The notes under the pieces were generated by a model. That model saw nothing but the letters and a program-made list of their open reading frames with translations. It searched no databases and was not told the DNA's origin. From assembly GCA_037349105.1 (NCBI GenBank), contig JAYJMM010000112.1, forward strand, positions 4,982,501 to 5,046,500: DNA of 64,000 nucleotides, read 5' to 3'. Below, piece after piece: positions 1 to 64,000 of this stretch (positions are counted from its first letter, which is position 1; each line of letters begins with the position of its first letter). This DNA comes from Limnomonas spitsbergensis (lineage: Eukaryota; Chlorophyta; Chlorophyceae; Chlamydomonadales). The position numbers and the translations under genes are program-made.

Positions 1-14
1 GCCTAGCAGCTCAC

Positions 15-3000
15 CAATCTGCTATCGTGCCGTAGGCGTCAGCATCTCCAGTGAACTCCTGCATCTCCCGCGAGATGTCCAGTACCCGCTCCAGGTGCTT
101 GATAGCGGTACGGAACTGCCCCTGAATCCGAGCGGACGCGGCTAGGCCACGGTTAGCGCGGCGCTCTTGCACCTGTACAACCGTTTTTTGGTAGTTTGTA
201 GAGTTAATGGAAAGAGCAGCAACGGTAAGTCAGTAAGTTCCGCTTCCTTGTTGATTCTGAGCTGAAGCAGCTAGGCCGTGGTCAGCACGGCACTCTTGCG
301 CCTGTGCAGCAGTTTGTGGGTAGTTTGAAGAGTTTGGGGAGAAGGCAGTGCTGGTAAGTTACGTTTCATTGTCGAATCCGAGCTGATGCAGCTAGGCGCC
401 TAGGCCACGGTAAACACGACGCTCTTGAACCTACGCACAGACACGGTCAGTTTAGCGGCCATTTTATTTTTCTGTTACTTTACCGTATCAAAACGGCCCC
501 CAAGGCAGCCGATAAAGATGGCTGTCAGCCGAGGGGTGGGATGTACATTCCCCCCCCTGGCTGTTATTCATTTCCGAGAAGTCTCCGAAGCGTACAATAA
601 AAGGCTGACCGGCATCTTGCAGCCCGTCAGCCCCCAACTACCCGTTGGCTGCCAAGCAAGAACGACCATGTCTGCCCACACCCACCCTTAACAGTGCTTA
701 ATTTAGTGCGCACCAGATCACCTTTGGAGGGCCGCCAGGAGGCCACCACTGGGCTAATTGGAACCAAACCTTGACCGGCCCACGACCGGTGGTCCAAGCA
801 GCAGGCACCTTGCTGCGCCAGCCCGGCAAGGCCATGGACCGTGACGTAGCTGATTTGTAGCTGAAGCGTGTTAACACTGCCACCCTACCAGCTCCCAGTC
901 ATCTTGATTAGGATCATGATCATCATCACCACCATCACCATCATGATAATCTCAGCAGAGGTGAGAAGTCGCAAGAATGGCCCACTCAAACCGCAGGCAT
1001 TTATTTCATGGTTTAATTAGGCCCATAAACAGGTAAAGCAGTTTGAGAAATATTTGTAAGATGCTGTACAGCATATAGATATCAGATATATGGCAAGTGT
1101 TCCGGTATTTGGATTATTCCAAGTAGATATAGACGAGTTATAGCATTGATACAGGCAGCCAATTGGGGTATGGCAACGAATCACAGACTTATTCAAGCCA
1201 TAAAGCAAACACTATTGACTTACAAAAGCCAGGTACACCCTTCTATACGATAGAGGGGTATAGCGTATGGACTTAAGGGGACCCCATTTCCTTCGACAGC
1301 CTTTAGGAGTTCAATCGATATTATCCCAGCCTTATCAAACATGACATATTGTGATTTCCCCCCCACACACACACTCCTCCCCACACCTACCCTGCCTTCC
1401 AGCGCTGTCAGAAGCATCAGTGTGACCTCCCTCCCCCCCCACACTCCCCCCCACACCTACCCTGCCTTCCAGCGCTGTCAGAAGCATCAGTGTGACCTCC
1501 CTCCCCCCCCACACTCCTCCCCTCACCTACCCTGCCTTCCAGCGCTGTCAGAAGCATCAGTGTGACCTCCCTCCCCCCCCACACTCCTCCCCACACCTAC
1601 CCTGCCTTCCAGCGCTGTCAGAAGTATCAGTGTGACCTCCCTCCCCCCCCACACTCCTCCCCACACCTACCCTGCCTTCCAGCGCTGTCAGAAGCATCAG
1701 TGTGACCTCCCTCCCCCCCCACACTCCTCCCCACACCTACCCTGCCTTCCAGCGCTGTCAGAAGCATCAGTGTGACCTCCCTCCCCCCCACACTCCTCCC
1801 CACACTTACCCTGTCCACCAGCACTTTTGACAGCATCAGCGCCTTCTCAAACCGGAGCATGGACCCAGATCCATTCTTCTCCTTGAGTAGCCTCTTGCCT
1901 GCCCGCAACGCATCCCTGCACACAACCACCAGCAGGGTTAATGAGGGTTTCAGCATGAGGGCATGCTGAAACAAATCCAGACGCCTGTCTGCCCGCAAGG
2001 CATCCCTGCACACAACCACCAGCAGAAAACCTAAGGGTTTATCAGTTGATCAAACTTGACCCCTGCTTGCCCGCATTGCATCCCTGCGCACAATCACCAA
2101 CAAGGTTAATGAGGGCAGACTGAGACAAAGTAAGGGTTGAGTTGTTCTACCAAAACCCTTGCCCGCCCGCAACGCATCCCTGCGCACAACCACCAGCAGG
2201 TCTAATGAGGGCAGACTGACAAAACCCAAGGATTCAGGTTTTCTTCCTAAAACCCAAGGGTCCAGGTTTTCTTCCTGAACCCTTGCCTGCCCACAACACA
2301 TCCCTGCACGCAACCACCAGCAGGTCTAAAGAGGGCAGACTGGAAATCTCAACCCTGCCCATGGGAAGCAAATCCCTGCCCTTAGCAACCAGTGGGCAAG
2401 GAGCTGGGTAACAAACAGCAGACAAGAGGCAGGGACGGAGCGGAACGGGATTAAAGTTTCATCATTTAAAACACATTTCATTGAGGGAAAACCCTACCCG
2501 AAACCACCATCATCCCTAAACAGGCAGAAACGACCGGCCGCTTCCCGACGCACAGGGCTCGTTTCCAGGCACATACCAGAGGTGCATAGTGATATTCGGA
2601 CACACTCAGGCAGCAATGCACACAGACACACTCAGCAGCGACACAAGCACACACACTCAGGCTGCGCACCTGCAGGCCACTTGGTCCTGACTCCTGACAC
2701 ACACAGGCTGCACACCACCACACACATATTGCAGTCAGTGCGACAACACAAAATCACTTTCACTGTTTTTTATTTTTATTTATTATTTACGCGAACACTT
2801 AAGTCTTCCCCAGAATATTTTTTCATTTAAATAATAACTTGCATGCCACTGGGTCCTATCTCATATCCTCCTCCTCCATCGAAGCACAAAAGAAAAGCAC
2901 ACACACACACACACACTCACACACACACACACACAAGGCCTGCGCACCACCACACACACTACCGCGGTCAGCGCGCTGAATCAACTGACGAGGACGCTCA

Positions 3001-6000
3001 ACTCAAGTGGCATGCTAATGGGTCCTATATCACATCCTCCTCCTCCATCGAAACGCAAAAGCAGCACACACACACTCGGGCAGCGATATGAACGCACACA
3101 GGAACGTGGTCAGCGCACCAACACACTACCGCTGCAGCCGCTCACCTGCATGCCACTTGATCCTGTCCCATGTCCTCCTCCTCCATAGAGAACAGTGTGG
3201 CCTTGCTGGCATCCACGGGGGCAACTGGGTCCGCCACAGCGGCGTTGGCGCCATTGCTCGACGAGGTCTCCAGCACAAGACCGCTACCCCCGCCTGCTGG
3301 TGGGGCGTACGTCAGGCCTGCAGGTGCCGTGAGACAGGGTGGAGGGTTTTGAGTGGAGGGTTCATAGTGGAGGACGGGCAGGAGGCCAGGGAAAACGTCA
3401 CCCCCGCTGCTAGTGCGGCTCATTGGCAGGAAAAGTGGGTCAGGGTTGGTGAGTGTGAGGGTTTAGGGTTAGAGGCAGGAAGCAGGGGAAACCCTAAACC
3501 CTTACCAACAGGTGGGGCATAAGACAGGTCTCCACATTTACGGGGAAAGTGGGTCAGGGTTGGTGAGAGTTAAGCAAGGACTAAGGAGGGGTGCGGGACG
3601 CAGGGGCAAACCTTACACAAGCCAGTAGGTGGGGCCTATGCTTGGGTGGTAAAATTGTGCATGGGGTCGCAGAGGTAGTTTGGGAAGGGAATGGGTGTGT
3701 GGTGTGTGTGTGCGGGGTGGGGGAGGTGGCATGATGCTGATTAAGGGTCCAGGGTTCAGGCTTCAGGGCATAACCTGAGTCCTGAAAAAAACCACTTTCC
3801 CCTCCCAAGCAAATATCCTCCATCGTTTTTCTGACTTTGCTGGCTTGATCAAGGGCCCCGGGGTCAGGGTTCCAAGGGGGGGTTTCCCCTGTCAAGAGTT
3901 CTCCCCCCCCGGCTTAGATGGTCCCCTCCCCTGGCTTGCTGCCGCAGTTGAATCTTGATCTTGCGCAGCTGCTATGACTGGCAAAACCAAACTTCTGCGC
4001 TCACCTGGTGCGTAGATCGTGCCCGCCCTGGCTTGCTGCCGCAGCTGGATGTTGATCTTGCGCAGCTGCTCGTTCAGCTTCTCCAGCTCCTCCTTACGCT
4101 GTCGCGCAACCAGCCCGCCCACCAGGGCACCGATGATTGCCAGAAGCTCGGTGATGCCCACGACGTCGATTCCGTAGGGGGTGCCGCACAGCTTGCCTTC
4201 CTGGGAGGGTGGTGATTGTTTTTAGTGTTTGCCACACAGCTTGGCTTCCTGGGAGAGTGGTGCCACACAGCTGCCTGGGAGGGGGGTGGGCAGTGATTGT
4301 TTCTAGTGTTTGCCATGATTAATGGTTCAGGACCGTAATCCCCGCCCCCCTCCTGTAGTGCGCTGCAGACGCGAAACTCTATTGGCGAAACTCGGAAATT
4401 TGGCATGTGTTCCTAGGGATTTTTTTCTCCAGCACTGAGCGACTGCGCTTGGCTCCAAAACCATAATAATTGTTCGATACCGGTACCGCGTTTCAGTACG
4501 AGTCCCGAGTGCTCAGTACTGAGTAACAGTTACACTGGTAGTGGGGAGGATGCAATGTAAATCTCAGTGCTGCGCAACCAACTCGCGCAGGAAAGCACCG
4601 ATGATGGCCAGCAGCTCAGGGATGCCCACGACATTGACTCAGGAGGGAGTGTCATACAGCTAGGCGTGGGAGATACAATGAGGTGGTGCTGATTTCAGTC
4701 ATATTTCCAGTGCTGTTTCAGTCCCATTTCAGCCCTATCTCTAGTGCTGATTCCCTTCCCATTTTCAGTGTAGTTTCCAGTCCCATTTTCAGTTCAGTTT
4801 CAGTCCCATTTCAGTCCAATTTCCAATGATGCTTTCAGTCCCATTTTCAGTCAAATTTCAATGCTGATTGCTGTCCTATTTTCAGTGCTGTTTAAGTCAT
4901 GTTTTCAAACCTACTTTCCGTCCCATTTCCAGTGCTATTTTCAGTCTTGATTTATGACCTCTTTCCAGTGCAGTTCAGCTACACGTCAGCTCCATTTCTG
5001 GTTTAACAGGGCCTACGACTGGGTATCCTCAGTTAGCATGCTCTGATGCTTGGGCTGCTGGCCGTGGGCTGGGCGAGGACTTATTCCATGGGACTAGGGG
5101 TGGCCGCCCAGCAGCTATGGTGTGGTGTGTACGTCAAAACTTCTGGCGGGCGCAGGCAGGTGGAACAGGGTGGCTTTCTTTATTTTATTTTGTATTTTAT
5201 TTGTTTATCTGGCGCACATGATTCGTTTTGGGGGGGCAAGGCAGCCAGAGCTGCCGCTAGTTTAACCTCTTATCGCTTAGAGCGGCGATTGTAAAAAAAC
5301 CATCGGTGGACAGACATAAGGGCTCTGTATGAATGTGGTGCTGCAACCCACCACTGGCCTAATATAGTGTTTGCTTTAAATTCCCTCAAAGCATGCATTT
5401 TTGAAGGTGAGATGAGCATTGCAATCATACCGGTACTTCAAATTGCACATATTTTGAGTTTTCATATCGGAAATCTGGTCTTGGTCCATGCTTTACCCCA
5501 TGGGAAGGGCATCGCAAGAAACCATTCATCGTATCCAAGGGAAACAGCAGTCAAAATTTACAGTGCATCATGCAGCCCTTGACTTTGCGATCGGGGGTGG
5601 GGGCCAAGCTTCACAGGCCCGAACTTCCTAGAGGCAACGCTGATACGGTGTATCTCATGCCGTTGTGATTCGTGAGTATGCACTCTGGCTCATGCCATGC
5701 AGCTCATGACCTTGTGACTTGAGAGCATGCATGGATGGCACATGCCATGCAGCCCATGACCTTGTGAACTTGAGAGCATGCATGGCTGGCTCATGCCATG
5801 CAGCTCATGACCTTGGGACTTGAGAGCTTACATGGATGGCTCATGCCATGCAGCTCATGACGTTGTGACTTGAGAGCTTGCATGGATGGCTCATGCCATG
5901 CAGCTCATGACGTTGTGACTTGAGAGCTTGCATGGATGGCTCATGCCATGCAGCTCATGACCTTGTGACTTAAGAGCTTGCATGGATGGCTCATGCCATG

Positions 6001-9000
6001 CAGCTCATGACGTTGTGACTTGAGAGTATGCATGGATGGCTCATGCCATGCAGCCCACGACCTTGCCAAGTGAGGGCATGTACGGCTGGCGTGTACCATA
6101 CTACCATGCAGCCCATGACATTGTAACTTGAGAGTATGCATGAATGGCTCATGCCATGCTGCCCATGACCTTACGACTTGAGAGCATGCATGGATGGCTC
6201 ATGCCATGCAGCCCATGACGTTGTGACTTGAGAGCTTGCATGGATGGCTCATGCCATGCAGCTCACGACCTGGTGACTTCAGAGCTTGCATGGATGGCTC
6301 ATGCCATGCAGCCCATGACCTTGTGACTTCAGAGCTTGCATGGATGGCTCCTGCCATGCAGCTCACGACCTGGTGACTTCAGAGCTTGCATGGATGGCTC
6401 ATGCCATGCAGCCCATGACCTTGTGACTTGAGAGCATGCATGGATGGCTCATGCCATGCAGCTCATGACCTGGTGACTTGAGAGCATGCAGGGCTGGCTC
6501 ATGCCATGCAGCCCATGACCTTGTGACTTGAGAGCATGCATGGCTGGCTCATGCCATGCAGCCCATGACCTTGTGACTTGAGAGCTTGCATGGATGGCTC
6601 ATGCCATGCAGCCCATGACGTTGTGACTTGAGAGCTTGCATGGATGGCTCATGCCATGCAGCTCATGACCTTGTGACTTGAGAGCTTGCATGGATGGCTC
6701 CTGCCATGCAGCTCACGACCTGGTGACTTCAGAGCTTGCATGGATGGCTCATGCCATGCAGCCCATGACCTTGTGACTTGAGAGCATGCATGGATGGCTC
6801 ATGCCATGCAGCTCATGACCTGGTGACTTGAGAGCATGCAGGGCTGGCTCATGCCATGCAGCCCATGACCTTGTGACTTGAGAGCATGCATGGCTGGCTC
6901 ATGCCATGCAGCCCATGACCTGGTGACTTGAGAGCTTGCATGGATGGCTCATGCCATGCAGCCCATGACGTTGTGACTTGAGAGCTTGCATGGATGGCTC
7001 ATGCCATGCAGCTCATGACCTTGTGACTTGAGAGCATGCATGGCTGGCTCATGCCATGCAGCCCAAGACCATGCCAAATGAGGGCATGTATGGCTGGCGT
7101 GTACCATGCTACCATGCAGCCCATGACATTGTAACTTGAGAGTATGCATGGCTTGCATATGCCATGCAGCCCATGACCTTCCGACTTGAGAGCATGCATG
7201 GATGGCTCATGCCATGCAGCTCATGACCTTACGACTTGAGAGCATGCATGGCTGCCTAATGCCCTGCAGCCCACGAAATTGCAACTTGAGAGCAAGCATG
7301 GCTGGCGTGTGCCATGCAGCCCATGTCATTTGACTTGAGAGTATGCATGGCTTGCGAATGCCATGCAGCCCATGATATTGCAACTTGAGAGCAAGCATGG
7401 TTGGCTTATTCCATGCAGCCCATGACGTTGGGCACATGCATGGCTGCCTCCGCGTGCATCCCCGAAGCCTCATAGGTATCTTCATTAAGGAAATATGCAC
7501 AGGCAGGCGCGGCGAAGGAGCAGGCACAGCAGCTTATACCCTTCGCCCCGCAGCCCATAGGTGTGATTCGAAAGCGTTTTGAACACACGTTTTTCAAGGT
7601 CCTTTAAAAATCACTTTTCGGAGGAGTGTGTGTTGGCCACACTTATCAAGGCGTGCCGTCAGGCTCCACACCTGGGCTCCACACATTCCGCTGCGGGCGA
7701 GAGGCGTGTGATTACATACACCAACAATCCCTGGCCAAGCTGCCTGCAGCAGGGTCTGTAATAGCACGTGCCAGCGCGGCATTCACCATTTCAACAGGCC
7801 CTGCTACTGACCTGCCACAACGCGTGCCAGCAAGACACCTTCTATATCGGCAGGCCTCGCTGCCAGCAGGAGGGCCTGCCAACAGATGACAAAGTGACAT
7901 GTACTGTGGCAGGCCATACTGAAGACACTCCTTAGCAGGTGCCAACGATTGACGCATTGGCAGGCCCTGCTGCCAGAAGGCGGGCCTGCCAAAGCAAATA
8001 CCAATGTGGCAGGCACTGCTGCCGGACGGGTAAGGCATTGCTGTTGGCACTCTACCTCCTCTCCTTTTGAGCTGGTGTGGGCATGACAGGGGGTCATCAC
8101 GCCATGGGCATGCCGGCAGATCATCACACTATGGGCATGCCAGCAGGTCCGCACAATATGGGCATGCCAGCAGGCCATCATGGAATGGGCATGCCGGCAG
8201 ATCATCACGCTATGGGCATGCCGGCGGGTCATCTCGCCATGGGCATGCCGGTAGGTCATTACAAAATGGGCATGCCGGCAGATCGTCACGCCATGGGCAT
8301 GCCGGCAGATCATCACGCTATGGGTATTCTGACAGGTCATCATTCTATGGGTATGCCAACAGGCCATCCCATTGGTATGTGCCGTTAACCCCATATGAGA
8401 CAATACCTAATCAGTTTGACAAAAAGCCTGTTGTGTCCAAAATAACCAAGCATGCCTTTTATTATCCTGACTTACTTTTGCTATTACAGGAGCACACCGG
8501 TATGTATCTTTTAATCAAATTTCATCGCAATCGCCTCCTGATCTGCGGCCGAGGGCAGGGCCCTTGTGCAGCATGCCCTGTTGCATGCGCCACCGGCCTT
8601 CCGCCACATTCAGGTTTGGTGCCCATCAGCCCCAGTGGCGGCCACCCTGTGTAAGCTATATTATTGCACACTATTGCGCACCAATATCAGCTAAAATCAT
8701 CTGGGAGCTAAATCATCTGGGTTGCATGCAGCCATGCACCCAAGCCCACCTACCCAAAGGCTGGGTATCGAGACCCACCGGGCCACCAGATCCTTTTTTC
8801 AAAACAGTCCCAGTTTCACGGAACAGGGCACATGCGAAGTGCACAAATTCGAAAGCACCAGCCTTTCCCGCAAACGAACCAATCGGGCGTATCTTCAGAT
8901 ACGCGTTTCAAACATACCACTGGCGCGCAGTCACATCCACTGCTGCCCTCGTGCTTTGACGCTCACCTGCGTTTGGCGAATTTCGCGTTCCTCATCCTCT

Positions 9001-9554
9001 ATCGCCTTCTGAACCTCGCGCTCCAAGTACTCCTCCTCGTCCTTAATCAACCCCTGCACCAAGGCCCTGACGCCGGAAGGAAAAAACAATTACGGCATCA
9101 GCAGCAGTGTCGGTAAACCACCTCCGTCCAAGCTATCTGGCAATTGATCGCAGTTGCATAAACTGCAGGCGTCAACAGCGGAATCATTCGCCCTGAGCTC
9201 AGTGCCTAGAGGGCCGATATTTTCCACATCGAGTGAGACGAAGCGTCGGGGTAGGAAGGTGCATGCCCCTGCCACCCCAGCAGGTAATATCGACCACCCC
9301 CGATTAGTATGTAAGCACCTTCCACCAGCCAGCTGGGCGACGTCTTGTGCAGCATTGGCAGGGCGAGCTGCGATCACCCCTACGGCCAGGAGCCCCGCGA
9401 ACAGCCCACGTCGGCTAGTGTCTCGCGACGCCTCTGTCGAAGCTCGCACTACAAGCGGGCATCTTCGCTTAGAGCTCGCAGCAGCAGGGACACGGCGAGT
9501 TGATCTGACACTGGACGCTGCGCCGCTGCTGCATAGCAAAACCTTTCTCTGCAT
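15..9554 (-). CDS. FLP: FLU-like protein (FLP), plastid negative regulator of chlorophyll synthesis; 3' part missing
   Basis: Exons (minus): 9554-9319, 9066-8967, 4200-4005, 3317-3146, 1915-1810, 172-15; the last ends at a GTGAGC donor, so the gene continues past the left edge. All joins keep phase (2,0,1,2,0,2). The ATG at 9554 opens a transit peptide followed by a twin-arginine hydrophobic stretch ending PANAA, like a thylakoid signal. Exon 2 encodes an acidic helix (DEEEYLEREVQKAIEDEERE). Exon 3 encodes EGKLCGTPYGIDVVGITE, then a membrane segment (LLAIIGALVGGLVARQR) and a coiled coil (EELEKLNEQLRKINIQLRQQ) ending YAPG. Exons 5-6 encode TPR helices (ALRAGKRLLKEKNG; AIKHLERVLDISREM; DADAYGTIAD). 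Arabidopsis FLU has the same membrane, coiled-coil and TPR order and represses glutamyl-tRNA reductase in the dark. About 322 residues are visible. Identity is strong; the exact N-terminus is less certain. Confidence 0.93.
141..455. repeat. Three tandem echoes of FLP exon 6 acceptor edge
   Basis: The start of FLP exon 6 with its acceptor (141-215, reading GGCTAGGCCACGG then CTCTTGCACCTGTACAA) recurs twice upstream of the exon on the minus strand, at about 270-340 and 391-455, spaced about 125 bases. The copies keep the acceptor-like AG but carry substitutions. Confidence 0.8.
698..875 (+). repeat. SINE-like dispersed repeat, family B
   Basis: This is the reference copy: it opens TGCGCACCAGATCACC, has GGCCACCACTGGGCTAATTGG and AACCAAACCTTGACCGGCC in the middle, then GTGGTCCAAGCAGCAGG, and ends GTAGCTGATTTGTAGCTGAA. 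Related copies lie on both strands at 8.5, 10.6, 17.6, 48.1, 48.4, 48.6, 50.9 and 52.9 kb. I see no clear pol III box or coding potential, so class is unknown. Confidence 0.7.
1366..1800. repeat. 70-bp minisatellite built from FLP exon 5 donor edge
   Basis: Six near-identical 70-base units start at 1371, 1441, 1511, 1581, 1651 and 1721, and the array runs straight into the real exon 5 end at 1810. On the minus strand each unit reads CTGATGCTTCTGACAGCGCT then GGCAGGGTAGGTGTGGGG, parallel to the true exon end and donor (CTGATGCTGTCAAAAGTGCT then GGACAGGGTAAGTGTGGGG). Confidence 0.92.
1980..2340. repeat. Four echoes of FLP exon 5 acceptor edge
   Basis: The true acceptor with exon start (GCCCGCAACGCATCCCTGCA on plus, about 1901-1935) is followed by diverged copies near 1988-2028, 2070-2115, 2166-2215 and 2288-2340, each retaining CATCCCTGC and the ACCACCAGCAGG-type flank. 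They lie in the intron upstream of exon 5. Confidence 0.85.
2650..3065. repeat. Echoes of FLP exon 4 donor edge plus CA-rich tract
   Basis: The exon 4 end with donor (plus strand CTCACCTGCATGCCACTTGA, then TCCTCCTCCTCCAT) recurs at about 2658-2705, 2836-2890 and 3005-3060. Between copies lie (CA)n runs at 2898-2960. All copies are downstream of exon 4 in the gene's direction. Confidence 0.82.
4218..4300. repeat. Short echoes of FLP exon 3 acceptor
   Basis: The acceptor flank CCTTCCTGGGAGGGTGGTG at 4195 recurs as CTTCCTGGGAGAGTGGTG (about 4246) and CTGCCTGGGAGGGGGGTGG (about 4270), each preceded by a CACACAGCT copy of the first exon bases. Confidence 0.75.
4565..4675 (-). pseudogene. Degraded pseudoexon copy of FLP exon 3
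   Basis: About 105 bases match exon 3 and its acceptor flank (compare 4105-4207): GCGCAACCAACTCGCGCAGG, GCACCGATGATGGCCAGCAG, GGGATGCCCACGACATTGAC. It lies in the upstream intron and has lost the GKLCGTP codons. Confidence 0.82.
4690..4990. repeat. Degenerate TTTCAGTCCCA-type repeat
   Basis: About 300 bases of loosely repeated TTTCAGTCCCATTTTCAG and TTCCAGTGCTG motifs, with variable spacing of about 15-25 bases. No gene is seen. Confidence 0.7.
5645..7440. repeat. 50-bp minisatellite in FLP intron 2
   Basis: About 35 units of 50 bases, consensus parts GCATGGATGGCTCATGCCAT and GCAGCCCATGACCTTGTGAC followed by TTGAGAGC. Edge units are more diverged than central ones. Open frames on the minus strand are incidental. 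Part of the array shows a higher-order block of several units (about 6340-6560 versus 6700-6920). Confidence 0.93.
7720..8050. repeat. GGCAGGCC/GGCCTGCC inverted-repeat-rich segment
   Basis: Several short hairpins of the form GCAGGCC...CTGCTGCC...GGCCTGCC recur at about 60-70-base spacing (7850, 7950, 8010). No coding evidence. Confidence 0.55.
8085..8375. repeat. 27-bp minisatellite, open in frame (MGMPADHHA)
   Basis: About 11 units of 27 bases built on ATGGGCATGCCGGCAGATCA. Because 27 is a multiple of three, one frame reads nine-residue repeats of the MGMPAxHHx type on the plus strand, antisense inside FLP intron 2. I regard it as non-coding. Confidence 0.85.
8545..8660 (-). repeat. Partial family B dispersed repeat
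   Basis: GGTTTGGTGCCCATCAGCCC and AGTGGCGGCCACCCTGTG match the family core in reverse orientation. The GTAGCTGA end is not clear. Confidence 0.55.
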
Positions 9555-10599
9555 GCTGTATGTCAACGGGAAGGCGAGGGGCGATCGAGGGGGTGGGGAA
9601 TGTGATCAGACGCGTAGATAGATAATCGAAACTCCGAATCTTTGTAGGCGCTGTTGTGTGCGAATATGTAATATAATATATGTTTGGTGCGAGGGAAAGT
9701 GCTGAACAGGATTGATGGGGCTAAATAGATACAAATTCTTATAGGGCACCGGTGTCGGACAAAAAACAAGCGGCATGGCGGAAAGTGTGAACCTTCTTAC
9801 GCGTGCGCGAAGCGACGGCTGCGCGTGTTGGAGGCATGTCTTGAGTCCTTTGACCTCATTCATCCATAAATCTGGAAGGCAACTCATACCCACGTTGCGC
9901 ATGCTCGGTTTCAGCTTCAGAGCTCTTTCCCCCATTCTTTCACGAGAATGAGATACCTGCAGACCCCTGTAAAGTCCTAGCAAAAGAAAAGACTCCCTCC
10001 TGTAGGTACCTCATTCGCGGGTACCTCCTCCTGCAGGTAACGCATTCACCTAGGCCAGTGTCTCCCTGCAAATGAGGTACCTGCATGAGGGGGTCTCCAC
10101 TCGGAGGGGGTACCAGCATGAGTTCCACGCGAATGTGATACCTGCGGCTCCCCTCCTGCCAGGCGGAGGCGCGCATGGATAAGCGCGGTAATAGCAGTAG
10201 CAGCAGGGGGGTCACTCCTGCCTCATGGTTAAGGCGCAGAGTAACGGGCTCATGCAGGTGCCAAACGGTCCTTAAAACACACTTCTGAATCCATGCTACA
10301 TTGTCTTGATTCTTTCATTAAACTTTCGCATGGCTTGGGACAACTCTGGCTGTCAGGGCCTTATTCCTCAAGCCAGCATATGCTGCTAGTGACCATCACA
10401 TACCAGTGGCTATGAAGGTCAATAACGGGGCCCTGTGCTAAGAAAGATCGGCCACGTCAATATTGCAGTAGTTATGAAGGTGAGACCGTATGGCCTTCTC
10501 AAAATTTCGAGATATCTTCCTCCACTGAGGAACAAATTCGGCTCCATACCCGTACAAACGTTTATCATGGTGTTTACTCTGCTCCATCTGGGACACAAC

Positions 10600-10775
10600 G
10601 GTTTCAGAGCGCACCAACCACCTTAGACTTGTCACTGCTGGGATGGGGTGAACGTGGAGCAAACCTTGGCCGCCCTGCGGCTGGTGGCCCAAGCACCTGG
10701 CCAAGCTGCACCAAGTCACCACGGCCATCGTCCATAATGTAGCTGAGTTGTGGCTGTAGAACCCTGGAACACAGA
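10600..10775 (+). repeat. Family B dispersed repeat
   Basis: GCAAACCTTGGCCGCCCTGC, GGCTGGTGGCCCAAGCACC and the terminal ATGTAGCTGAGTTGTGGCTG match the family in the same orientation as the 698 copy. Confidence 0.62.
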
Positions 10776-11034
10776 TGCATGCTTGTTTGTCCCCATGGAA
10801 CATTGCAACACCGATTCTGAACAAAAGTAAGGCAGCGATAGCGTGTCCACATCCAGACTGCCTGCGTAGGAGCTGATACATCACAAGTTCTCGACACGCT
10901 TGGCATTAAAACACGCGGACATCGTCAAGCACAGTCATGAAGCACATGGCCAAGTACAGCCACCGGCAGCAAAAATAATCTCATACGGTACTGGCATCAT
11001 TATATCAGTAAAATCAAGGTGATTGTGCATGTGT

Positions 11035-11095
11035 CAATGACATGACACCTCTGGGCCATGCTGAGAAGGCTCGGCCGCGTGGGCGCCCGATTGTG
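11035..11095 (+). mobile_element. Single MITE-like terminal repeat, family A
   Basis: CAATGACATGACACCTCTGG, GCCATGCTGAGAAGGCTCGG and CCGCGTGGGCGCCCGA match the terminal repeat of the paired elements at 39.4 kb. No partner is seen nearby, so this is a solo or broken end. Confidence 0.6.
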
Positions 11096-11902
11096 CATGT
11101 ATACGGTGTGTTTGCACATGCATTGCGGAGCACCATGCTTCCTCTCGTCAAGAACGGGCACCAATGTAACTTTCAGTGCGCATCAGTCAAACTTCGGATG
11201 GCTGCCGGGCAGCCACCTAGAAGCAGGCTGGGGCTAAAGCATGAAAGTCATGAGGCCCATGGTACAAGCTACAGGGCTTGCCGCACCACGTGTTCTCAGC
11301 CGCAGGCCGTCATGTTGAAAGACAGCCGAGGCACTAGAGCCGCAGCGCTAAAACTAACAATGCTAAGCACCGTCACAGGCGCCATGTCATCACCAGCTGC
11401 TTTTGGCTGTCCCGGTCACACTTCATGTACTGCCCTCCATACCTCGAAAAACAGCAGAACGTCAGTGGTACGTCTTCATTATGAAGTACTGCTGCAAGGC
11501 ATCCTCACAACCTTGGAGAAGAGCTCTGCCAACACTTGCCCTCAGCGCGCCCCATCGACCGTGAAGATCTGAATCAGGCCGAGGTCACATTGTTTGCTGG
11601 AGTGTGAGGGCGCAGCCGGCTACTCCTGACACCATCCCATGATTCCGGGTTGCTACTAGACAAGCAACTCATGTCGCGGGCCTCCGTTTAAAACCAAACC
11701 TTGAAGCTCTTATTCTGGACCCAGGGCCCTCCGACAAATCGCCCGCATGGGGCGGTAGGTTGCGCATGGCTGCACCCCCCGCATGGATCGACAGACCGCA
11801 TGGGCATGGCTACACATGCGCAAGGCGCTACACCCCCCACAGGGTCGACAGACCGCATGGGAGGGCGCTGTCAAATTGACGGATGATTCATCCTCACAGA
11901 GA

Positions 11903-14900
11903 TCATTCGTCCTCATCGAAATTCTCGTCTTCGCTATCGTTCACATGCTCAAGCCCAACAGCTGCTAGTCCGTCAGTCGTGGGCCCTGGCATGCTGCTCA
12001 TCATGGTCATGTCGGTCTGCTGGGTCAGGTTTGCAGTGCCTGCCTTGGCCTGCAACAGAAGATATACCATGCATGAGTCAGGGGTTTTGTATGCAGCAAC
12101 ACAGGAATTGGCCTGCAACAGCAAGATATGCCATGCATGAGTCAGGGATTTTGCATGCAACAACGCAGGAATTTGCCTGCAACAGCAAGGGACACCAAGC
12201 ATGAGTCAGGGTTTTTGCATGTAACAACACAGGAATTGACCTGCAACAGCAAGAGACGCCATGCATGAGTCAGGGTTTTGCATGCTGCAACACAGGGTTT
12301 TGCATGCAAGAGCAAGGGACACCATGCAACAGTCCTTGGGAGATTTAGGGGGGGGGTCAAGTGCCTGCTACGTGCTGCCCGCGTTGCATGCAAGAACACC
12401 ATGCATGAGTCAGGGTTTTGCATGCAGCAACACGGGGTTTTGCATGGGATAGCAAAAGCCGCTATGCAACAGTCATTGGGAGATTTGGGGGTGGGGTCAG
12501 TGCCTGCTTTCTTCCGCAGCAACAACTTACAAAGGGGCAGATTGGCAGAAAAAGAGCACGGAATAACCCATTCGGAGGCCATGCAAGCATGCAACAAAGG
12601 ACTCACTGCACTAGTCATTGGGCAGCGCCCTCCTTGGCCAGAAGCATGGGACAGTGGAAAATGTCCCATACCTCAGCGTCAGCCAGCTTCTTACCCCCCC
12701 CTCAATTTCTGCCCATTGCTGTGGCAGCATCACACCCCTCCCTCTGTCTCAGCCAGCTCCTAGGCCAGCTGATCACCCCGCAGCTTTTGGTTGTGGAGCG
12801 CATTGCAATTCTCACCCCCCTTGATTCACGAGGGGACACCATGTCCCGTCATCCCACACCTTGATATCTGTCCAACAGCCCAACCCGAGCCCACATCAAG
12901 AGGCATCTACATTCCCCACCTCAATCTCAGCCAGCTCCTTGGCCAGCTGCTCTTCTCGTAGCTTTTGGTTCTGAAGCGCGATGCGGTCCTCCTCCTCTTT
13001 CAGCTTCAAGTTCCGCTCCTCCTCCTCCTTCTTCAGCCGATCCTTCTCCAACAGCTTCTTCCTCTCCTCCTGCACAGGCAGACAGATAGCGACTCTCGGA
13101 ACAAACGAACTTGATAAAAAGCAGCAAATCATGCATAGCGTACCTCAAACGGCGGATGGGCAATGCCTGAGAAAACAATGCGCCACCATACGTGTAAACG
13201 TTTCTTATCTTCCTGGGCAAGCAGCAATGTCCAGGACAAGATCTTCTTGGATCAGATCCTGCTAGATCTTCTCGGATCAGATATTGCTAGATCCTCTCAA
13301 ATCAGATCTTGCTAGATCCTCTCAAATCAGATCTTGCTAGATCCTCTCAAATCAGATCTTGCTAGATCCTCTCAAATCAGATCTTCTCCACCTGCCCGCT
13401 TACCATCTCTGCCTCCTTCTTCAGCTCCTCCTCCTGCATGCATCAAGACGGGCAAGAGGTCAGGAGGGGGGTACAGGTTCCTGGTGAGGGTTCAGGAGCT
13501 CGTCCTCCTATGTACATCAAGGCAGGCCCGAGATCAGGAAGGGAATAGGGCATACAGAAATAAAGGCAGGCCAGACATCAGACTGTGGGGCCAAATCAGG
13601 AGAAGGGATAGGGTATGCAATAATAAAGGCAGGCCAGGCATCAGGCTGTGGGCCAGAGATCAGGAGAAGGACGGATTGAAGGCAGGCCAAGGGACAAGCT
13701 GTGGGGCAGAGCCAAGGCAGGCAACGGATCAGGCAGTGGGTACCTTCAATCACAACAACCTTATCGAATTTCTGATCCGGTTTATCTCGAGCAATTCCTC
13801 TGGAAATGGAACACCTAGCCTTGGCTGACAGATTCTCGGTGCCTCTCCATCCATGCCTCACCCGATGTTGCTTCTGCTCTGCTATCGACTGGAAGCTCTT
13901 CCACACGTCATCCCCGCCCTCAGGCTGGGCATCCGATGGTCCTACTTCTTGCTGGTCTGCTGTCAAGGAGTCCCAGTTCGCAGAGTTAATGTTCACATCC
14001 TGCAGGCACGCAAGGGCACAGGGGCGCATGGGCAAGGGGTGCAGGGGCACATGGGCAAGGGGCGCATGGGCAAGGGCACAGGGGTGCATGAGCAAGGGAA
14101 GGAAGGGACAGAAGTGCACATGGGAAGTTCAGCGCAAGGGCATGCGCGCATGGGTTCAGAATTAATGCTCACACTCTGCTGGGGCACACGGGTACAATTT
14201 TGCATAAATATACGTGCAGCTCATGGGCTTGGGAGTAAATAATTGAATGGACATGGAGGCACATGGCCGCAAGGGCGGAGTGGCGCATGGGCATGAGAGT
14301 GTATGCGCAAAGGGGCGCATGGGCACGGGTGCCAATGCTTGTATGTGCACATGGGCAGGTACGCGCAAGCGCTTGGGCGCATGGGCCAGTGCCTTAGCAT
14401 GGTCTCGTGTATGGGTACATGGGTCGCTGCATGGCAGCATGGGCCCATGGGTGCATGGGCTGTTGCGTGGGCTCAGGTAAATGTCAAGGTGGTGGCACTG
14501 AATATTGCATATGAATGTGGTTCGGAATGTGGTTCTGCCAAAGTCCTTTATCAGGGGGGGGTAGATGCTACCCCGGGATCCTCGTCAGCGGCCAATCCCC
14601 TGGTCCCACCTTTCGAGCCGCAGCCTTGTCCTTAACAAACACCGACTGCTCCTTGGGATTAGTGGCCGACTCGTCCACCACGTTCGGCCGATCTCTGACA
14701 AACGCAGTCCCAGCTGCAAAGGGTCAAGGAATCAGGATTTAGCTCCATAGGACACGTCCACTAAGTGATGCCAATTTCTAACGAACACACTCCCGGTTGC
14801 AGTCCAAATGATGCAAGCAATGAAACAAGTTGCTGGTCAGTTTAGGAACCATCGTATTTACAAGCATCATCCACATTGAACGTAATCATGAATCTCAAAA

Positions 14901-17900
14901 CTACCAACCCCTCGAGCCTGAATCCTAGAAGCGTTAACATTTAAAGTCTTGAACCTAGAAGGCTCAACCCTACATCCTTCATCCTATCAAGAATCACCGA
15001 CTGTGGATCGACATGCAGATGTGCCACTTCTTTGAAACCTGCAAGCCTAAACCCTAAAAGGCTAAACTCCTTAAAAGGCTTTGCTCTAATATATCTACAA
15101 CCCTCATATGACCTTTACGAGGATCCTCCATCATGGATCCTCATGCTTCAACCCTTGAACCCTAAAATCCTGAACCCTGTAAGCTGAACCCTAAACCTTA
15201 CAATGCCTACTGTAACCCTTCAACCTTACCTTTACGAGGGTCATCCATCGTTGAGCCCTTGATGTCATCTCCTCCGGAGTCCGAATCCGATCCGGCCCCT
15301 GCGCAGAAGGAGGCGGTAGAAAATGCTTGACTTCCCGTACAAATTATTTAGAAAAACAAATTTGAATTCTGTCTCTGAATCCGATCCAGCACAAGCAAAC
15401 AAGAGGCGTCAATGCATTGAAAGAAACAAAGGGGGTAACTTCTCCCTCTGGACATCCCCACACCTTAAAGCAAAAATGAATTCTAAGAATTTTCAAGTCC
15501 CAATCCGATCCAGCCCCGCTTTGCAGGGGAGGCTAATGAAAATATGCAAATTACAAATTCCATGCAATTCATAATGTAGATGTGCTTTGCTGAACCTCAT
15601 AATTCACTTTGTTAACGAGTCAGGGACACCTACAATAGGGTATTGGTAAAGAATCGTCAGTGCCTGTTTCCAGTCCAAAAGTTTAGAGTTTCGGTCAAAA
15701 ATATGTCATGAGGGCAGCATTAATTCATACCCGAGGGATAGCAATTCAAACCTATGGTGGTCCGAATCCGATCCAGGAGGAGATTAACAGGAAGAACATG
15801 ATGTATTGATGTAGATTACAATTCCTTGAGTAATTAAACAGACTTGATTAAGTTGTTTTTTATTTTTGTAGACAGTGTCGGGTTCTGCCTTGTGTGCTTG
15901 TTTGGGGGGGGGTCTGGGCTGTCTTCCATTACTCTTTGTCTGAATCCTTCTTCTTCTGGTGCTTGGCGCGGATCTGCTTGGCTTTGGGTGGTTGCGTTAA
16001 ATTTGTAACAACGACAACTGTGAGGAGGATGTCTCCTGAATCCTAAACCCACAGTGCTGCCCCAAGCCTTCGACTAGGACGAGCCCCACGCCTATGCCCC
16101 TGCTCATGCCCATGGCTCATGCAGTCATGCCATTGCCCATGCACAAACATAGGAAAGTCAAACCATGGGTTGACTGAGTAAAACGGCGCTGCCGTCTGAA
16201 GTATTTGTGTACAGAAGGAACAGACTTAGTGAACGCACGCTGATCATGACCTCGGGCTACATTTGAGCATACCTGGATCATTGAGCTCAGACCCTGAACC
16301 CCTTGTCAGAAACTCCAGACCCGTACCTGATGACTGCACGCTGGTGGTGACCTCCGGTTTCGGAGCAACAGCTGGCCGGCGCTCGGCAGCGGCCGGCGGC
16401 GCGGGCGCCGCAGCGGGCCTAGGCACCTGGGCAGGCCTACTCTGCGCGGCGGCCGGGGCAGCTGGCGCTGCGTGACTGGGTCTCACGGCCGGGCGAGTGA
16501 CGAGATCGTTCAGGCGCCACAATGTCTCAGCCCTGAGCTGGTCCAGCTCAAGCTCCACCTCGCCTGCATGGAGCACGTGAATGGAGGTCGCGGTCTGGTG
16601 CATAGCGTCCTTGCATGGGGCACGATGCATTGGGGTCATGCACTGGCGCATGGCAAACACACATGGGACGCGATGCATGGTGTTATGAACAGGTGCATGA
16701 CACAAGCACATGGGGCGTGCACAGGGAGAGCAGTGTGCGGGGGTGCCCATGGGGAGTAGTGCGTAGGCGTCATGGGCTGGCGCATGGCACACGCGCATGG
16801 AGCGAAGGGCTGGTGCATGGCGAAAGCGAATGGGGCGCTCTGTATGAGTGCATGATGTTAGTAGGCTGGAAAATTGCACCCACGCAAATGGCTTGGTACA
16901 AGGGGGGCTATGGGCTGGCGGCATGGCAAACACACGAAAGGCGGTAGCATGGGGTGCATGACCTGGCTCCTGGCGCACCTACATGGGGGTTGTTGGGCTG
17001 GCACAAGGCACATGCGCATGGGGGTAACTCATGTCCATTCCTACACTACGGGATGCCCATGATCCTCTTCTTCTGATTCCCCGCTGGGCTTGACCCCAAG
17101 AGTGCTTTGCATGACCCCTGCTTTATCCAGCCACATGAAGATTGCGGCAGCCAGTGAGTGCCTGAAGAGCTCTGCCACAATTTCCATCACCCACGCATGG
17201 GCATGATCCATGTAGCATGGGCCTGATATAAGTCACATGTGGCAGCCAGTACCTGAAGAGCTGGCACGCGGGTCCTCCGCCACGATCTCCATCACCCCCC
17301 GCAGCTGCTCCTGTGACAGCCGGCTCAGCTGCATGCTAAGCTTCCGTTTCTCCACAAAAGTCATCTCCCGCCCGGGTCCAGGCGGCTGCCCGGTGGCCGG
17401 CACGTTCTGGACCGCCTTGGCGAGCTGGCTGATCAACGTGGTCAGTCTCTCTAGCAGCGGCGCCCCCTGCACAAATACCGGCAGTGCCAGCGCTTGTTTG
17501 GCGGTGCCTCGGCGACAATTCATTGTTTATTTGAAGGTGCCTCAGCTACAATTCAGCCAAAACCCAACCGACGGCCTCCATGGCTTTGCCGCAAGTCCTG
17601 CTGCTTGGGCCACTGGCGGGATGTCTGTCAAGGTTTGGTCCCAATCAGCCCAGTGGTGGCCGCCCGGTGGACCCCAAAGGGATCCTGGCGTGCAGTAAAA
17701 TAAAAACACAGACAGGGGTAAACGCATCCGCATCGGCTGGCTGTTTTAAAAGCATCGACATGGGCTGGCTTTAAAAGGCATTGGCTCTGAATGGCTGTGT
17801 AAGGCGCATTGGCCATGGTTGGCTATTCAAAAAAACTGGCAATAGCTGGCTGTGCAAACAAAAACATGTAAGATGTAATCCCCTCAGTAGCGCATGCTCG

Positions 17901-19025
17901 GTGCTTGCATGTGAGCCAAAGATTTTCAGTAGTACATGCATGCATGTGAGCAGTACCAACATTCAGTAGCGCATGCATGCATGTGAGCCATACAATCCCT
18001 CTCACCCCCGGGTTCAGTTCATTCTGCAGATTCTTCCACATCTCTTCAATGCTCGAGTCGCGCCACGCCCGATTCCATATGCCTCTGAAGCAGCAGGGGG
18101 CGGCGTGAGTCAGCATGGAGCAGCATGGGGTAGCATGGGGCGGCGGGGGCATCATGGAGCAGCTGGGGTAGCATGGGGCGGTGTGTGGCAGCAAGGAGCA
18201 GCATGAGGTAGTATAGGGCGGCCTGAGACAGCATGGAGCAGCATGGGGTAGCATGGGGCGGCATGAGGCAGCATGGAGCTGCATGGGTCTGCGTGAGGCA
18301 GCATGGAGCAGCATGGTGTAGCATGAGGCGGTGTGTCGCCGTATGGGGCAATATGGAGCTGCATGGGGTAGCATCGAACAGTGTGGGGGGAAGAGCTCAT
18401 AGACATTGCATGAGAGTGCATACACGGGGCAAGGGGAGAGCCTGTCATGTGATATGTTTAGTAGGAAGTAGTGCCGAAATGTGGGACATGGCATGCACAG
18501 TCACCTGCACTGCTCTCCATCGTTCATTGCTGGTGTCCCCGCCTGGTTGTATTTTGCACAGTTCTCCCATATCAGGGACACATCGTCTCTGAACTCGAGA
18601 GGAGTGCGGTATTTCTTTGCCTTGATGTTGGCCTTGACCGTGCTCAGGTCCATTGGACGCTGCACGAAGGTCAGGTAGTTGGTAATCTTGTTTACGTCCA
18701 CGGGCAACTTGAACCACTGCGCGTGCTTGCTGCTGAGCAGCTTCTTGTTGATGATGTTCTCGCAGAGTTTGAAAATGGACTCGAGGCGCCTCTCCTGATC
18801 TTCGGATCTCGGCCGTTTGGTGGTGGTGGTGTCGACATCGGGGGTAGTGGCAGGGGGCAGAGGCCGCTTGACGCTAGCAGACCTGGCGGCTACTCCCAGG
18901 CCTCCTGCTGCTGCCGCTCCGTAAGTTTCTTTCCAAATGCTTGGAATGATGTTCTCTAGCTCTAGTTTTCTGGGTCCGATGGTCGAGTCAAACTCTTGCA
19001 ACAAGGCCCGCTTGTGGCCTTCCAT
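11903..19025 (-). CDS. BET/GTE-type bromodomain protein with NET domain and BRD4-like C-terminal coiled region
   Basis: Ten exons (minus): 19025-18505, 18084-18006, 17466-17253, 16563-16273, 15298-15230, 14713-14610, 13999-13862, 13433-13404, 13069-12920, 12049-11903. They sum to 1743 bases, 580 residues, with every join in phase; stop TGA at 11905-11903. Exon 1 carries the bromodomain: WFKLPVD (ZA loop), RPMDLSTVKANIK, FRDDVSLIWENC and KYN, whose Asn binds acetyl-lysine. Exon 3 is a NET domain (MTFVEKRKLSMQLSRLSQEQ). Exon 4 is Pro/Ala-rich; exon 5 is a Ser/Asp patch (GSDSDSGGDD). Exons 7-9 match the BRD4-type tail: NWDSL, then DVWKSFQSIAEQKQHR, then a long Glu/Lys helix. Exon 8 is a 30-base microexon (EEELKKEAEM). 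The tail is acidic (NDSEDENFDEDE). The likely role is reading acetylated histones to promote transcription. It is divergent from BRAP2, 626 bases apart. Confidence 0.93.
12052..12475. repeat. Echo array of BET exon 10 acceptor
   Basis: The acceptor flank TTGGCCTGCAACAGAAGATA with the adjoining CCATGCATGAGTCAGG recurs at about 55-65-base steps (12108, 12172, 12236) and in longer diverged units (12290-12475) that also carry GGGTTTTGCATGC. These lie upstream of the exon in the gene's direction. Confidence 0.85.
12672..12820 (-). pseudogene. Degraded pseudoexon copies of BET exon 9 end
   Basis: 12747-12818 matches 12923-12995 of exon 9: TCTCAGCCAGCTCCTAGGCC, AGCTTTTGGTTGTGGAGCGC. A second shorter copy (CAGCGTCAGCCAGCTTCTTA) lies at 12678. 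Both are downstream of exon 9 in the gene's direction. Confidence 0.82.
13240..13388. repeat. 25-bp minisatellite in BET intron 8
   Basis: Units of TAGATCCTCTCAAATCAGAT plus CTTGC, about six copies, ending beside the exon 8 donor at 13404. Confidence 0.88.
13435..13740. repeat. Roughly 60-bp degenerate repeat in BET intron 7
   Basis: GGCAGGCCAGACATCAGACTG-like words with GAGATCAGGA and AAGGGATAGGGTATGCAA recur about five times. No exon is seen. Confidence 0.65.
14003..14475. repeat. GGGCGCATGGGCA repeats in BET intron 6
   Basis: Two stretches (14003-14155 and 14250-14475) of short, variable CATGGGCAAGGGGCG-type units. Derived frames are Cys/Pro/His-rich and not credible proteins. Confidence 0.75.
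14930..15215. repeat. Telomere-like AACCCTAAA words and echoes of BET exon 5 donor
   Basis: The real donor edge (CCTTTACGAGGGTCATCCAT at about 15228) has a copy ACCTTTACGAGGATCCTCCA near 15113 and a weaker one near 15000. Scattered AACCCTAAACC and GAACCCTAAA words fill the space. Confidence 0.65.
15375..15782. repeat. Echoes of BET exon 5 acceptor edge
   Basis: The exon start region GTCCGAATCCGATCCGGCCC (15280-15299) recurs as CTGAATCCGATCCAGCACAA (about 15377), CCAATCCGATCCAGCCCCGC (about 15500, followed by TTTGCAGG) and GTCCGAATCCGATCCAGGAG (about 15761), all upstream in the gene's direction. Confidence 0.82.
16585..17045. repeat. GCGCATGGC repeats in BET intron 3
   Basis: Variable units of about 35-45 bases with TGGCGCATGGCAAACACACA and ATGGGGCG words. 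No exon is seen. Confidence 0.75.
17545..17705 (-). repeat. Family B dispersed repeat
   Basis: In reverse orientation: CTCAGCTACAATTCAGCC at one end, GCTGCTTGGGCCACTGGCGG, TTTGGTCCCAATCAGCCCAG and TGGTGGCCGCCCGGTGG. It lies in BET intron 2 next to the NET exon. Confidence 0.72.
17880..18000. repeat. Echoes of BET exon 2 donor
   Basis: CAGTAGCGCATGCATGCATG plus TGAGCC recurs three times (about 17886, 17928, 17969) immediately downstream of the exon 2 donor. Confidence 0.7.
18095..18375. repeat. GCAGCATGGGGTAGCATGGGG minisatellite in BET intron 1
   Basis: Short units of 10-13 bases (GGAGCAGCATGG, GGTAGCATGG, GGCGGCATGA) arranged in roughly 45-base higher-order blocks beside the exon 2 acceptor. 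Confidence 0.82.
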
Positions 19026-19651
19026 CGCGTATTTTCAACGCTAGAGAGATGGGTTTAAAAACCGGGGAGGAGGTGCTGGACGAAATAACTGCTACAGGTC
19101 TACAAAATGTCTGCTCTGGAATGACCGCCAAAAATCAAATGTTTTCGGCCGTCAATGGTGGAAGGTCATGTTTTCGAATTTTCACGATGACTCGCCGTGT
19201 GGCAGGCAATATGGGAGGGCACCTTAGAAATACCGGCAATAATATGGGCTTCAACCAGGAGCATACGTCATGCAAGGGCCCGAGGTCAAGTTCTGCCGGT
19301 CAGATCCCCTCTCACAGGCCGGAGGGATGATCCCGGTCATTGGGGGGTCTCTGGCAGGCCCACCTGGCAGGCCCCTGAAATCGCCCCTCTGTTGTCTCTT
19401 TCACAACAGACAGTCGAAACACACATCGTTATAATCTCTGTTAGCCCTAGCACACGTAACTATGCATTTGAACTTAGCTGGCTTCGCCTCCAGAGGCGCA
19501 CAGCCGCGCGGCTCAGTGGCGCCCCGAGGCATGAGCTGTTAGGAAATTTCAGTAGACAAACACCTCGCCCTCATCACTGATATGCCGATCGGCCTGAAGT
19601 TCGAATCGAAGGGGAGCCGCTAGGAAGCTGCAGCAGATCGGGGGGCCCGAC
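19026..19651. promoter_or_regulatory. Shared intergenic region between divergent BET and BRAP2 genes
   Basis: The two start codons face away from each other across 626 bases, so both promoters and 5' leaders must lie here unless further 5' exons exist. I see no clear TATA box. The stretch lacks the minisatellites of the neighbouring introns, which fits selective constraint or recent unique sequence. A bidirectional promoter is an inference from layout only. Confidence 0.5.
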
Positions 19652-22600
19652 ATGTCTTATGACCTGCGCATAGAGTCAAAGAGCGAGGACGACCTGGATG
19701 ACCTCGACGACGCCAGCGCGAGTATCCAGTTCACCGCAGGCAACCCTCGTGTCGAGCACATCACTGGCTTAGTGCACCTATACCGCAACGTCAGAAGTGC
19801 CGCTAAGGTAGAAAATATCGGCGTGACGGCCTGTACTCTGCCACTCTTGCGCAAGCACGCCGTGCCCCATGGAGGGCGCTGGCACACGCAGCATCCAGTT
19901 CACGGTGGAAAACCCTCGCTCCCAGCGTACCACCGTGATGCACCAAAACCGCCACGTCGACGAGGTAGAAATGCCATGGCAGACAACCTCTGCCAGAAGG
20001 CCTCTATGATGCCACGGCTGCAGCATTCATGGCATCCGTGGGCATGCCACCTCGAACGGGCGTAAGACCAGCATAAAACACATGTAACATGACTGTCGAT
20101 GTGCAGCCAGGGTAGAGAATACCTGCATGACGGCCATTGTTATGCCACTCATGCACAAACATGTCGCGCCCCGTGCGCACGCATGACCACGCCACTTCCA
20201 TGCGCATGCAGCATCCCTGGTGCACCTGTACCGCAACATCAGAGGTGCAGCCAAGGTATAGTACATCCGTCTGAAGGCTGCTGTGCATGCACCAGTACGT
20301 CACCTCCCATGCGCATGCAGCATCCACACTTGTGCTCCCCTTGTTGCGGCGTCAGAGATGGAGCCAAGGGAGGTGATATTTCTGCATGCAAGCCTCCACG
20401 ATGAGTCTGGTACAGCATCCATGCGCATGCGTGAGCACGCCACCTCCCATGCGCATGCAGCATCCATACTGCACCTAAACGGCAATCGTCAGACGTGTAG
20501 CCAATGTACAGCACCGCTCCATGAAGGCCTCTGCTAAGCAACTCATGCACAAGCAAAACACTTCTCATGCACATGCATGAGCACGTGTCCTCCCAATACT
20601 GCTCCATCGTTCAGCGTCATGCAGCCCCCTCTGCTTGACGACCTCCACCCTGCCATGTGCCAAGCACGCCATGTATCATGCGCATGCAGCATTAATGCGC
20701 ATGCTCAAGCATCGCATGGCCCATACCTACAAACCATAACCATGCATGCGCAAGCATGCCACCTCCCATGCGCATGTACTATCCGTGGCATCAGGGCTTC
20801 TAGACCACTCCGCCGTAGGCCGTGATGTAGCTGAGTAATAACTTATGTACGCTGAAGTATGTGGAGCCGCTTGAATCATCATGCACCCTTGTGCTCACCT
20901 GGTTGTGGCATCTGTAGGGTTTAGGGTTTTGATCTTCTGTAGGGGGGAAAGGTGCCAAGATCACACCTATGCTGGTGCACTAGATCACACTTGTGCTAGT
21001 GCACTAGAACATGCTTATGTTTGTGCACTAGATCACACTTATGTTAGTGCACTAGACCACATGTATGCTAGTGCACTAGATCACACGTATGCTAGTGCAC
21101 TAGATCACACGTATGCTAGTGCACTAGATCACACGTATGCTAGTGCACTAGATCACACGTATGCTAGTGCACTAGATCACACGTATGCTAGTGCACTAGA
21201 TCACATGTATGCTAGTGCACTAGATCACACGTATGCTAGTGCACTAGATCGCACGTATGCTAGTGCACTAGATCACATGTTTGCTAGTGCACTAGATCAC
21301 ATGTATGCTAGTGCACTAGATCACATGTATGCTAGTGCACTAGATCACATGTATGCTAGTGCACTAGATCACATGTATGCTAGTGCACTAGATCACATGT
21401 ATGCTAGTGCACTAGATCACATGTATGCTAGTGCACTAGATCACATGTATGCTAGTGCACTAGATCACATGTATGCTAGTGCACTAGATCACATGTATGC
21501 TAGTGCACTAGATCACATGTATGCTAGTGCACTAGATCACATGTATGCTAGTGCACTAGATCACATGTATGCTAGTGCACTAGATCACGTGTATGCTAGT
21601 GCACTAGATCACATGTATGCTAGTGCACTAGATCACACGTATGCTGGTGCACTAGATCACACGTATGCTAGTGCACTAGATCACACTTATGCTAGTGCAC
21701 TAGATCACACTTATGCTAGTGCACTAGATCACATGTATGCTAGTGCACTAGATCACATGTATGCTAGTGCACTAGATCACACGTATGCTAGTGCACTAGA
21801 TCACACGTATGCTAGTGTTCTATGCCCATGCTCATGCTCATCCACACTACAACCTAGGTCGCTCTCCTGTCCACACATACAAAAGCCCTTGCCAGAACAT
21901 CATGCAAACCAGGGCATACTAGCATATGAATCCATAGGAAAGCAAGACACCTCCCACGCTCATCTTTCTCTATCCTGCTGCATGCACGAGAATCCGGGCA
22001 CTACCGCTCCCGCGTCCTGGTCCCAGGCCGTCTCAAAAATGTAGGACTTGGCGCACCGCTCATATTCCTATGAATATTCCCATGAACTGCTGCATGCAGG
22101 GTGAGCTGCTGGGCACTGCATGCCATCCTGCTGCTGCCATTTCCCAGGCTTGATTTTCACCACCTCCTGTTTTATTTCCTCGTTGCTTGCATGAGGAGCT
22201 GTGGCACTGCATGCCACCCTGCCCTGCCTGATCAAGGGCATAGTGCACCTACCAGTCTTTCATTCCCTACTTTTCTCGCTGCACGCAGGAGGAGCAGGGC
22301 GCCACTGCTCCCGCATCATACGCCCAAGCCATCACTGATGGCTCGGAGGGCCTGGGGGACACGCTCTGTTGCCTGGCAATACCTGCGGATATGTCGGTGG
22401 CTGAGTAAGTGGAATATTGAGAGTTTGGTGTTCCCTAAACCCTCACCCCTGGACCCCTAAACCCTCACCCTTAATCCTAAACCCTAGCAATACCAGCGGA
22501 CATGTCTGTGGCTGAGTAAAAGTGGAATCATGTCCGCTTGTTGTTTTGTACCGCTTACTCTATTGCAGTAGATTCGAATCGCCCTTCGTCATCGTTAACG

Positions 22601-25600
22601 TTGGTTATGGGTGAGGAATTCGTTAAAATGAGAATTCTCGTGATGTCAACGCCAGTTCCAGTCGAAAATCTACTGGTGTACAATCAGTTCATGTCCATAA
22701 TTTGGCCCGTGAATTGCATAAAATAAAGAATGAATTCATACCGGTATTCAGGGAGAGGCATTTCTACTGTATTTTTTTTAAAAGATTTGATTATTTCTGC
22801 TGCCTAGCAATACCTGCATTTTGTCCGTTTGATTTTCTTTTTGTCGGGTATGTTACGGTAGTTACATATGTTAGTATCTTGTTTTTTCTCTCTGCTGCCC
22901 TGCAATATTAATGGGTACGCCAGTGGCTAAGAACTTTTAATTTTGATTGTAATTGTAGTAGTGTTCCATATTTCTTGGTTGACCGGATACGTTGTCATTT
23001 AATGCTAGCCTTTGTCTCGGTTGTTTTCCCCGTCGCAGAAGACTTTTCTGTCGCTGAGCACTGGTAAGTTCATTTCTTTGTACCAGTCATATTAACTTAA
23101 GAGAGCACACTTTTCCCCATATATTTTGCCTTGCAATCTCTGCTTGCAATAGACTTGTCCGCGGCTGATTAATTTATTCGTTCCGGAGAACATTGTTCCA
23201 TCAGATCCGGAAAATATCGTTTCGTCAGATCCAGAGAACACTATCCCTGTCCTCATGCACTTTGCTATCTCAACAGACACGCCTATTCTGCTTATTAAAT
23301 TCATTGATTCGATTTTGCAGTCTACCAGGACACACTTGTGGAAGCTTTCCCACGCCTAGGTGCCCCCCACACCCCACACCCCAACCCCACACCCCACACC
23401 TAGGTGCCACCCACACCCCACACCTAGGTGCCCAATACACCCTACACCTAGGTGCCCCCCACACCCCACACCCCAACCCCCACACCCTACACCTAGGTGC
23501 ACCCCACACCCCACACCCCACACCCACACCTAGGTGCACCCCACACCCCACACCCCACACCTAGGTGCCCCCCCCACACCCCACACCCCACACCCCAACC
23601 CCCACACCCCACACCTAGGTGCACCCCACACCCCACACCCCACACCCACACCTAGGTGCATCCCACACCCCACACCCCACACCCACAGGTGCCGGTACCT
23701 TTGCAACAAATACTTAGCCCACATCCGCGAGCAGGTTCTGTAACTAAGCATGGGCCATTGCCTCCCTGGCACAGGTTCTGTAACTAAGCATGAGCCATTG
23801 CCTCCCTCGCACAGGTTCTGTAATTAAGCATGAGCCATTGCCTCACTCGCGCAAGTTCTGAAACTAAGCATGGGCCATTGCCTCCCTCGCACAGGTTCTG
23901 TAACTAAGCATGGGCCATTGCCTCCCTCGCACAGGTTCTGTAACTAAGCATGGGCCATTGCCTTCCTCGCACAGGTTCGGTAACTAAGCATGGGCCATTG
24001 CCTCCCTCGCACAGGTTCTGTAACTAAGCATGGGCCATTGCCTTCCTCGCACAGGTTCGGTAACTAAGCATGAGCCATTGCCTCCCTCGCACAGGTTCTG
24101 TAATTAAGCATGGGCCATTGCCTCCCTCGCACAGGTTCTGTAACTAAGCATGGGCCATTGCCTTCCTCGCACAGGTTCGGTAACTAAGCATGGGCCATTG
24201 CCTCCCTCGCACAGGTTCTGTAACTAAGCATGGGCCATTGCCTCCCTCGCTCAGGCTATGTAACTAAGCATGGGCCATTGCCTCCCTCGCACAGGTTCGG
24301 TAACTAAGCATGGGCCATTGCCTTCCTCGCACAGGTTTGGTAACTAAGCATGGGCCATTGCCTCCCTCGCACAGGTTCTGTAATTAAGCATGGGCCATTG
24401 CCTTCCTTGCACAGGTTCGGTAACTAAGCATGGGCCATTGCCTCCCTCGCACAGGTTCTGTAATTAAGCATGGGCCATTGCCTCCCTCGCACAGGTTCTG
24501 TAACTAAGCATGGGCCATTGCCTCCCTCGCACAGGCTATGTAACTAAGCATGGGCCATTGCCTCCCTCGCACAGGCTCTGTAATTAAGCATGGGCCATTG
24601 CCTTCCTCGCACAGGTTCTGTAATTAAGCATGGGCCATTGCCTCCCTCGCACAGGTTCTGTAACTAAGCATGGGCCATTGCCTCCCTCGCACAGGTTCTG
24701 TAACTAAGCATGGGCCATTGCCTCCCTCGCACAGGTTCTGTAACTAAGCATGAGCCATTGCCTCCCTCGCACAGGTTCTGTAATTAAGCATGAGCCATTG
24801 CCTCACTCGCGCAAGTTCTGAAACTAAGCATGGGCCATTGCCTCCCTCGCACAGGTTCTGTAACTAAGCATGGGCCATTGCCTCCCTCGCACAGGTTCTG
24901 TAACTAAGCATGGGCCATTGCCTTCCTCGCACAGGTTCGGTAACTAAGCATGGGCCATTGCCTCCCTCGCACAGGTTCTGTAACTAAGCATGGGCCATTG
25001 CCTTCCTCGCACAGGTTCGGTAACTAAGCATGAGCCATTGCCTCCCTCGCACAGGTTCTGTAATTAAGCATGGGCCATTGCCTCCCTCGCACAGGTTCTG
25101 TAACTAAGCATGGGCCATTGCCTTCCTCGCACAGGTTCGGTAACTAAGCATGGGCCATTGCCTCCCTCGCACAGGTTCTGTAACTAAGCATGGGCCATTG
25201 CCTCCCTCGCTCAGGCTATGTAACTAAGCATGGGCCATTGCCTCCCTCGCACAGGTTCGGTAACTAAGCATGGGCCATTGCCTTCCTCGCACAGGTTTGG
25301 TAACTAAGCATGGGCCATTGCCTCCCTCGCACAGGTTCTGTAACTAAGCATGGGCCATTGCCTTCCTTGCACAGGTTCGGTAACTAAGCATGGGCCATTG
25401 CCTCCCTCGCACAGGTTCTGTAATTAAGCATGGGCCATTGCCTCCCTCGCACAGGTTCTGTAACTAAGCATGGGCCATTGCCTCCCTCGCACAGGCTATG
25501 TAACTAAGCATGGGCCATTGCCTCCCTCGCACAGGCTCTGTAATTAAGCATGGGCCATTGCCTTCCTCGCACAGGTTCTGTAATTAAGCATGGGCCATTG

Positions 25601-28600
25601 CCTCCCTCGCACAGGTTCTGTAACTAAGCATGGGCCATTGCCTCCCTCGCACAGGTTCTGTAACTAAGCATGGGCCATTGCCTTCCTCGCACAGGTTCGG
25701 TAACTAAGCATGGGCCATTGCCTCCCTCGCACAGGTTCTGTAACTAAGCATGGGCCATTGCCTTCCTCGCACAGGTTCGGTAACTAAGCATGAGCCATTG
25801 CCTCCCTCGCACAGGTTCTGTAATTAAGCATGGGCCATTGCCTCCCTGGCACAGGTTCTGTAATTAAGCATGGGCCATTGCCTTCCTCGCACAGGTTCGG
25901 TAACTAAGCATGGGCCATTGCCTCCCTCGCACAGGTTCTGTAACTAAGCATGGGCCATTGCCTCCCTCGCTCAGGTTCTGTAACTAAGCATGAGCCATTG
26001 CCTCCCTCGCTCAGGTTCTGTAATTAAGCATGGGCCATTGCCTCCCTCGCACAGGTTCTGTAATTAAGCATGGGCCATTGCCTCCCTCGCACAGGTTCTG
26101 TAATTAAGCATGGGCCATTGCCTCCCTCGCTCAGGTTCTGTAACTAAGCATGAGCCATTGCCTCCCTCGCTCAGGTTCTGTAATTAAGCATGGGCCATTG
26201 CCTCCCTCGCACAGGTTCTGTAATTAAGCATGGGCCATTGCCTCCCTCGCACAGGTTCTGTAATTAAGCATGGGCCATTGCCTCCCTCGCACAGGTTCTG
26301 TAATTAAGCATGGGCCATTGCCTCCCTCGCACAGGTTCTGTAATTAAGCATGGGCCATTGCCTCCCTTGCACAGGTTCTGTAATTTAGCATGGGCCATTG
26401 CCTCCCTCGCACAGGTTCTGTAATTAAGCATGGGCCATTGCCTCCCTCGCTCAGGTTCTGTAACTAAGCATGGGCCATTGCCTCCCTCGCACAGGTTCTG
26501 TAATTAAGCATGGGCCATTGCCTCCCTCGCACAGGTTCTGTAATTAAGCATGGGCCATTGCCTCCCTCGCACAGGTTCTGTAATTAAGCATGGGCCATTG
26601 CCTCCTTCGCACAGGTTCTGTAATTAAGCATGGGCCATTGCCTCCCTCGCTCAGGTTCTGTAACTAAGCATGAGCCATTGCCTCCCTCGCACAGGTTCTG
26701 TAATTAAGCATGGGCCATTGCCTCCCTCGCACAGGTTCTGTAACTAAGCATGGGCCATTGCCTCCCTCGCACAGGTTCTGTAATTAAGCATGGGCCATTG
26801 CCTCCCTCGCTCAGGTTCTGTAACTAAGCATGGGCCATTGCCTCCCTCGCTCAGGTTCTGTAATTAAGCATGGGCCATTGCCTCCCTCGCACAGGTTCTG
26901 TAACTTAGCATGGGCCATTGCCTCCCTCGCACAGGTTCTGTAATTAAGCATGGGCCATTGCCTCCCTCGCTCAGGTTCTGTAACTAAGCATGAGCCACTG
27001 CCTCCCTCGCACAGGTTCTGTAATTAAGCATGGGCCATTGCCTCCCTCGCACAGGTTCTGTAACTAAGCATGGGCCATTGCCTCCCTCGCACAGGCTATG
27101 TAACTAAGCATGGGCCATTGCCTCCCTCGCACAGGTTCTGTAATTAAGCATGGGCCATTGCCTCCCTCGCACAGGTTCTGTAATTAAGCATGGGCCATTG
27201 CCTCCCTCGCTCAGGTTCTGTAACTAAGCATGAGCCATTGCCTCCCTCGCTCAGGTTCTGTAACTAAGCATGGGCCATTGCCTCCCTCGCACAGGTTTGG
27301 TAACTAAGCATGGGCCATTGCCTCCCTCGCACAGGTTCTGTAATTAAGCATGGGCCATTGCCTCCCTCGCACAGGTTCTGTAATTAAGCATGGGCCATTG
27401 CCTCCCTCGCACAGGTTCTGTAATTAAGCATGGGCCATTGCCTCCCTCGCACAGGTTCTGTAATTAAGCATGGGCCATTGCCTCCCTCGCACAGGTTCTG
27501 TAATTAAGCATGGGCCATTGCCTCCCTCGCACAGGTTCTGTAATTAAGCATGGGCCATTGCCTCCCTCGCTCAGGTTCTGTAATTAAGCATGGGCCATTG
27601 CCTCCCTCGCACAGGTTCTGTAATTAAGCATGGGCCATTGCCTCCCTCGCACAGGTTCTGTAATTAAGCATGGGCCATTGCCTCCTTCGCACAGGTTCTG
27701 TAATTAAGCATGGGCCATTGCCTCCCTCGCTCAGGTTCTGTAACTAAGCATGAGCCATTGCCTCCCTCGCACAGGTTCTGTAATTAAGCATGGGCCATTG
27801 CCTCCCTCGCACAGGTTCTGTAACTAAGCATGGGCCATTGCCTCCCTCGCACAGGTTCTGTAACTAAGCATGGGCCATTGCCTCCCTCGCACAGGTTCTG
27901 TAACTAAGCATGGGCCATTGCCTCCCTCGCACAGGTTCTGTAATTAAGCATGGGCCATTGCCTCCCTCGCACAGGTTCTGTAACTAAGCATGAGCCATTG
28001 CCTCCCTCGCTCAGGTTCTGTAATTAAGCATGGGCCATTGCCTCCCTCGCACAGGTTCTGTAACTAAGCATGGGCGATTGCCTCCCTCGCACAGGTTCTG
28101 TAATTAAGCATGGGCCATTGCCTCCCTCGCTCAGGTTCTGTAACTAAGCATGAGCCACTGCCTCCCTCGCTCAGGTTCTGTAATTAAGCATGGGCCATTG
28201 CCTCCCTCGCACAGGTTCTGTAACTAAGCATGGGCCATTGCCTCCCTCGCACAGGTTCTGTAATTAAGCATGGGCCATTGCCTCCCTCGCTCAGGTTCTG
28301 TAACTAAGCATGAGCCACTGCCTCCCTCGCACAGGTTCTGTAATTAAGCATGGGCCATTGCCTCCCTCGCACAGGTTCTGTAACTAAGCATGGGCCATTG
28401 CCTCCCTCGCTCAGGTTCTGTAATTAAGCATGGGCCATTGCCTCCCTCGCACAGGTTCTGTAATTAAGCATGGGCCATTGCCTCCCTCGCACAGGTTCTG
28501 TAATTAAGCATGGGCCATTGCCTCCCTCGCACAGGTTCTGTAACTAAGCATGGGCCATTGCCTCCCTCGCACAGGTTCTGTAATTAAGCATGGGCCACTG

Positions 28601-31600
28601 CCTTCCTCGCACAGGTTCTGTAATTAAGCATGGGCCATTGCCTCCCTCGCACAGGTTCTGTAACTAAGCATGGGCCATTGCCTCCCTCGCTCAGGTTCTG
28701 TAACTAAGCATGAGCCATTGCCTCCCTCGCTCAGGTTCTGTAATTAAGCATGGGCCATTGCCTCCCTCGCACAGGTTCTGTAATTAAGCATGGGCCATTG
28801 CCTCCCTCGCACAGGTTCTGTAATTAAGCATGGGCCATTGCCTCCCTCGCACAGGTTCTGTAATTAAGCATGAGCCATTGCCTCCCTCACACAGGTTCTG
28901 TAACTAAGCATGGGCCATTGCCTCCCTCGCACAGGTTCTGTAATTAAGCATGGGCCATTGCCTCCCTCGCACAGGTTCTGTAACTAAGCATGGGCCATTG
29001 CCTCCCTCGCACAGGTTCTGTAACTAACATGGGCCATTGCCTCCCTCGCACAGGTTCTGTAACTAAGCATGGGCCATTGCCTCCCTCACACAGGTTCTGT
29101 AATTAAGCATGAGCCATTGCCTCCCTCGCACAGGTTCTGTAACTAAGCATGGGCCATTGCCTCCCTCGCACAGGTTCTGTAACTAAGCATGGGCCATTGC
29201 CTCCCTCGCACAGGTTCTGTAATTAAGCAAGGGCCATTGCCTCCCTCGCTCAGGTTCTGTAATTAAGCATGGGCCATTGCCTCCCTCACACAGGTTCTGT
29301 AACTAAGCATGGGCCATTGCCTCCCTCGCACAGGTTCTGTAACTAAGCATGGGCCATTGCCTCCCTCACACAGGTTCTGTAACTAAGCATGAGCCATTGC
29401 CTCCCTCACACAGGTTCTGTAACTAAGCATGGGCCATTGCCTCCCTCGCACAGGTTCTGTAACTAAGCATGGGCCATTGCCTCCCTCACACAGGTTCTGT
29501 AATTAAGCATGAGCCATTGCCTCCCTCACACAGGTTCTGTAACTAAGCATGGGCCATTGCCTCCCTCGCACAGGTTCTGTAACTAAGCATGAGCCATTGC
29601 CTCCCTCGCACAGGCTATGTAACTAAGCATGGGCCATTGCCTCCCTCGCACAGGTTCTGTAATTAAGCATGAGCCATTGCCTCCCTCGCACAGGCTATGT
29701 AACTAAGCATGGGCCATTGCCTCCCTCGCACAGGTTCTGTAACTTCTGTGGGGCATACCTGGCGCATATACGCGAGATGCGCGTGCTGCGTCGCGAGGCT
29801 GCGTCCAAGCGCGTTGTTTGCATGGTGCTTGTGACGTTCGGCAATGCGGACCAGGCCGGGTCATTCCTCGCCGACTGCAACAACAAGCCGGTGCGTTGTT
29901 GTTGTTGCTGTCGTTGCCAGTCGCTGACTGCAACAACAAACCGATGCGTTGTTGCTGTTGTCGCCAGTTGCTGACTGCAACAACAAGCTGGTGCGTTGTT
30001 GCTGTTGCTGTTGTTGCACCTTCAGTGAACGATAAGGGGTATAGGGTGCAGGGTCCGCGTGACCTGTGGAGCACAGATCAAGCCGGATCCTATTTTGACG
30101 GACGCAGACGAAGCCGGTGCGCAAGGGATCGAGGGCTGGGGTTTAGGGGTTGGGGTTAAGGGTTGAGGGGATGGGATTTAGGATTGAGGGGTTGGGGTTC
30201 AGGGTGCAAGTTCCTAGGTTTAGACCTCATGACCCAGATCAGGCCTGGTCCCTCCTTGCTGTTTTCGGCAACCAGCCGGGCAGTGAGGGGGGGGGCGCCG
30301 GGGCGGGATCAAGTTCAAAGAGCCACTGGTAGTCCCTCGGTCCTTACCTCTCAGGTAGAGTATTCGGGTTCCGTTTTCCATAAACTTATATTCCCACAAC
30401 CAAGTCAAGCGTCATGCGCGGATCTGCTTGAGACCTACAATCACCTGGGTGTCTGCCGGAGCTTTATATTGGGTTGAAAAGGGCTGATACGTGCATGTGC
30501 GCATGGCTGATACGTGCATGTGCGCATGGCTGATACGTGCATGGCTGATACGTGCATGTGCGCATGGCTGATACGTGCATGGCTGATACGTGCATGTGCG
30601 CATGGCTGATACGTGCATGGCTGATACGTGCATGGCTGATACGTGCATGGCTGATACGTGCATGGCTGATACGTGCATGGCTGATACGTGCATGGCTGAT
30701 GCGTGCATGGCTGATGCTTGCATGGCTGATACGTGCATGGCTGATACGTGCATGGTTGATACGTGCATGGCTGATACGAGCATGGCTGATACGTGCATGG
30801 CTGATACGTGCATGGCTGATACGTGCATGGTTGATACGTGCATGGCTGATACGTGCATGGCTGATACGTGCATGGCTGATACGTGCATGGCTGATACGTG
30901 CATGGCTGATGCTTGCATGGCTGATACGTGCATGGCTGATACGTGCATGGCTGATACGTGCATGGTTGATACGTGCATGGCTGATACGTGCATGGCTGAT
31001 ACGTGCATGGCTGATATGTGCATGGCTGATGCTTGCATGGTTGATACGTGCATGGCTGATACGTGCATGGCTGATACGTGCATGGCTGATACGTGCATGG
31101 CTGATACGTGCATGGCTGATACGTGCATGGCTGATACGTGCATGGCTGATACGTGCATGGTTGATACGTGCATGGCTGCACACAACCTCCCCCATTAGCT
31201 GAGCCATATTCTGTACTACTGCGAGATGTACCGCACGAGTGTTGCATATTTCGTACTGTTGCTGAGCAATACTGCACCTCGCCTCCTACCCTCCACTGCC
31301 TCACGGTAACGGCTTGGATGTGGCTTCGGCCCAGGCTGCTCTGTTTCCTTAACTCTCAAGCCCCCCACAGGGCACTACTCTCTTTCTTCCCATTCTCTCT
31401 CTGCCTGTGTAATTGCCTGAGCGTGTCTTGAACATCCTTTGTTTTGTGAGTGGTGTTGCGGGTTGTTGCAGCGCAGTTCTGCAGCTTGGAGCCAGAGATC
31501 CTTTGCAAGCTTGTCCGCGTGAGGAGCGTCGAGTTTCTTGGCAGGCCCATGTCCGGCAGCGGAGACCGTCCAGTGCTGACTTCTGCCGCCGCCGCCATGT

Positions 31601-34600
31601 TTGCATCCGAGTATCCGCGGGAAACACCCGCAGAGTTGCGACCCACAACGACCAACACCAGCGGTGGCGGCAGCAGCACCGGTGCCGGCGCCGGCACATC
31701 CGGCGATATCTCCGCCGCCTCGCCGCTCGCCATCGCCGACACTCCCGCCGGCAAGTCGACCGCATCCGGCGCGGCCGTTAGCCGCCCGCTCAAGGCAGCT
31801 AAGCAGCGGGCGGCCAGCAGCGGCCAGCCAGCGGCCAGGACCGCGGCTGCCGCGGCAGCGGCAGCGGCGGCAGCCGCCGTGGCCGCGCCGCTGCCGCTGC
31901 TCCTTCCCCCCCCTGCCGGCACCACTGAGCTCCCTACCTGCCCCGTGTGCCTGGAGCGCCTGGATCAGCACATTTCAGGCGTTGTGGTGACGGTGTGTAA
32001 CCATCAGGTGAAGATGCTGCCCTACCGCTCCCTCGCACCGCCCCCACCCATTAGGTGACGATACTGCTGTGGCTGCTTGGCAGATGCTGCAATAGCTAGT
32101 CCAAATGTCCTTCACACCTCATGCCCTCGTCCTGACCCCTCAAGTCACTTCCCTCCCTCCTGCCCTGTCCCTCACCCCTCGCTTCTTAATCCTGGAGTGG
32201 CTCCTCTCCCCTCCCTCCCCCTTCCTTGACCCTTATGACTCCTCCTGGATTCACACCAAGTGCCTCCAAATGGAGCGACCCTTCATGCCCCCTCCCTCAT
32301 TCCTCATGTCCCCCCCATGTCCTGTCCGCTTTCCAAATTCGATTCCGACGGCCTCCAAAAGTGGGTTGAAACCTTCCCCCTCCCCTTCACCTCCTCCTCC
32401 CCCTCCCTCCTTGTCATGTCCCCTCTCTCCTCCCACCTGTCACCTCCCTCACCTCTCCCTCGTATGTCCTTTGCTCCCTCCCTCCCTCCCACCATTATTG
32501 CACTCCTAATGCCTCCAGAAGTGGGGCGAGACACCTCCTGCCCCCACCCTCACCCCTCTTTGCCTCCTCCCCCCCCCCTCAGTTCCACTCGGAATGCCTC
32601 CAGAAGTGGGGCGACACTTCCTGCCCGGTGTGTCGTTACTGCAGCCAGCCGGGTGGCGGAGCCATTGAGTCCCACTGCAGCGTCTGCAGCAGCAGTACAG
32701 ATCTGTGGATCTGCCTGATCTGTGGGCATGTCGGGTGCGGGCGGTACAAGGAGGGGCATGCCAACGACCACTGGAAGAGTAGCCAACACTGCTACGCTCT
32801 GGAGCTGGAGACTCAGAGGGTGGGTTGAGGGTTGAAAGGGTTTATGGAGGGGGTGGGGAGCGGCAACACAGTTTTGTTATTGAGCTGGAGACTCAGAGGG
32901 TGGGTTGAGGGGCACAGGGGTGTGGGAGGCGCAGGGGGGTTAAGGAGCAGAGGTTAGGTTCAGGTTTAGGGCCAGAGAGTAGGTAAAGGGTTAAGGGGCA
33001 CAAAGTGTTGGCTGAAGCTTTAATGTCAACAAAGCCTTCAACCCTGAACCATAATCGTTTAACCTAACCTTGACTCCTGACCTTCAACGCTGGCCTCCAA
33101 TTCTGAACCCTAACTTTCCGCCCTTTACCCCAACCCTAACCTTGACCTAGACGCCAACCCCAACCCTAACCTTCTCCCTCCGCCCGCTCTTAGGTGTGGG
33201 ACTACGTGGGGGACAATTACGTCCACCGCTTGATTCAATCTAAGACGGACGGCAAGCTCGTCGAGGTCCCCTCCCCCGCTAACGCCCATGTGGGCGGCGG
33301 CTCTGGCAGCTCGGCGCACCGCACGAGCGGGCGGTCGGCGTGCGGCAGCAGCTGCTACCATGCGCAGGGTACGCATGGGAGTGCGGTGGACGGCACTGCG
33401 GACAACGATGACTCGGCGGATGCGCAGCACGATGATAACGATATGAAGGAGGCTATGATGGCCTCAAAGATGGAAACCATCTATTACGGTGAGGTTAGGG
33501 TTTAGGGTTTCAAGGGTCAGATTCAGGGTGTACATGGCTAAAAGCCTACACCCTGAATGTAATCACTCTTTTTTGTCTGCACTCGTTTTAGTCTACACTC
33601 TTTTTATTGAGCTGACTTGCTGTTTGAGCATCGGCAACAATCCAACCAACAATCCAACCAAATTGCTTTTCGGATGGGGATGTGTGATATCGTTGGTTTG
33701 CTCGCCTCAAGGATCGATTCTTTCCACAAGGCTTGTAACTTATTTACCCCGAAACCCTCCTACTCCTTTCAGATTACAACCACCTTTTAACCACCCAGCT
33801 GGACAGCCAGCGTTCATACTTTGAGGGCCTGATCGCTGCCGGTGAGAGGAGCGCGGAGCTGCGTGTTGCTGAAGCGGCGGCGACTGCGGCCGGAGCGGGG
33901 CAGGTGGCAGAGCGGTCTGTGGGGCAGGCCCGCGAGTCTGAGCGGAAGCGGCAGGCAGCTGAGAAGAAGCTAGTGAGTGGCGGTTGGGGGAGTTATCTGG
34001 AGCTATATCTTGTCAGACTGTCACGCTTGTTCTCGTCTGAAACTGAATCGGAATATGGGCCGAGGTACTCTTTGTTGACAGTCTTGTCTTTGGGTGACAC
34101 AGTCCAGCATCCCCCCAGAAACTTAATATTGCCTTGTGTGCGCAGGCGGATGCAAACACCTCTCTGCTGAAGATGGGCGAGGATAAGGAGTTCCTCCAGA
34201 GCCTGAATGAGACGTTGCTGGCCAACCAGCGGGACTACCAGCAGCAGCTGCTAGCCACAAAGGCAGAGGTTGTGAAGCGGGACGAGACGATCAAGGATTT
34301 GCAGGAGCAGGTGAGAGAGGACTTGCAGGGGCGAGGTGTATGGGGGTACGGATTTATTGCATGGGACTCATGATTGATGCATGGTGTGTCGTGCATGGGA
34401 ATTATGGGTTGATGCATGGCGAGCGGCGCATGGGTGTTCTGGCGTGATGCATGGCGTGCAATGCATGGGAGTTCTGGAGTGATGCATGGCTTTTGGCATA
34501 TGGGTATTCTGGAGTGATGCATGATGTTCGGCACATGGGAGTTCTGGGGTGATGCATGGCGTTCCGTAAAAGGGAGTTCTGTGTTAACGCATGGCGTGCG

Positions 34601-35312
34601 ACGCATGGGAGTTCTGGGGTGATGCATGGCGTTCCGTAAAAGGGAGTTCTGTGTTAACGCATGGCGTGCGACGCATGGGAGTTCTGGGGTGATGCATGGC
34701 GTTCCGTAAAAGGGAGTTCTGTGTTAACGCATGGCGTGCGACGCATGAGAGTTCTGGGGTGATGCATGGCGTTCCGTAAAAGGGAGTTTTGTGTCAACGC
34801 ATGGCGTGCGACGCATGAGAGTTCTGGGGTGATGCATGGCGTGCTGTATATGGGATTTTTGTATTGATGCATGGCGTGCGGCGCATGGCAGATGTCGATT
34901 GAGGGAAGGCGTGCCTTGCTTTGAGGGTCGTGGGCAGGGTGAAAGATGGATACAAATAATTAAATAAACTAAGCGAGCATGGTATCCTCCCTCTACTGAC
35001 CCCCCTCCCTCCATTCATCATCCTCTTCGCGCCTCCTCTCCCTTGACCAGGTTCGGCAACCCTAAACCCACGCCTCCTCTCCCTTGACCAGGTTCGGGAA
35101 CCCTAAACCCATGCCTCCTCTCCCTTGGCCAGGTTCGGGATCTCATGTTCTTTCTTGAGGCGCAACGTGTGGTTGAGGCTTCCGGAAACAGCGAAGAGTT
35201 GCGGCAGGCCACTGTCCTGCCTGTGCCCGAACCTGTCACGAACAGCAGGGTAGGCAGGCCTGGGTCAGTTCGTAATCCGAAGGGGGGAAAGCAAGGAGTC
35301 GGCAAGGGCTGA
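19652..35312 (+). CDS. BRAP2: BRAP2/BRIZ-type E3 ubiquitin ligase (BRAP2 domain, RING, UBP zinc finger, coiled coil)
   Basis: Nine exons: 19652-19807, 22289-22404, 29734-29890, 31477-32007, 32583-32819, 33194-33488, 33773-33972, 34146-34310, 35133-35312. They sum to 2037 bases, 678 residues, all joins in phase, stop TGA at 35310. Exon 1 has the family start [20 protein letters not shown]. Exons 2-4 build the BRAP2 domain: [31 protein letters not shown], then [12 protein letters not shown]. An insert rich in Ala, Gly, Ser and Thr (about 130 residues) precedes the RING ([36 protein letters not shown]). Exon 5 has the UBP zinc finger ([33 protein letters not shown]). Exons 7-8 are coiled coil and exon 9 is [15 protein letters not shown] with a basic tail. 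In plants BRIZ1/2 form an E3 complex needed for germination; the substrate here is unknown. A possible AATAAA lies about 66 bases after the stop. Confidence 0.97.
19870..20830 (+). pseudogene. Series of degraded copies of BRAP2 exon 1 and its donor
   Basis: 19882-19985 copies about 100 bases of exon 1 (GCATCCAGTTCACGGTGGAA, CACGTCGACGAGGTAGAAAT). Shorter copies of the exon end plus donor follow near 20100, 20225-20275 (GGTGCACCTGTACCGCAACA), 20325-20385 and 20465-20530. The exon itself ends ACCTATACCGCAACGTCAGA then GCTAAGGTAGAAAA. At least five copies are visible, fading with distance. Confidence 0.85.
20960..21830. repeat. 24-bp minisatellite in BRAP2 intron 1
   Basis: About 36 units of GCACTAGATCACATGTATGC plus TAGT. 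The unit is a multiple of three and stop-free in one frame, giving an accidental 387-codon frame (YASALDHM repeats). Central units are the most uniform (ACATG) and flanks are ACACG or ACACT variants. Confidence 0.95.
21950..22245. repeat. Echoes of BRAP2 exon 2 acceptor edge
   Basis: The true start (CGCTGCACGCAGGAGGAGCA, then GCGCCACTGCTCCCGCATC) has copies at about 21976-22035 (GCTGCATGCACGAGAATCCG, GGCACTACCGCTCCCGCGTC), 22088-22150 and 22180-22245. Confidence 0.83.
22480..23185. repeat. Echoes of BRAP2 exon 2 donor edge
   Basis: The true end is TGGCAATACCTGCGGATATG, TCGGTGGCTGAGTAAGT. Copies lie at about 22486-22522 (AGCAATACCAGCGGACATGT), 22800-22825, 22893-22935, 23035-23068 (TTTTCTGTCGCTGAGCACTG) and 23130-23175 (AGACTTGTCCGCGGCTGATT). 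Each keeps the Met-Ser-Val-Ala-like tail in part. Confidence 0.8.
23343..23692. repeat. C-rich CCCCACACC/ACCTAGGTGC minisatellite
   Basis: ACACCTAGGTGCACCCCACA and CCCCACACCCCA units of variable length fill about 350 bases of BRAP2 intron 2. No exon is seen. Confidence 0.9.
23693..23733 (+). pseudogene. Degraded copy of BRAP2 exon 3 start
   Basis: TTTGCAACAAATACTTAGCC then CACATCCGCGAGCAG matches exon 3 (TTCTGTAACTTCTGTGGGGC, CATATACGCGAGATG). It sits at the upstream border of the 40-bp array, so the array is bounded on both sides by versions of exon 3. Confidence 0.75.
23732..29733 (+). repeat. 40-bp minisatellite, 150 units, amplified BRAP2 exon 3 acceptor
   Basis: Unit: CCTCCCTCGCACAGGTTCTG then TAACTAAGCATGGGCCATTG. 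From the CAG at 23732 to the CAG of the real acceptor at 29731 is 5999 bases, i.e. 150 units minus one base; the missing base is at about 29027 (TAACTAACATG). Each unit repeats the true acceptor and first exon bases (CTCCCTCGCACAG, GTTCTGTAACT) but follows with TAAG instead of TCTGTGG. Variants (TAATTAAG, TTCGG, CTATG, TCAGG for ACAGG) form blocks. 23821-24700 is repeated at 24781-25660 with one visible difference, a 960-base (24-unit) duplication. Confidence 0.97.
29870..30290 (+). repeat. Echoes of BRAP2 exon 3 donor edge
   Basis: The exon end and donor (GACTGCAACAACAAGCCG, GTGCGTTGTTG) recur at 29928-29958 and 29973-30003. Two longer diverged copies follow: 30075-30125 (AGATCAAGCCGGATCCTATT, GACGAAGCCGGTGCG) and 30233-30285 (CAGATCAGGCCTGGTCCCTC), matching the GACCAGGCCGGGTCATTCCT part of the exon. 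Confidence 0.85.
30484..31178. repeat. 15-bp minisatellite in BRAP2 intron 3
   Basis: About 46 units of CATGGCTGATACGTG, with interspersed TGCGCATGG variants at the left end. Being a multiple of three it is open in several frames on both strands (200-287 codons each); these are artefacts of the repeat. Confidence 0.96.
32245..32550 (+). repeat. Three echoes of BRAP2 exon 5 (RING) acceptor edge
   Basis: The true exon start TTCCACTCGGAATGCCTCCA, GAAGTGGGGCGACACTTCC has upstream copies at about 32250-32295 (TTCACACCAAGTGCCTCCAA), 32338-32385 (TTCGATTCCGACGGCCTCCA) and 32500-32545 (CTCCTAATGCCTCCAGAAGT, GGGGCGAGACACCTCCTGCC). Confidence 0.88.
32872..32920 (+). repeat. Echo of BRAP2 exon 5 donor edge
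   Basis: GAGCTGGAGACTCAGAGGGT, GGGTTGAGG repeats the exon 5 end and donor (32801-32829) about 80 bases downstream, almost unchanged. Confidence 0.9.
32960..33190. repeat. AACCCTAACCTTGAC tract in BRAP2 intron 5
   Basis: Telomere-like and derived words (CCAACCCTAACC, GAACCCTAAC, and the reverse GGGTTAAGGG) without a strict period. No exon is seen. Confidence 0.6.
34365..34890. repeat. 70-bp minisatellite in BRAP2 intron 8
   Basis: Four near-identical 70-base units start GATGCATGGCGTTCCGTAAA at 34551, 34621, 34691 and 34761; shorter related units (GCATGGGAGTTCTGG) flank them. Confidence 0.92.
35027..35133 (+). repeat. Tandem acceptor copies before BRAP2 exon 9
   Basis: CCTCCTCTCCCTTGACCAGG, TTCGG and AACCCTAAACCCA occur twice immediately before the real acceptor (TCCCTTGGCCAG, GTTCGGGATCTC). 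The period is about 51-52 bases. Confidence 0.9.
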
Positions 35313-35415
35313 TGGGGTGGACGGAGGATTGGCTTCGATCATATAGATCGATCAGATTTCAAACAAAACAAAACATAAATAAAAAGCATAGCTGCAGTAC
35401 ATGGGACTGAGTGTG

Positions 35416-35691
35416 TCAGCTGCTGAAATAATCCTCGAGGTTTCCAATGCTGGACCCAGCCTTGAGGTGCAGGTCTTTGATTCTCTCTACTGTTCGATAT
35501 GATGATTTTGGCACACCTCCAAATGTCTGGTCTTGCGACATGGGAAGGCCGTCAGACCCCCTCCCTGCAGATACACATGGGGTGTGAACACAGCCCGCTT
35601 TAACAGATCTTCCAGCTAGGCTATCAAGCTTCTGCGCATCCTTAGCGTCTGTAATACTGGTAATTGCTAGAGCCATGTTGGCATGCCGCAT
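35416..35691 (-). CDS. Possible terminal exon of an unrecognised gene (weak)
   Basis: A 91-codon frame lies tail to tail with BRAP2. The frame stays open upstream to a possible acceptor (AATGGCAG at about 35729), giving TTCAVRKLDCK before the ATG. The product is not low-complexity (SYRTVERIKDLHLKAG, GNLEDYFSS at the C-terminus), unlike the repeat-derived frames nearby. I do not recognise it, and I find no convincing upstream exon before the MITE-like element at 35.9 kb. It may be a real 3' exon or chance. Confidence 0.22.
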   Translation of the reverse strand: MRHANMALAITSITDAKDAQKLDSLAGRSVKAGCVHTPCVSAGRGSDGLPMSQDQTFGGVPKSSYRTVERIKDLHLKAGSSIGNLEDYFSS

Positions 35692-35884
35692 TTTGCAATC
35701 CAGCTTCCGGACCGCACACGTGGTCTGCCATTAGGGTTGTAACTGACACAACTGTTTATATTTTGCCTGGATCTCTGTAGTCTGTTGCTGTGATGTGGCT
35801 GGTGAGTACTTGTGTCGGCTGTTTGCCCGGGGGGGCACTGTCACTGTCACTGTTTTTTGCTCTCGCTGTCCTAGCATATTTAAA

Positions 35885-36226
35885 CATTGACGTTACACCT
35901 CTGGGCCCTGCTCAGAAAGGCTCGGCCGTGTGGGCACCTAGCTTATTAGTTCCCGCACTTGTCCCATGCTTACAGGCACCTGTCCCATGTATCAAACATG
36001 ATGCTCCGCTGGACTGTAAACGATTCACTATGATAACAGCCTGTATGAGCTTCGTTACCATTTACCAGCGGATTGAATGACCGCTAAGCTACTGCATTTA
36101 TGTACCGAGTGAATGTTGACCGCTTCCTCACTTCCCGTCTCCTAGCACTCGTCGTTTCTTTTCTGCCCCATGCATAGGGACTGGTACTCGGATACAGCGG
36201 GCCCAGAGGTGTAACGTTATTGACTC
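35885..36226. mobile_element. MITE-like element, family A
   Basis: Left end CATTGACGTTACACCTCTGG, GCCCTGCTCAGAAAGGCTCG faces a shorter right end AGCGGGCCCAGAGGTGTAAC, GTTATTGAC at 36197-36224 in inverted orientation. The interior has no recognisable protein. It lies between BRAP2 and the zinc-finger gene. Confidence 0.68.
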
Positions 36227-36414
36227 TGATACAATACTTTGTTTAGTCGGCAGCGCCCCGCCACACCACTTATGGTGTTGAAAGTTCCAATTTATGCAAT
36301 TGAATTGATGGAAATTATGACTGTCAGAAGCCAACTCCATCCCTGGATTTTCTCGCTGTCCTAGTGTGTCAAATGCATGTACCGGTTTACGGGCCCATAT
36401 TCCATGCATCAAAT

Positions 36415-37778
36415 GTCAATAACGTTACACCTCTGGGCCCGCTCAAAGCTCGGCCGCGTGGGCGCCCGACTGTTCAGAAGGGAGTAAGGAGGGAACTAAA
36501 AGGAAGAGAGGGGGAAAGGAACAAAAGGAGAGGCCGGGAAGGCAAAGCTGACCAAGTCCAACACCCGAGTTCCACTAAAGACTAGCCCTCAACAAAGCCT
36601 CTAAGAAAAGAAAAGTCCACAAAAGCAAGCGTATCCCATACATCAGATGTGATGCTCTGCTGTACTGCAAAAACTTCACATCCCCTGCTAAGGTTCATGA
36701 AGTTGCACCAGGCAAGGTTAGACTTTCGATTGCAACTGACTTCTGTCCCCTCAAGCCACGCATTTTAAAACGGGGCGAGATGTCGCGGGTAAAAGCTACC
36801 TACTAGGCTACTACACAGTATTCATGCCATGCGAACGGTAGGCAGAATTGTGTCAATGACGTTACACCTCTGGGCCCTGCCCCAAAAGGCTCGGCCGCGT
36901 GGGCGCTGAACTTTTAGGGGCCGGAAAAATGGGGAAGGGGTAACTGAAGTGAAGGGACAGACAAAAGGCTGGAAAAGAAAGGCAAAGGAAGTTCTGGCCC
37001 CTGAGAACGTCTACACCTCGACGATATCTACCACGTCTTCCACTAAAGCAAGGGCATCCCACCCAAGCATTACCCAAACCTGCCCCGATACAACTCAAAG
37101 AAGTTTCTTGCACTGCTCGGAGGCCATCCCCGCTCCCTAAGTTGATCCTGCACGCTGGGGCATTGAAAGCATGCATGCAACGCGTCCTCCACATACTGTG
37201 TGTACAAATCATTGAGATGAGTATATGAAACATGTGTAATTTCAGTGATGAATTAGTGATTTAGAAACAAAGATACAAAACGAAATGAAGACCAGAGATC
37301 GAAATGATGCTGATCAAGAGAACAGTTGTGTGAGGGGGGCAGTCACATGATGCTTTATAAGTATATCTGTATAGGATAACCAACCAGGAAACGGATTTGA
37401 CCTCATCCAGCCACCAGCAGACTGCCTTTAAAAACAAAGTAAAAATCTTTTATGGGGACTGGGGAGGTGTGCTTAGCTGATTGGGATGGTCAGAAAGTGA
37501 AGTCATACTAGGATATTATGGTATGTGATCTCAAGTGACCTTTACTTATCCATCCACCAGTCCGATAAAAAACTGCTACATCAAGTCGTTTTTTTCTTGG
37601 CCGAGACTGCCATTGTCCCACTGTGGCAGAAAAAGCCTTTGCACAAAGCCTTTGCGCAAGGCCTTTGCCTTCTTCTCCCTCTTATTTTTTCGGCTGTTTC
37701 CTTTCCTCCTGACCAGATAGCCGGGCGCCCACGCGGCCGATCCTTTTGAGTGTGGCCCAGAGGTGCCATGTAATTGAC
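36415..37778. mobile_element. Compound of family A MITE-like ends
   Basis: Two left-type ends (36415-36473, ACGTTACACCTCTGGGCCCG; 36850-36912, GTCAATGACGTTACACCTCT) and one right-type end (37721-37778, GGGCGCCCACGCGGCCGATC, then GGCCCAGAGGTG). Purine-rich sequence inside the first left end (36480-36545) mirrors pyrimidine-rich sequence inside the right end (37665-37715), so 36415 may pair with 37778 with a second insertion between. No transposase is seen. Confidence 0.65.
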
Positions 37779-37823
37779 AAAGCCTTTGCATGAAGCGTCG
37801 TCGCATCATTTGCCGATGAGTGT

Positions 37824-38753
37824 TCATAAGGGCATATGAATGCCCAGGTCTGCCAGCTCCTTTTTGCATGCCTCCAGCACCATCGCCTCCATGGCTCGAC
37901 TCAGCATCTCGTCCTTGATGTACTGTTTGACTTTGCGGCGCCTCTCCCTCCTGTGCCAGTTCTGCCACGTCTCGTGTCTGCAGAAGAGATTGGGAGACTG
38001 GCGGTTGCAGCATACCAGCACATGGGCATGCGCATCTACGCCGCAGTCCGCAAAGCACCATGCGCAGAATCCGGCGCGACATGCCGCCACGCCGCACTGC
38101 AGGGCGCAGCATCCATCGAAGTCGAAGAATGCGGTCTTGCAGCGCGGACACTTGTGGGTGAGGACGTCGTCTGAGATGCGGCGCCTGTGAACAGCCACCT
38201 GCTGATCCACCTGCACGAGCTGCTGCTCCATCTGCTGCTGCTGGCCGCCCCTTGCCTGCCGCCAAGGCCACCACCACCAGGCAGCAGCAGCAGCATCTAC
38301 ATACCTTCCCATCTCCTCCCTTGCTTCGTGAAGCCTCTTTTCCATCACCTTCGTTTCTTCGCGGAGCCTCTTTTCCATCTCCTCCCTCTGCTCGCGGAGC
38401 CTATGTTCCATCTCTGCCTCGCTGGCATAGCACCGGCCTCTCTGGAAAGCTTCAAACGCAGCCTCATCGACCGCTCGCGAAATGGCGAAGCCGCTGAAGC
38501 GAGTGACCATCCGGTCAGCCTTGCATCCCGGGCAAGTTATGTCCGGCTGATCCAGGGTCAGCACTGCTGACTCGTGCACGACGTGCAGACAGAGACACTC
38601 CTTGCACGTGAAGTGTTTGGTTTCACCTTCAGCCGTGCAGCGAATGCCGTCTGCCAGGCATGCTGTGCTGTCGCCACAGATGCAGCACTCGAAGCCCGCC
38701 CTCTGCATCCACCACTTTTGCAGCAGCCGACCAACATTCCTTGACGCCTGCAT
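37824..38753 (-). CDS. Intronless RING/IBR-like cysteine-rich zinc-finger protein
   Basis: A single open frame of 309 residues from ATG 38753. The N-terminal half has a RING-like cysteine pattern: CCICGDSTACLADGIRC, FTCKECLCLH and TCPGCKADR. A charged helix follows, with the repeated pattern EEMEKRLREE / VMEKRLHEAREEM (about residues 120-150), then a Trp run and Gln-rich stretch. The C-terminal half has a second cysteine cluster resembling an IBR/RING2 module: CPRCKTAFFDFDGCCALQCG, GFCAWCFADCG and a HAHVLVCC pattern. A basic helix ends the protein. An RBR-like ubiquitin ligase role is possible, but I cannot place a complete RING1-IBR-RING2 order. It is the only confident gene here without introns, and a MITE-type inverted repeat ends 46 bases past its stop, so retroposition or carriage by a mobile element is possible. 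Confidence 0.75.
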   Translation of the reverse strand: MQASRNVGRLLQKWWMQRAGFECCICGDSTACLADGIRCTAEGETKHFTCKECLCLHVVHESAVLTLDQPDITCPGCKADRMVTRFSGFAISRAVDEAAFEAFQRGRCYASEAEMEHRLREQREEMEKRLREETKVMEKRLHEAREEMGRYVDAAAAAWWWWPWRQARGGQQQQMEQQLVQVDQQVAVHRRRISDDVLTHKCPRCKTAFFDFDGCCALQCGVAACRAGFCAWCFADCGVDAHAHVLVCCNRQSPNLFCRHETWQNWHRRERRRKVKQYIKDEMLSRAMEAMVLEACKKELADLGIHMPL

Positions 38754-40903
38754 GGTGTCCGCAGTCAATTACCTGCTTGCCAAGCACAAAACTCCTTGAT
38801 CTAGTCCTTTCAAATGCCTGCTGCTGCCGAGCGCGCTGCACCGTATGTGTTTATGGCAGACAATTTGGCGGATTCTGCGGGATCGGCGGATAGTGCGGAA
38901 ACCCACATCGAAAACCCTACCGATTGATTGACGATGAAAGGGAACGCCTATGACTGCGAATGCTGGGAGAATTGTGACATTTCTTCATATGGATTTGTGA
39001 ACCGTGTGCATCACTTTACCCGTTCAACAGCGGTAGATACAGCAATACTAGGTGCATCATTATTTTAAAACGTATCCTCATGTCCTCATAACTGCGTGAG
39101 ATCTTGCGTTGCGAAACGATCTACGAACGTGGGTGCACTTTTGCATGGCAGAGATGGCACCATGCACGTGACTGACACCTGTGTAAACAGAAATGCAATA
39201 TTCCAGGCACGTTAGCAAGGAAACGTCGGTGGAAGTGGAAGAATCCCCAAGCAAGCTGGTCTTTATGTCAAGGCCATTGTTCTAGTCGTCAATCTGTTAT
39301 CAGGCACTGAACTCATGGATGCATTGCGACGTCCAACTGGATGTATCCCTGGAATTTTCTCTCCCCCCGAATTTGTCAATGACATTACACCTCTGAGCCA
39401 TGCTGCCAAGGCTTGACCGCATGGGCACCCGACTGTCTGGTCGGGAGGAACAGAAACTAAATCCAGCGTATAAAATGCACATATTCGTGGGAAGAAATAA
39501 TTTCTCTACTTTGTGTTCCTCTTTTTCCCTTCCTTTACTTCCTCAGTGAAGAGTCTTCACCGTACTTTCCTGCTCCATACTTGACAGTTCAGCGCCCACG
39601 CGGCCGAGCCTTTCTCAGCAAGGCCCAGAGGTGTAACGTCACTGACAAAATGCACCTAATCGTTCACACAGTCCGGAGCGTACCCTCCATGCCATGAACA
39701 CACGGTCCAATGTACAGCGGTCTCCTCCGAAGCGCTGCATTTTTAATATAAATGTGGTTGACCCGTCCCTATCCCCATGAAATGTTATGACTGAAAAAGG
39801 ATAAATCACCATTCATCGAGACGATTTTTAATCCTGATAAATGTTGAACACGTGAACACAACATTGATATCGGATTTCTTCTGCAAACTTTTGATACCCA
39901 TCAATAAGTAGAAAGCCTTGTGCCCCAATCCCAACATCATCGCTGCCAATCATTGTTGAAATGAACAAGTAATAGAGTGTGTCAGCACGCGTCATGCTTG
40001 CATGCCAAGGCGCTCATCTTCTCCCACATGCTTTTAAACGAGTGCGGGGGCAACCTTCACTATAAGCTCTTGCCATGCATGGAAGTCAGGGCGCCCGTCA
40101 TCTGACGTAAGGTTAACTGGCAAGGAAATACGGTATGTTCAAAGGGGGGATGGTATGCTAGTGGAATCGGTTCCATAGACATGGGCCCCACCACTGTGCG
40201 GGGCTGAGACATCGAAGCCTGCAGTAGGTTAAGAATGGTGCATACCCGCTGGGCCCTGTTGAACGCTCGGCCACAGGGTGCTGGTACGGAATGCGGCTTG
40301 GGCACCTAAGGCTGCAATAGGTCACCCGAGGATTAGGGGGCCCGTCTAACCCCTTATAACCCTAAGCAACAGAGCGGGGGCTACTCTAGAACCTCACCAC
40401 CCTGAACCCAAGCAAAAGAGCGGAGGCCACCCTCCTCGGTCCGTTTTTCAGGAACATGGAGTCTTGGCTCTTGCATGAAGCAACCTGACAGGCGCCTCTT
40501 AACCCTAAACCCAAACATCTCTACGTGTGCTGTATAATGAAACATTGAGCAGGCCTGCCAATGAAAAACCAAGAGAGAAATTGCGGACGTGCGACTTAGA
40601 AAAGCGCAGAGCGTGCAACACGCAACAAAAAAACCAGCCCTGCCGTGTTTCGCGTAGAAACAAAAGTGTGGAACGGACGGAATGTGACGACGGAAGACCT
40701 TCTCTCCCCATCAAGGGGGCAACCCTCACCGTAAGCTCTTGCCATGCATGTAAGTCAGGGCACCCATCATCTGACGAAAGACCTTCTCCCCCCATCAATC
40801 AAAATTAACTAAGGACGCACATACCCCGAGGGCTTCATTTCAGCATGGCCCAGAGGTGCTTCGTTATTAATATACCCCGAGGGCCCCTTGCCGCGCCTCC
40901 CGC
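38754..40903. other. Intergenic region between zinc-finger gene and MYB 3' end
   Basis: No gene was recognised. It holds a complete MITE-like element (39372-39648) and a roughly 65-base dispersed duplicate: GGGGGCAACCTTCACTATAA, GCTCTTGCCATGCATGGAAG at 40046-40110 recurs at 40716-40780. Fragments of family A ends (GCTGGGCCCTGTTGAACGCT at 40251; CATGGCCCAGAGGTGCTTCG at 40845) flank 40.25-40.87 kb. Confidence 0.6.
39372..39648. mobile_element. Complete MITE-like element with inverted repeats of about 60 bp, family A
   Basis: Left end TTTGTCAATGACATTACACC, TCTGAGCCATGCTGCCAAGG, CTTGACCGCATGGGCACC. The right end reads in reverse: AGCGCCCACGCGGCCGAGCC, TTTCTCAGCAAGGCCCAGAG, GTGTAACGTCACTGACAAA. 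The element is about 277 bases with only about 150 non-repeat bases and no coding capacity, fitting a non-autonomous DNA element. A target-site duplication cannot be fixed by eye. Confidence 0.82.
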
Positions 40904-43900
40904 CTATTCGCCATCCTGCACGTTGCTCAAATTCTGGAAGGCATCAGCCAGGTTATCATCAAGTCCAATCGGCTCCAGCATCGCGTCACACACATCAGCC
41001 ACCACTGCAGCCACTGCTGAAACACCACTTTCCTTGCCCGGCGTTTCCTGCAACGCGACGTGTCCCACCGCCTCAGCTGCTGTCCCCGCCACCCCGGCGC
41101 CCGCAGCCGCTGCGGCCGTCGCAAGCTGCAACGCAAGCCCGGCGGTCTCGTTGAACTGGGCAGCCCCTACTGTCTCGCACCCTGCTCCAACAGCCGTGAT
41201 GTGCTGCATAAAGATGGACAAGTCAATTCCATTCGCCATAATTGGGTCCATGGGGACCACGGCACCGGATGCTTCCGGGGTGGTTGGTGCCCGAGACAGC
41301 GGCAGCGGCAACGGTGAGAACATCTCAACAGCCTGCGGCACTGGGGGCAGGGAGGGGGGCAGCAGCAGCTGCTGCACCGCCTCGCTAGCCGGCATGCCCA
41401 GCATCCTGCCAAGCTCCCGCGCGGCGAGCGAGTTCTCGCTTGCCTGTTCGGGCGGCGGTGGGTTCAGCGCCGGAGCGGCGTGCGCCTGCTCAGACACGCC
41501 ACCGGGCGGCGGGTCCGACGCACCCGCCAGCACATGAAGCGTGTTGGCCGCGTCCAGGAGATCCGCCTCGGTGTCAGGGAGCGGCGGCCCGCCGCCAGGT
41601 TGTTTCCCCCTGCCCTCACCCTCGGCCCAGCTGCATGCCTCAAGCTCCTGCAGGATCTGGTGCGGCCGCAGCACGGTGCCCCGTGCGTGCACGGCCACGT
41701 GCCCGTTCAGCAAGCTCCAAGCCTCGGCCGCTGCCGCCGCCGCCGCGCTGGTCAGAGCAGCGTTGTCTGCTGCGACACCGGGAGCTGCCGGGCTGACCTG
41801 CAGCGCCTCGGAGAGGGGCGGGGCCGTCTTGAGAATCACGTCGTCCTCTGCGGGGAAGTGCTTGAACAGCTTGTCCGCCTGGTACCTGTCAAGCAGACTC
41901 AGACGCAGGTCCTGAGGAAGGGGGAGTGGGGAGAGTGAGATGGGTCGGAAGAGAGAGGGTGGCAGGAAGAGTGACAGGTGAAGGGTTCTTGGGAGGCAGA
42001 GTTATCGAGCAGGGCGGCGCTAGCTCTGCATCCTTATGCGAGGCGGTGGCGTGGTCGTGGCTGGAACTGTCCATACGAGTTTAAGGAATGAAGCAGCAGC
42101 GTACACACATTCATGAAGACGGCAGCCCTAACGTTGGGAGCGCCGATGACTCGTTTCGTCTAAATGCTCTAAAAAAAGGTAGCATTGATGTTCTCGGCTT
42201 CGGTCTCCCTACCTCTTAAGAGATCCTCAACTTACCTCAACCTTAAAACGGGTTTGACTCTGCGTTTAATTAAATGTGTCTGGAGGTGCGCGGAGTGGTG
42301 CGCAACAGAATGATAATTAGCAACTATTTTGGGGGGTACGCAGGGTACCCGTAGTGTTTCCGGCACAAAATATCAAACAATTTCATCTGCGCGTGCGCAA
42401 AGTAGGGTACTTTTTGCCTGCGCGCGCAGCCAGTTTAATACATTACTTCTATATAGGGGTGCGCGGACCCTATCCCGTTTTCGGCACTCACTATCCCTTC
42501 CTCCAAGATGCCCACCTCCTCCCCAAACCTCCGCTCACCCTGTCTTACAAACATACCCTACACCCTAATTCCCCGCACGCCTTTCCCTATTAAGCCCTAC
42601 ACCCTACTTCACAACACACATTTTATATTGAACCCTGAACAGAGCTCTGAACCCTCATCCTCCACCCCTCTCTCCCACCACTCACCGCACCCCGTGCATC
42701 TCTTTCTTGAATCATCCAACCCAATCTAAAAACCCTTAACCCTCAACCCCCCTCTCTCATTTCTGCCCCCATTCACCACACATTCACACATCATATCTGA
42801 CTGAACCCTCTGCATTCACACATCATATCTGACTGAACCCTCTGCATTCACACATCATATCTGACTGAACCCTCTGCATTCACACATCATATCTGACTTT
42901 TGCCCCTACTTTGCCTCTACTTTCCCTCAACCCTCTTTCCCTCAACCCTCATCTCTTAACCCCCTGCCCACCTGACGTACATCGTATCTCAATTTCCCTG
43001 TACTTTTTCAACCCTCAAGCCTCATGTCTTAACCCCCTGCCCACCCGACGTACATCGTATCTCGCGGGATGTTTCCGCCTCAGTGAGCTGTTCCAGTGAT
43101 TCTTCACCGCATTCTCAGTCCGTCCCGGTAGCCGACGCGCAATCTCTGACCACCTGTTGCCAACTTGCATGTGGGTCAGCACCAGCAGCCGCTCCTCCGG
43201 CTCGCACCATGCTTGCTGCAAGGGGGTTGAGGGCCAAGGGTTGTGGGTCAAAGGTTGATTGTCAAGGGTTGAGTGCCAAGGGTTGTGGGTCAAAGGTTGA
43301 GGGTCAAGGGTTAAGGGCCAAGGGTTGTGGGTTCAACAAGCAGCCTGTCCTTGCACCACCCTTGCTTGAAGAAGAAGCAGGGCATCAGCTGTCAAAATTT
43401 GTAATTTGCATTTAAAGCATGAGAAAAAGCATTTGATCGATAATGCGGGAGAAGAGGGAGCAACAAGTAGTGGCCATACAAACCCCAGTCGGGACTGGAA
43501 CAGGGTTTACGGTTTGGGGTTTTGGTCAGAGTCTAAAGCCCTCTGCCCTAAACAGGAGTGACGGCGTGAACAACAGTGGTGGGGCGAGACAGGCCGCCAC
43601 CGCTGGCCAGGCAAGGCAGCACGGCAGTCCTGGGTGGTGTGTGGGGGAAGAAATGCCTGAGCCACACATCAGGAAAACAACCGGGCGGAACGGGACACAC
43701 CGTACCGCAGCATAAACTGATGCCTTAACTCAATTATGTCCCATATAAACGACCGGCTTTGGAACGGTACGGCGCTTGTGCACAGCTTCATTATCGACCC
43801 TAAACCCTTAACCCTAAACCGTAGTCTTTCGCGTCCGTTACAGCATTTTTATCAAGACATCTCCAAGAATATTGCAGAGGCGCCGCCCGCCCACCCCACC

Positions 43901-46900
43901 GCCCCTTCTTGTTGATGTCGGGACGCAGCCCTTGTGCCCACCAAGCCTTGCCCCGCCCCGCCCTCACCCACATTCTAGTTGATGTGTTGGCGCAGCTCTT
44001 GTATCCACCCTGCCTTGCCCCGCCCCGCCCCCAGCCTCATCCCCCGCCCCGCCTTGCCCCGCCCCCCGCCCCCCGCCCCCAGCCTCACGCACCTTCTTAT
44101 TGATGTCGGGCCGCAGGTGGTGGATCCAACGCTCCCGACATTGCTTGCTGCTCCTACGGGCATCTGACGCGGTGCAGTACCGTCCGTTCCAATCCCTGGC
44201 AACCCAGCACCACTTGCCCTCGCCGTACATCTGAACCAGGCTGCGCAGCAGAGGGGTGGTTTGGGGTGTTCAAAAATAAGAATATGATCATGCATGGTCT
44301 AAGACTTTGGGACTTACATCTTGGGATCCGACCATGCAGAATCTTATGGTTGCTTATGATTTTGCTTTAGGCTGTTTAGCGCAGTAGGGACGTCGATGGT
44401 TTGGGCTGACGTAGCGTCCATTTCAGTCCCTGTCCACCCAGCACCGCTCGTCCCCCACGGACATTTAAATCATGGTGTAAGGGATAGGGGTTATAAAGGC
44501 TTCTGGGTTCCGGGTTAGGGGGTCAGGGATCAGAATTAAGGGTTCTAGATTCAGGGTTTAGGGTTCATGATAAAGGATCCTCGGTTCAGAGTTAGGGGTT
44601 TAGGGTTCAATCAAGGGTTCTGGATTCAGGGCTCAGGGTTCAGCTCTTGGCTTGCGTAGCATTGTAGGTAGGCACTCTAGGCAGCGGCTACCTAATTCTT
44701 TTAACGTGCCAAGTACTCGCTCTCCTCAGCGGTCTCTTGCGTAGCATTGTAGGTAGGCACTCTAGGCAGCGGCTACCTAATTCTTTTAACGTGCCAAGTA
44801 CTCGCTCTCCTCAGCGGTCTCTTGCGTAGCATTGTAGGTAGGCCTCTAGGCAGCGGCTACGTAATTCTTTTACCTTGCCAAGTACTCGCTCTCCTCAGCG
44901 GTCCAGGGTCTCTTGCAGGGCGTCTCCTCCTCGTCCTCCCCCGCATCGTCCTCCGCAATGCCTTCGTGGCCGTCGTGGCTGTCCAGCGAGCCGTTTGGGT
45001 GGAAGACAAGCTTGCGGTGGCCTGGACACACGCAACAACGGGAAGCAGCATGTGGTACGGTACATGAGTTCCGGTAAATGATTGGTAAATCATGTTTATA
45101 TCTTTGAAGGGCTGTCATGCCTGTGAAGCGAGCTGTATGGGTGATAAACAAGCTTGGGATGGCCTAAACACACACAATGGGAAGCAGCATATGCTACTAT
45201 ATATATATTTCCTCCTCGTCGCCTCTCCTCCCTGCCCCCTATACCCTCAGCCCTCATCTTTCCCTTTTCTACGATGCCCTTCCTCCCTGCCCCCCACCCC
45301 CCTCAGCCCTACCTCTACGACACCCCTCCTCCATGACTCCCCTCAGCCCTCACCCATCCCTTAGCTCTACGACACCCCTCCTCCCTGCCCCCACCCTCAG
45401 CACTCACCCATCCCTTAGCTCTACGACACCCCTCCTCCCTGCCCCCACCCTCAGCACTCACCCATCCCTTAGCTCTGCGACACCCCGCCTCCCTGCCCCC
45501 ACCCTCAGCCCTCACCCATCCCTTAGCTCTGCGACACCCCTCCTCCCTGCCCCCACCCTCAGCACTCACCCATCCCTTAGCTCTACGACACCCCTCCTCC
45601 CTGCCCCCACCCTCAGCCCTCACCCATCCCTTAGCTCTGCGACACCCCTCCTCCCTGCCCCCACCCTCAGCACTCACCCATCCCTTAGCTCTGCGACACC
45701 CCTCCTCCCTGCCCCCACCCTCAGCCCTCACCCATCCCTTAGCTCTGCGACACCCCTCCTCCCTGCCCCCACCCTCAGCCCTCACCCATCCCTTAGCTCT
45801 ACGACACCCCTCCTCCCTGCCCCCACCCTCAGCCCTCACCCATCCCTTAGCTCTACGACACCCCGCCTCCATGACTCCCCTCAGCCCTCACCCATCCCTT
45901 AGCTCTACGACACCCCGCCTCCCTGCCCCCACCCTCAGCCCTCACCCATCCCTTAGCTCTACGACACCCCTCCTCCCTGCCCCCACCCTCAGCACTCACC
46001 CATCTCTAGGCTGTACGACACCCCTCCTCCCTGTCCCCCCCTCAGACCTCACCTTTCCCTTTCATGCACTTGGACCCCGTGGTTGCCATGCGGGCCCCGT
46101 GCCTTGCCATCGGTGGGCTGGCAAAACTTATGTGCTGTCCCATCCCACTACCGCCGCCGCTACCACCGCCATGCTGATGAGCTTGCATCATAAATGATGA
46201 CCAGTCGGGGGCGCCGCCACCGCCGCCGCCCATGAAGGCGCCCCCGCCGTTACCCATCGCCGCAACGGCGGCGGCGGCGGCCATGTGGTCTCCGCCCGGC
46301 TGCGGCTGCTGCAGGAGCATCGAAAGGAACAGAGGGTTCTGCGCCAGCAGAGGGTTCCCCGCCGCGGCCGCCATCGCCGCGGCTGCTGCCATGTGCTGGA
46401 ACGCGGCTCCGCCGTCCGCGCCGCCTCCCGCTCCTCCCACGCCGGCCGCCGCATTCATCATCATCATCTGGTGCGCTTGCGGCGCCAGCATGGACATGAG
46501 AGCCGCCTGGCTCATCAGCCCATCGTCCCCGGGGTTTGAGAACATTGGAACACCAAAGTCCCCGACCGGCGACTTCAACGGCGCGCGTGCAAACTGCTGC
46601 TGCTGCTGCCGCTGCTCCTCCGCCCCGCCACGCTCTCGCATCTGCACGTCTTCATCCTCCCGGCCTCCATCCCGTCTCTGCCTTCGGGCCCCAGGATGCT
46701 CCCCCCTGTTGCCCTCTTTACAGTCCAGGCCGCCCGAAAGTCCAGCGCTCCCGCTGTTGCTGCCCGCCGCTCGTCCGCCATGCGCATGGGAGGCATCCCT
46801 CGCTTCACGGCCCTCCCTCTCCACGCCACTGCCGGCGGCGAGGCCTTCGGAATCGGTCCGTATGCGACCCTGCGAACGCGGCGGCTCGATCGGCTTCGAG

Positions 46901-49900
46901 GAACGCTGATGCTGCTGCTGCGGCGGCGGCTCGTGGTGCTCCTCCGATGCATCTAGTTGCAACACCGGGTAGCTGCTGCCGGCCCCCGCGGCGCAGCTGT
47001 CGAGGCCCATCATCACGGCGCCCATACTGGAGCCGAGGAAGAGCGCGGGGTTAGACATGAAGGCTGCCTGCATCATCAGGTTCTGCATCGCAAGCGGGTT
47101 GGCAGCCGCGGCGGCGGCGGCGGCGGCGGCGCTGCCACCCGCTGCCGCACTTTCTGCGACCGATGGTTTCGCACTCCAAGGCTTCCAAGCACTACTCTCA
47201 TTCCCACCGACAGGCACCTGCTGCTGTTGTTGCTGCTGCTGTTGCATCTGCTGCTGCAACTGTTGCGCCTGCATGTACTGCTGCATGCCTTCCTGCATCT
47301 TGTACATCTGCTGGTGCAGCATGTACTGCTGCATCTGCGCCGCATCTGCCATGACCGCCGCGTTGAGCAGGCCCGCGGTGTGGTAGTTAAACGGCGAGGC
47401 CGCCGCTGCGGAGGCCGCCGCCGCCGCTGCGTACTCAGGCGGTGTCATCGGTCCTCTGGCCGACCTGCGGGCGCTGTTAGCTAGCATACGCAGCGCACCG
47501 GACGCCGCGTCAACCTCCTCCTCATCATCATCATCGCCCAGCCCGTTGTGCCGGCCGCCGCCGCCGTCGCCGGTGAAATCACCGCCGCAGTCCCCATCAT
47601 CTTCGTTCTCACCCCCGTAATCCTCCGAAGGCTGCCTCGCGCCACCGCCGTCCTCCTCGTCGTCGTTATCGTCGGTATCATTGACGAAAGGGTCGGGCGA
47701 CTCGCGTCGCCGCCGCTTGTCACTGGACCCCGCCTTGGCTGGCGCTTTCTTCTTCGTGCCGATGCGGGGCGTGGTCATGCCATCCTCGATAAAGATGGGC
47801 TCGGACAGGAGGCCCAGACTCATAATATAGGTCTTGAGGAGGGACACCTTTTGCGTGTCACGCACTTCCTTCTGGCGCAAGGTGCTGCGCAGGAATGGGG
47901 AACGGATGGACACGAGCGTTTATTTAAACGCAAGATGTGCTCAGGTATCCCAGGACGGAAAGCGCTAGACAATTTACGGCTGATCCATGCCTGCTCTCTT
48001 TGCGATAACTAGTGAAGGTCAAAGCACGCTTGAAAGGTTAGGGTGCTGTAGGAAATTATGAGCGATGCACTTACATCCCGGCAGTGTTTACTTTTTCGGC
48101 AACAAATCCACCTCAAATCCTGGGCGGGCTGCCCAGCAGCCTATCATGGCCCAATTAGACCAAACCTGGCCCGGCCGACGACTGGTGGCCAAGGCAACAT
48201 GGCAGGCCAGAAATGGAGTTTCTGGCCAGAGGCTGGAGTGTAGCTGACATATAGCTGAGTCGCGAAAAAGAAACACTGCATCTCGCCCGGCAGTCTTAAG
48301 AGACTCCTCAGTATAGCAAGCCCTGTTGCTCGGGACGACCATCGTATGACGTTCAGGTTTGGTGTTCATCAGCCCCGGGGTGGCTGCCCACTAAAATTGA
48401 TAGGGTGGTCTGGTGCGCAGCAAAATAAAGGATGAGTGCTGACCTGTAGCTGACCTGTAGCTGACCTGTAGCTGATCCTCCCCAAAATAAACACTGACCT
48501 GTTCCAGTGGTTCTTGATGGCTGTCTCTGTCCGTCCCGGTAGATTCTTCGCAATGTCACGCCACCTGCACAGTGTTCATTTCAAGGAGCTTCAGCCACAA
48601 TTCAGCTACAGGTCACCACGACCAGCAGCAAGAGGTGGCTCGGGCAGCAAGTGCCTGCTGCTTGGGCCACCGGCCGCAGGCGGGTGAAGGTGTCATCCCC
48701 AACAGGCCTGGTAGAGGCCGCCCCTCGGTCCCCCACAGCTGGTTAGGCGCGCACTTAAAAACCAACATCGCACCCATTCCTGTCCTGCAACTAAGTCCTG
48801 CCCGCAGACCAGTTAGGTCACTACCGGTAATCAACTAGGACAGCCGGCGTACAAATAGTGTCTGCCCCTCCTCCCCCCCGTGGCAGGCAGCCAGAACACA
48901 TCCACAGGGGCTTGGGATGAACCCAAGAGTGCAGACAATTTACTCCAATGAAAAAGCCCTAATGACACAGACCTGCCTCCAGTTCCCCTATCTCAAGTAA
49001 TGCGCCACTTGATGATACGAGGGTCCACCTCCTCCATCCACAGGGTTGAGGGTTTAAGGTTCGATCTTTTCGAGCTTCGGGTTGAGGGAGTCAACCCTAA
49101 ACACTGACCGGTTTCCGTATCTCTTGTGTCCCTCAATGATGGTCAGGTCCTCCTCCTCCATCCAAGCGCCACGCTTGATGTCGGGACGCAGGTGGTGGAT
49201 CCAGCGCTCCCTGCACTGCTTGCCGGTGCGCCCTGCGGCGGGCGGGCGGCCCATTCGCAGGTTGAAGTCCTCCGCGCAGGCCGTCCAGTTCTTGGGGCCC
49301 AGCGTTCCGACCACCCTGCTCAGGGAGAGATGAGTACCGGCATGCCCGGGTAATGTTTTGGAATTCCAGCCGAGGATCGCAATGGATGCATGGAGCATGG
49401 GACCGCAATCCAGTGCCAGCACTGGATTTTATGTGCAACAAACTGGGGATGGAGCGGCGGCCCTCAAGGACTTTCTGCCAGCAAGCAACAACTTGTGATG
49501 TTCAGATTGGTTTTATTAAGAGCCGGCATTGAGGGCTTGACACGGCGTTGCTGAGTTTGAAGGTGGGTGTAAATTGAAGCCCAGAGATTTCAAGCCCTTC
49601 ATGCCCCATCCATGTCATGCTGGTAGAACATGGTGCAAAAGCGCAAAATGCATGCGGGCACATCATGCGCCGGAAGAGATGGGCGAGGGTGGGAGCCAGA
49701 GTGGAAGAGCAGGTGAGGGGCCAGGAGGGGTAGTGAAGGGGGCTGCAGGGAAGTATCCTCGAGTTCGTATCCAAAGTGGATCAGGCAGGTTGGGGGGATC
49801 TCATAACGATAGTCAGTTATCCCCTCGTCTAACTAACGTTTGTAAGACGACGTCTTCCTCAGGTCTCCAGCTACCCTTGATGGCCAGTCGTTGCGCTTCT

Positions 49901-50001
49901 TTGCCTCCTGACATATATAAAGACTTCCACAGCCCTGTAGCCTTGCCAGCTTCCCGAAACCGGGTCGCGATGTTGGATGTGCAGCCCCCTTCGGCCTGCA
50001 T
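40904..50001 (-). CDS. MYB transcription factor with two separate R2R3 DNA-binding domains
   Basis: Eight exons (minus): 50001-49838, 49315-49109, 48564-48499, 47884-46053, 45021-44874, 44240-44093, 43215-43054, 41911-40904; 3735 bases, 1244 residues, all joins in phase. Module 1 (exons 1-4): [40 protein letters not shown], then [14 protein letters not shown] and [15 protein letters not shown]. Module 2 (exons 5-7): [40 protein letters not shown], then [11 protein letters not shown] and [15 protein letters not shown]. Between them the large exon 4 encodes an acidic stretch, poly-Gln, poly-Ala and Met/Gly-rich sequence typical of activation regions. Exon 8 (Ala/Pro-rich) starts [21 protein letters not shown] nuclear DNA-binding regulator is expected. 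The start at 50001 is the nearest in-frame ATG but overlaps a possible acceptor, so earlier exons may exist. Two adjacent MYB genes are the alternative. Confidence 0.88.
42776..42902. repeat. 32-bp tandem repeat in MYB intron 7
   Basis: Four units of ATTCACACATCATATCTGAC plus TGAACCCTCTGC. Confidence 0.93.
42955..43005 (-). repeat. Echo of MYB exon 7 donor edge
   Basis: TTAACCCCCTGCCCACCTGA, CGTACATCGTATCTC copies 43029-43068 (donor GTACGTCGG and the last codons of exon 7) 71 bases downstream of the true donor. Confidence 0.9.
43222..43335. repeat. Degenerate GGGTTGAGGGCCAAGGGTTG repeats
   Basis: Units of 15-35 bases made of CAAGGGTTGTGGGTCAAAGG, beside the MYB exon 7 acceptor. Confidence 0.8.
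43890..44092. repeat. CCCCGCCCC tract with echoes of MYB exon 6 donor edge
   Basis: The exon 6 end and donor (ACCTTCTTATTGATGTCGGG, CCGCAGGTGGTGGATCC) has copies at 43903-43945 (CCTTCTTGTTGATGTCGGGA, CGCAGCCCTTG) and 43970-44012 (ATTCTAGTTGATGTGTTGGC, GCAGCTCTTGTATCC). GCCTTGCCCCGCCCC runs separate them. Confidence 0.85.
44395..44470 (-). pseudogene. Degraded copy of MYB exon 6 start
   Basis: GCGTCCATTTCAGTCCCTGT, CCACCCAGCACCGCTCGTCC, CCCACGGACAT parallels exon 6 (ACCGTCCGTTCCAATCCCTG, CAACCCAGCACCACTTGCCC, TCGCCGTACAT). It lies upstream of exon 6 in the gene's direction. Confidence 0.82.
44475..44645. repeat. Telomere-like GGGTTTAGGGTTC tract
   Basis: GGGTTCAGGGTTTAGGG-type words repeated irregularly over about 170 bases of MYB intron 5. 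Confidence 0.7.
44651..44905. repeat. 85-bp tandem triplication containing MYB exon 5 end
   Basis: Units start CTTGCGTAGCATTGTAGGTA at 44651, 44736 and 44821. Each contains CCAAGTACTCGCTCTCCTCA, the end of exon 5. Only the unit at 44821 continues into the exon; the other two lie downstream of its donor. The two downstream copies read AACGTGCC where the true donor unit reads TACCTTGCC, so they lack the GT donor. Confidence 0.93.
45100..45200 (-). pseudogene. Degraded copy of MYB exon 5 start and acceptor
   Basis: GCGAGCTGTATGGGTGATAA, ACAAGCTTGGGATGGCCTAA, ACACACACAATGGGAAGCAG matches exon 5 and its upstream flank (GCGAGCCGTTTGGGTGGAAG, ACAAGCTTGCGGTGGCCTGG, ACACACGCAACAACGGGAAG) over about 90 bases. 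Confidence 0.9.
45290..46050. repeat. 54-bp minisatellite ending at MYB exon 4 donor
   Basis: About 13 units of GCTCTACGACACCCCTCCTC, CCTGCCCCCACCCTCAGCCC, TCACCCATCCCTTA. The last, most diverged unit contains the true donor (CTCAGACCTCACCTTTCCCT), so the CTCACCCATCCCTT of each unit is a copy of the donor edge. Confidence 0.93.
48105..48265 (+). repeat. Family B dispersed repeat
   Basis: GCCCAATTAGACCAAACCTG, GCCCGGCCGACGACTGGTGG and the end GTGTAGCTGACATATAGCTG match the family. It lies in MYB intron 3. Confidence 0.68.
48352..48480 (-). repeat. Partial family B repeat followed by GTAGCTGACCT repeats
   Basis: CAGGTTTGGTGTTCATCAGC and GGTGCGCAGCAAAATAAAG match one end of the family in reverse. 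TGACCTGTAGC then repeats three times at 48440-48475. Confidence 0.6.
48570..48775 (-). repeat. Family B dispersed repeat
   Basis: CTTCAGCCACAATTCAGCTA, CTGCTTGGGCCACCGGCCGC and GGTAGAGGCCGCCCCTCGG in reverse orientation, in MYB intron 2 directly beside exon 3. Confidence 0.68.
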
Positions 50002-50914
50002 CCAGAAAGAAATAAGAATGCAATCTATTATTTCAATGGCATTGGATAAGTGCAAAACCGATTGAAGACATTCCAGCGTGGCCAGAATAGGGGCACCAGA
50101 ATCAGCAATCCAGGCCGAATGTTTGCATTCACAACGACAACAACTGTAGCGTATGCTTAAGCAACCAAAGTCCAAGGATGAGATATCCCGTAAAGCCAAG
50201 AATGTACCACGTAAAAACGCTGGGCAACGTAGAGCAAAACGCATGATAACCACGCCTGCAAGATTGTAACTTGAGGCCACTCACCAGCACGATTGCCGAA
50301 CCTTATATTAAATAGTTGCCTTCAGCCTCCAAGCCACGGAAAGAATCTAGAGGTAATGTGAGCACACCCTCAGCCCGCTGCACCGCAAAACAAGGAAAAT
50401 AATATATATAATAAGCCTGGGGAACTGAAGGTAGGAGAGGGAGACATATTCGTTGCATGCTGTCCCTGGCGGGCCAGGTGAGACATGAGCCCCAAACCAC
50501 AACTAACGGAACACATCTTGACTCGAAATGTGTTCGACTGTGCGCTCATGCTTGCCACTGCGCAATTCAAGAATTCCAGGCTTTTTATTCCTGCTGCAAA
50601 TTTCGACCTCCATGGATCAACCTCCAAGACAGGCTTAAACGAATTGTCAGTTTGGACTCAGATTGCCAGCGCATGTCGCCACGCAACAAACGGCGTAGTT
50701 CTTGATGACCATGCTGCATCGAGCATTGACCGCTTGTTATCAAATTTGGAAGCCCAGCCTTTACCTGTCTGCGTCCACACGAGCCATCCACCTGTCAGTT
50801 GCTCAGAGGGAAACAGGGTACCCTCGTACCAGGGAGTGGGGACCTTACACCCTCTGCTTATACCCCTCCTGTGCATACCTTTTACTTACTGCCAGTTGCC
50901 ACCTGTTTGAGTTG

Positions 50915-51092
50915 TGCACGCACCAGACCACCTTCAGAGGGCTGCTAGACGGACACAATAGGACCAAGGGGGACGAAGCCTTCAGTCCCCTCTGTTGCGC
51001 GCAGAAGCCTGAGCAGCTGGGCTTGCTGCACGCACTAGGCCCTCCGGGCAGTAGGCCGTGATGTAGCTGAGTTGTAGCTGAAACACCCTAAA
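50915..51092 (+). repeat. Family B dispersed repeat
   Basis: Starts TGCACGCACCAGACCACCTT and ends GATGTAGCTGAGTTGTAGCT followed by GAAAC. The centre is diverged (GGACCAAGGGGGACG). Confidence 0.68.
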
Positions 51093-51306
51093 ATTCATAC
51101 TGGCTGCCACCCTCAGAATTTCATAAGAACCACCTCGGCAGTATTGCCTGACAATTCGAGGAGCCATGATTTGCTTGGGCACCGTCGCCAGGATTTTCAT
51201 ATCCCTTTCTTTTGCTTTCCAAGCATGCTCCCGACCTCTTTCCATAGTTCCAAGCCTTTTGAGTAAGGCTTTCTCTCTTAGGGCTTGGGGATCCACCGCC
51301 TGAACA

Positions 51307-51812
51307 GGTCGATGACCGTACACTTCTGGGCCCTGCTCAAAAAGGCTCGGCCGCGTGGGCGCCTAACTAAAGGGTTTGGAGGAAAGATCGAAACAAATAA
51401 AAACCAGGGGTCAGGAAAATAGGAGGAAAAGAAGCCTGAAAAGGTGGAAGCCCCTGCATGCCTACAAACCATACTATGGGCGGCTTGTTACGACTTAAGA
51501 CGGATGGCTGCACCGTGCGTTTGACTGTGCCACCTTTTTTCCGGTTGGAATTTGTGTGTGGATTCCAGTAAGTTGGTGACCTCTAAGAGAATACCGGATG
51601 ATATCCACTCCTTATTCTTAAACAGGTCCTAATAAACTCTAATGTCTTGTGTTCTGTTTTCTTGGGTCGCCTATTCGTTAGGTGCACCTCTCAGCCGCGA
51701 CAGGCTACGGACATGAAACAAGTACAGCAGCTCATCAGTTTGTTTCCCAATCCATTAGTTGGGTGCACAAGCCCTTTTTGAGTAGGACCCAGAGGTGTAA
51801 CGTAAGTGACTC
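51307..51812. mobile_element. MITE-like element, family A
   Basis: Left end GGTCGATGACCGTACACTTC, TGGGCCCTGCTCAAAAAGGC, TCGGCCGCGTGGGCGCC. Right end, inverted: AGCCCTTTTTGAGTAGGACC, CAGAGGTGTAACGTAAGTGA at 51769-51811. About 505 bases, no coding capacity seen. Confidence 0.72.
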
Positions 51813-51941
51813 ATGTAAATCAGTTTATCTGAATTCTCACACCTTGCAGCAACAGGGTGTTCTATTCCTGCGAATGACTCTGTTTCTGTGAACGTGGACA
51901 CGTGGTTAGGCTCAATTGCGGCTGCCCAACAGCCTCCCAGA

Positions 51942-52407
51942 GGTCATTGACTTAACACCTCTGGGCCCTGCCTTTTGAGCAGGAACCGAAGGAGTGACGT
52001 CACTAACCACCGAACCGTTTAAAAACAAAGCTAGGCAGCGTGGCGTCCAACTTTCCAGTTTTGGGGGGGAAATGGGTCAGGAAAGATGTATGGGGTATGA
52101 AATGTGGCAGACAAAAGGATGGAAGTTAAGGACAGGTAAAGGAATCACCAGCCGCTAAAACGACTTCGCTTTAATGATACCTAACGGTACCACAATACCA
52201 CATCTCTGCAAAAAGCTTGGGCATCCTACACATGCTTGCTCTTCAGAATTCCTTTACTTTTTGGGAAGGTCTTTTCCTTTTCCTGTTTCCGTCTGTGTCA
52301 TTCCGTTCTCCTCTACTCTTTGGTTTATTTTTCTCCCGACCAGACAGTGAGGCGCCCACGTGGCTAAGCCTTTTGAGCATGGCCCAGGGGTGTCATGTTA
52401 TTGACTC
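51942..52407. mobile_element. MITE-like element, family A
   Basis: Left end GGTCATTGACTTAACACCTC, TGGGCCCTGCC; right end, inverted: AGGCGCCCACGTGGCTAAGC, CTTTTGAGCATGGCCCAGGG, GTGTCATGTTATTGACTC. The left end is followed at once by an imperfect reversed copy (TTTTGAGCAGGAACCGAAGG, AGTGACGTCACTAAC), suggesting nested insertion. Confidence 0.68.
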
Positions 52408-52919
52408 GCATGTTGGGTGCTCTTCAGCTTGGAGTTTGTTGCAAGCCGGGTCTGCAGGTTGAGTGCATGTGGGCCGTACTTGACGCATATCGGAGGAGGC
52501 AAGCGGGGCCGGAGGACGCCAGCAGCGCACAGGGGTACCCGAAGGTGCAGTCGGGCTCGGGTGCTGAGTGCCACGCTCTGATGAGTGATGCCCGTGGAGT
52601 TCATGGGACTTGAGAACGTAGCGTCTCTAGAGCTTGCAAGTCGGCATGAACAATCTAATTCATGTGGGGCGGAGGCCCTCGTGCATGCGATGACGAGGAC
52701 CAATCACTGATGTATAAACTATTTAGGAAAGCAGATACGCCAATGGCACGGTTGTTGGATATATTGTGACAGAGGAAGGCTAAGTTACTGAAAAGTAGTC
52801 TGGTACACCGGTCTGGTATATCGGTCATTTTTCTTGTGTGCAGCAGGCTACCTTCGGTCAGCCCCTGGTCAGCGACCATTAGGCACATGATAAATAAACA
52901 TTCATCGGCCCTCTGCCCA

Positions 52920-53015
52920 AGAAGTGACGGAGCTTGATGCACCAGAGGCCCCCTGACCATACCGTATGCCACTATGCCATGATGTAGCTGAATTGTAGCT
53001 GAATGAGGCACCCCG
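52920..53015 (+). repeat. Partial family B repeat
   Basis: GATGCACCAGAGGCCCCCTG at one end and GATGTAGCTGAATTGTAGCT, GAATG at the other, with the family centre deleted. Confidence 0.65.
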
Positions 53016-53600
53016 CCACAAAAATGTTGACCGGTCTTCGTTCCTTAAACGAACATTTATGTCTGTGCTGTCCACTCTGATGGCGGTGGGCCATAGCTGA
53101 CTCATCACAACCTCCTCCTGCCTTGGCGTGGATGGATATGTCACAAAAATGCCTTGATACCGGTACATGTTTCCCCTACATGCAGTTTCCGGCTTTCCGC
53201 ACCGCTTTCGCTGAAAGTAACGTAGAGACTAGACAAGCCTCAGGGCTACAGCAAAATTGTTGATGTGAAGTCCCTCGCCCTCGCCTTCGCATCTTGCAAC
53301 GTTCATTAATACCACCCCTCAATTGCCTCAATTGCCTGTGTCCTCCTAGCCTCTCGATGTCTCCACGTTTTTGTGTGAACCTCAAAACCCTCAAAACGCC
53401 TGTCGGAATGCCCCCGGAAATGGGAGGGAATTTACGTCGTCTGCCCTTAACAGCCCCATTCCCACCTGTCTCGTATCGACTGCACACATATCCCCCCCGA
53501 CCATTCCAAATCACGAGACCAATGGCCAGCAGTCACACGTGAGGGGCTGACACACATCACAGCCTCACTCTTCGCCTCAGCGCGGTCGCGCCACCAGCAA

Positions 53601-56600
53601 ATGCCTTCATACCGCTGTCGAGGTGCTGCTTCCCTCCTCACATCATCCGATGCTGCCAGTTCCTCTACTCCCAGTCGTGCTGACGGCTGCGATGTGCACA
53701 GCCTGCAATTTCAGCTGCATGCCGGTTCCGGCAGGGCGAGAAGAAGAGCGGGGGCTGCCGCGTTCGGGTCCCTTACTCTCAGCAACTTGCCTCAGCAGCA
53801 GCTTGCGGTCAAGACATTAATGTCGTCTGCTCCTCATGCGACACCGCCCGCATCACCCGACGTGTTGCATCTACCGTTCGGAGTCAAGCAAGGTGAGCAG
53901 GGCTTTCATCACAACATTAAAGAAGTTCGGACCTCATGTCGAACCTCATATCGGACTCAGATCAATTTCTCATGAACTAAGGCGTAAGGTGCAGCTGAGT
54001 TCGGGGATTATGTGCGAATAGCTTCATACGCATGGGAGTGCCTCCGCATGGAGGGTTGCATGGATTAGTATGAACAATCATACCCCCAGCCTGGACACTC
54101 TTACAAACCAAGGTGTATGGTGTAGCTCAGTTTGTAGATTATTGACGTATAGCCTCAGCCGCTTAGAAGTGCTCCCGCAAAGAGGGTTGCATGGAACGAC
54201 ATGGGCAATCGCGGGGGCGATATCGAAAGTCATGAAGTAACCCCATGCACATGATGACATGAAGCATCTCGTGCTGCAGATGCTGCATGGAGCAGCATGG
54301 CTAATCTCAGTGGTGATATCAATTGCCAAGAATAAGGCATGGACTCAACATCAACATATGTAGGAAGTGTGTCCTGCTTTACATGAAGTACAGGCTGCAA
54401 TGCAAGACAGTCAGGCAGACTGTCATGTACTACACAACATACAGGAAGGGTCGACTGTACTTCAAGACAGACAGGTAGTCAGAACTGCACTAGAAACAGA
54501 CAGGAAGTATGGACTGCACAACAATACAGGCAGGAAGTATGGACTGTACTACAATACAGACAGGAAGTATGGGTGCTACTACAAGATAGGCAGGCAGGAA
54601 GTATGGACTGTACTACAATACAGACAGGACCTATGGATTGTATTTCCAGAGATGCAGGAAGTGTGGAGTGTGGACTGTACTACAGACAGGCAGACAGCCT
54701 GTCACGCAGTACATGACGAACAGGTAGTTTTTATAGACACTTCATTCTGCCCTTTACCAGAGTTCATTGACTGAGCCCATGCGACTTGTTTCCCCAATTT
54801 ATGGATCACTGGGTTGAGACTATAATCTGTCCTGTACCAGCGCCAGTGAATCGGGACCTGATGGCTAAGTCAGTGAGGGGCTCGGTTGTTAGCCTGCTGC
54901 GCTCAGAGCATGCCAGGGGCCGAGGGGTGGCTTCTGCTACTTGTGTTGCTGTTGTGCCACCGCATGACCTACATGCCCTGCCAAGTCAAAAAGTGGAGAC
55001 CCTGCTTTATTTTCGTCAAGCTAAACGACTGTTCCTGACCCAGGCCTCACGTCTTTAATATAAAAGACAATTGTTGGCTCTGCCTCCTCTTTGTTAACTT
55101 GCAAGAAAATGCTTTGTCTTTGCGAACATATAAGATGGTTTCCTACCCTTCTTAATCTTCTTGAACACATAAGACAATGCCCTACCCACCTTTTCCTTCT
55201 TGAGCCAATGAGTCCATGCCTGACTCTCCTTCATCTTCTTGAATAAATAAGACAATTTTCGACCCACCTTCATCTTCTTGACCAAAGAACACAATGCCGT
55301 ACCCTTATTTTTCTGCTTGAACTAAGAACATAATGCCCTACCGTTCTCTTCCCTCTTGAACGGATAAGACAATGCCCGCCCCTCCCTTTTCTTCTTGGAC
55401 AAATTCAAACAATGCCCTCCACACCCTTTGTGCCCAGGGAAGACAACACTTCAATACATTTGGGACGGCAACGTTGTGAAGGCTCTAGACGAGGACATGC
55501 TGCTTCTAGGAGCGGACAGCCCAGGTGTGGATCTAGGATCTAGGATCTATAACGTGCTTCCACTGGGAGGATCTAAGATGTATAACTTAGGAAACCTGAA
55601 GTCCCTTAACCCTGGTGAGGATCTAGGGTCCAGCATCATCCCGTCACCAAGATCTCCCTCCTCCTCCCTAGTAATTCTTGTAGGGATTTGGCCTTGCTCT
55701 GTTGGTTACCCCACTCCTCAAAACGAGCGCTGCAGGCGCAAAGAATTTCCAAATTCTCAGTGTCACCCGCTCGCTTTCGGGATCTTTCCGGTAACGAGCT
55801 ACTGCGGTGGACTCTAGGACCTAAAAGTGTTTGATGCCTTGTTTCGGTACAATTCGTACCCAGTACCGGCTACAAGAATCAGTGCTCCTCCCCCCCTCCC
55901 CCCGGGTGGGGTTCTTTAAGTGGGGTACGTCAAGCGTGTCGTTTCCTGTTGTTTGGATCAGATGCACAAGGTCACCCTGGTGAAGATCTAGGGTTCAGCA
56001 TCATCCCTTGACCTAGATTTCCCTCCTCCTCCTCTCCCTCCCCCTTGTTCCTTGAAGTGGGCACCGTCAAGCGCGTCGTGTCCCGTTGGTTGGATCAGAT
56101 GCACAAGGCATTCCTGCCCAGCAGCAAGGACGTCACGTCGGACTACTGGGAGTGGTTGAGGTGGAGGCTGTCACAGGTGAGGCGGGTGTAACAAAGCAAC
56201 ACTCGTGAGTGGCCTTTTGTTTCCAAGCCACCAGGCATATTATGATTAGTTTTGTTTAGTACCGGTGTTGTCTAGTGTTGTTTAGTACCGGTGTTGTCTA
56301 GTGTTGTTTAGTACCGGTGTTGTCTAGTGTTGTTTAGTACCGGTGTTGTGTAGTGTTGTTTAGTACCGGTGTTGTCTAGTGTTGTTTAGTACCGGTGTTG
56401 TGTTGTGTTGTTTAGTACCGGTGTTGTGTAGTGTTGTTTAGTACCGGTGTTGTCTAGTGTTGTTTAGTGTTGTCTAGTGTTGTTTAGTACCGGTGTTGTG
56501 TAGTGTTGTTTAGTACCGGTGTTGTCTAGTGTTGTCTAGTGTTGTTTAGTACCGGTGTTGTCTAGTGTTGTTTAGTACCGGTGTTGTCTAGTGTTGTTTA

Positions 56601-59600
56601 GTACCGGTGTTGTCTAGTGTTGTTTAGTACCGGTGTTGTCTAGTGTTGTCTAGTGTTGTTTAGTACCGGTGTTGTTTAGTGTTGTTTAGTACCGGTGTTG
56701 TCTAGTGTTGTTTAGTGTTGTCTAGTGTTGTTTAGTACCGGTGTTGTCTAGTGTTGTTTAGTACCGGTGTTGTGTAGTGTTGTTTAGTACCGGTGTTGTC
56801 TAGTGTTGTTTAGTACCGGTGTTGTCTAGTGTTGTCTAGTGTTGTTTAGTACCGGTGTTGTCTAGTGTTAGTTGTTTAGTACCGGTGTTGTGTAGTGTTG
56901 TTTAGTACCGGTGTTGTCTAGTGTTGTTTAGTACCGGTGTTGTCTAGTGTTGTCTAGTGTTGTTTAGTACCGGTGTTGTCTAGTGTTGTTTAGTACCGGT
57001 GTTGTCTAGTGTTGTCTAGTGTTGTTTAGTACCGGTGTTGTCTAGTGTTGTTTAGTACCGGTGTTGTGTAGTGTTGTTTAGTACCGGTGTTGTCTAGTGT
57101 TGTTTAGTACCGGTGTTGTCTAGTGTTGTTTAGTACCGGTGTTGTCTAGTGTTGTTTGGTACCGGTGTTGTGTAGTGTTGTTTAGTGTTGTAACAGGGGA
57201 ATACTGAGTATTCATCTCCCACCAGCAAAGAGTTCACCTCAGGCTACTGGCAGTAGCTCAAGTGGGGGTTCTCACATTTGAGAAGGCAGAAGATGTAATG
57301 CTGAAGGGAATCCAGGCAGGAGACTCAGACAGGAGATGTATTGCTGAAGGAAATCGAGGCAGGAGATTCAGGCGGGAGATTCAGGCAGCTGGTGAGAAGG
57401 CTTCCTACCCAGTGGAAGGTGTTACCTCAGCCAATTGGGACTCTGGGAGTGGGTCATGTGTGGGTTTCACATGTGAGTAGGCAGAAGGTGCAAGACTCAG
57501 TAGTAGAACATGCAGCAGGTGAGGAGACCCTCCTGCCCAGTGGCAAGGACATCGCCTTTGCCTAGGAGTGGCTCAAATTGATGATTTTACACGTGAGAAA
57601 GCTCGGGGATTGGAGATGCGGGAGGAATGTAGGTTCAAATGCTCTAGGGTAAAAGATGCAACACGTGCTATACTGAAATAATCTGATCTGGTACTCTACT
57701 TCCAAACCTCACAAACAACCATTTCCCCGCGCCCCTCGTTCTCTGCTTCCCACTCTCCACCCCCAAGCCTCACAAACAACCTTAACCCCGCTCCCCGCTC
57801 CAGCGCCTCCTGGACTCTGAGGAGCAGAACCGTGAGAATAGGCAATCGAGATTTGATGGGCGTCCTTGTGAGAATGAATTGAGCCACGCAATAACATCTA
57901 TCCCGCTCCACGCTCCCCACTCCCAGATCCCAGCCCTCTATGGCATCACAAAAACCTCCCGCCCCACTCCCCGCCCCACTCCCCGCCCCACTCCCCGCCC
58001 CACTCCCCGCCCCGCATCCCTGCCACCCATCCTCACAAACTCCATCCTGCTCCCCGCTCCCCGCTCCTCAACCTCACAAACAAATCCCTCGCCCACTCCT
58101 CGCTCCCTGCTCCCCGCTCCCCAGCCTCAAAATCAATCCCTCCCCCACTCCCCACTCCCCGCTGCAGCGCTTCTTCAGCCCTACATCCCCGCCACCCAGC
58201 CTCACAAACTCCCTCCTCCTTCCCGCTCCCCGCTCCCCAGCCTCACAAACAAACCCCTCCCCCCCACTCCCCACTCCCCGCTGCAGCGCTTCTTCAGCTC
58301 CACAATGCAGAACCTCTCGACGCAGTCCATGCTCCTGGCCCTGGGGCTGGGAGCGAAAAAGACCATCGCAGCATCAGCTGTCATCAATTGGCTGCTCAAG
58401 GACGGTGTTGGGCGCATTGCACGCATGACGGTTGCGACCAACCTCTGCCAGTCGTTTGACTCGGACCTCAAGGTCAGTCGGGTTCTATACTTTCATGGCT
58501 CAAGGTTGTCATAGGCACGACGGCCGCGACAAACCTGTGTCAGGTTTTCAACGCGGGGGTCTAGCTCGTTTAGGGATAAGGGTCAAGGGTTTAGGGTTTT
58601 CAACGCAGATGTCTGGCTCGTTTAGGGTTTAGGACTCAGTGCGAAGGGTTCTTGTGGCAAATATCACCTCTGGCCCGCCCCATGCACGGATGTAACCAAT
58701 AGCCTGCTTCGAAAGGGCCTGGCTGTTCAGTCCCGGAGGCAACTATAACTTGAAGGTCGGTCAAGGTCAGGGGGGCGGTGGCAGCATAATCCCCGCCTCT
58801 ATCCAATAGCCCGTTTTGGAAGGGCCATGCTGTACAAACCGGAATCACCTAGGAAGTCCATGGTCAGTTCGCAGTTTGTTTTGTTGCAGCACCTGCACAT
58901 CTGTTTTTGTTACCTTGTTTAAGTTCACGCAACCACCCACAGCCTTTTTGCAAAAGACCAGGCAGAGCGAACCAGGGGGAATCAAGGCACAAGAACCTAA
59001 AACACGCAACACGGGGGCAAGAATCAATCTGTACAAAAGGCTTTGGTTGGCCGGACCATGCAAACGCTGTGCTGCACAATTGAAAAACACTTTTTGGGGT
59101 CGGAAGCGTCAGACATCCATTCATGTGCCTGCGTGAGGATGTGTGTGATCCGCGAAGGCTCTTGCATGGCGAGGTAGCATGTATGGGGATGTTGGGTGCA
59201 GGCATGAGATGAATTTATTTGTTTTTTGCGCACCCTTAACCCTAAGCCCTTCACCCTTACCTCCTTAAGGGGTATATGTGCCGGCTGGTTATCACTGGGT
59301 TTATCGGGACCACAGCAATCGGGTCTAAAGCATGACCAATATGTGCTACTCATAAAGCAACGAGCCAGGTCACCAACAGCAAGCGACTGGGCACGCTGCG
59401 ACGGGGCCCCTCAGCAGGCGGCTGGGATGTGTTGCTGGGATGTGTAGCTGGATTGCACTGAACATATTTAGATATTATATTGTGACACAACTTATTTTGG
59501 CAGATGCCGTGGAGGCCCTATGCGTACCACACAGCACACACTGAAGCACAAAGGCCTCAATCTTGACAGACACGAAAACAGCATACAAGCATGCACAAAT

Positions 59601-62600
59601 GCAATCACTTACACACTCACACACACACACACACTCACACACACTCACTCACTCAAACACATCACACTCACGCACGCACTTTCCTGTGCGCAGCGCATTC
59701 GTTTTTTCACGTCCGTGATCTTTGAGGCGACCATTGGCTGCGAGTTCATCACGCCCTTCTTCCCCCAGTACTTCCTCGCACTTGCATCAATTGCGAATGC
59801 TGGAAAGGCCATCGCACTGTCAGCGTTTGTGTCAACTGCGGTGAGTTTTATTGTTTGGGTTGAGGACATTTTCGCCTATTGGGGTGAGGGTTCAGGATTT
59901 CGTTTGAAGAGCACTGGTGTGCACTGATGTGAGGGTGAAGGGTGTGGAGCATTTGTGTGCCCTAATGTGAGGGTGTAGGGTTTAGAGTGAATGGCATTTG
60001 TGTGCACTAATGGGAGGGTTTGGGGTGTGGAGTGAAGAGCGTTTGTGTGCACTGATGGGAGGGTATAAGGTGTTGGGCATTTGTGTGCACTGATAGGAGG
60101 GTTTAAGGTGTTGGGCATCTTGTGCACTGTCCGTGCCTTGTCACACCCTGACCTGCTGCCCCCATCGTCAATCACTGCAGCCTGCGATACCTAGGGGAGC
60201 CTGCACCGCTATCCTCCTCCTTGTGCATTGGCATCAGCGCTGTGCAATTGCGTTGTCATTCGGAAATCGCGTTAGGCCCCTTAATGGTTAGGTAGCTGAA
60301 TTTGCCTTGAAATTGCGGTGACTGAACCTCAGCTATGCAATTCAGCCACTGTCAGGCCCATAAATGGCTCAGCACTGATTATCATACCCTGACCCTCTGC
60401 CCCTTTGTTAATTGCCGCAGCCTGCGTTCCAGCGGTCGCTGTGTGCAGCGGGCAACCTGGCAGACCTGACAGCCAAGAACCAGGCACAGGTATGAGTCCG
60501 AGGCGGTTTCTAGGTGCGGTTAGCCTAGACAATCAGTAAAAATGGGGTTTGTACGTCTTTTCTGGCTGCCGTTTTTTTCTTGTCCGATTTCGCCCCTGGT
60601 CTTTTCGCTTCGCAAGAGAAAAATCCGCCCTGGCTTTATGAATCTCTCCCTCATGATCTCTGATTGCGGCATGACAGGGGGGGGAGGATGAGGATGTTTT
60701 AAGCTAGGCCATTAATTAAGGCCATTTAGGCCATTTATTAGGCCATTTAGGCCATTTAGGCCATTAATTTCCGCTAGGCCATTCAGTTGAGCACCTGACC
60801 GCACATCCCAATTTTGCCCCCTTCCCCCCCCACCCTCTCCTCTCTGATCCCCAGCACATGGTCATCGACACGGCTTTACGAATGGCCGCATGATCCCTGA
60901 TCGCGGTTTGGCCAAATAGGGGGAGGGAGGTTGGGATGTTAGCAATTTTAAGATATAGGCCATTCAGTTGAGCACTCCCCATACGTCCCTATTTGTCCCC
61001 TGGCCACACATCCTTATTTGTCCCCTTCCCCTCCACCCTCTCCTCTCTGTTCCCCAGCACATGGTCATCGACATGGTTGCGCTTGGGGTGTCGGCCGGAG
61101 CCATGTTTGCTGTACGGAATAGGTAAGCCCGTGGGGGGTCAAGCCTGACCATAAAAAAGGCAGGCTTTGTAAATAGTTTGATGATCCCGGCCACAAACCT
61201 GAAACTTCATCCCCAATCCCCATCACCCAAACTCGATACTTGAGTCCCAAAACATTGACCCATCCCTACACCCTGCATTCTCACCTATCCACCAGTGCAG
61301 ATACATCCTGACCCTGGCTAAAACAGTTTCATAACCCCCGGCCCTGAACACCAATCTCACACATCATTGAGCGTAGACGCACACTGCGGCGGCAGTGGCG
61401 GCGGCTGTGGCGGCAGCTGCTGCTGCGGCTGCTGCCGTGGGTTCTTAGGTTATCCTGGAGACCTGGGACCTCAACAGTAACTCCTGTTGGTTTCATAACC
61501 CCCAATCCTTAACCCCGATGTCACACATCATTGAGCGTGGACGCACGCTGCGTCGTGGCGGCAGCGGCGGCTGCTGCGGGTTGTTAGCAGGTTCTGAGGT
61601 TACCCTGGAGACCTGGGACCTCTACATGAACTCCTTTTAGTCTGCCCTCAGCGAGCATGGGTGCAATCTGCTGCTGCCCCTGACATGAGGGTTTTTTTAA
61701 ACCCTAAACTATATTGACTGCCTCGGAGAGCACGAGCGGATCCCGTTGCCACCTTGGGCCTTCGGATTTACCGCCGTATGGGTTTAGGGGTTCAGGGTTC
61801 AGGGACCACCCTGGACTTTGGATCTACCACCTTCGGGGTTTAGGGTTTAGGGGCCGCCCTGGCCTTCGGATTTACCGCCTTCAAACCTGAACCTGAACCC
61901 CAAACCCTAAACCCTCTCAACTCAGCGAGCAGGGTTTCGCATTCTGCTTCCGCTGCTGGCTTCAGGATTAAATGAACCTTGACTCCCAAACCCTGATCTC
62001 TGTACCTGGCGAGCAACCCTTGCACACCCTATAACCCTGTTCTCCAACCTTAGCGAACGAGGGCGCATTCTGCTTCCGCTGCTGGCCTTCCCGATCCTGG
62101 CTGCGTTTGACCTGTTTGCCATCTACCATGAGCTCAAGTCGGTGGAGCTCAAGATGCTCAACAGGGAGCGGGCGGAAATGGTTACGGAGCGGTGGCTGCG
62201 GACCGGCCAGGCACCCAGCGCAGCTGAGGTAGGAATAGGGATACTGCAGGGAAGGAGAAATTGGGAAAGGGGAGAGGGGGAGAAGGGAGATGGGACAAGG
62301 AGGGGTGGAAAGGGGGGGGGAATGGGGATTAGGGAGAGGAAGAACGGGGGAGTAGGAAGGGACAAGGAGGGGTGGAAAGGGGGTGGGGAATGGGGATTAG
62401 GGAGAGGAAGAACGGGGGAGCAGGAAGGGGCAAGGAGGGGTGGAAAGGGGGGGGTTAGAATGGGGATTCGGGAGAGGAAGAATGGGGAGCAGGAAGGGAG
62501 GAGTGGAGGATGCTGACCGGCAAAGCGCTGAGCTCGGCAGACGCGCGGGAAACAAGGGGCTGGAAGCAGGGGCGAGGATGAAAGGGGGGTGCGGGGAAGG

Positions 62601-63594
62601 CGGGCACGGGGGAATGGGAGGGGGACAGGGGGGGCAGGACAGCTGGTGCGAGAAAAGGAGAAAGGGGGGTCAGAAAGGGGAAAAGAAATGGGGAAAAGGA
62701 ATGGGGAGTGGGATTTTCACCAGTGTTGCTACCCATGTGCCCTTTTCATCCGCCTGCGTCTTTGGCCTCCGCATCTCGGGCAGACCCTCAGCTTTCGAGT
62801 TCCATTCCTGTTAGAAAGAAAGAAAGATGTACGCCCTGGGGCGTGGATTTAGGAAGGCACCCGTTCGGCCGTAGCACTAATCAGATCCAAGTTCCATTCC
62901 TCTTCAGATTGCATCCATACCCTCCATGAACCCTAGACCTTCCTTTCGCGGCCCCCCCCTGCCCCCTGCCCACTTCGCTAGTTTTTAGCTTCGACTTTGC
63001 AAAATATACTTCCTCGGACATACGCTGCCCAGTACTCACTCGGACGCGAGCCTACCACTCACTCGGACACGCACTAACCCTGTTGTCAACATTAAGGTTG
63101 GAGGAGCAGTTGCTCCCTCACACCCTAAACCACTCACCATGGGCTCCACAGTCTGCCCCCGACTCCTGCTGCCTAGCAACCCGCTGCCTGCTCCTGCCCT
63201 CCTCCGTGCTGCGTGCCAACAGATCAACCGAGGACAGAGGCTGCTGCGTCCCCCACACCCTAAACCACTCACCATGGGCTCCACAGTCTGCCCCCGACAC
63301 CCGCTGCCTAGCAACCCGCTGCCTGCTCCTGCCCTCCTCCGTGCTGCGTGTCAACAGATCAGCCGAGGACAGAGCCTGCTGCGTCCCCCACACCCTATAC
63401 CACTCACCATGAGCCCCACTGTCTGCCCCCGACTCCCGCTGCCGAGCAACCCGCTGCCTGCTCCTGCCCTCCTTCGTGCTGCGTGTCAACAGATCAGCCG
63501 AGAAGAGAGGCTGCTGCTGCCTCCGGACATCACCGGAGGCTTCCTCCCGCTCAGTATCACCTCGCTGGACCGCGTCATCAGCAAGCCTGAGCAG
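53601..63594 (+). CDS. RUS family protein (root UVB sensitive, DUF647), 3' end beyond window
   Basis: Nine exons: 53601-53892, 55438-55524, 56058-56176, 58287-58472, 59694-59840, 60421-60489, 61058-61122, 62054-62228, 63493-63594; 1242 bases, 414 residues, all in phase. The last ends at GTGGGT, so more follows. Exon 1 is Ser/Ala/Arg-rich, like a plastid transit peptide. Exon 2 has YIWDGNVVKALDED. Exon 3 (FLPSSKDVTSDYWEW) and exon 4 (STQSMLLALGLG, AVINWLLKDGVGRI, FDSDLK) give the DUF647 core. Exon 5 (GCEFITPFFPQYFLALASI, NAGKAIAL) and exon 6 (GNLADLTAKNQAQ) continue it. Exon 8 has hydrophobic sequence (LLPLLAFPILAAFDLFAIY). Exon 9 has LPLSITSLDRVISKPEQ. RUS1 and RUS2 of Arabidopsis act in plastids and in early seedling growth and vitamin B6 balance; which paralogue this is cannot be told. 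Confidence 0.94.
53981..54335. repeat. Three degenerate 120-bp copies in RUS intron 1
   Basis: AAGGTGCAGCTGAGTT...GAGGGTTGCATGGATTAG recurs as AGGTGTATGGTGTAGCTCAG...GAGGGTTGCATGGAACG, and more weakly at 54236-54335. The AAGGTG start resembles the exon 1 donor (CAAGGTGAGC). Confidence 0.6.
54365..54735. repeat. ACAGACAGGAAGTATGGACTG repeats
   Basis: About ten units of 25-40 bases containing GTACTACAATACAGACAGGA and AGTATGGACT in RUS intron 1. Confidence 0.82.
55085..55432. repeat. Roughly 45-60-bp echoes of the RUS exon 2 acceptor flank
   Basis: The polypyrimidine flank before exon 2 (CTTCTTGGACAAATTCAAAC, AATGCCCTCCACACC) recurs at least six times as CTTCTTGAACACATAAGACA, ATGCCCTACCC and variants. 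Confidence 0.78.
55600..56050 (+). repeat. Duplicated block before RUS exon 3, including a pseudoexon
   Basis: 55908-55972 copies the acceptor and first 50 bases of exon 3 (AAGTGGGGTACGTCAAGCGT, TTGGATCAGATGCACAAGG). 55612-55665 and 55972-56030 share ACCCTGGTGAGGATCTAGGG, CAGCATCATCCC and CCTCCTCCTC. An accidental frame joins them. Confidence 0.85.
56235..57195. repeat. 27-bp minisatellite in RUS intron 3
   Basis: About 35 units of TAGTACCGGTGTTGTCTAGT plus GTTGTTT, with occasional units lacking the TACCGG part and one single-base-level disruption near 56870 (GTGTTAGTTG). Confidence 0.95.
57205..57605 (+). pseudogene. Three degraded pseudoexon copies of RUS exon 3 end
   Basis: Each parallels CTGCCCAGCAGCAAGGACGT, ACTGGGAGTGGTTGAGG and the donor: 57214-57290 (CTCCCACCAGCAAAGAGTTC, CTACTGGCAGTAGCTCAAGT), 57400-57480 (TACCCAGTGGAAGGTGTTAC) and 57530-57600 (CTGCCCAGTGGCAAGGACAT, AGGAGTGGCTCAAATTG). 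All contain frame-breaking changes, so none is an alternative exon. Confidence 0.87.
57700..58286 (+). repeat. CCCCACTCCCCGC tract with echoes of RUS exon 4 acceptor
   Basis: The acceptor edge CCCCGCTGCAGCGCTTCTTC, AGC recurs exactly at 58160-58180 and in diverged form at 57798-57820 (CCCGCTCCAGCGCCTCCTGG). CCTCACAAACAAACCCCTCC-type units fill the rest. Confidence 0.85.
58500..58640 (+). repeat. Echoes of RUS exon 4 donor edge
   Basis: AGGCACGACGGCCGCGACAA, ACCTGTGTCAGGTTTTCAAC parallels exon 4 (ACGCATGACGGTTGCGACCA, ACCTCTGCCAGTCGTTTGAC). GTTTTCAACGCGGGGGTCTA then repeats at 58595. Confidence 0.78.
59870..60130 (+). repeat. 40-45-bp repeats after RUS exon 5
   Basis: CATTTGTGTGCACTGATGGG, AGGGTTTAAGGTGTTGGG and variants, about six copies. 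Confidence 0.85.
60125..60215 (+). repeat. Echo of RUS exon 6 acceptor
   Basis: CACCCTGACCTGCTGCCCCC, ATCACTGCAGCCTGCGATAC copies 60383-60432 (TACCCTGACCCTCTGCCCCT, ATTGCCGCAGCCTGCGTTCC) about 240 bases upstream. Confidence 0.88.
60695..61057 (+). repeat. Echo of RUS exon 7 start, with GGCCATTTAGG repeats
   Basis: 60778-60885 copies the flank and first exon bases: AGGCCATTCAGTTGAGCACC, CCTCTCCTCTCTGATCCCCA, GCACATGGTCATCGACACGG, then diverges (CTTTACGAATGG). The real exon is preceded at 60957 by the same AGGCCATTCAGTTGAGCAC. GGCCATTTA repeats five times at 60708-60770. Confidence 0.92.
61310..62053 (+). repeat. Echoes of RUS exon 8 acceptor edge
   Basis: The true start CTTAGCGAACGAGGGCGCAT, TCTGCTTCCGCTGCTGGCC has copies at 61921-61970 (CTCAGCGAGCAGGGTTTCGC, ATTCTGCTTCCGCTGCTGGC), 61648-61690 (CTCAGCGAGCATGGGTGCAA) and weaker ones near 61368 and 61528 that expand GGCGGC/CTGCTG words. 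Confidence 0.88.
62229..62720. repeat. Purine-rich AGGGGTGGAAAGGGGGG repeats after RUS exon 8
   Basis: Units of about 65 bases (AATGGGGATTAGGGAGAGGA, AGAACGGGGGAG) repeat three to four times at 62315-62495, then fade into G/A-rich sequence. Confidence 0.85.
63100..63492 (+). repeat. 135-bp tandem copies of RUS exon 9 acceptor edge
   Basis: Upstream units contain CTCCGTGCTGCGTGTCAACA, GATCAGCCGAGGACAGAG and ACCACTCACCATGGGCTCCA. The exon itself continues from the last unit (GTCAACAG, ATCAGCCGAGAAGAGAGGCT). Two complete decoy acceptors lie upstream, at about 63220 and 63357. Confidence 0.93.
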
Positions 63595-63900
63595 GTGGGT
63601 GGGGCGGGCGGGCGGACAGGTCTAGTGGGAGGGGCGGGCAGGCGGGCGGGTCGGGTGGGGCAGGCGGGTCGGGTGGGTGGGGCGGGCGGGCAGGCGGGTC
63701 AGGTTGGGTGGGTGAGGTGGGCGGGCGGGCGGGTCGGGTGAGTGGGGTGGGCAGGCGGTCGGGTGGGTGGGGCAGGCGGGCGGGCGGGCGGGCCAGGTGG
63801 GTGGGGCGGGCGGGTCGGGTGGGTGGGCAGGTGGGGTGGGTGGGGCAGGCGGGCGGGCGGGTCAGGTTGGGTGGGGGGGGGGGGCGGGTGGGGTGGGTGG
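63595..63900. repeat. GGGCGGGCGGGTCGGGTGG G-rich repeat
   Basis: About 305 bases of GGGTGGGGCGGGCGGGC-type units with runs of G, immediately downstream of the exon 9 donor GTGGGTGGG, whose sequence the units resemble. Quadruplex formation is possible. Confidence 0.9.
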
Positions 63901-64000
63901 TGATGGCCTGCAGCATTGATGATGAACACCGGTATGACACCTAGTGTGACCTGGTGTGACCTGGCTTGAGCAGTGATGGCCTGCAGCATTGATGATGAAC
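63901..64000 (+). repeat. Direct repeat at right edge, possible next acceptor echo
   Basis: GTGATGGCCTGCAGCATTGA, TGATGAAC occurs at about 63899 and again at the end of the window. CCTGCAG looks like an acceptor, so one may be an echo of the next RUS exon start outside the window. Confidence 0.5.

Follow-up and report, generated by a model that had tools for sequence, protein, structure and literature searches.

Side-specific copies of exon edges in introns of the green alga Limnomonas spitsbergensis and their probable origin in an intron-wide background of tandem duplication

Introduction

A 64,000-nucleotide stretch of the genome of the chlorophycean alga Limnomonas spitsbergensis (GenBank assembly GCA_037349105.1, contig JAYJMM010000112.1; G000:C112:4982501-5046500 in our numbering; hereafter, the window) contains introns that hold copies of the boundaries of their own exons. 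This raises the question of whether such copies, here termed echoes, are the product of a process directed at exon edges or of something more general in the introns of this alga. A sequence-only reading of the window had held that most introns carry echoes, that these arise by tandem duplication across the exon-intron junction, and that they could drive the growth of introns throughout a genome. We find that the echoes are genuine, keep to one side of the junction, and occur genome-wide, yet are rarer than that reading states. Its interpretation in terms of tandem duplication is right; a special exon-edge system is unsupported, because the intron interior behaves alike.

Exon sets and search procedure

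The genome that was searched comprises 260,226,709 bases in 124 contigs. Pfam matches in the window identify a bromodomain gene (with an additional BET match under the Pfam cut-off), a zf-UBP gene, a Myb DNA-binding domain, and a UVB_sens_prot (RUS) gene; tandem-repeat detection with TRF gives 102 rows, and an Rfam scan of the window returned no match. Splice-site models were trained on homology-matched exons from elsewhere in the genome, a codon model was added, and the exons of the window were then called, which defined 48 exon edges. Two of these (at 61058 and 62054) were added by hand with their echoes already seen, and six predicted exons judged unreliable by eye (starts 892, 29734, 43154, 44919, 46238, and 63555) were left out of the edge counts. 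Outside the window, exons were located independently of echoes through Pfam matches to Cpn60_TCP1, tRNA-synt_1, and kinesin; after exclusion of junctions with a splice-site score of <5, these 108 homology-located exons gave 165 usable junctions (77 acceptors and 88 donors). The exon sample thus draws on three Pfam families and includes several paralog pairs, and probes in intron interiors reuse the same introns, so that the observations are not independent.

Exon-edge copies in the window

In a search that allows several copies per edge, the adjoining intron contains one copy or more for 18 of the 48 window edges, for a total of 35 copies, and nine edges have two or more; without the two hand-added edges, the count is 16 of 46. 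A stricter test, in which the copy in the adjoining intron must beat 60 controls from other loci, finds copies on the expected side of 15 of 48 edges and on the wrong side of 0 of 46 (13 of 46 against 0 of 46 without the hand-added edges; p about 1e-4), and a probe spanning the junction finds a copy at 12 of 48 edges. The arrangement originally described, with copies of the acceptor and exon start upstream of the exon and copies of the exon end and donor downstream, recurs in several genes on both strands and can be read directly in the sequence of the RUS and zf-UBP genes. The earlier figure of at least 20 exon edges comes close to the 18 recovered by the multi-copy search; the statement that most introns carry echoes is too strong, about a third of the tested window edges doing so.

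On the minus strand, exon 1810-1898, called by the gene finder, has its end and donor echoed as a 70-bp minisatellite (see below) and its acceptor edge echoed at 2252-2301, with a second, short copy at 2158-2177; these acceptor copies come from the multi-copy search and lie under the level of the strict test. All other minus-strand echoes were recovered by both the strict test and the multi-copy search. They comprise donor-edge echoes of exon 3146-3317 at 2837-2882, 2661-2696, and 3002-3051; acceptor-edge echoes of exon 4005-4200 at 4223-4262 and 4624-4672, together with a donor-edge copy of the same exon at 3912-3950; donor-edge echoes of exon 12920-13069 at 12729-12786 and 12664-12692; an acceptor-edge echo of exon 14610-14713 at 14752-14801; and an acceptor-edge echo, at 44430-44477, of the exon predicted by the gene finder at 44093-44240, the translation of which reads like a MYB repeat.

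On the plus strand, the zf-UBP exon at 32583-32819 (Pfam, sequence reading, and both searches) is echoed on both sides. Three acceptor-edge echoes lie at 32241-32290, 32338-32377, and 32483-32543, part of which was searched in the genome and found at this locus only, and an echo of the exon end and donor lies at 32864-32911, where the GT is intact and the decoy scores the same as the real site. Exon 56058-56176 has an acceptor-edge echo at 55911-55965 (both searches), with local matches only in the genome. Exon 58287-58472 of the RUS gene (Pfam) is preceded by four acceptor-edge echoes from the multi-copy search (57791-57831, 57918-57970, 58050-58099, and 58153-58185) and followed by a donor-edge echo at 58520-58567 (sequence reading and both searches). 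The hand-added edges are the acceptor at 61058 in the RUS gene, with an echo at 60840-60885 that was recovered by both searches and is found at this locus only in the genome, and the acceptor at 62054, with two echoes at 61646-61682 and 61915-61968 (sequence reading and both searches).

Gradients from near-perfect to faint copies, which had also been described, receive weak support: at 11 of 22 edges with several copies, the nearest one matches best (6.4 expected), and it is better than the farthest copy at 13 edges and worse at 7. With so weak a signal, we set aside a reading of the gradient as an age order.

Side specificity across the genome

Outside the window, the multi-copy search finds a copy at 33 of the 165 junctions and the junction-spanning probe at 44 of 165, or 56 of 213 with the window included. 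In a first test on 60 exons, copies on the right side numbered 11 and 9, those on the wrong side 1 and 0, and those of exon middles 1 and 3; minus-strand loci were left unturned in this test, which leaves the side comparison valid. With the edges placed by the splice model, right-side copies are present at 9 of 49 acceptors and 9 of 53 donors and wrong-side copies at 0 of 49 and 0 of 53, so that, when pooled, 18 of 102 edges beat all controls on the right side and 0 of 102 on the wrong one; exon-middle probes beat all controls in 0 and 1 of 35 cases.

A profile across the 165 junctions gives the same picture by position. Outward copies are found for about 14 to 23% of the probes from -500 up to the junction, and their rate drops with depth in the exon (17, 13, 9, 7, 4, and 2%). 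Inward copies stay at 1 to 3% over the span between 40 bases ahead of the junction and 60 bases into the exon and climb to 9 to 12% deeper inside, where the probe is presumably approaching the opposite edge of the exon. At a score of at least 18, the 40 exon bases adjoining the junction have outward copies in 23 of 158 probes and inward copies in 0 of at most 158; by per-probe controls, inward copies number 2 of 160.

The copies are direct, with 426 direct and 9 inverted matches among 3,102 probes, and the chance level of copies is 10 in 6,600. Matches of exon edges to their own introns far exceed those to other introns, which is the comparison that the sequence-only reading had itself put forward as able to refute it. 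Four units tested genome-wide (260 Mb) each match their own locus only, in a search that scores the top candidates only and would overlook diverged copies. That the junction was duplicated in tandem while the real site kept the exon-proximal position is supported because the copies are direct, the four units are locus-unique, and wrong-side copies are nearly absent. This near absence also argues against dispersed local copying, since free local copying would be expected to deliver exon starts to the downstream and the upstream intron alike.

Junctions compared with intron interiors

At a score of at least 18, outward copies are found for 30 of 160 junction probes (18.8%), 297 of 1,999 interior probes (14.9%), and 14.6% of exon-edge probes (junction versus interior, p = 0.21). 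At a score of at least 24, the corresponding values are 16 of 160 (10.0%), 211 of 1,999 (10.6%), and 10.1% (p = 1.0), and at the strictest threshold, 9 of 160 junction probes stand against 150 of 1,999 interior probes (p = 0.5), the interior probes being mutually non-independent throughout. With 160 junction and 1,999 interior probes at three thresholds, we found neither a raised duplication rate at exon edges over the interior nor a detectable depletion of junction-spanning duplications; the intervals are compatible with up to about 1.7-fold enrichment at junctions or, at the strictest threshold, with a junction rate reduced to about one third. A high background of tandem duplication crosses splice sites without detectable depletion, and exon edges are not special, because the intron interior is duplicated locally as often.

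These rates bear most directly on a dedicated exon-edge process, in which junctions or exon ends would be hotspots of duplication that drive intron growth. Echoes are abundant, with several copies each for some edges (145 copies in all, at 49 of 211 edges), and tandem repeats are reportedly enriched near intron-exon junctions in Chlamydomonas reinhardtii and Volvox carteri (PMC3887541, available part), as such a process would have it; the equality of junction and interior rates at all three thresholds, within the enrichment still allowed, makes it unlikely, and the specificity for exon edges that had been claimed is thereby left unsupported.

The explanation that we hold to be probable is that junction-straddling units stem from a high rate of tandem duplication throughout the intron, with the exon-proximal site retained. 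Introns would gain short head-to-tail duplications everywhere at a high rate, with a median shift of about 130 bases (130.5 as measured). Some of the duplicated units would straddle a splice junction and give two copies of it, of which the exon-proximal one would be joined to the remaining exon and the other would come to lie in the intron. Alleles using the exon-proximal site would leave the protein unchanged and hence survive, and the intronic copy would then decay as non-coding DNA or be duplicated again into a minisatellite. The route of duplication would be slippage, unequal exchange, or end joining. Splicing would use the exon-proximal copy, which is presumably kept by selection on the protein, and selection at the same level would remove duplications within exons and of whole exons.

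The shifts of 56 echoes leave remainders of 0, 1, and 2 modulo 3 in 22, 15, and 19 cases, without a signal. Of 56 echoes, 21 are contiguous or multi-copy and 35 have an unaligned spacer of >15 bases, a point against head-to-tail duplication that may be due to decay and indels. In the exact tandem runs used to look at breakpoint microhomology, partial further copies mimic homology.

Decay of the copies and comparison of paralogs

Decay of the copies is largely unconstrained. Mismatches between echo and exon number 46 of 411, 59 of 408, and 77 of 405 at codon positions 1, 2, and 3, respectively (11.2, 14.5, and 19.0%), against 34 of 847, 15 of 850, and 200 of 842 between paralogous exons (4.0, 1.8, and 23.8%), and the two patterns differ (p = 6e-16). 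Because the echo mismatches are spread over codon positions unlike those of paralogous exons, the copies look dead and appear to evolve largely as non-coding DNA. A third-position excess persists among the echo mismatches and may come from silent changes of the real exon itself. Identity between echo and original is 0.849 on the exon side and 0.882 on the intron side (1,605 exon and 713 intron positions). The lack of a higher similarity on the exon side is contrary to expectation, since a constrained copy should slow divergence there, and it may result from alignment-end effects.

Several genes present as paralog pairs with exons 81 to 97% identical (C39/C99, C36/C119, C118/C113, and a pair on C124) are useful for dating intron change; in the two pairs that were aligned in full, the introns are alignable only in part. 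Across 16 paralogous exon pairs, several edges of which were unscorable, the edges that could be scored in each of the two paralogs include five with a copy in a single member and three with a copy in both, one of the three showing the same 108-base period in each member. Since some copies are common to both paralogs and others are present in one only, the process looks both old and continuing, the clearest copy confined to one paralog (C113) lying within a probable pseudogene.

The paralogs also inform on whether the echoes are intron-making tandem duplications, the same type of event as in other genomes. Such duplications are known elsewhere, including a junction-spanning case in potato (PMC4974935, available part), but the copies here take in the intronic portion of a splice site already in place and sit in a pre-existing intron, and no duplicated exon piece was noticed spliced as a new small exon in a non-systematic look. 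Paralogous exons, moreover, hold their position while their echoes differ, and we regard this origin as very unlikely. Assembly artefact or chance similarity, for which the frequent low-complexity DNA of the window would provide an opening, is hardly credible: the copies are mostly 5 to 35% different, unlike false duplications, and chance is excluded by the controls from other loci and from the wrong side, although near-identical arrays such as that on C113 could have a wrong copy number in the assembly. A mobile, introner-like, or other dispersed element with splice sites would fit copies that are intronic and contain such sites, but it deserves next to no credence, as all four units tested match their own locus only in a best-candidate search of 260 Mb, with none of the similar copies across many unrelated genes by which introners are recognized, matches of probes to their own introns far exceed those to the introns of other loci, and inverted copies are so few (9 of 3,102 probes).

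Minisatellite arrays

In some arrays, the repeat unit takes in an exon end and a donor. In the minus-strand array at 1370-1813 (TRF, 70 bp x 6.4, with local matches only in the genome), the units contain a degenerate copy of the end and donor of exon 1810-1898, these copies lying at 1376-1420, 1446-1490, 1516-1560, 1586-1630, 1656-1700, and 1726-1770; the others with exon end and donor in their units lie at the donor edges C113:5954985, C102:1861189, and C62:119226. The derivation of four window minisatellites from exon edges, as first proposed, holds for this 70-bp array; no exon-edge tie was found for the 85-, 54-, and 40-bp arrays when they were compared with their 300-base flanks, in a test so weak that the 70-bp array fails it too. 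Among eight arrays compared with 300-base flanks, only those with 54-bp and 15-bp units rise above the null, via degenerate continuation of the array.

The array of 40-bp units occupies 6 kb of the window (23732-29744, about 150 copies) and ends inside a predicted, unsupported plus-strand exon (start 29734) that was excluded from the edge counts. Further large minisatellites, with no exon-edge tie shown, are located at 5686-7430, 20958-21817, and 56247-57191, with 50-, 24-, and 26- to 52-bp units, respectively. On C113, a near-identical 78-bp array of exon end and donor (G000:C113:5953919-5955110; L062), with 13 copies in the 1 kb searched, lies in a tRNA-synthetase gene copy. This gene copy has in-frame stops and is a probable pseudogene, and the donor of its C118 paralog has no copy like the 78-bp array.

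Decoy splice sites

The proposal that decoy splice sites are made often is borne out by the alignable decoys, 38 of 50 of which retain both letters of AG or GT, as predicted by per-site rates (the match per site is 0.883 for these letters, in line with the two identities given above). A splice-site score of 5 or more is reached by 29 of the 38 intact decoys, and 11 of them equal or surpass the real site. For the 30 intact decoys with a known frame, use would shift the frame in 20, add a stop in 8, and leave it open in 2, so that 28 of 30 would break the frame in one of these ways.

Against a decoy that is often equally good, about 100 bases away, and nearly always protein-breaking when used, one can tentatively set an exon-proximal splicing rule, in which the first donor and the last acceptor, giving the shortest exon, would be taken. 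That such a rule is robust enough to make junction duplication near neutral is a possibility that we consider rather doubtful. If it were true, introns would grow from their ends and take up exon sequence, and arrays of splice sites would be built in housekeeping genes. If the sampled rate holds genome-wide, the alga would offer a very large natural set of junctions duplicated near the real one, and the choice between copies, the frequency of the wrong copy, and the rate of intron lengthening are measurable with the IsoSeq data of the genome paper. Those who predict genes or annotate repeats in genomes of this type should be aware that exon fragments within introns may be dead copies. What remains of interest is that duplications pass through splice sites with an undetectable penalty and thereby furnish a natural set of decoy junctions.

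Relation to known systems

Cross-junction duplication is already known from single genes, and we found no report of its pervasive occurrence. Among the matches listed in our literature search, which covered titles and the starts of abstracts with most subscription journals outside it, there is no description of pervasive exon-edge copies. They are likewise unmentioned in the available parts, on repeats and genome architecture among others, of the genome paper of the snow alga L. spitsbergensis (PMC11228838), and in those of a study on intron length in Chlamydomonas relatives (PMC8226300).

Like minisatellites found in introns generally, the arrays described here are head-to-tail with units of tens of bases; they differ in that the units of some hold an exon end and donor. 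In C. reinhardtii and V. carteri, introns are the compartment richest in tandem repeats, with enrichment reported toward intron ends (PMC3887541). The available part of that report does not state that exon sequence or splice-site copies are present in the repeat units. A close parallel in kind is the potato RdRp gene, in which, according to the available part of the report (PMC4974935), a tandem duplication across a junction created an intron, with a unit that includes the 3' part of one intron together with the 5' part of the exon that follows it. The same source describes the Rogers model and the ATP2A1 case. Common to the potato and ATP2A1 cases and to the alga is that the DNA surrounding a splice site is duplicated in tandem. 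There, however, the outcome is a new intron in a single gene, whereas here the copies lie in existing introns, the exon portion of the duplicate seems not to be spliced, and the phenomenon is seen at a fifth to a quarter of the junctions tested.
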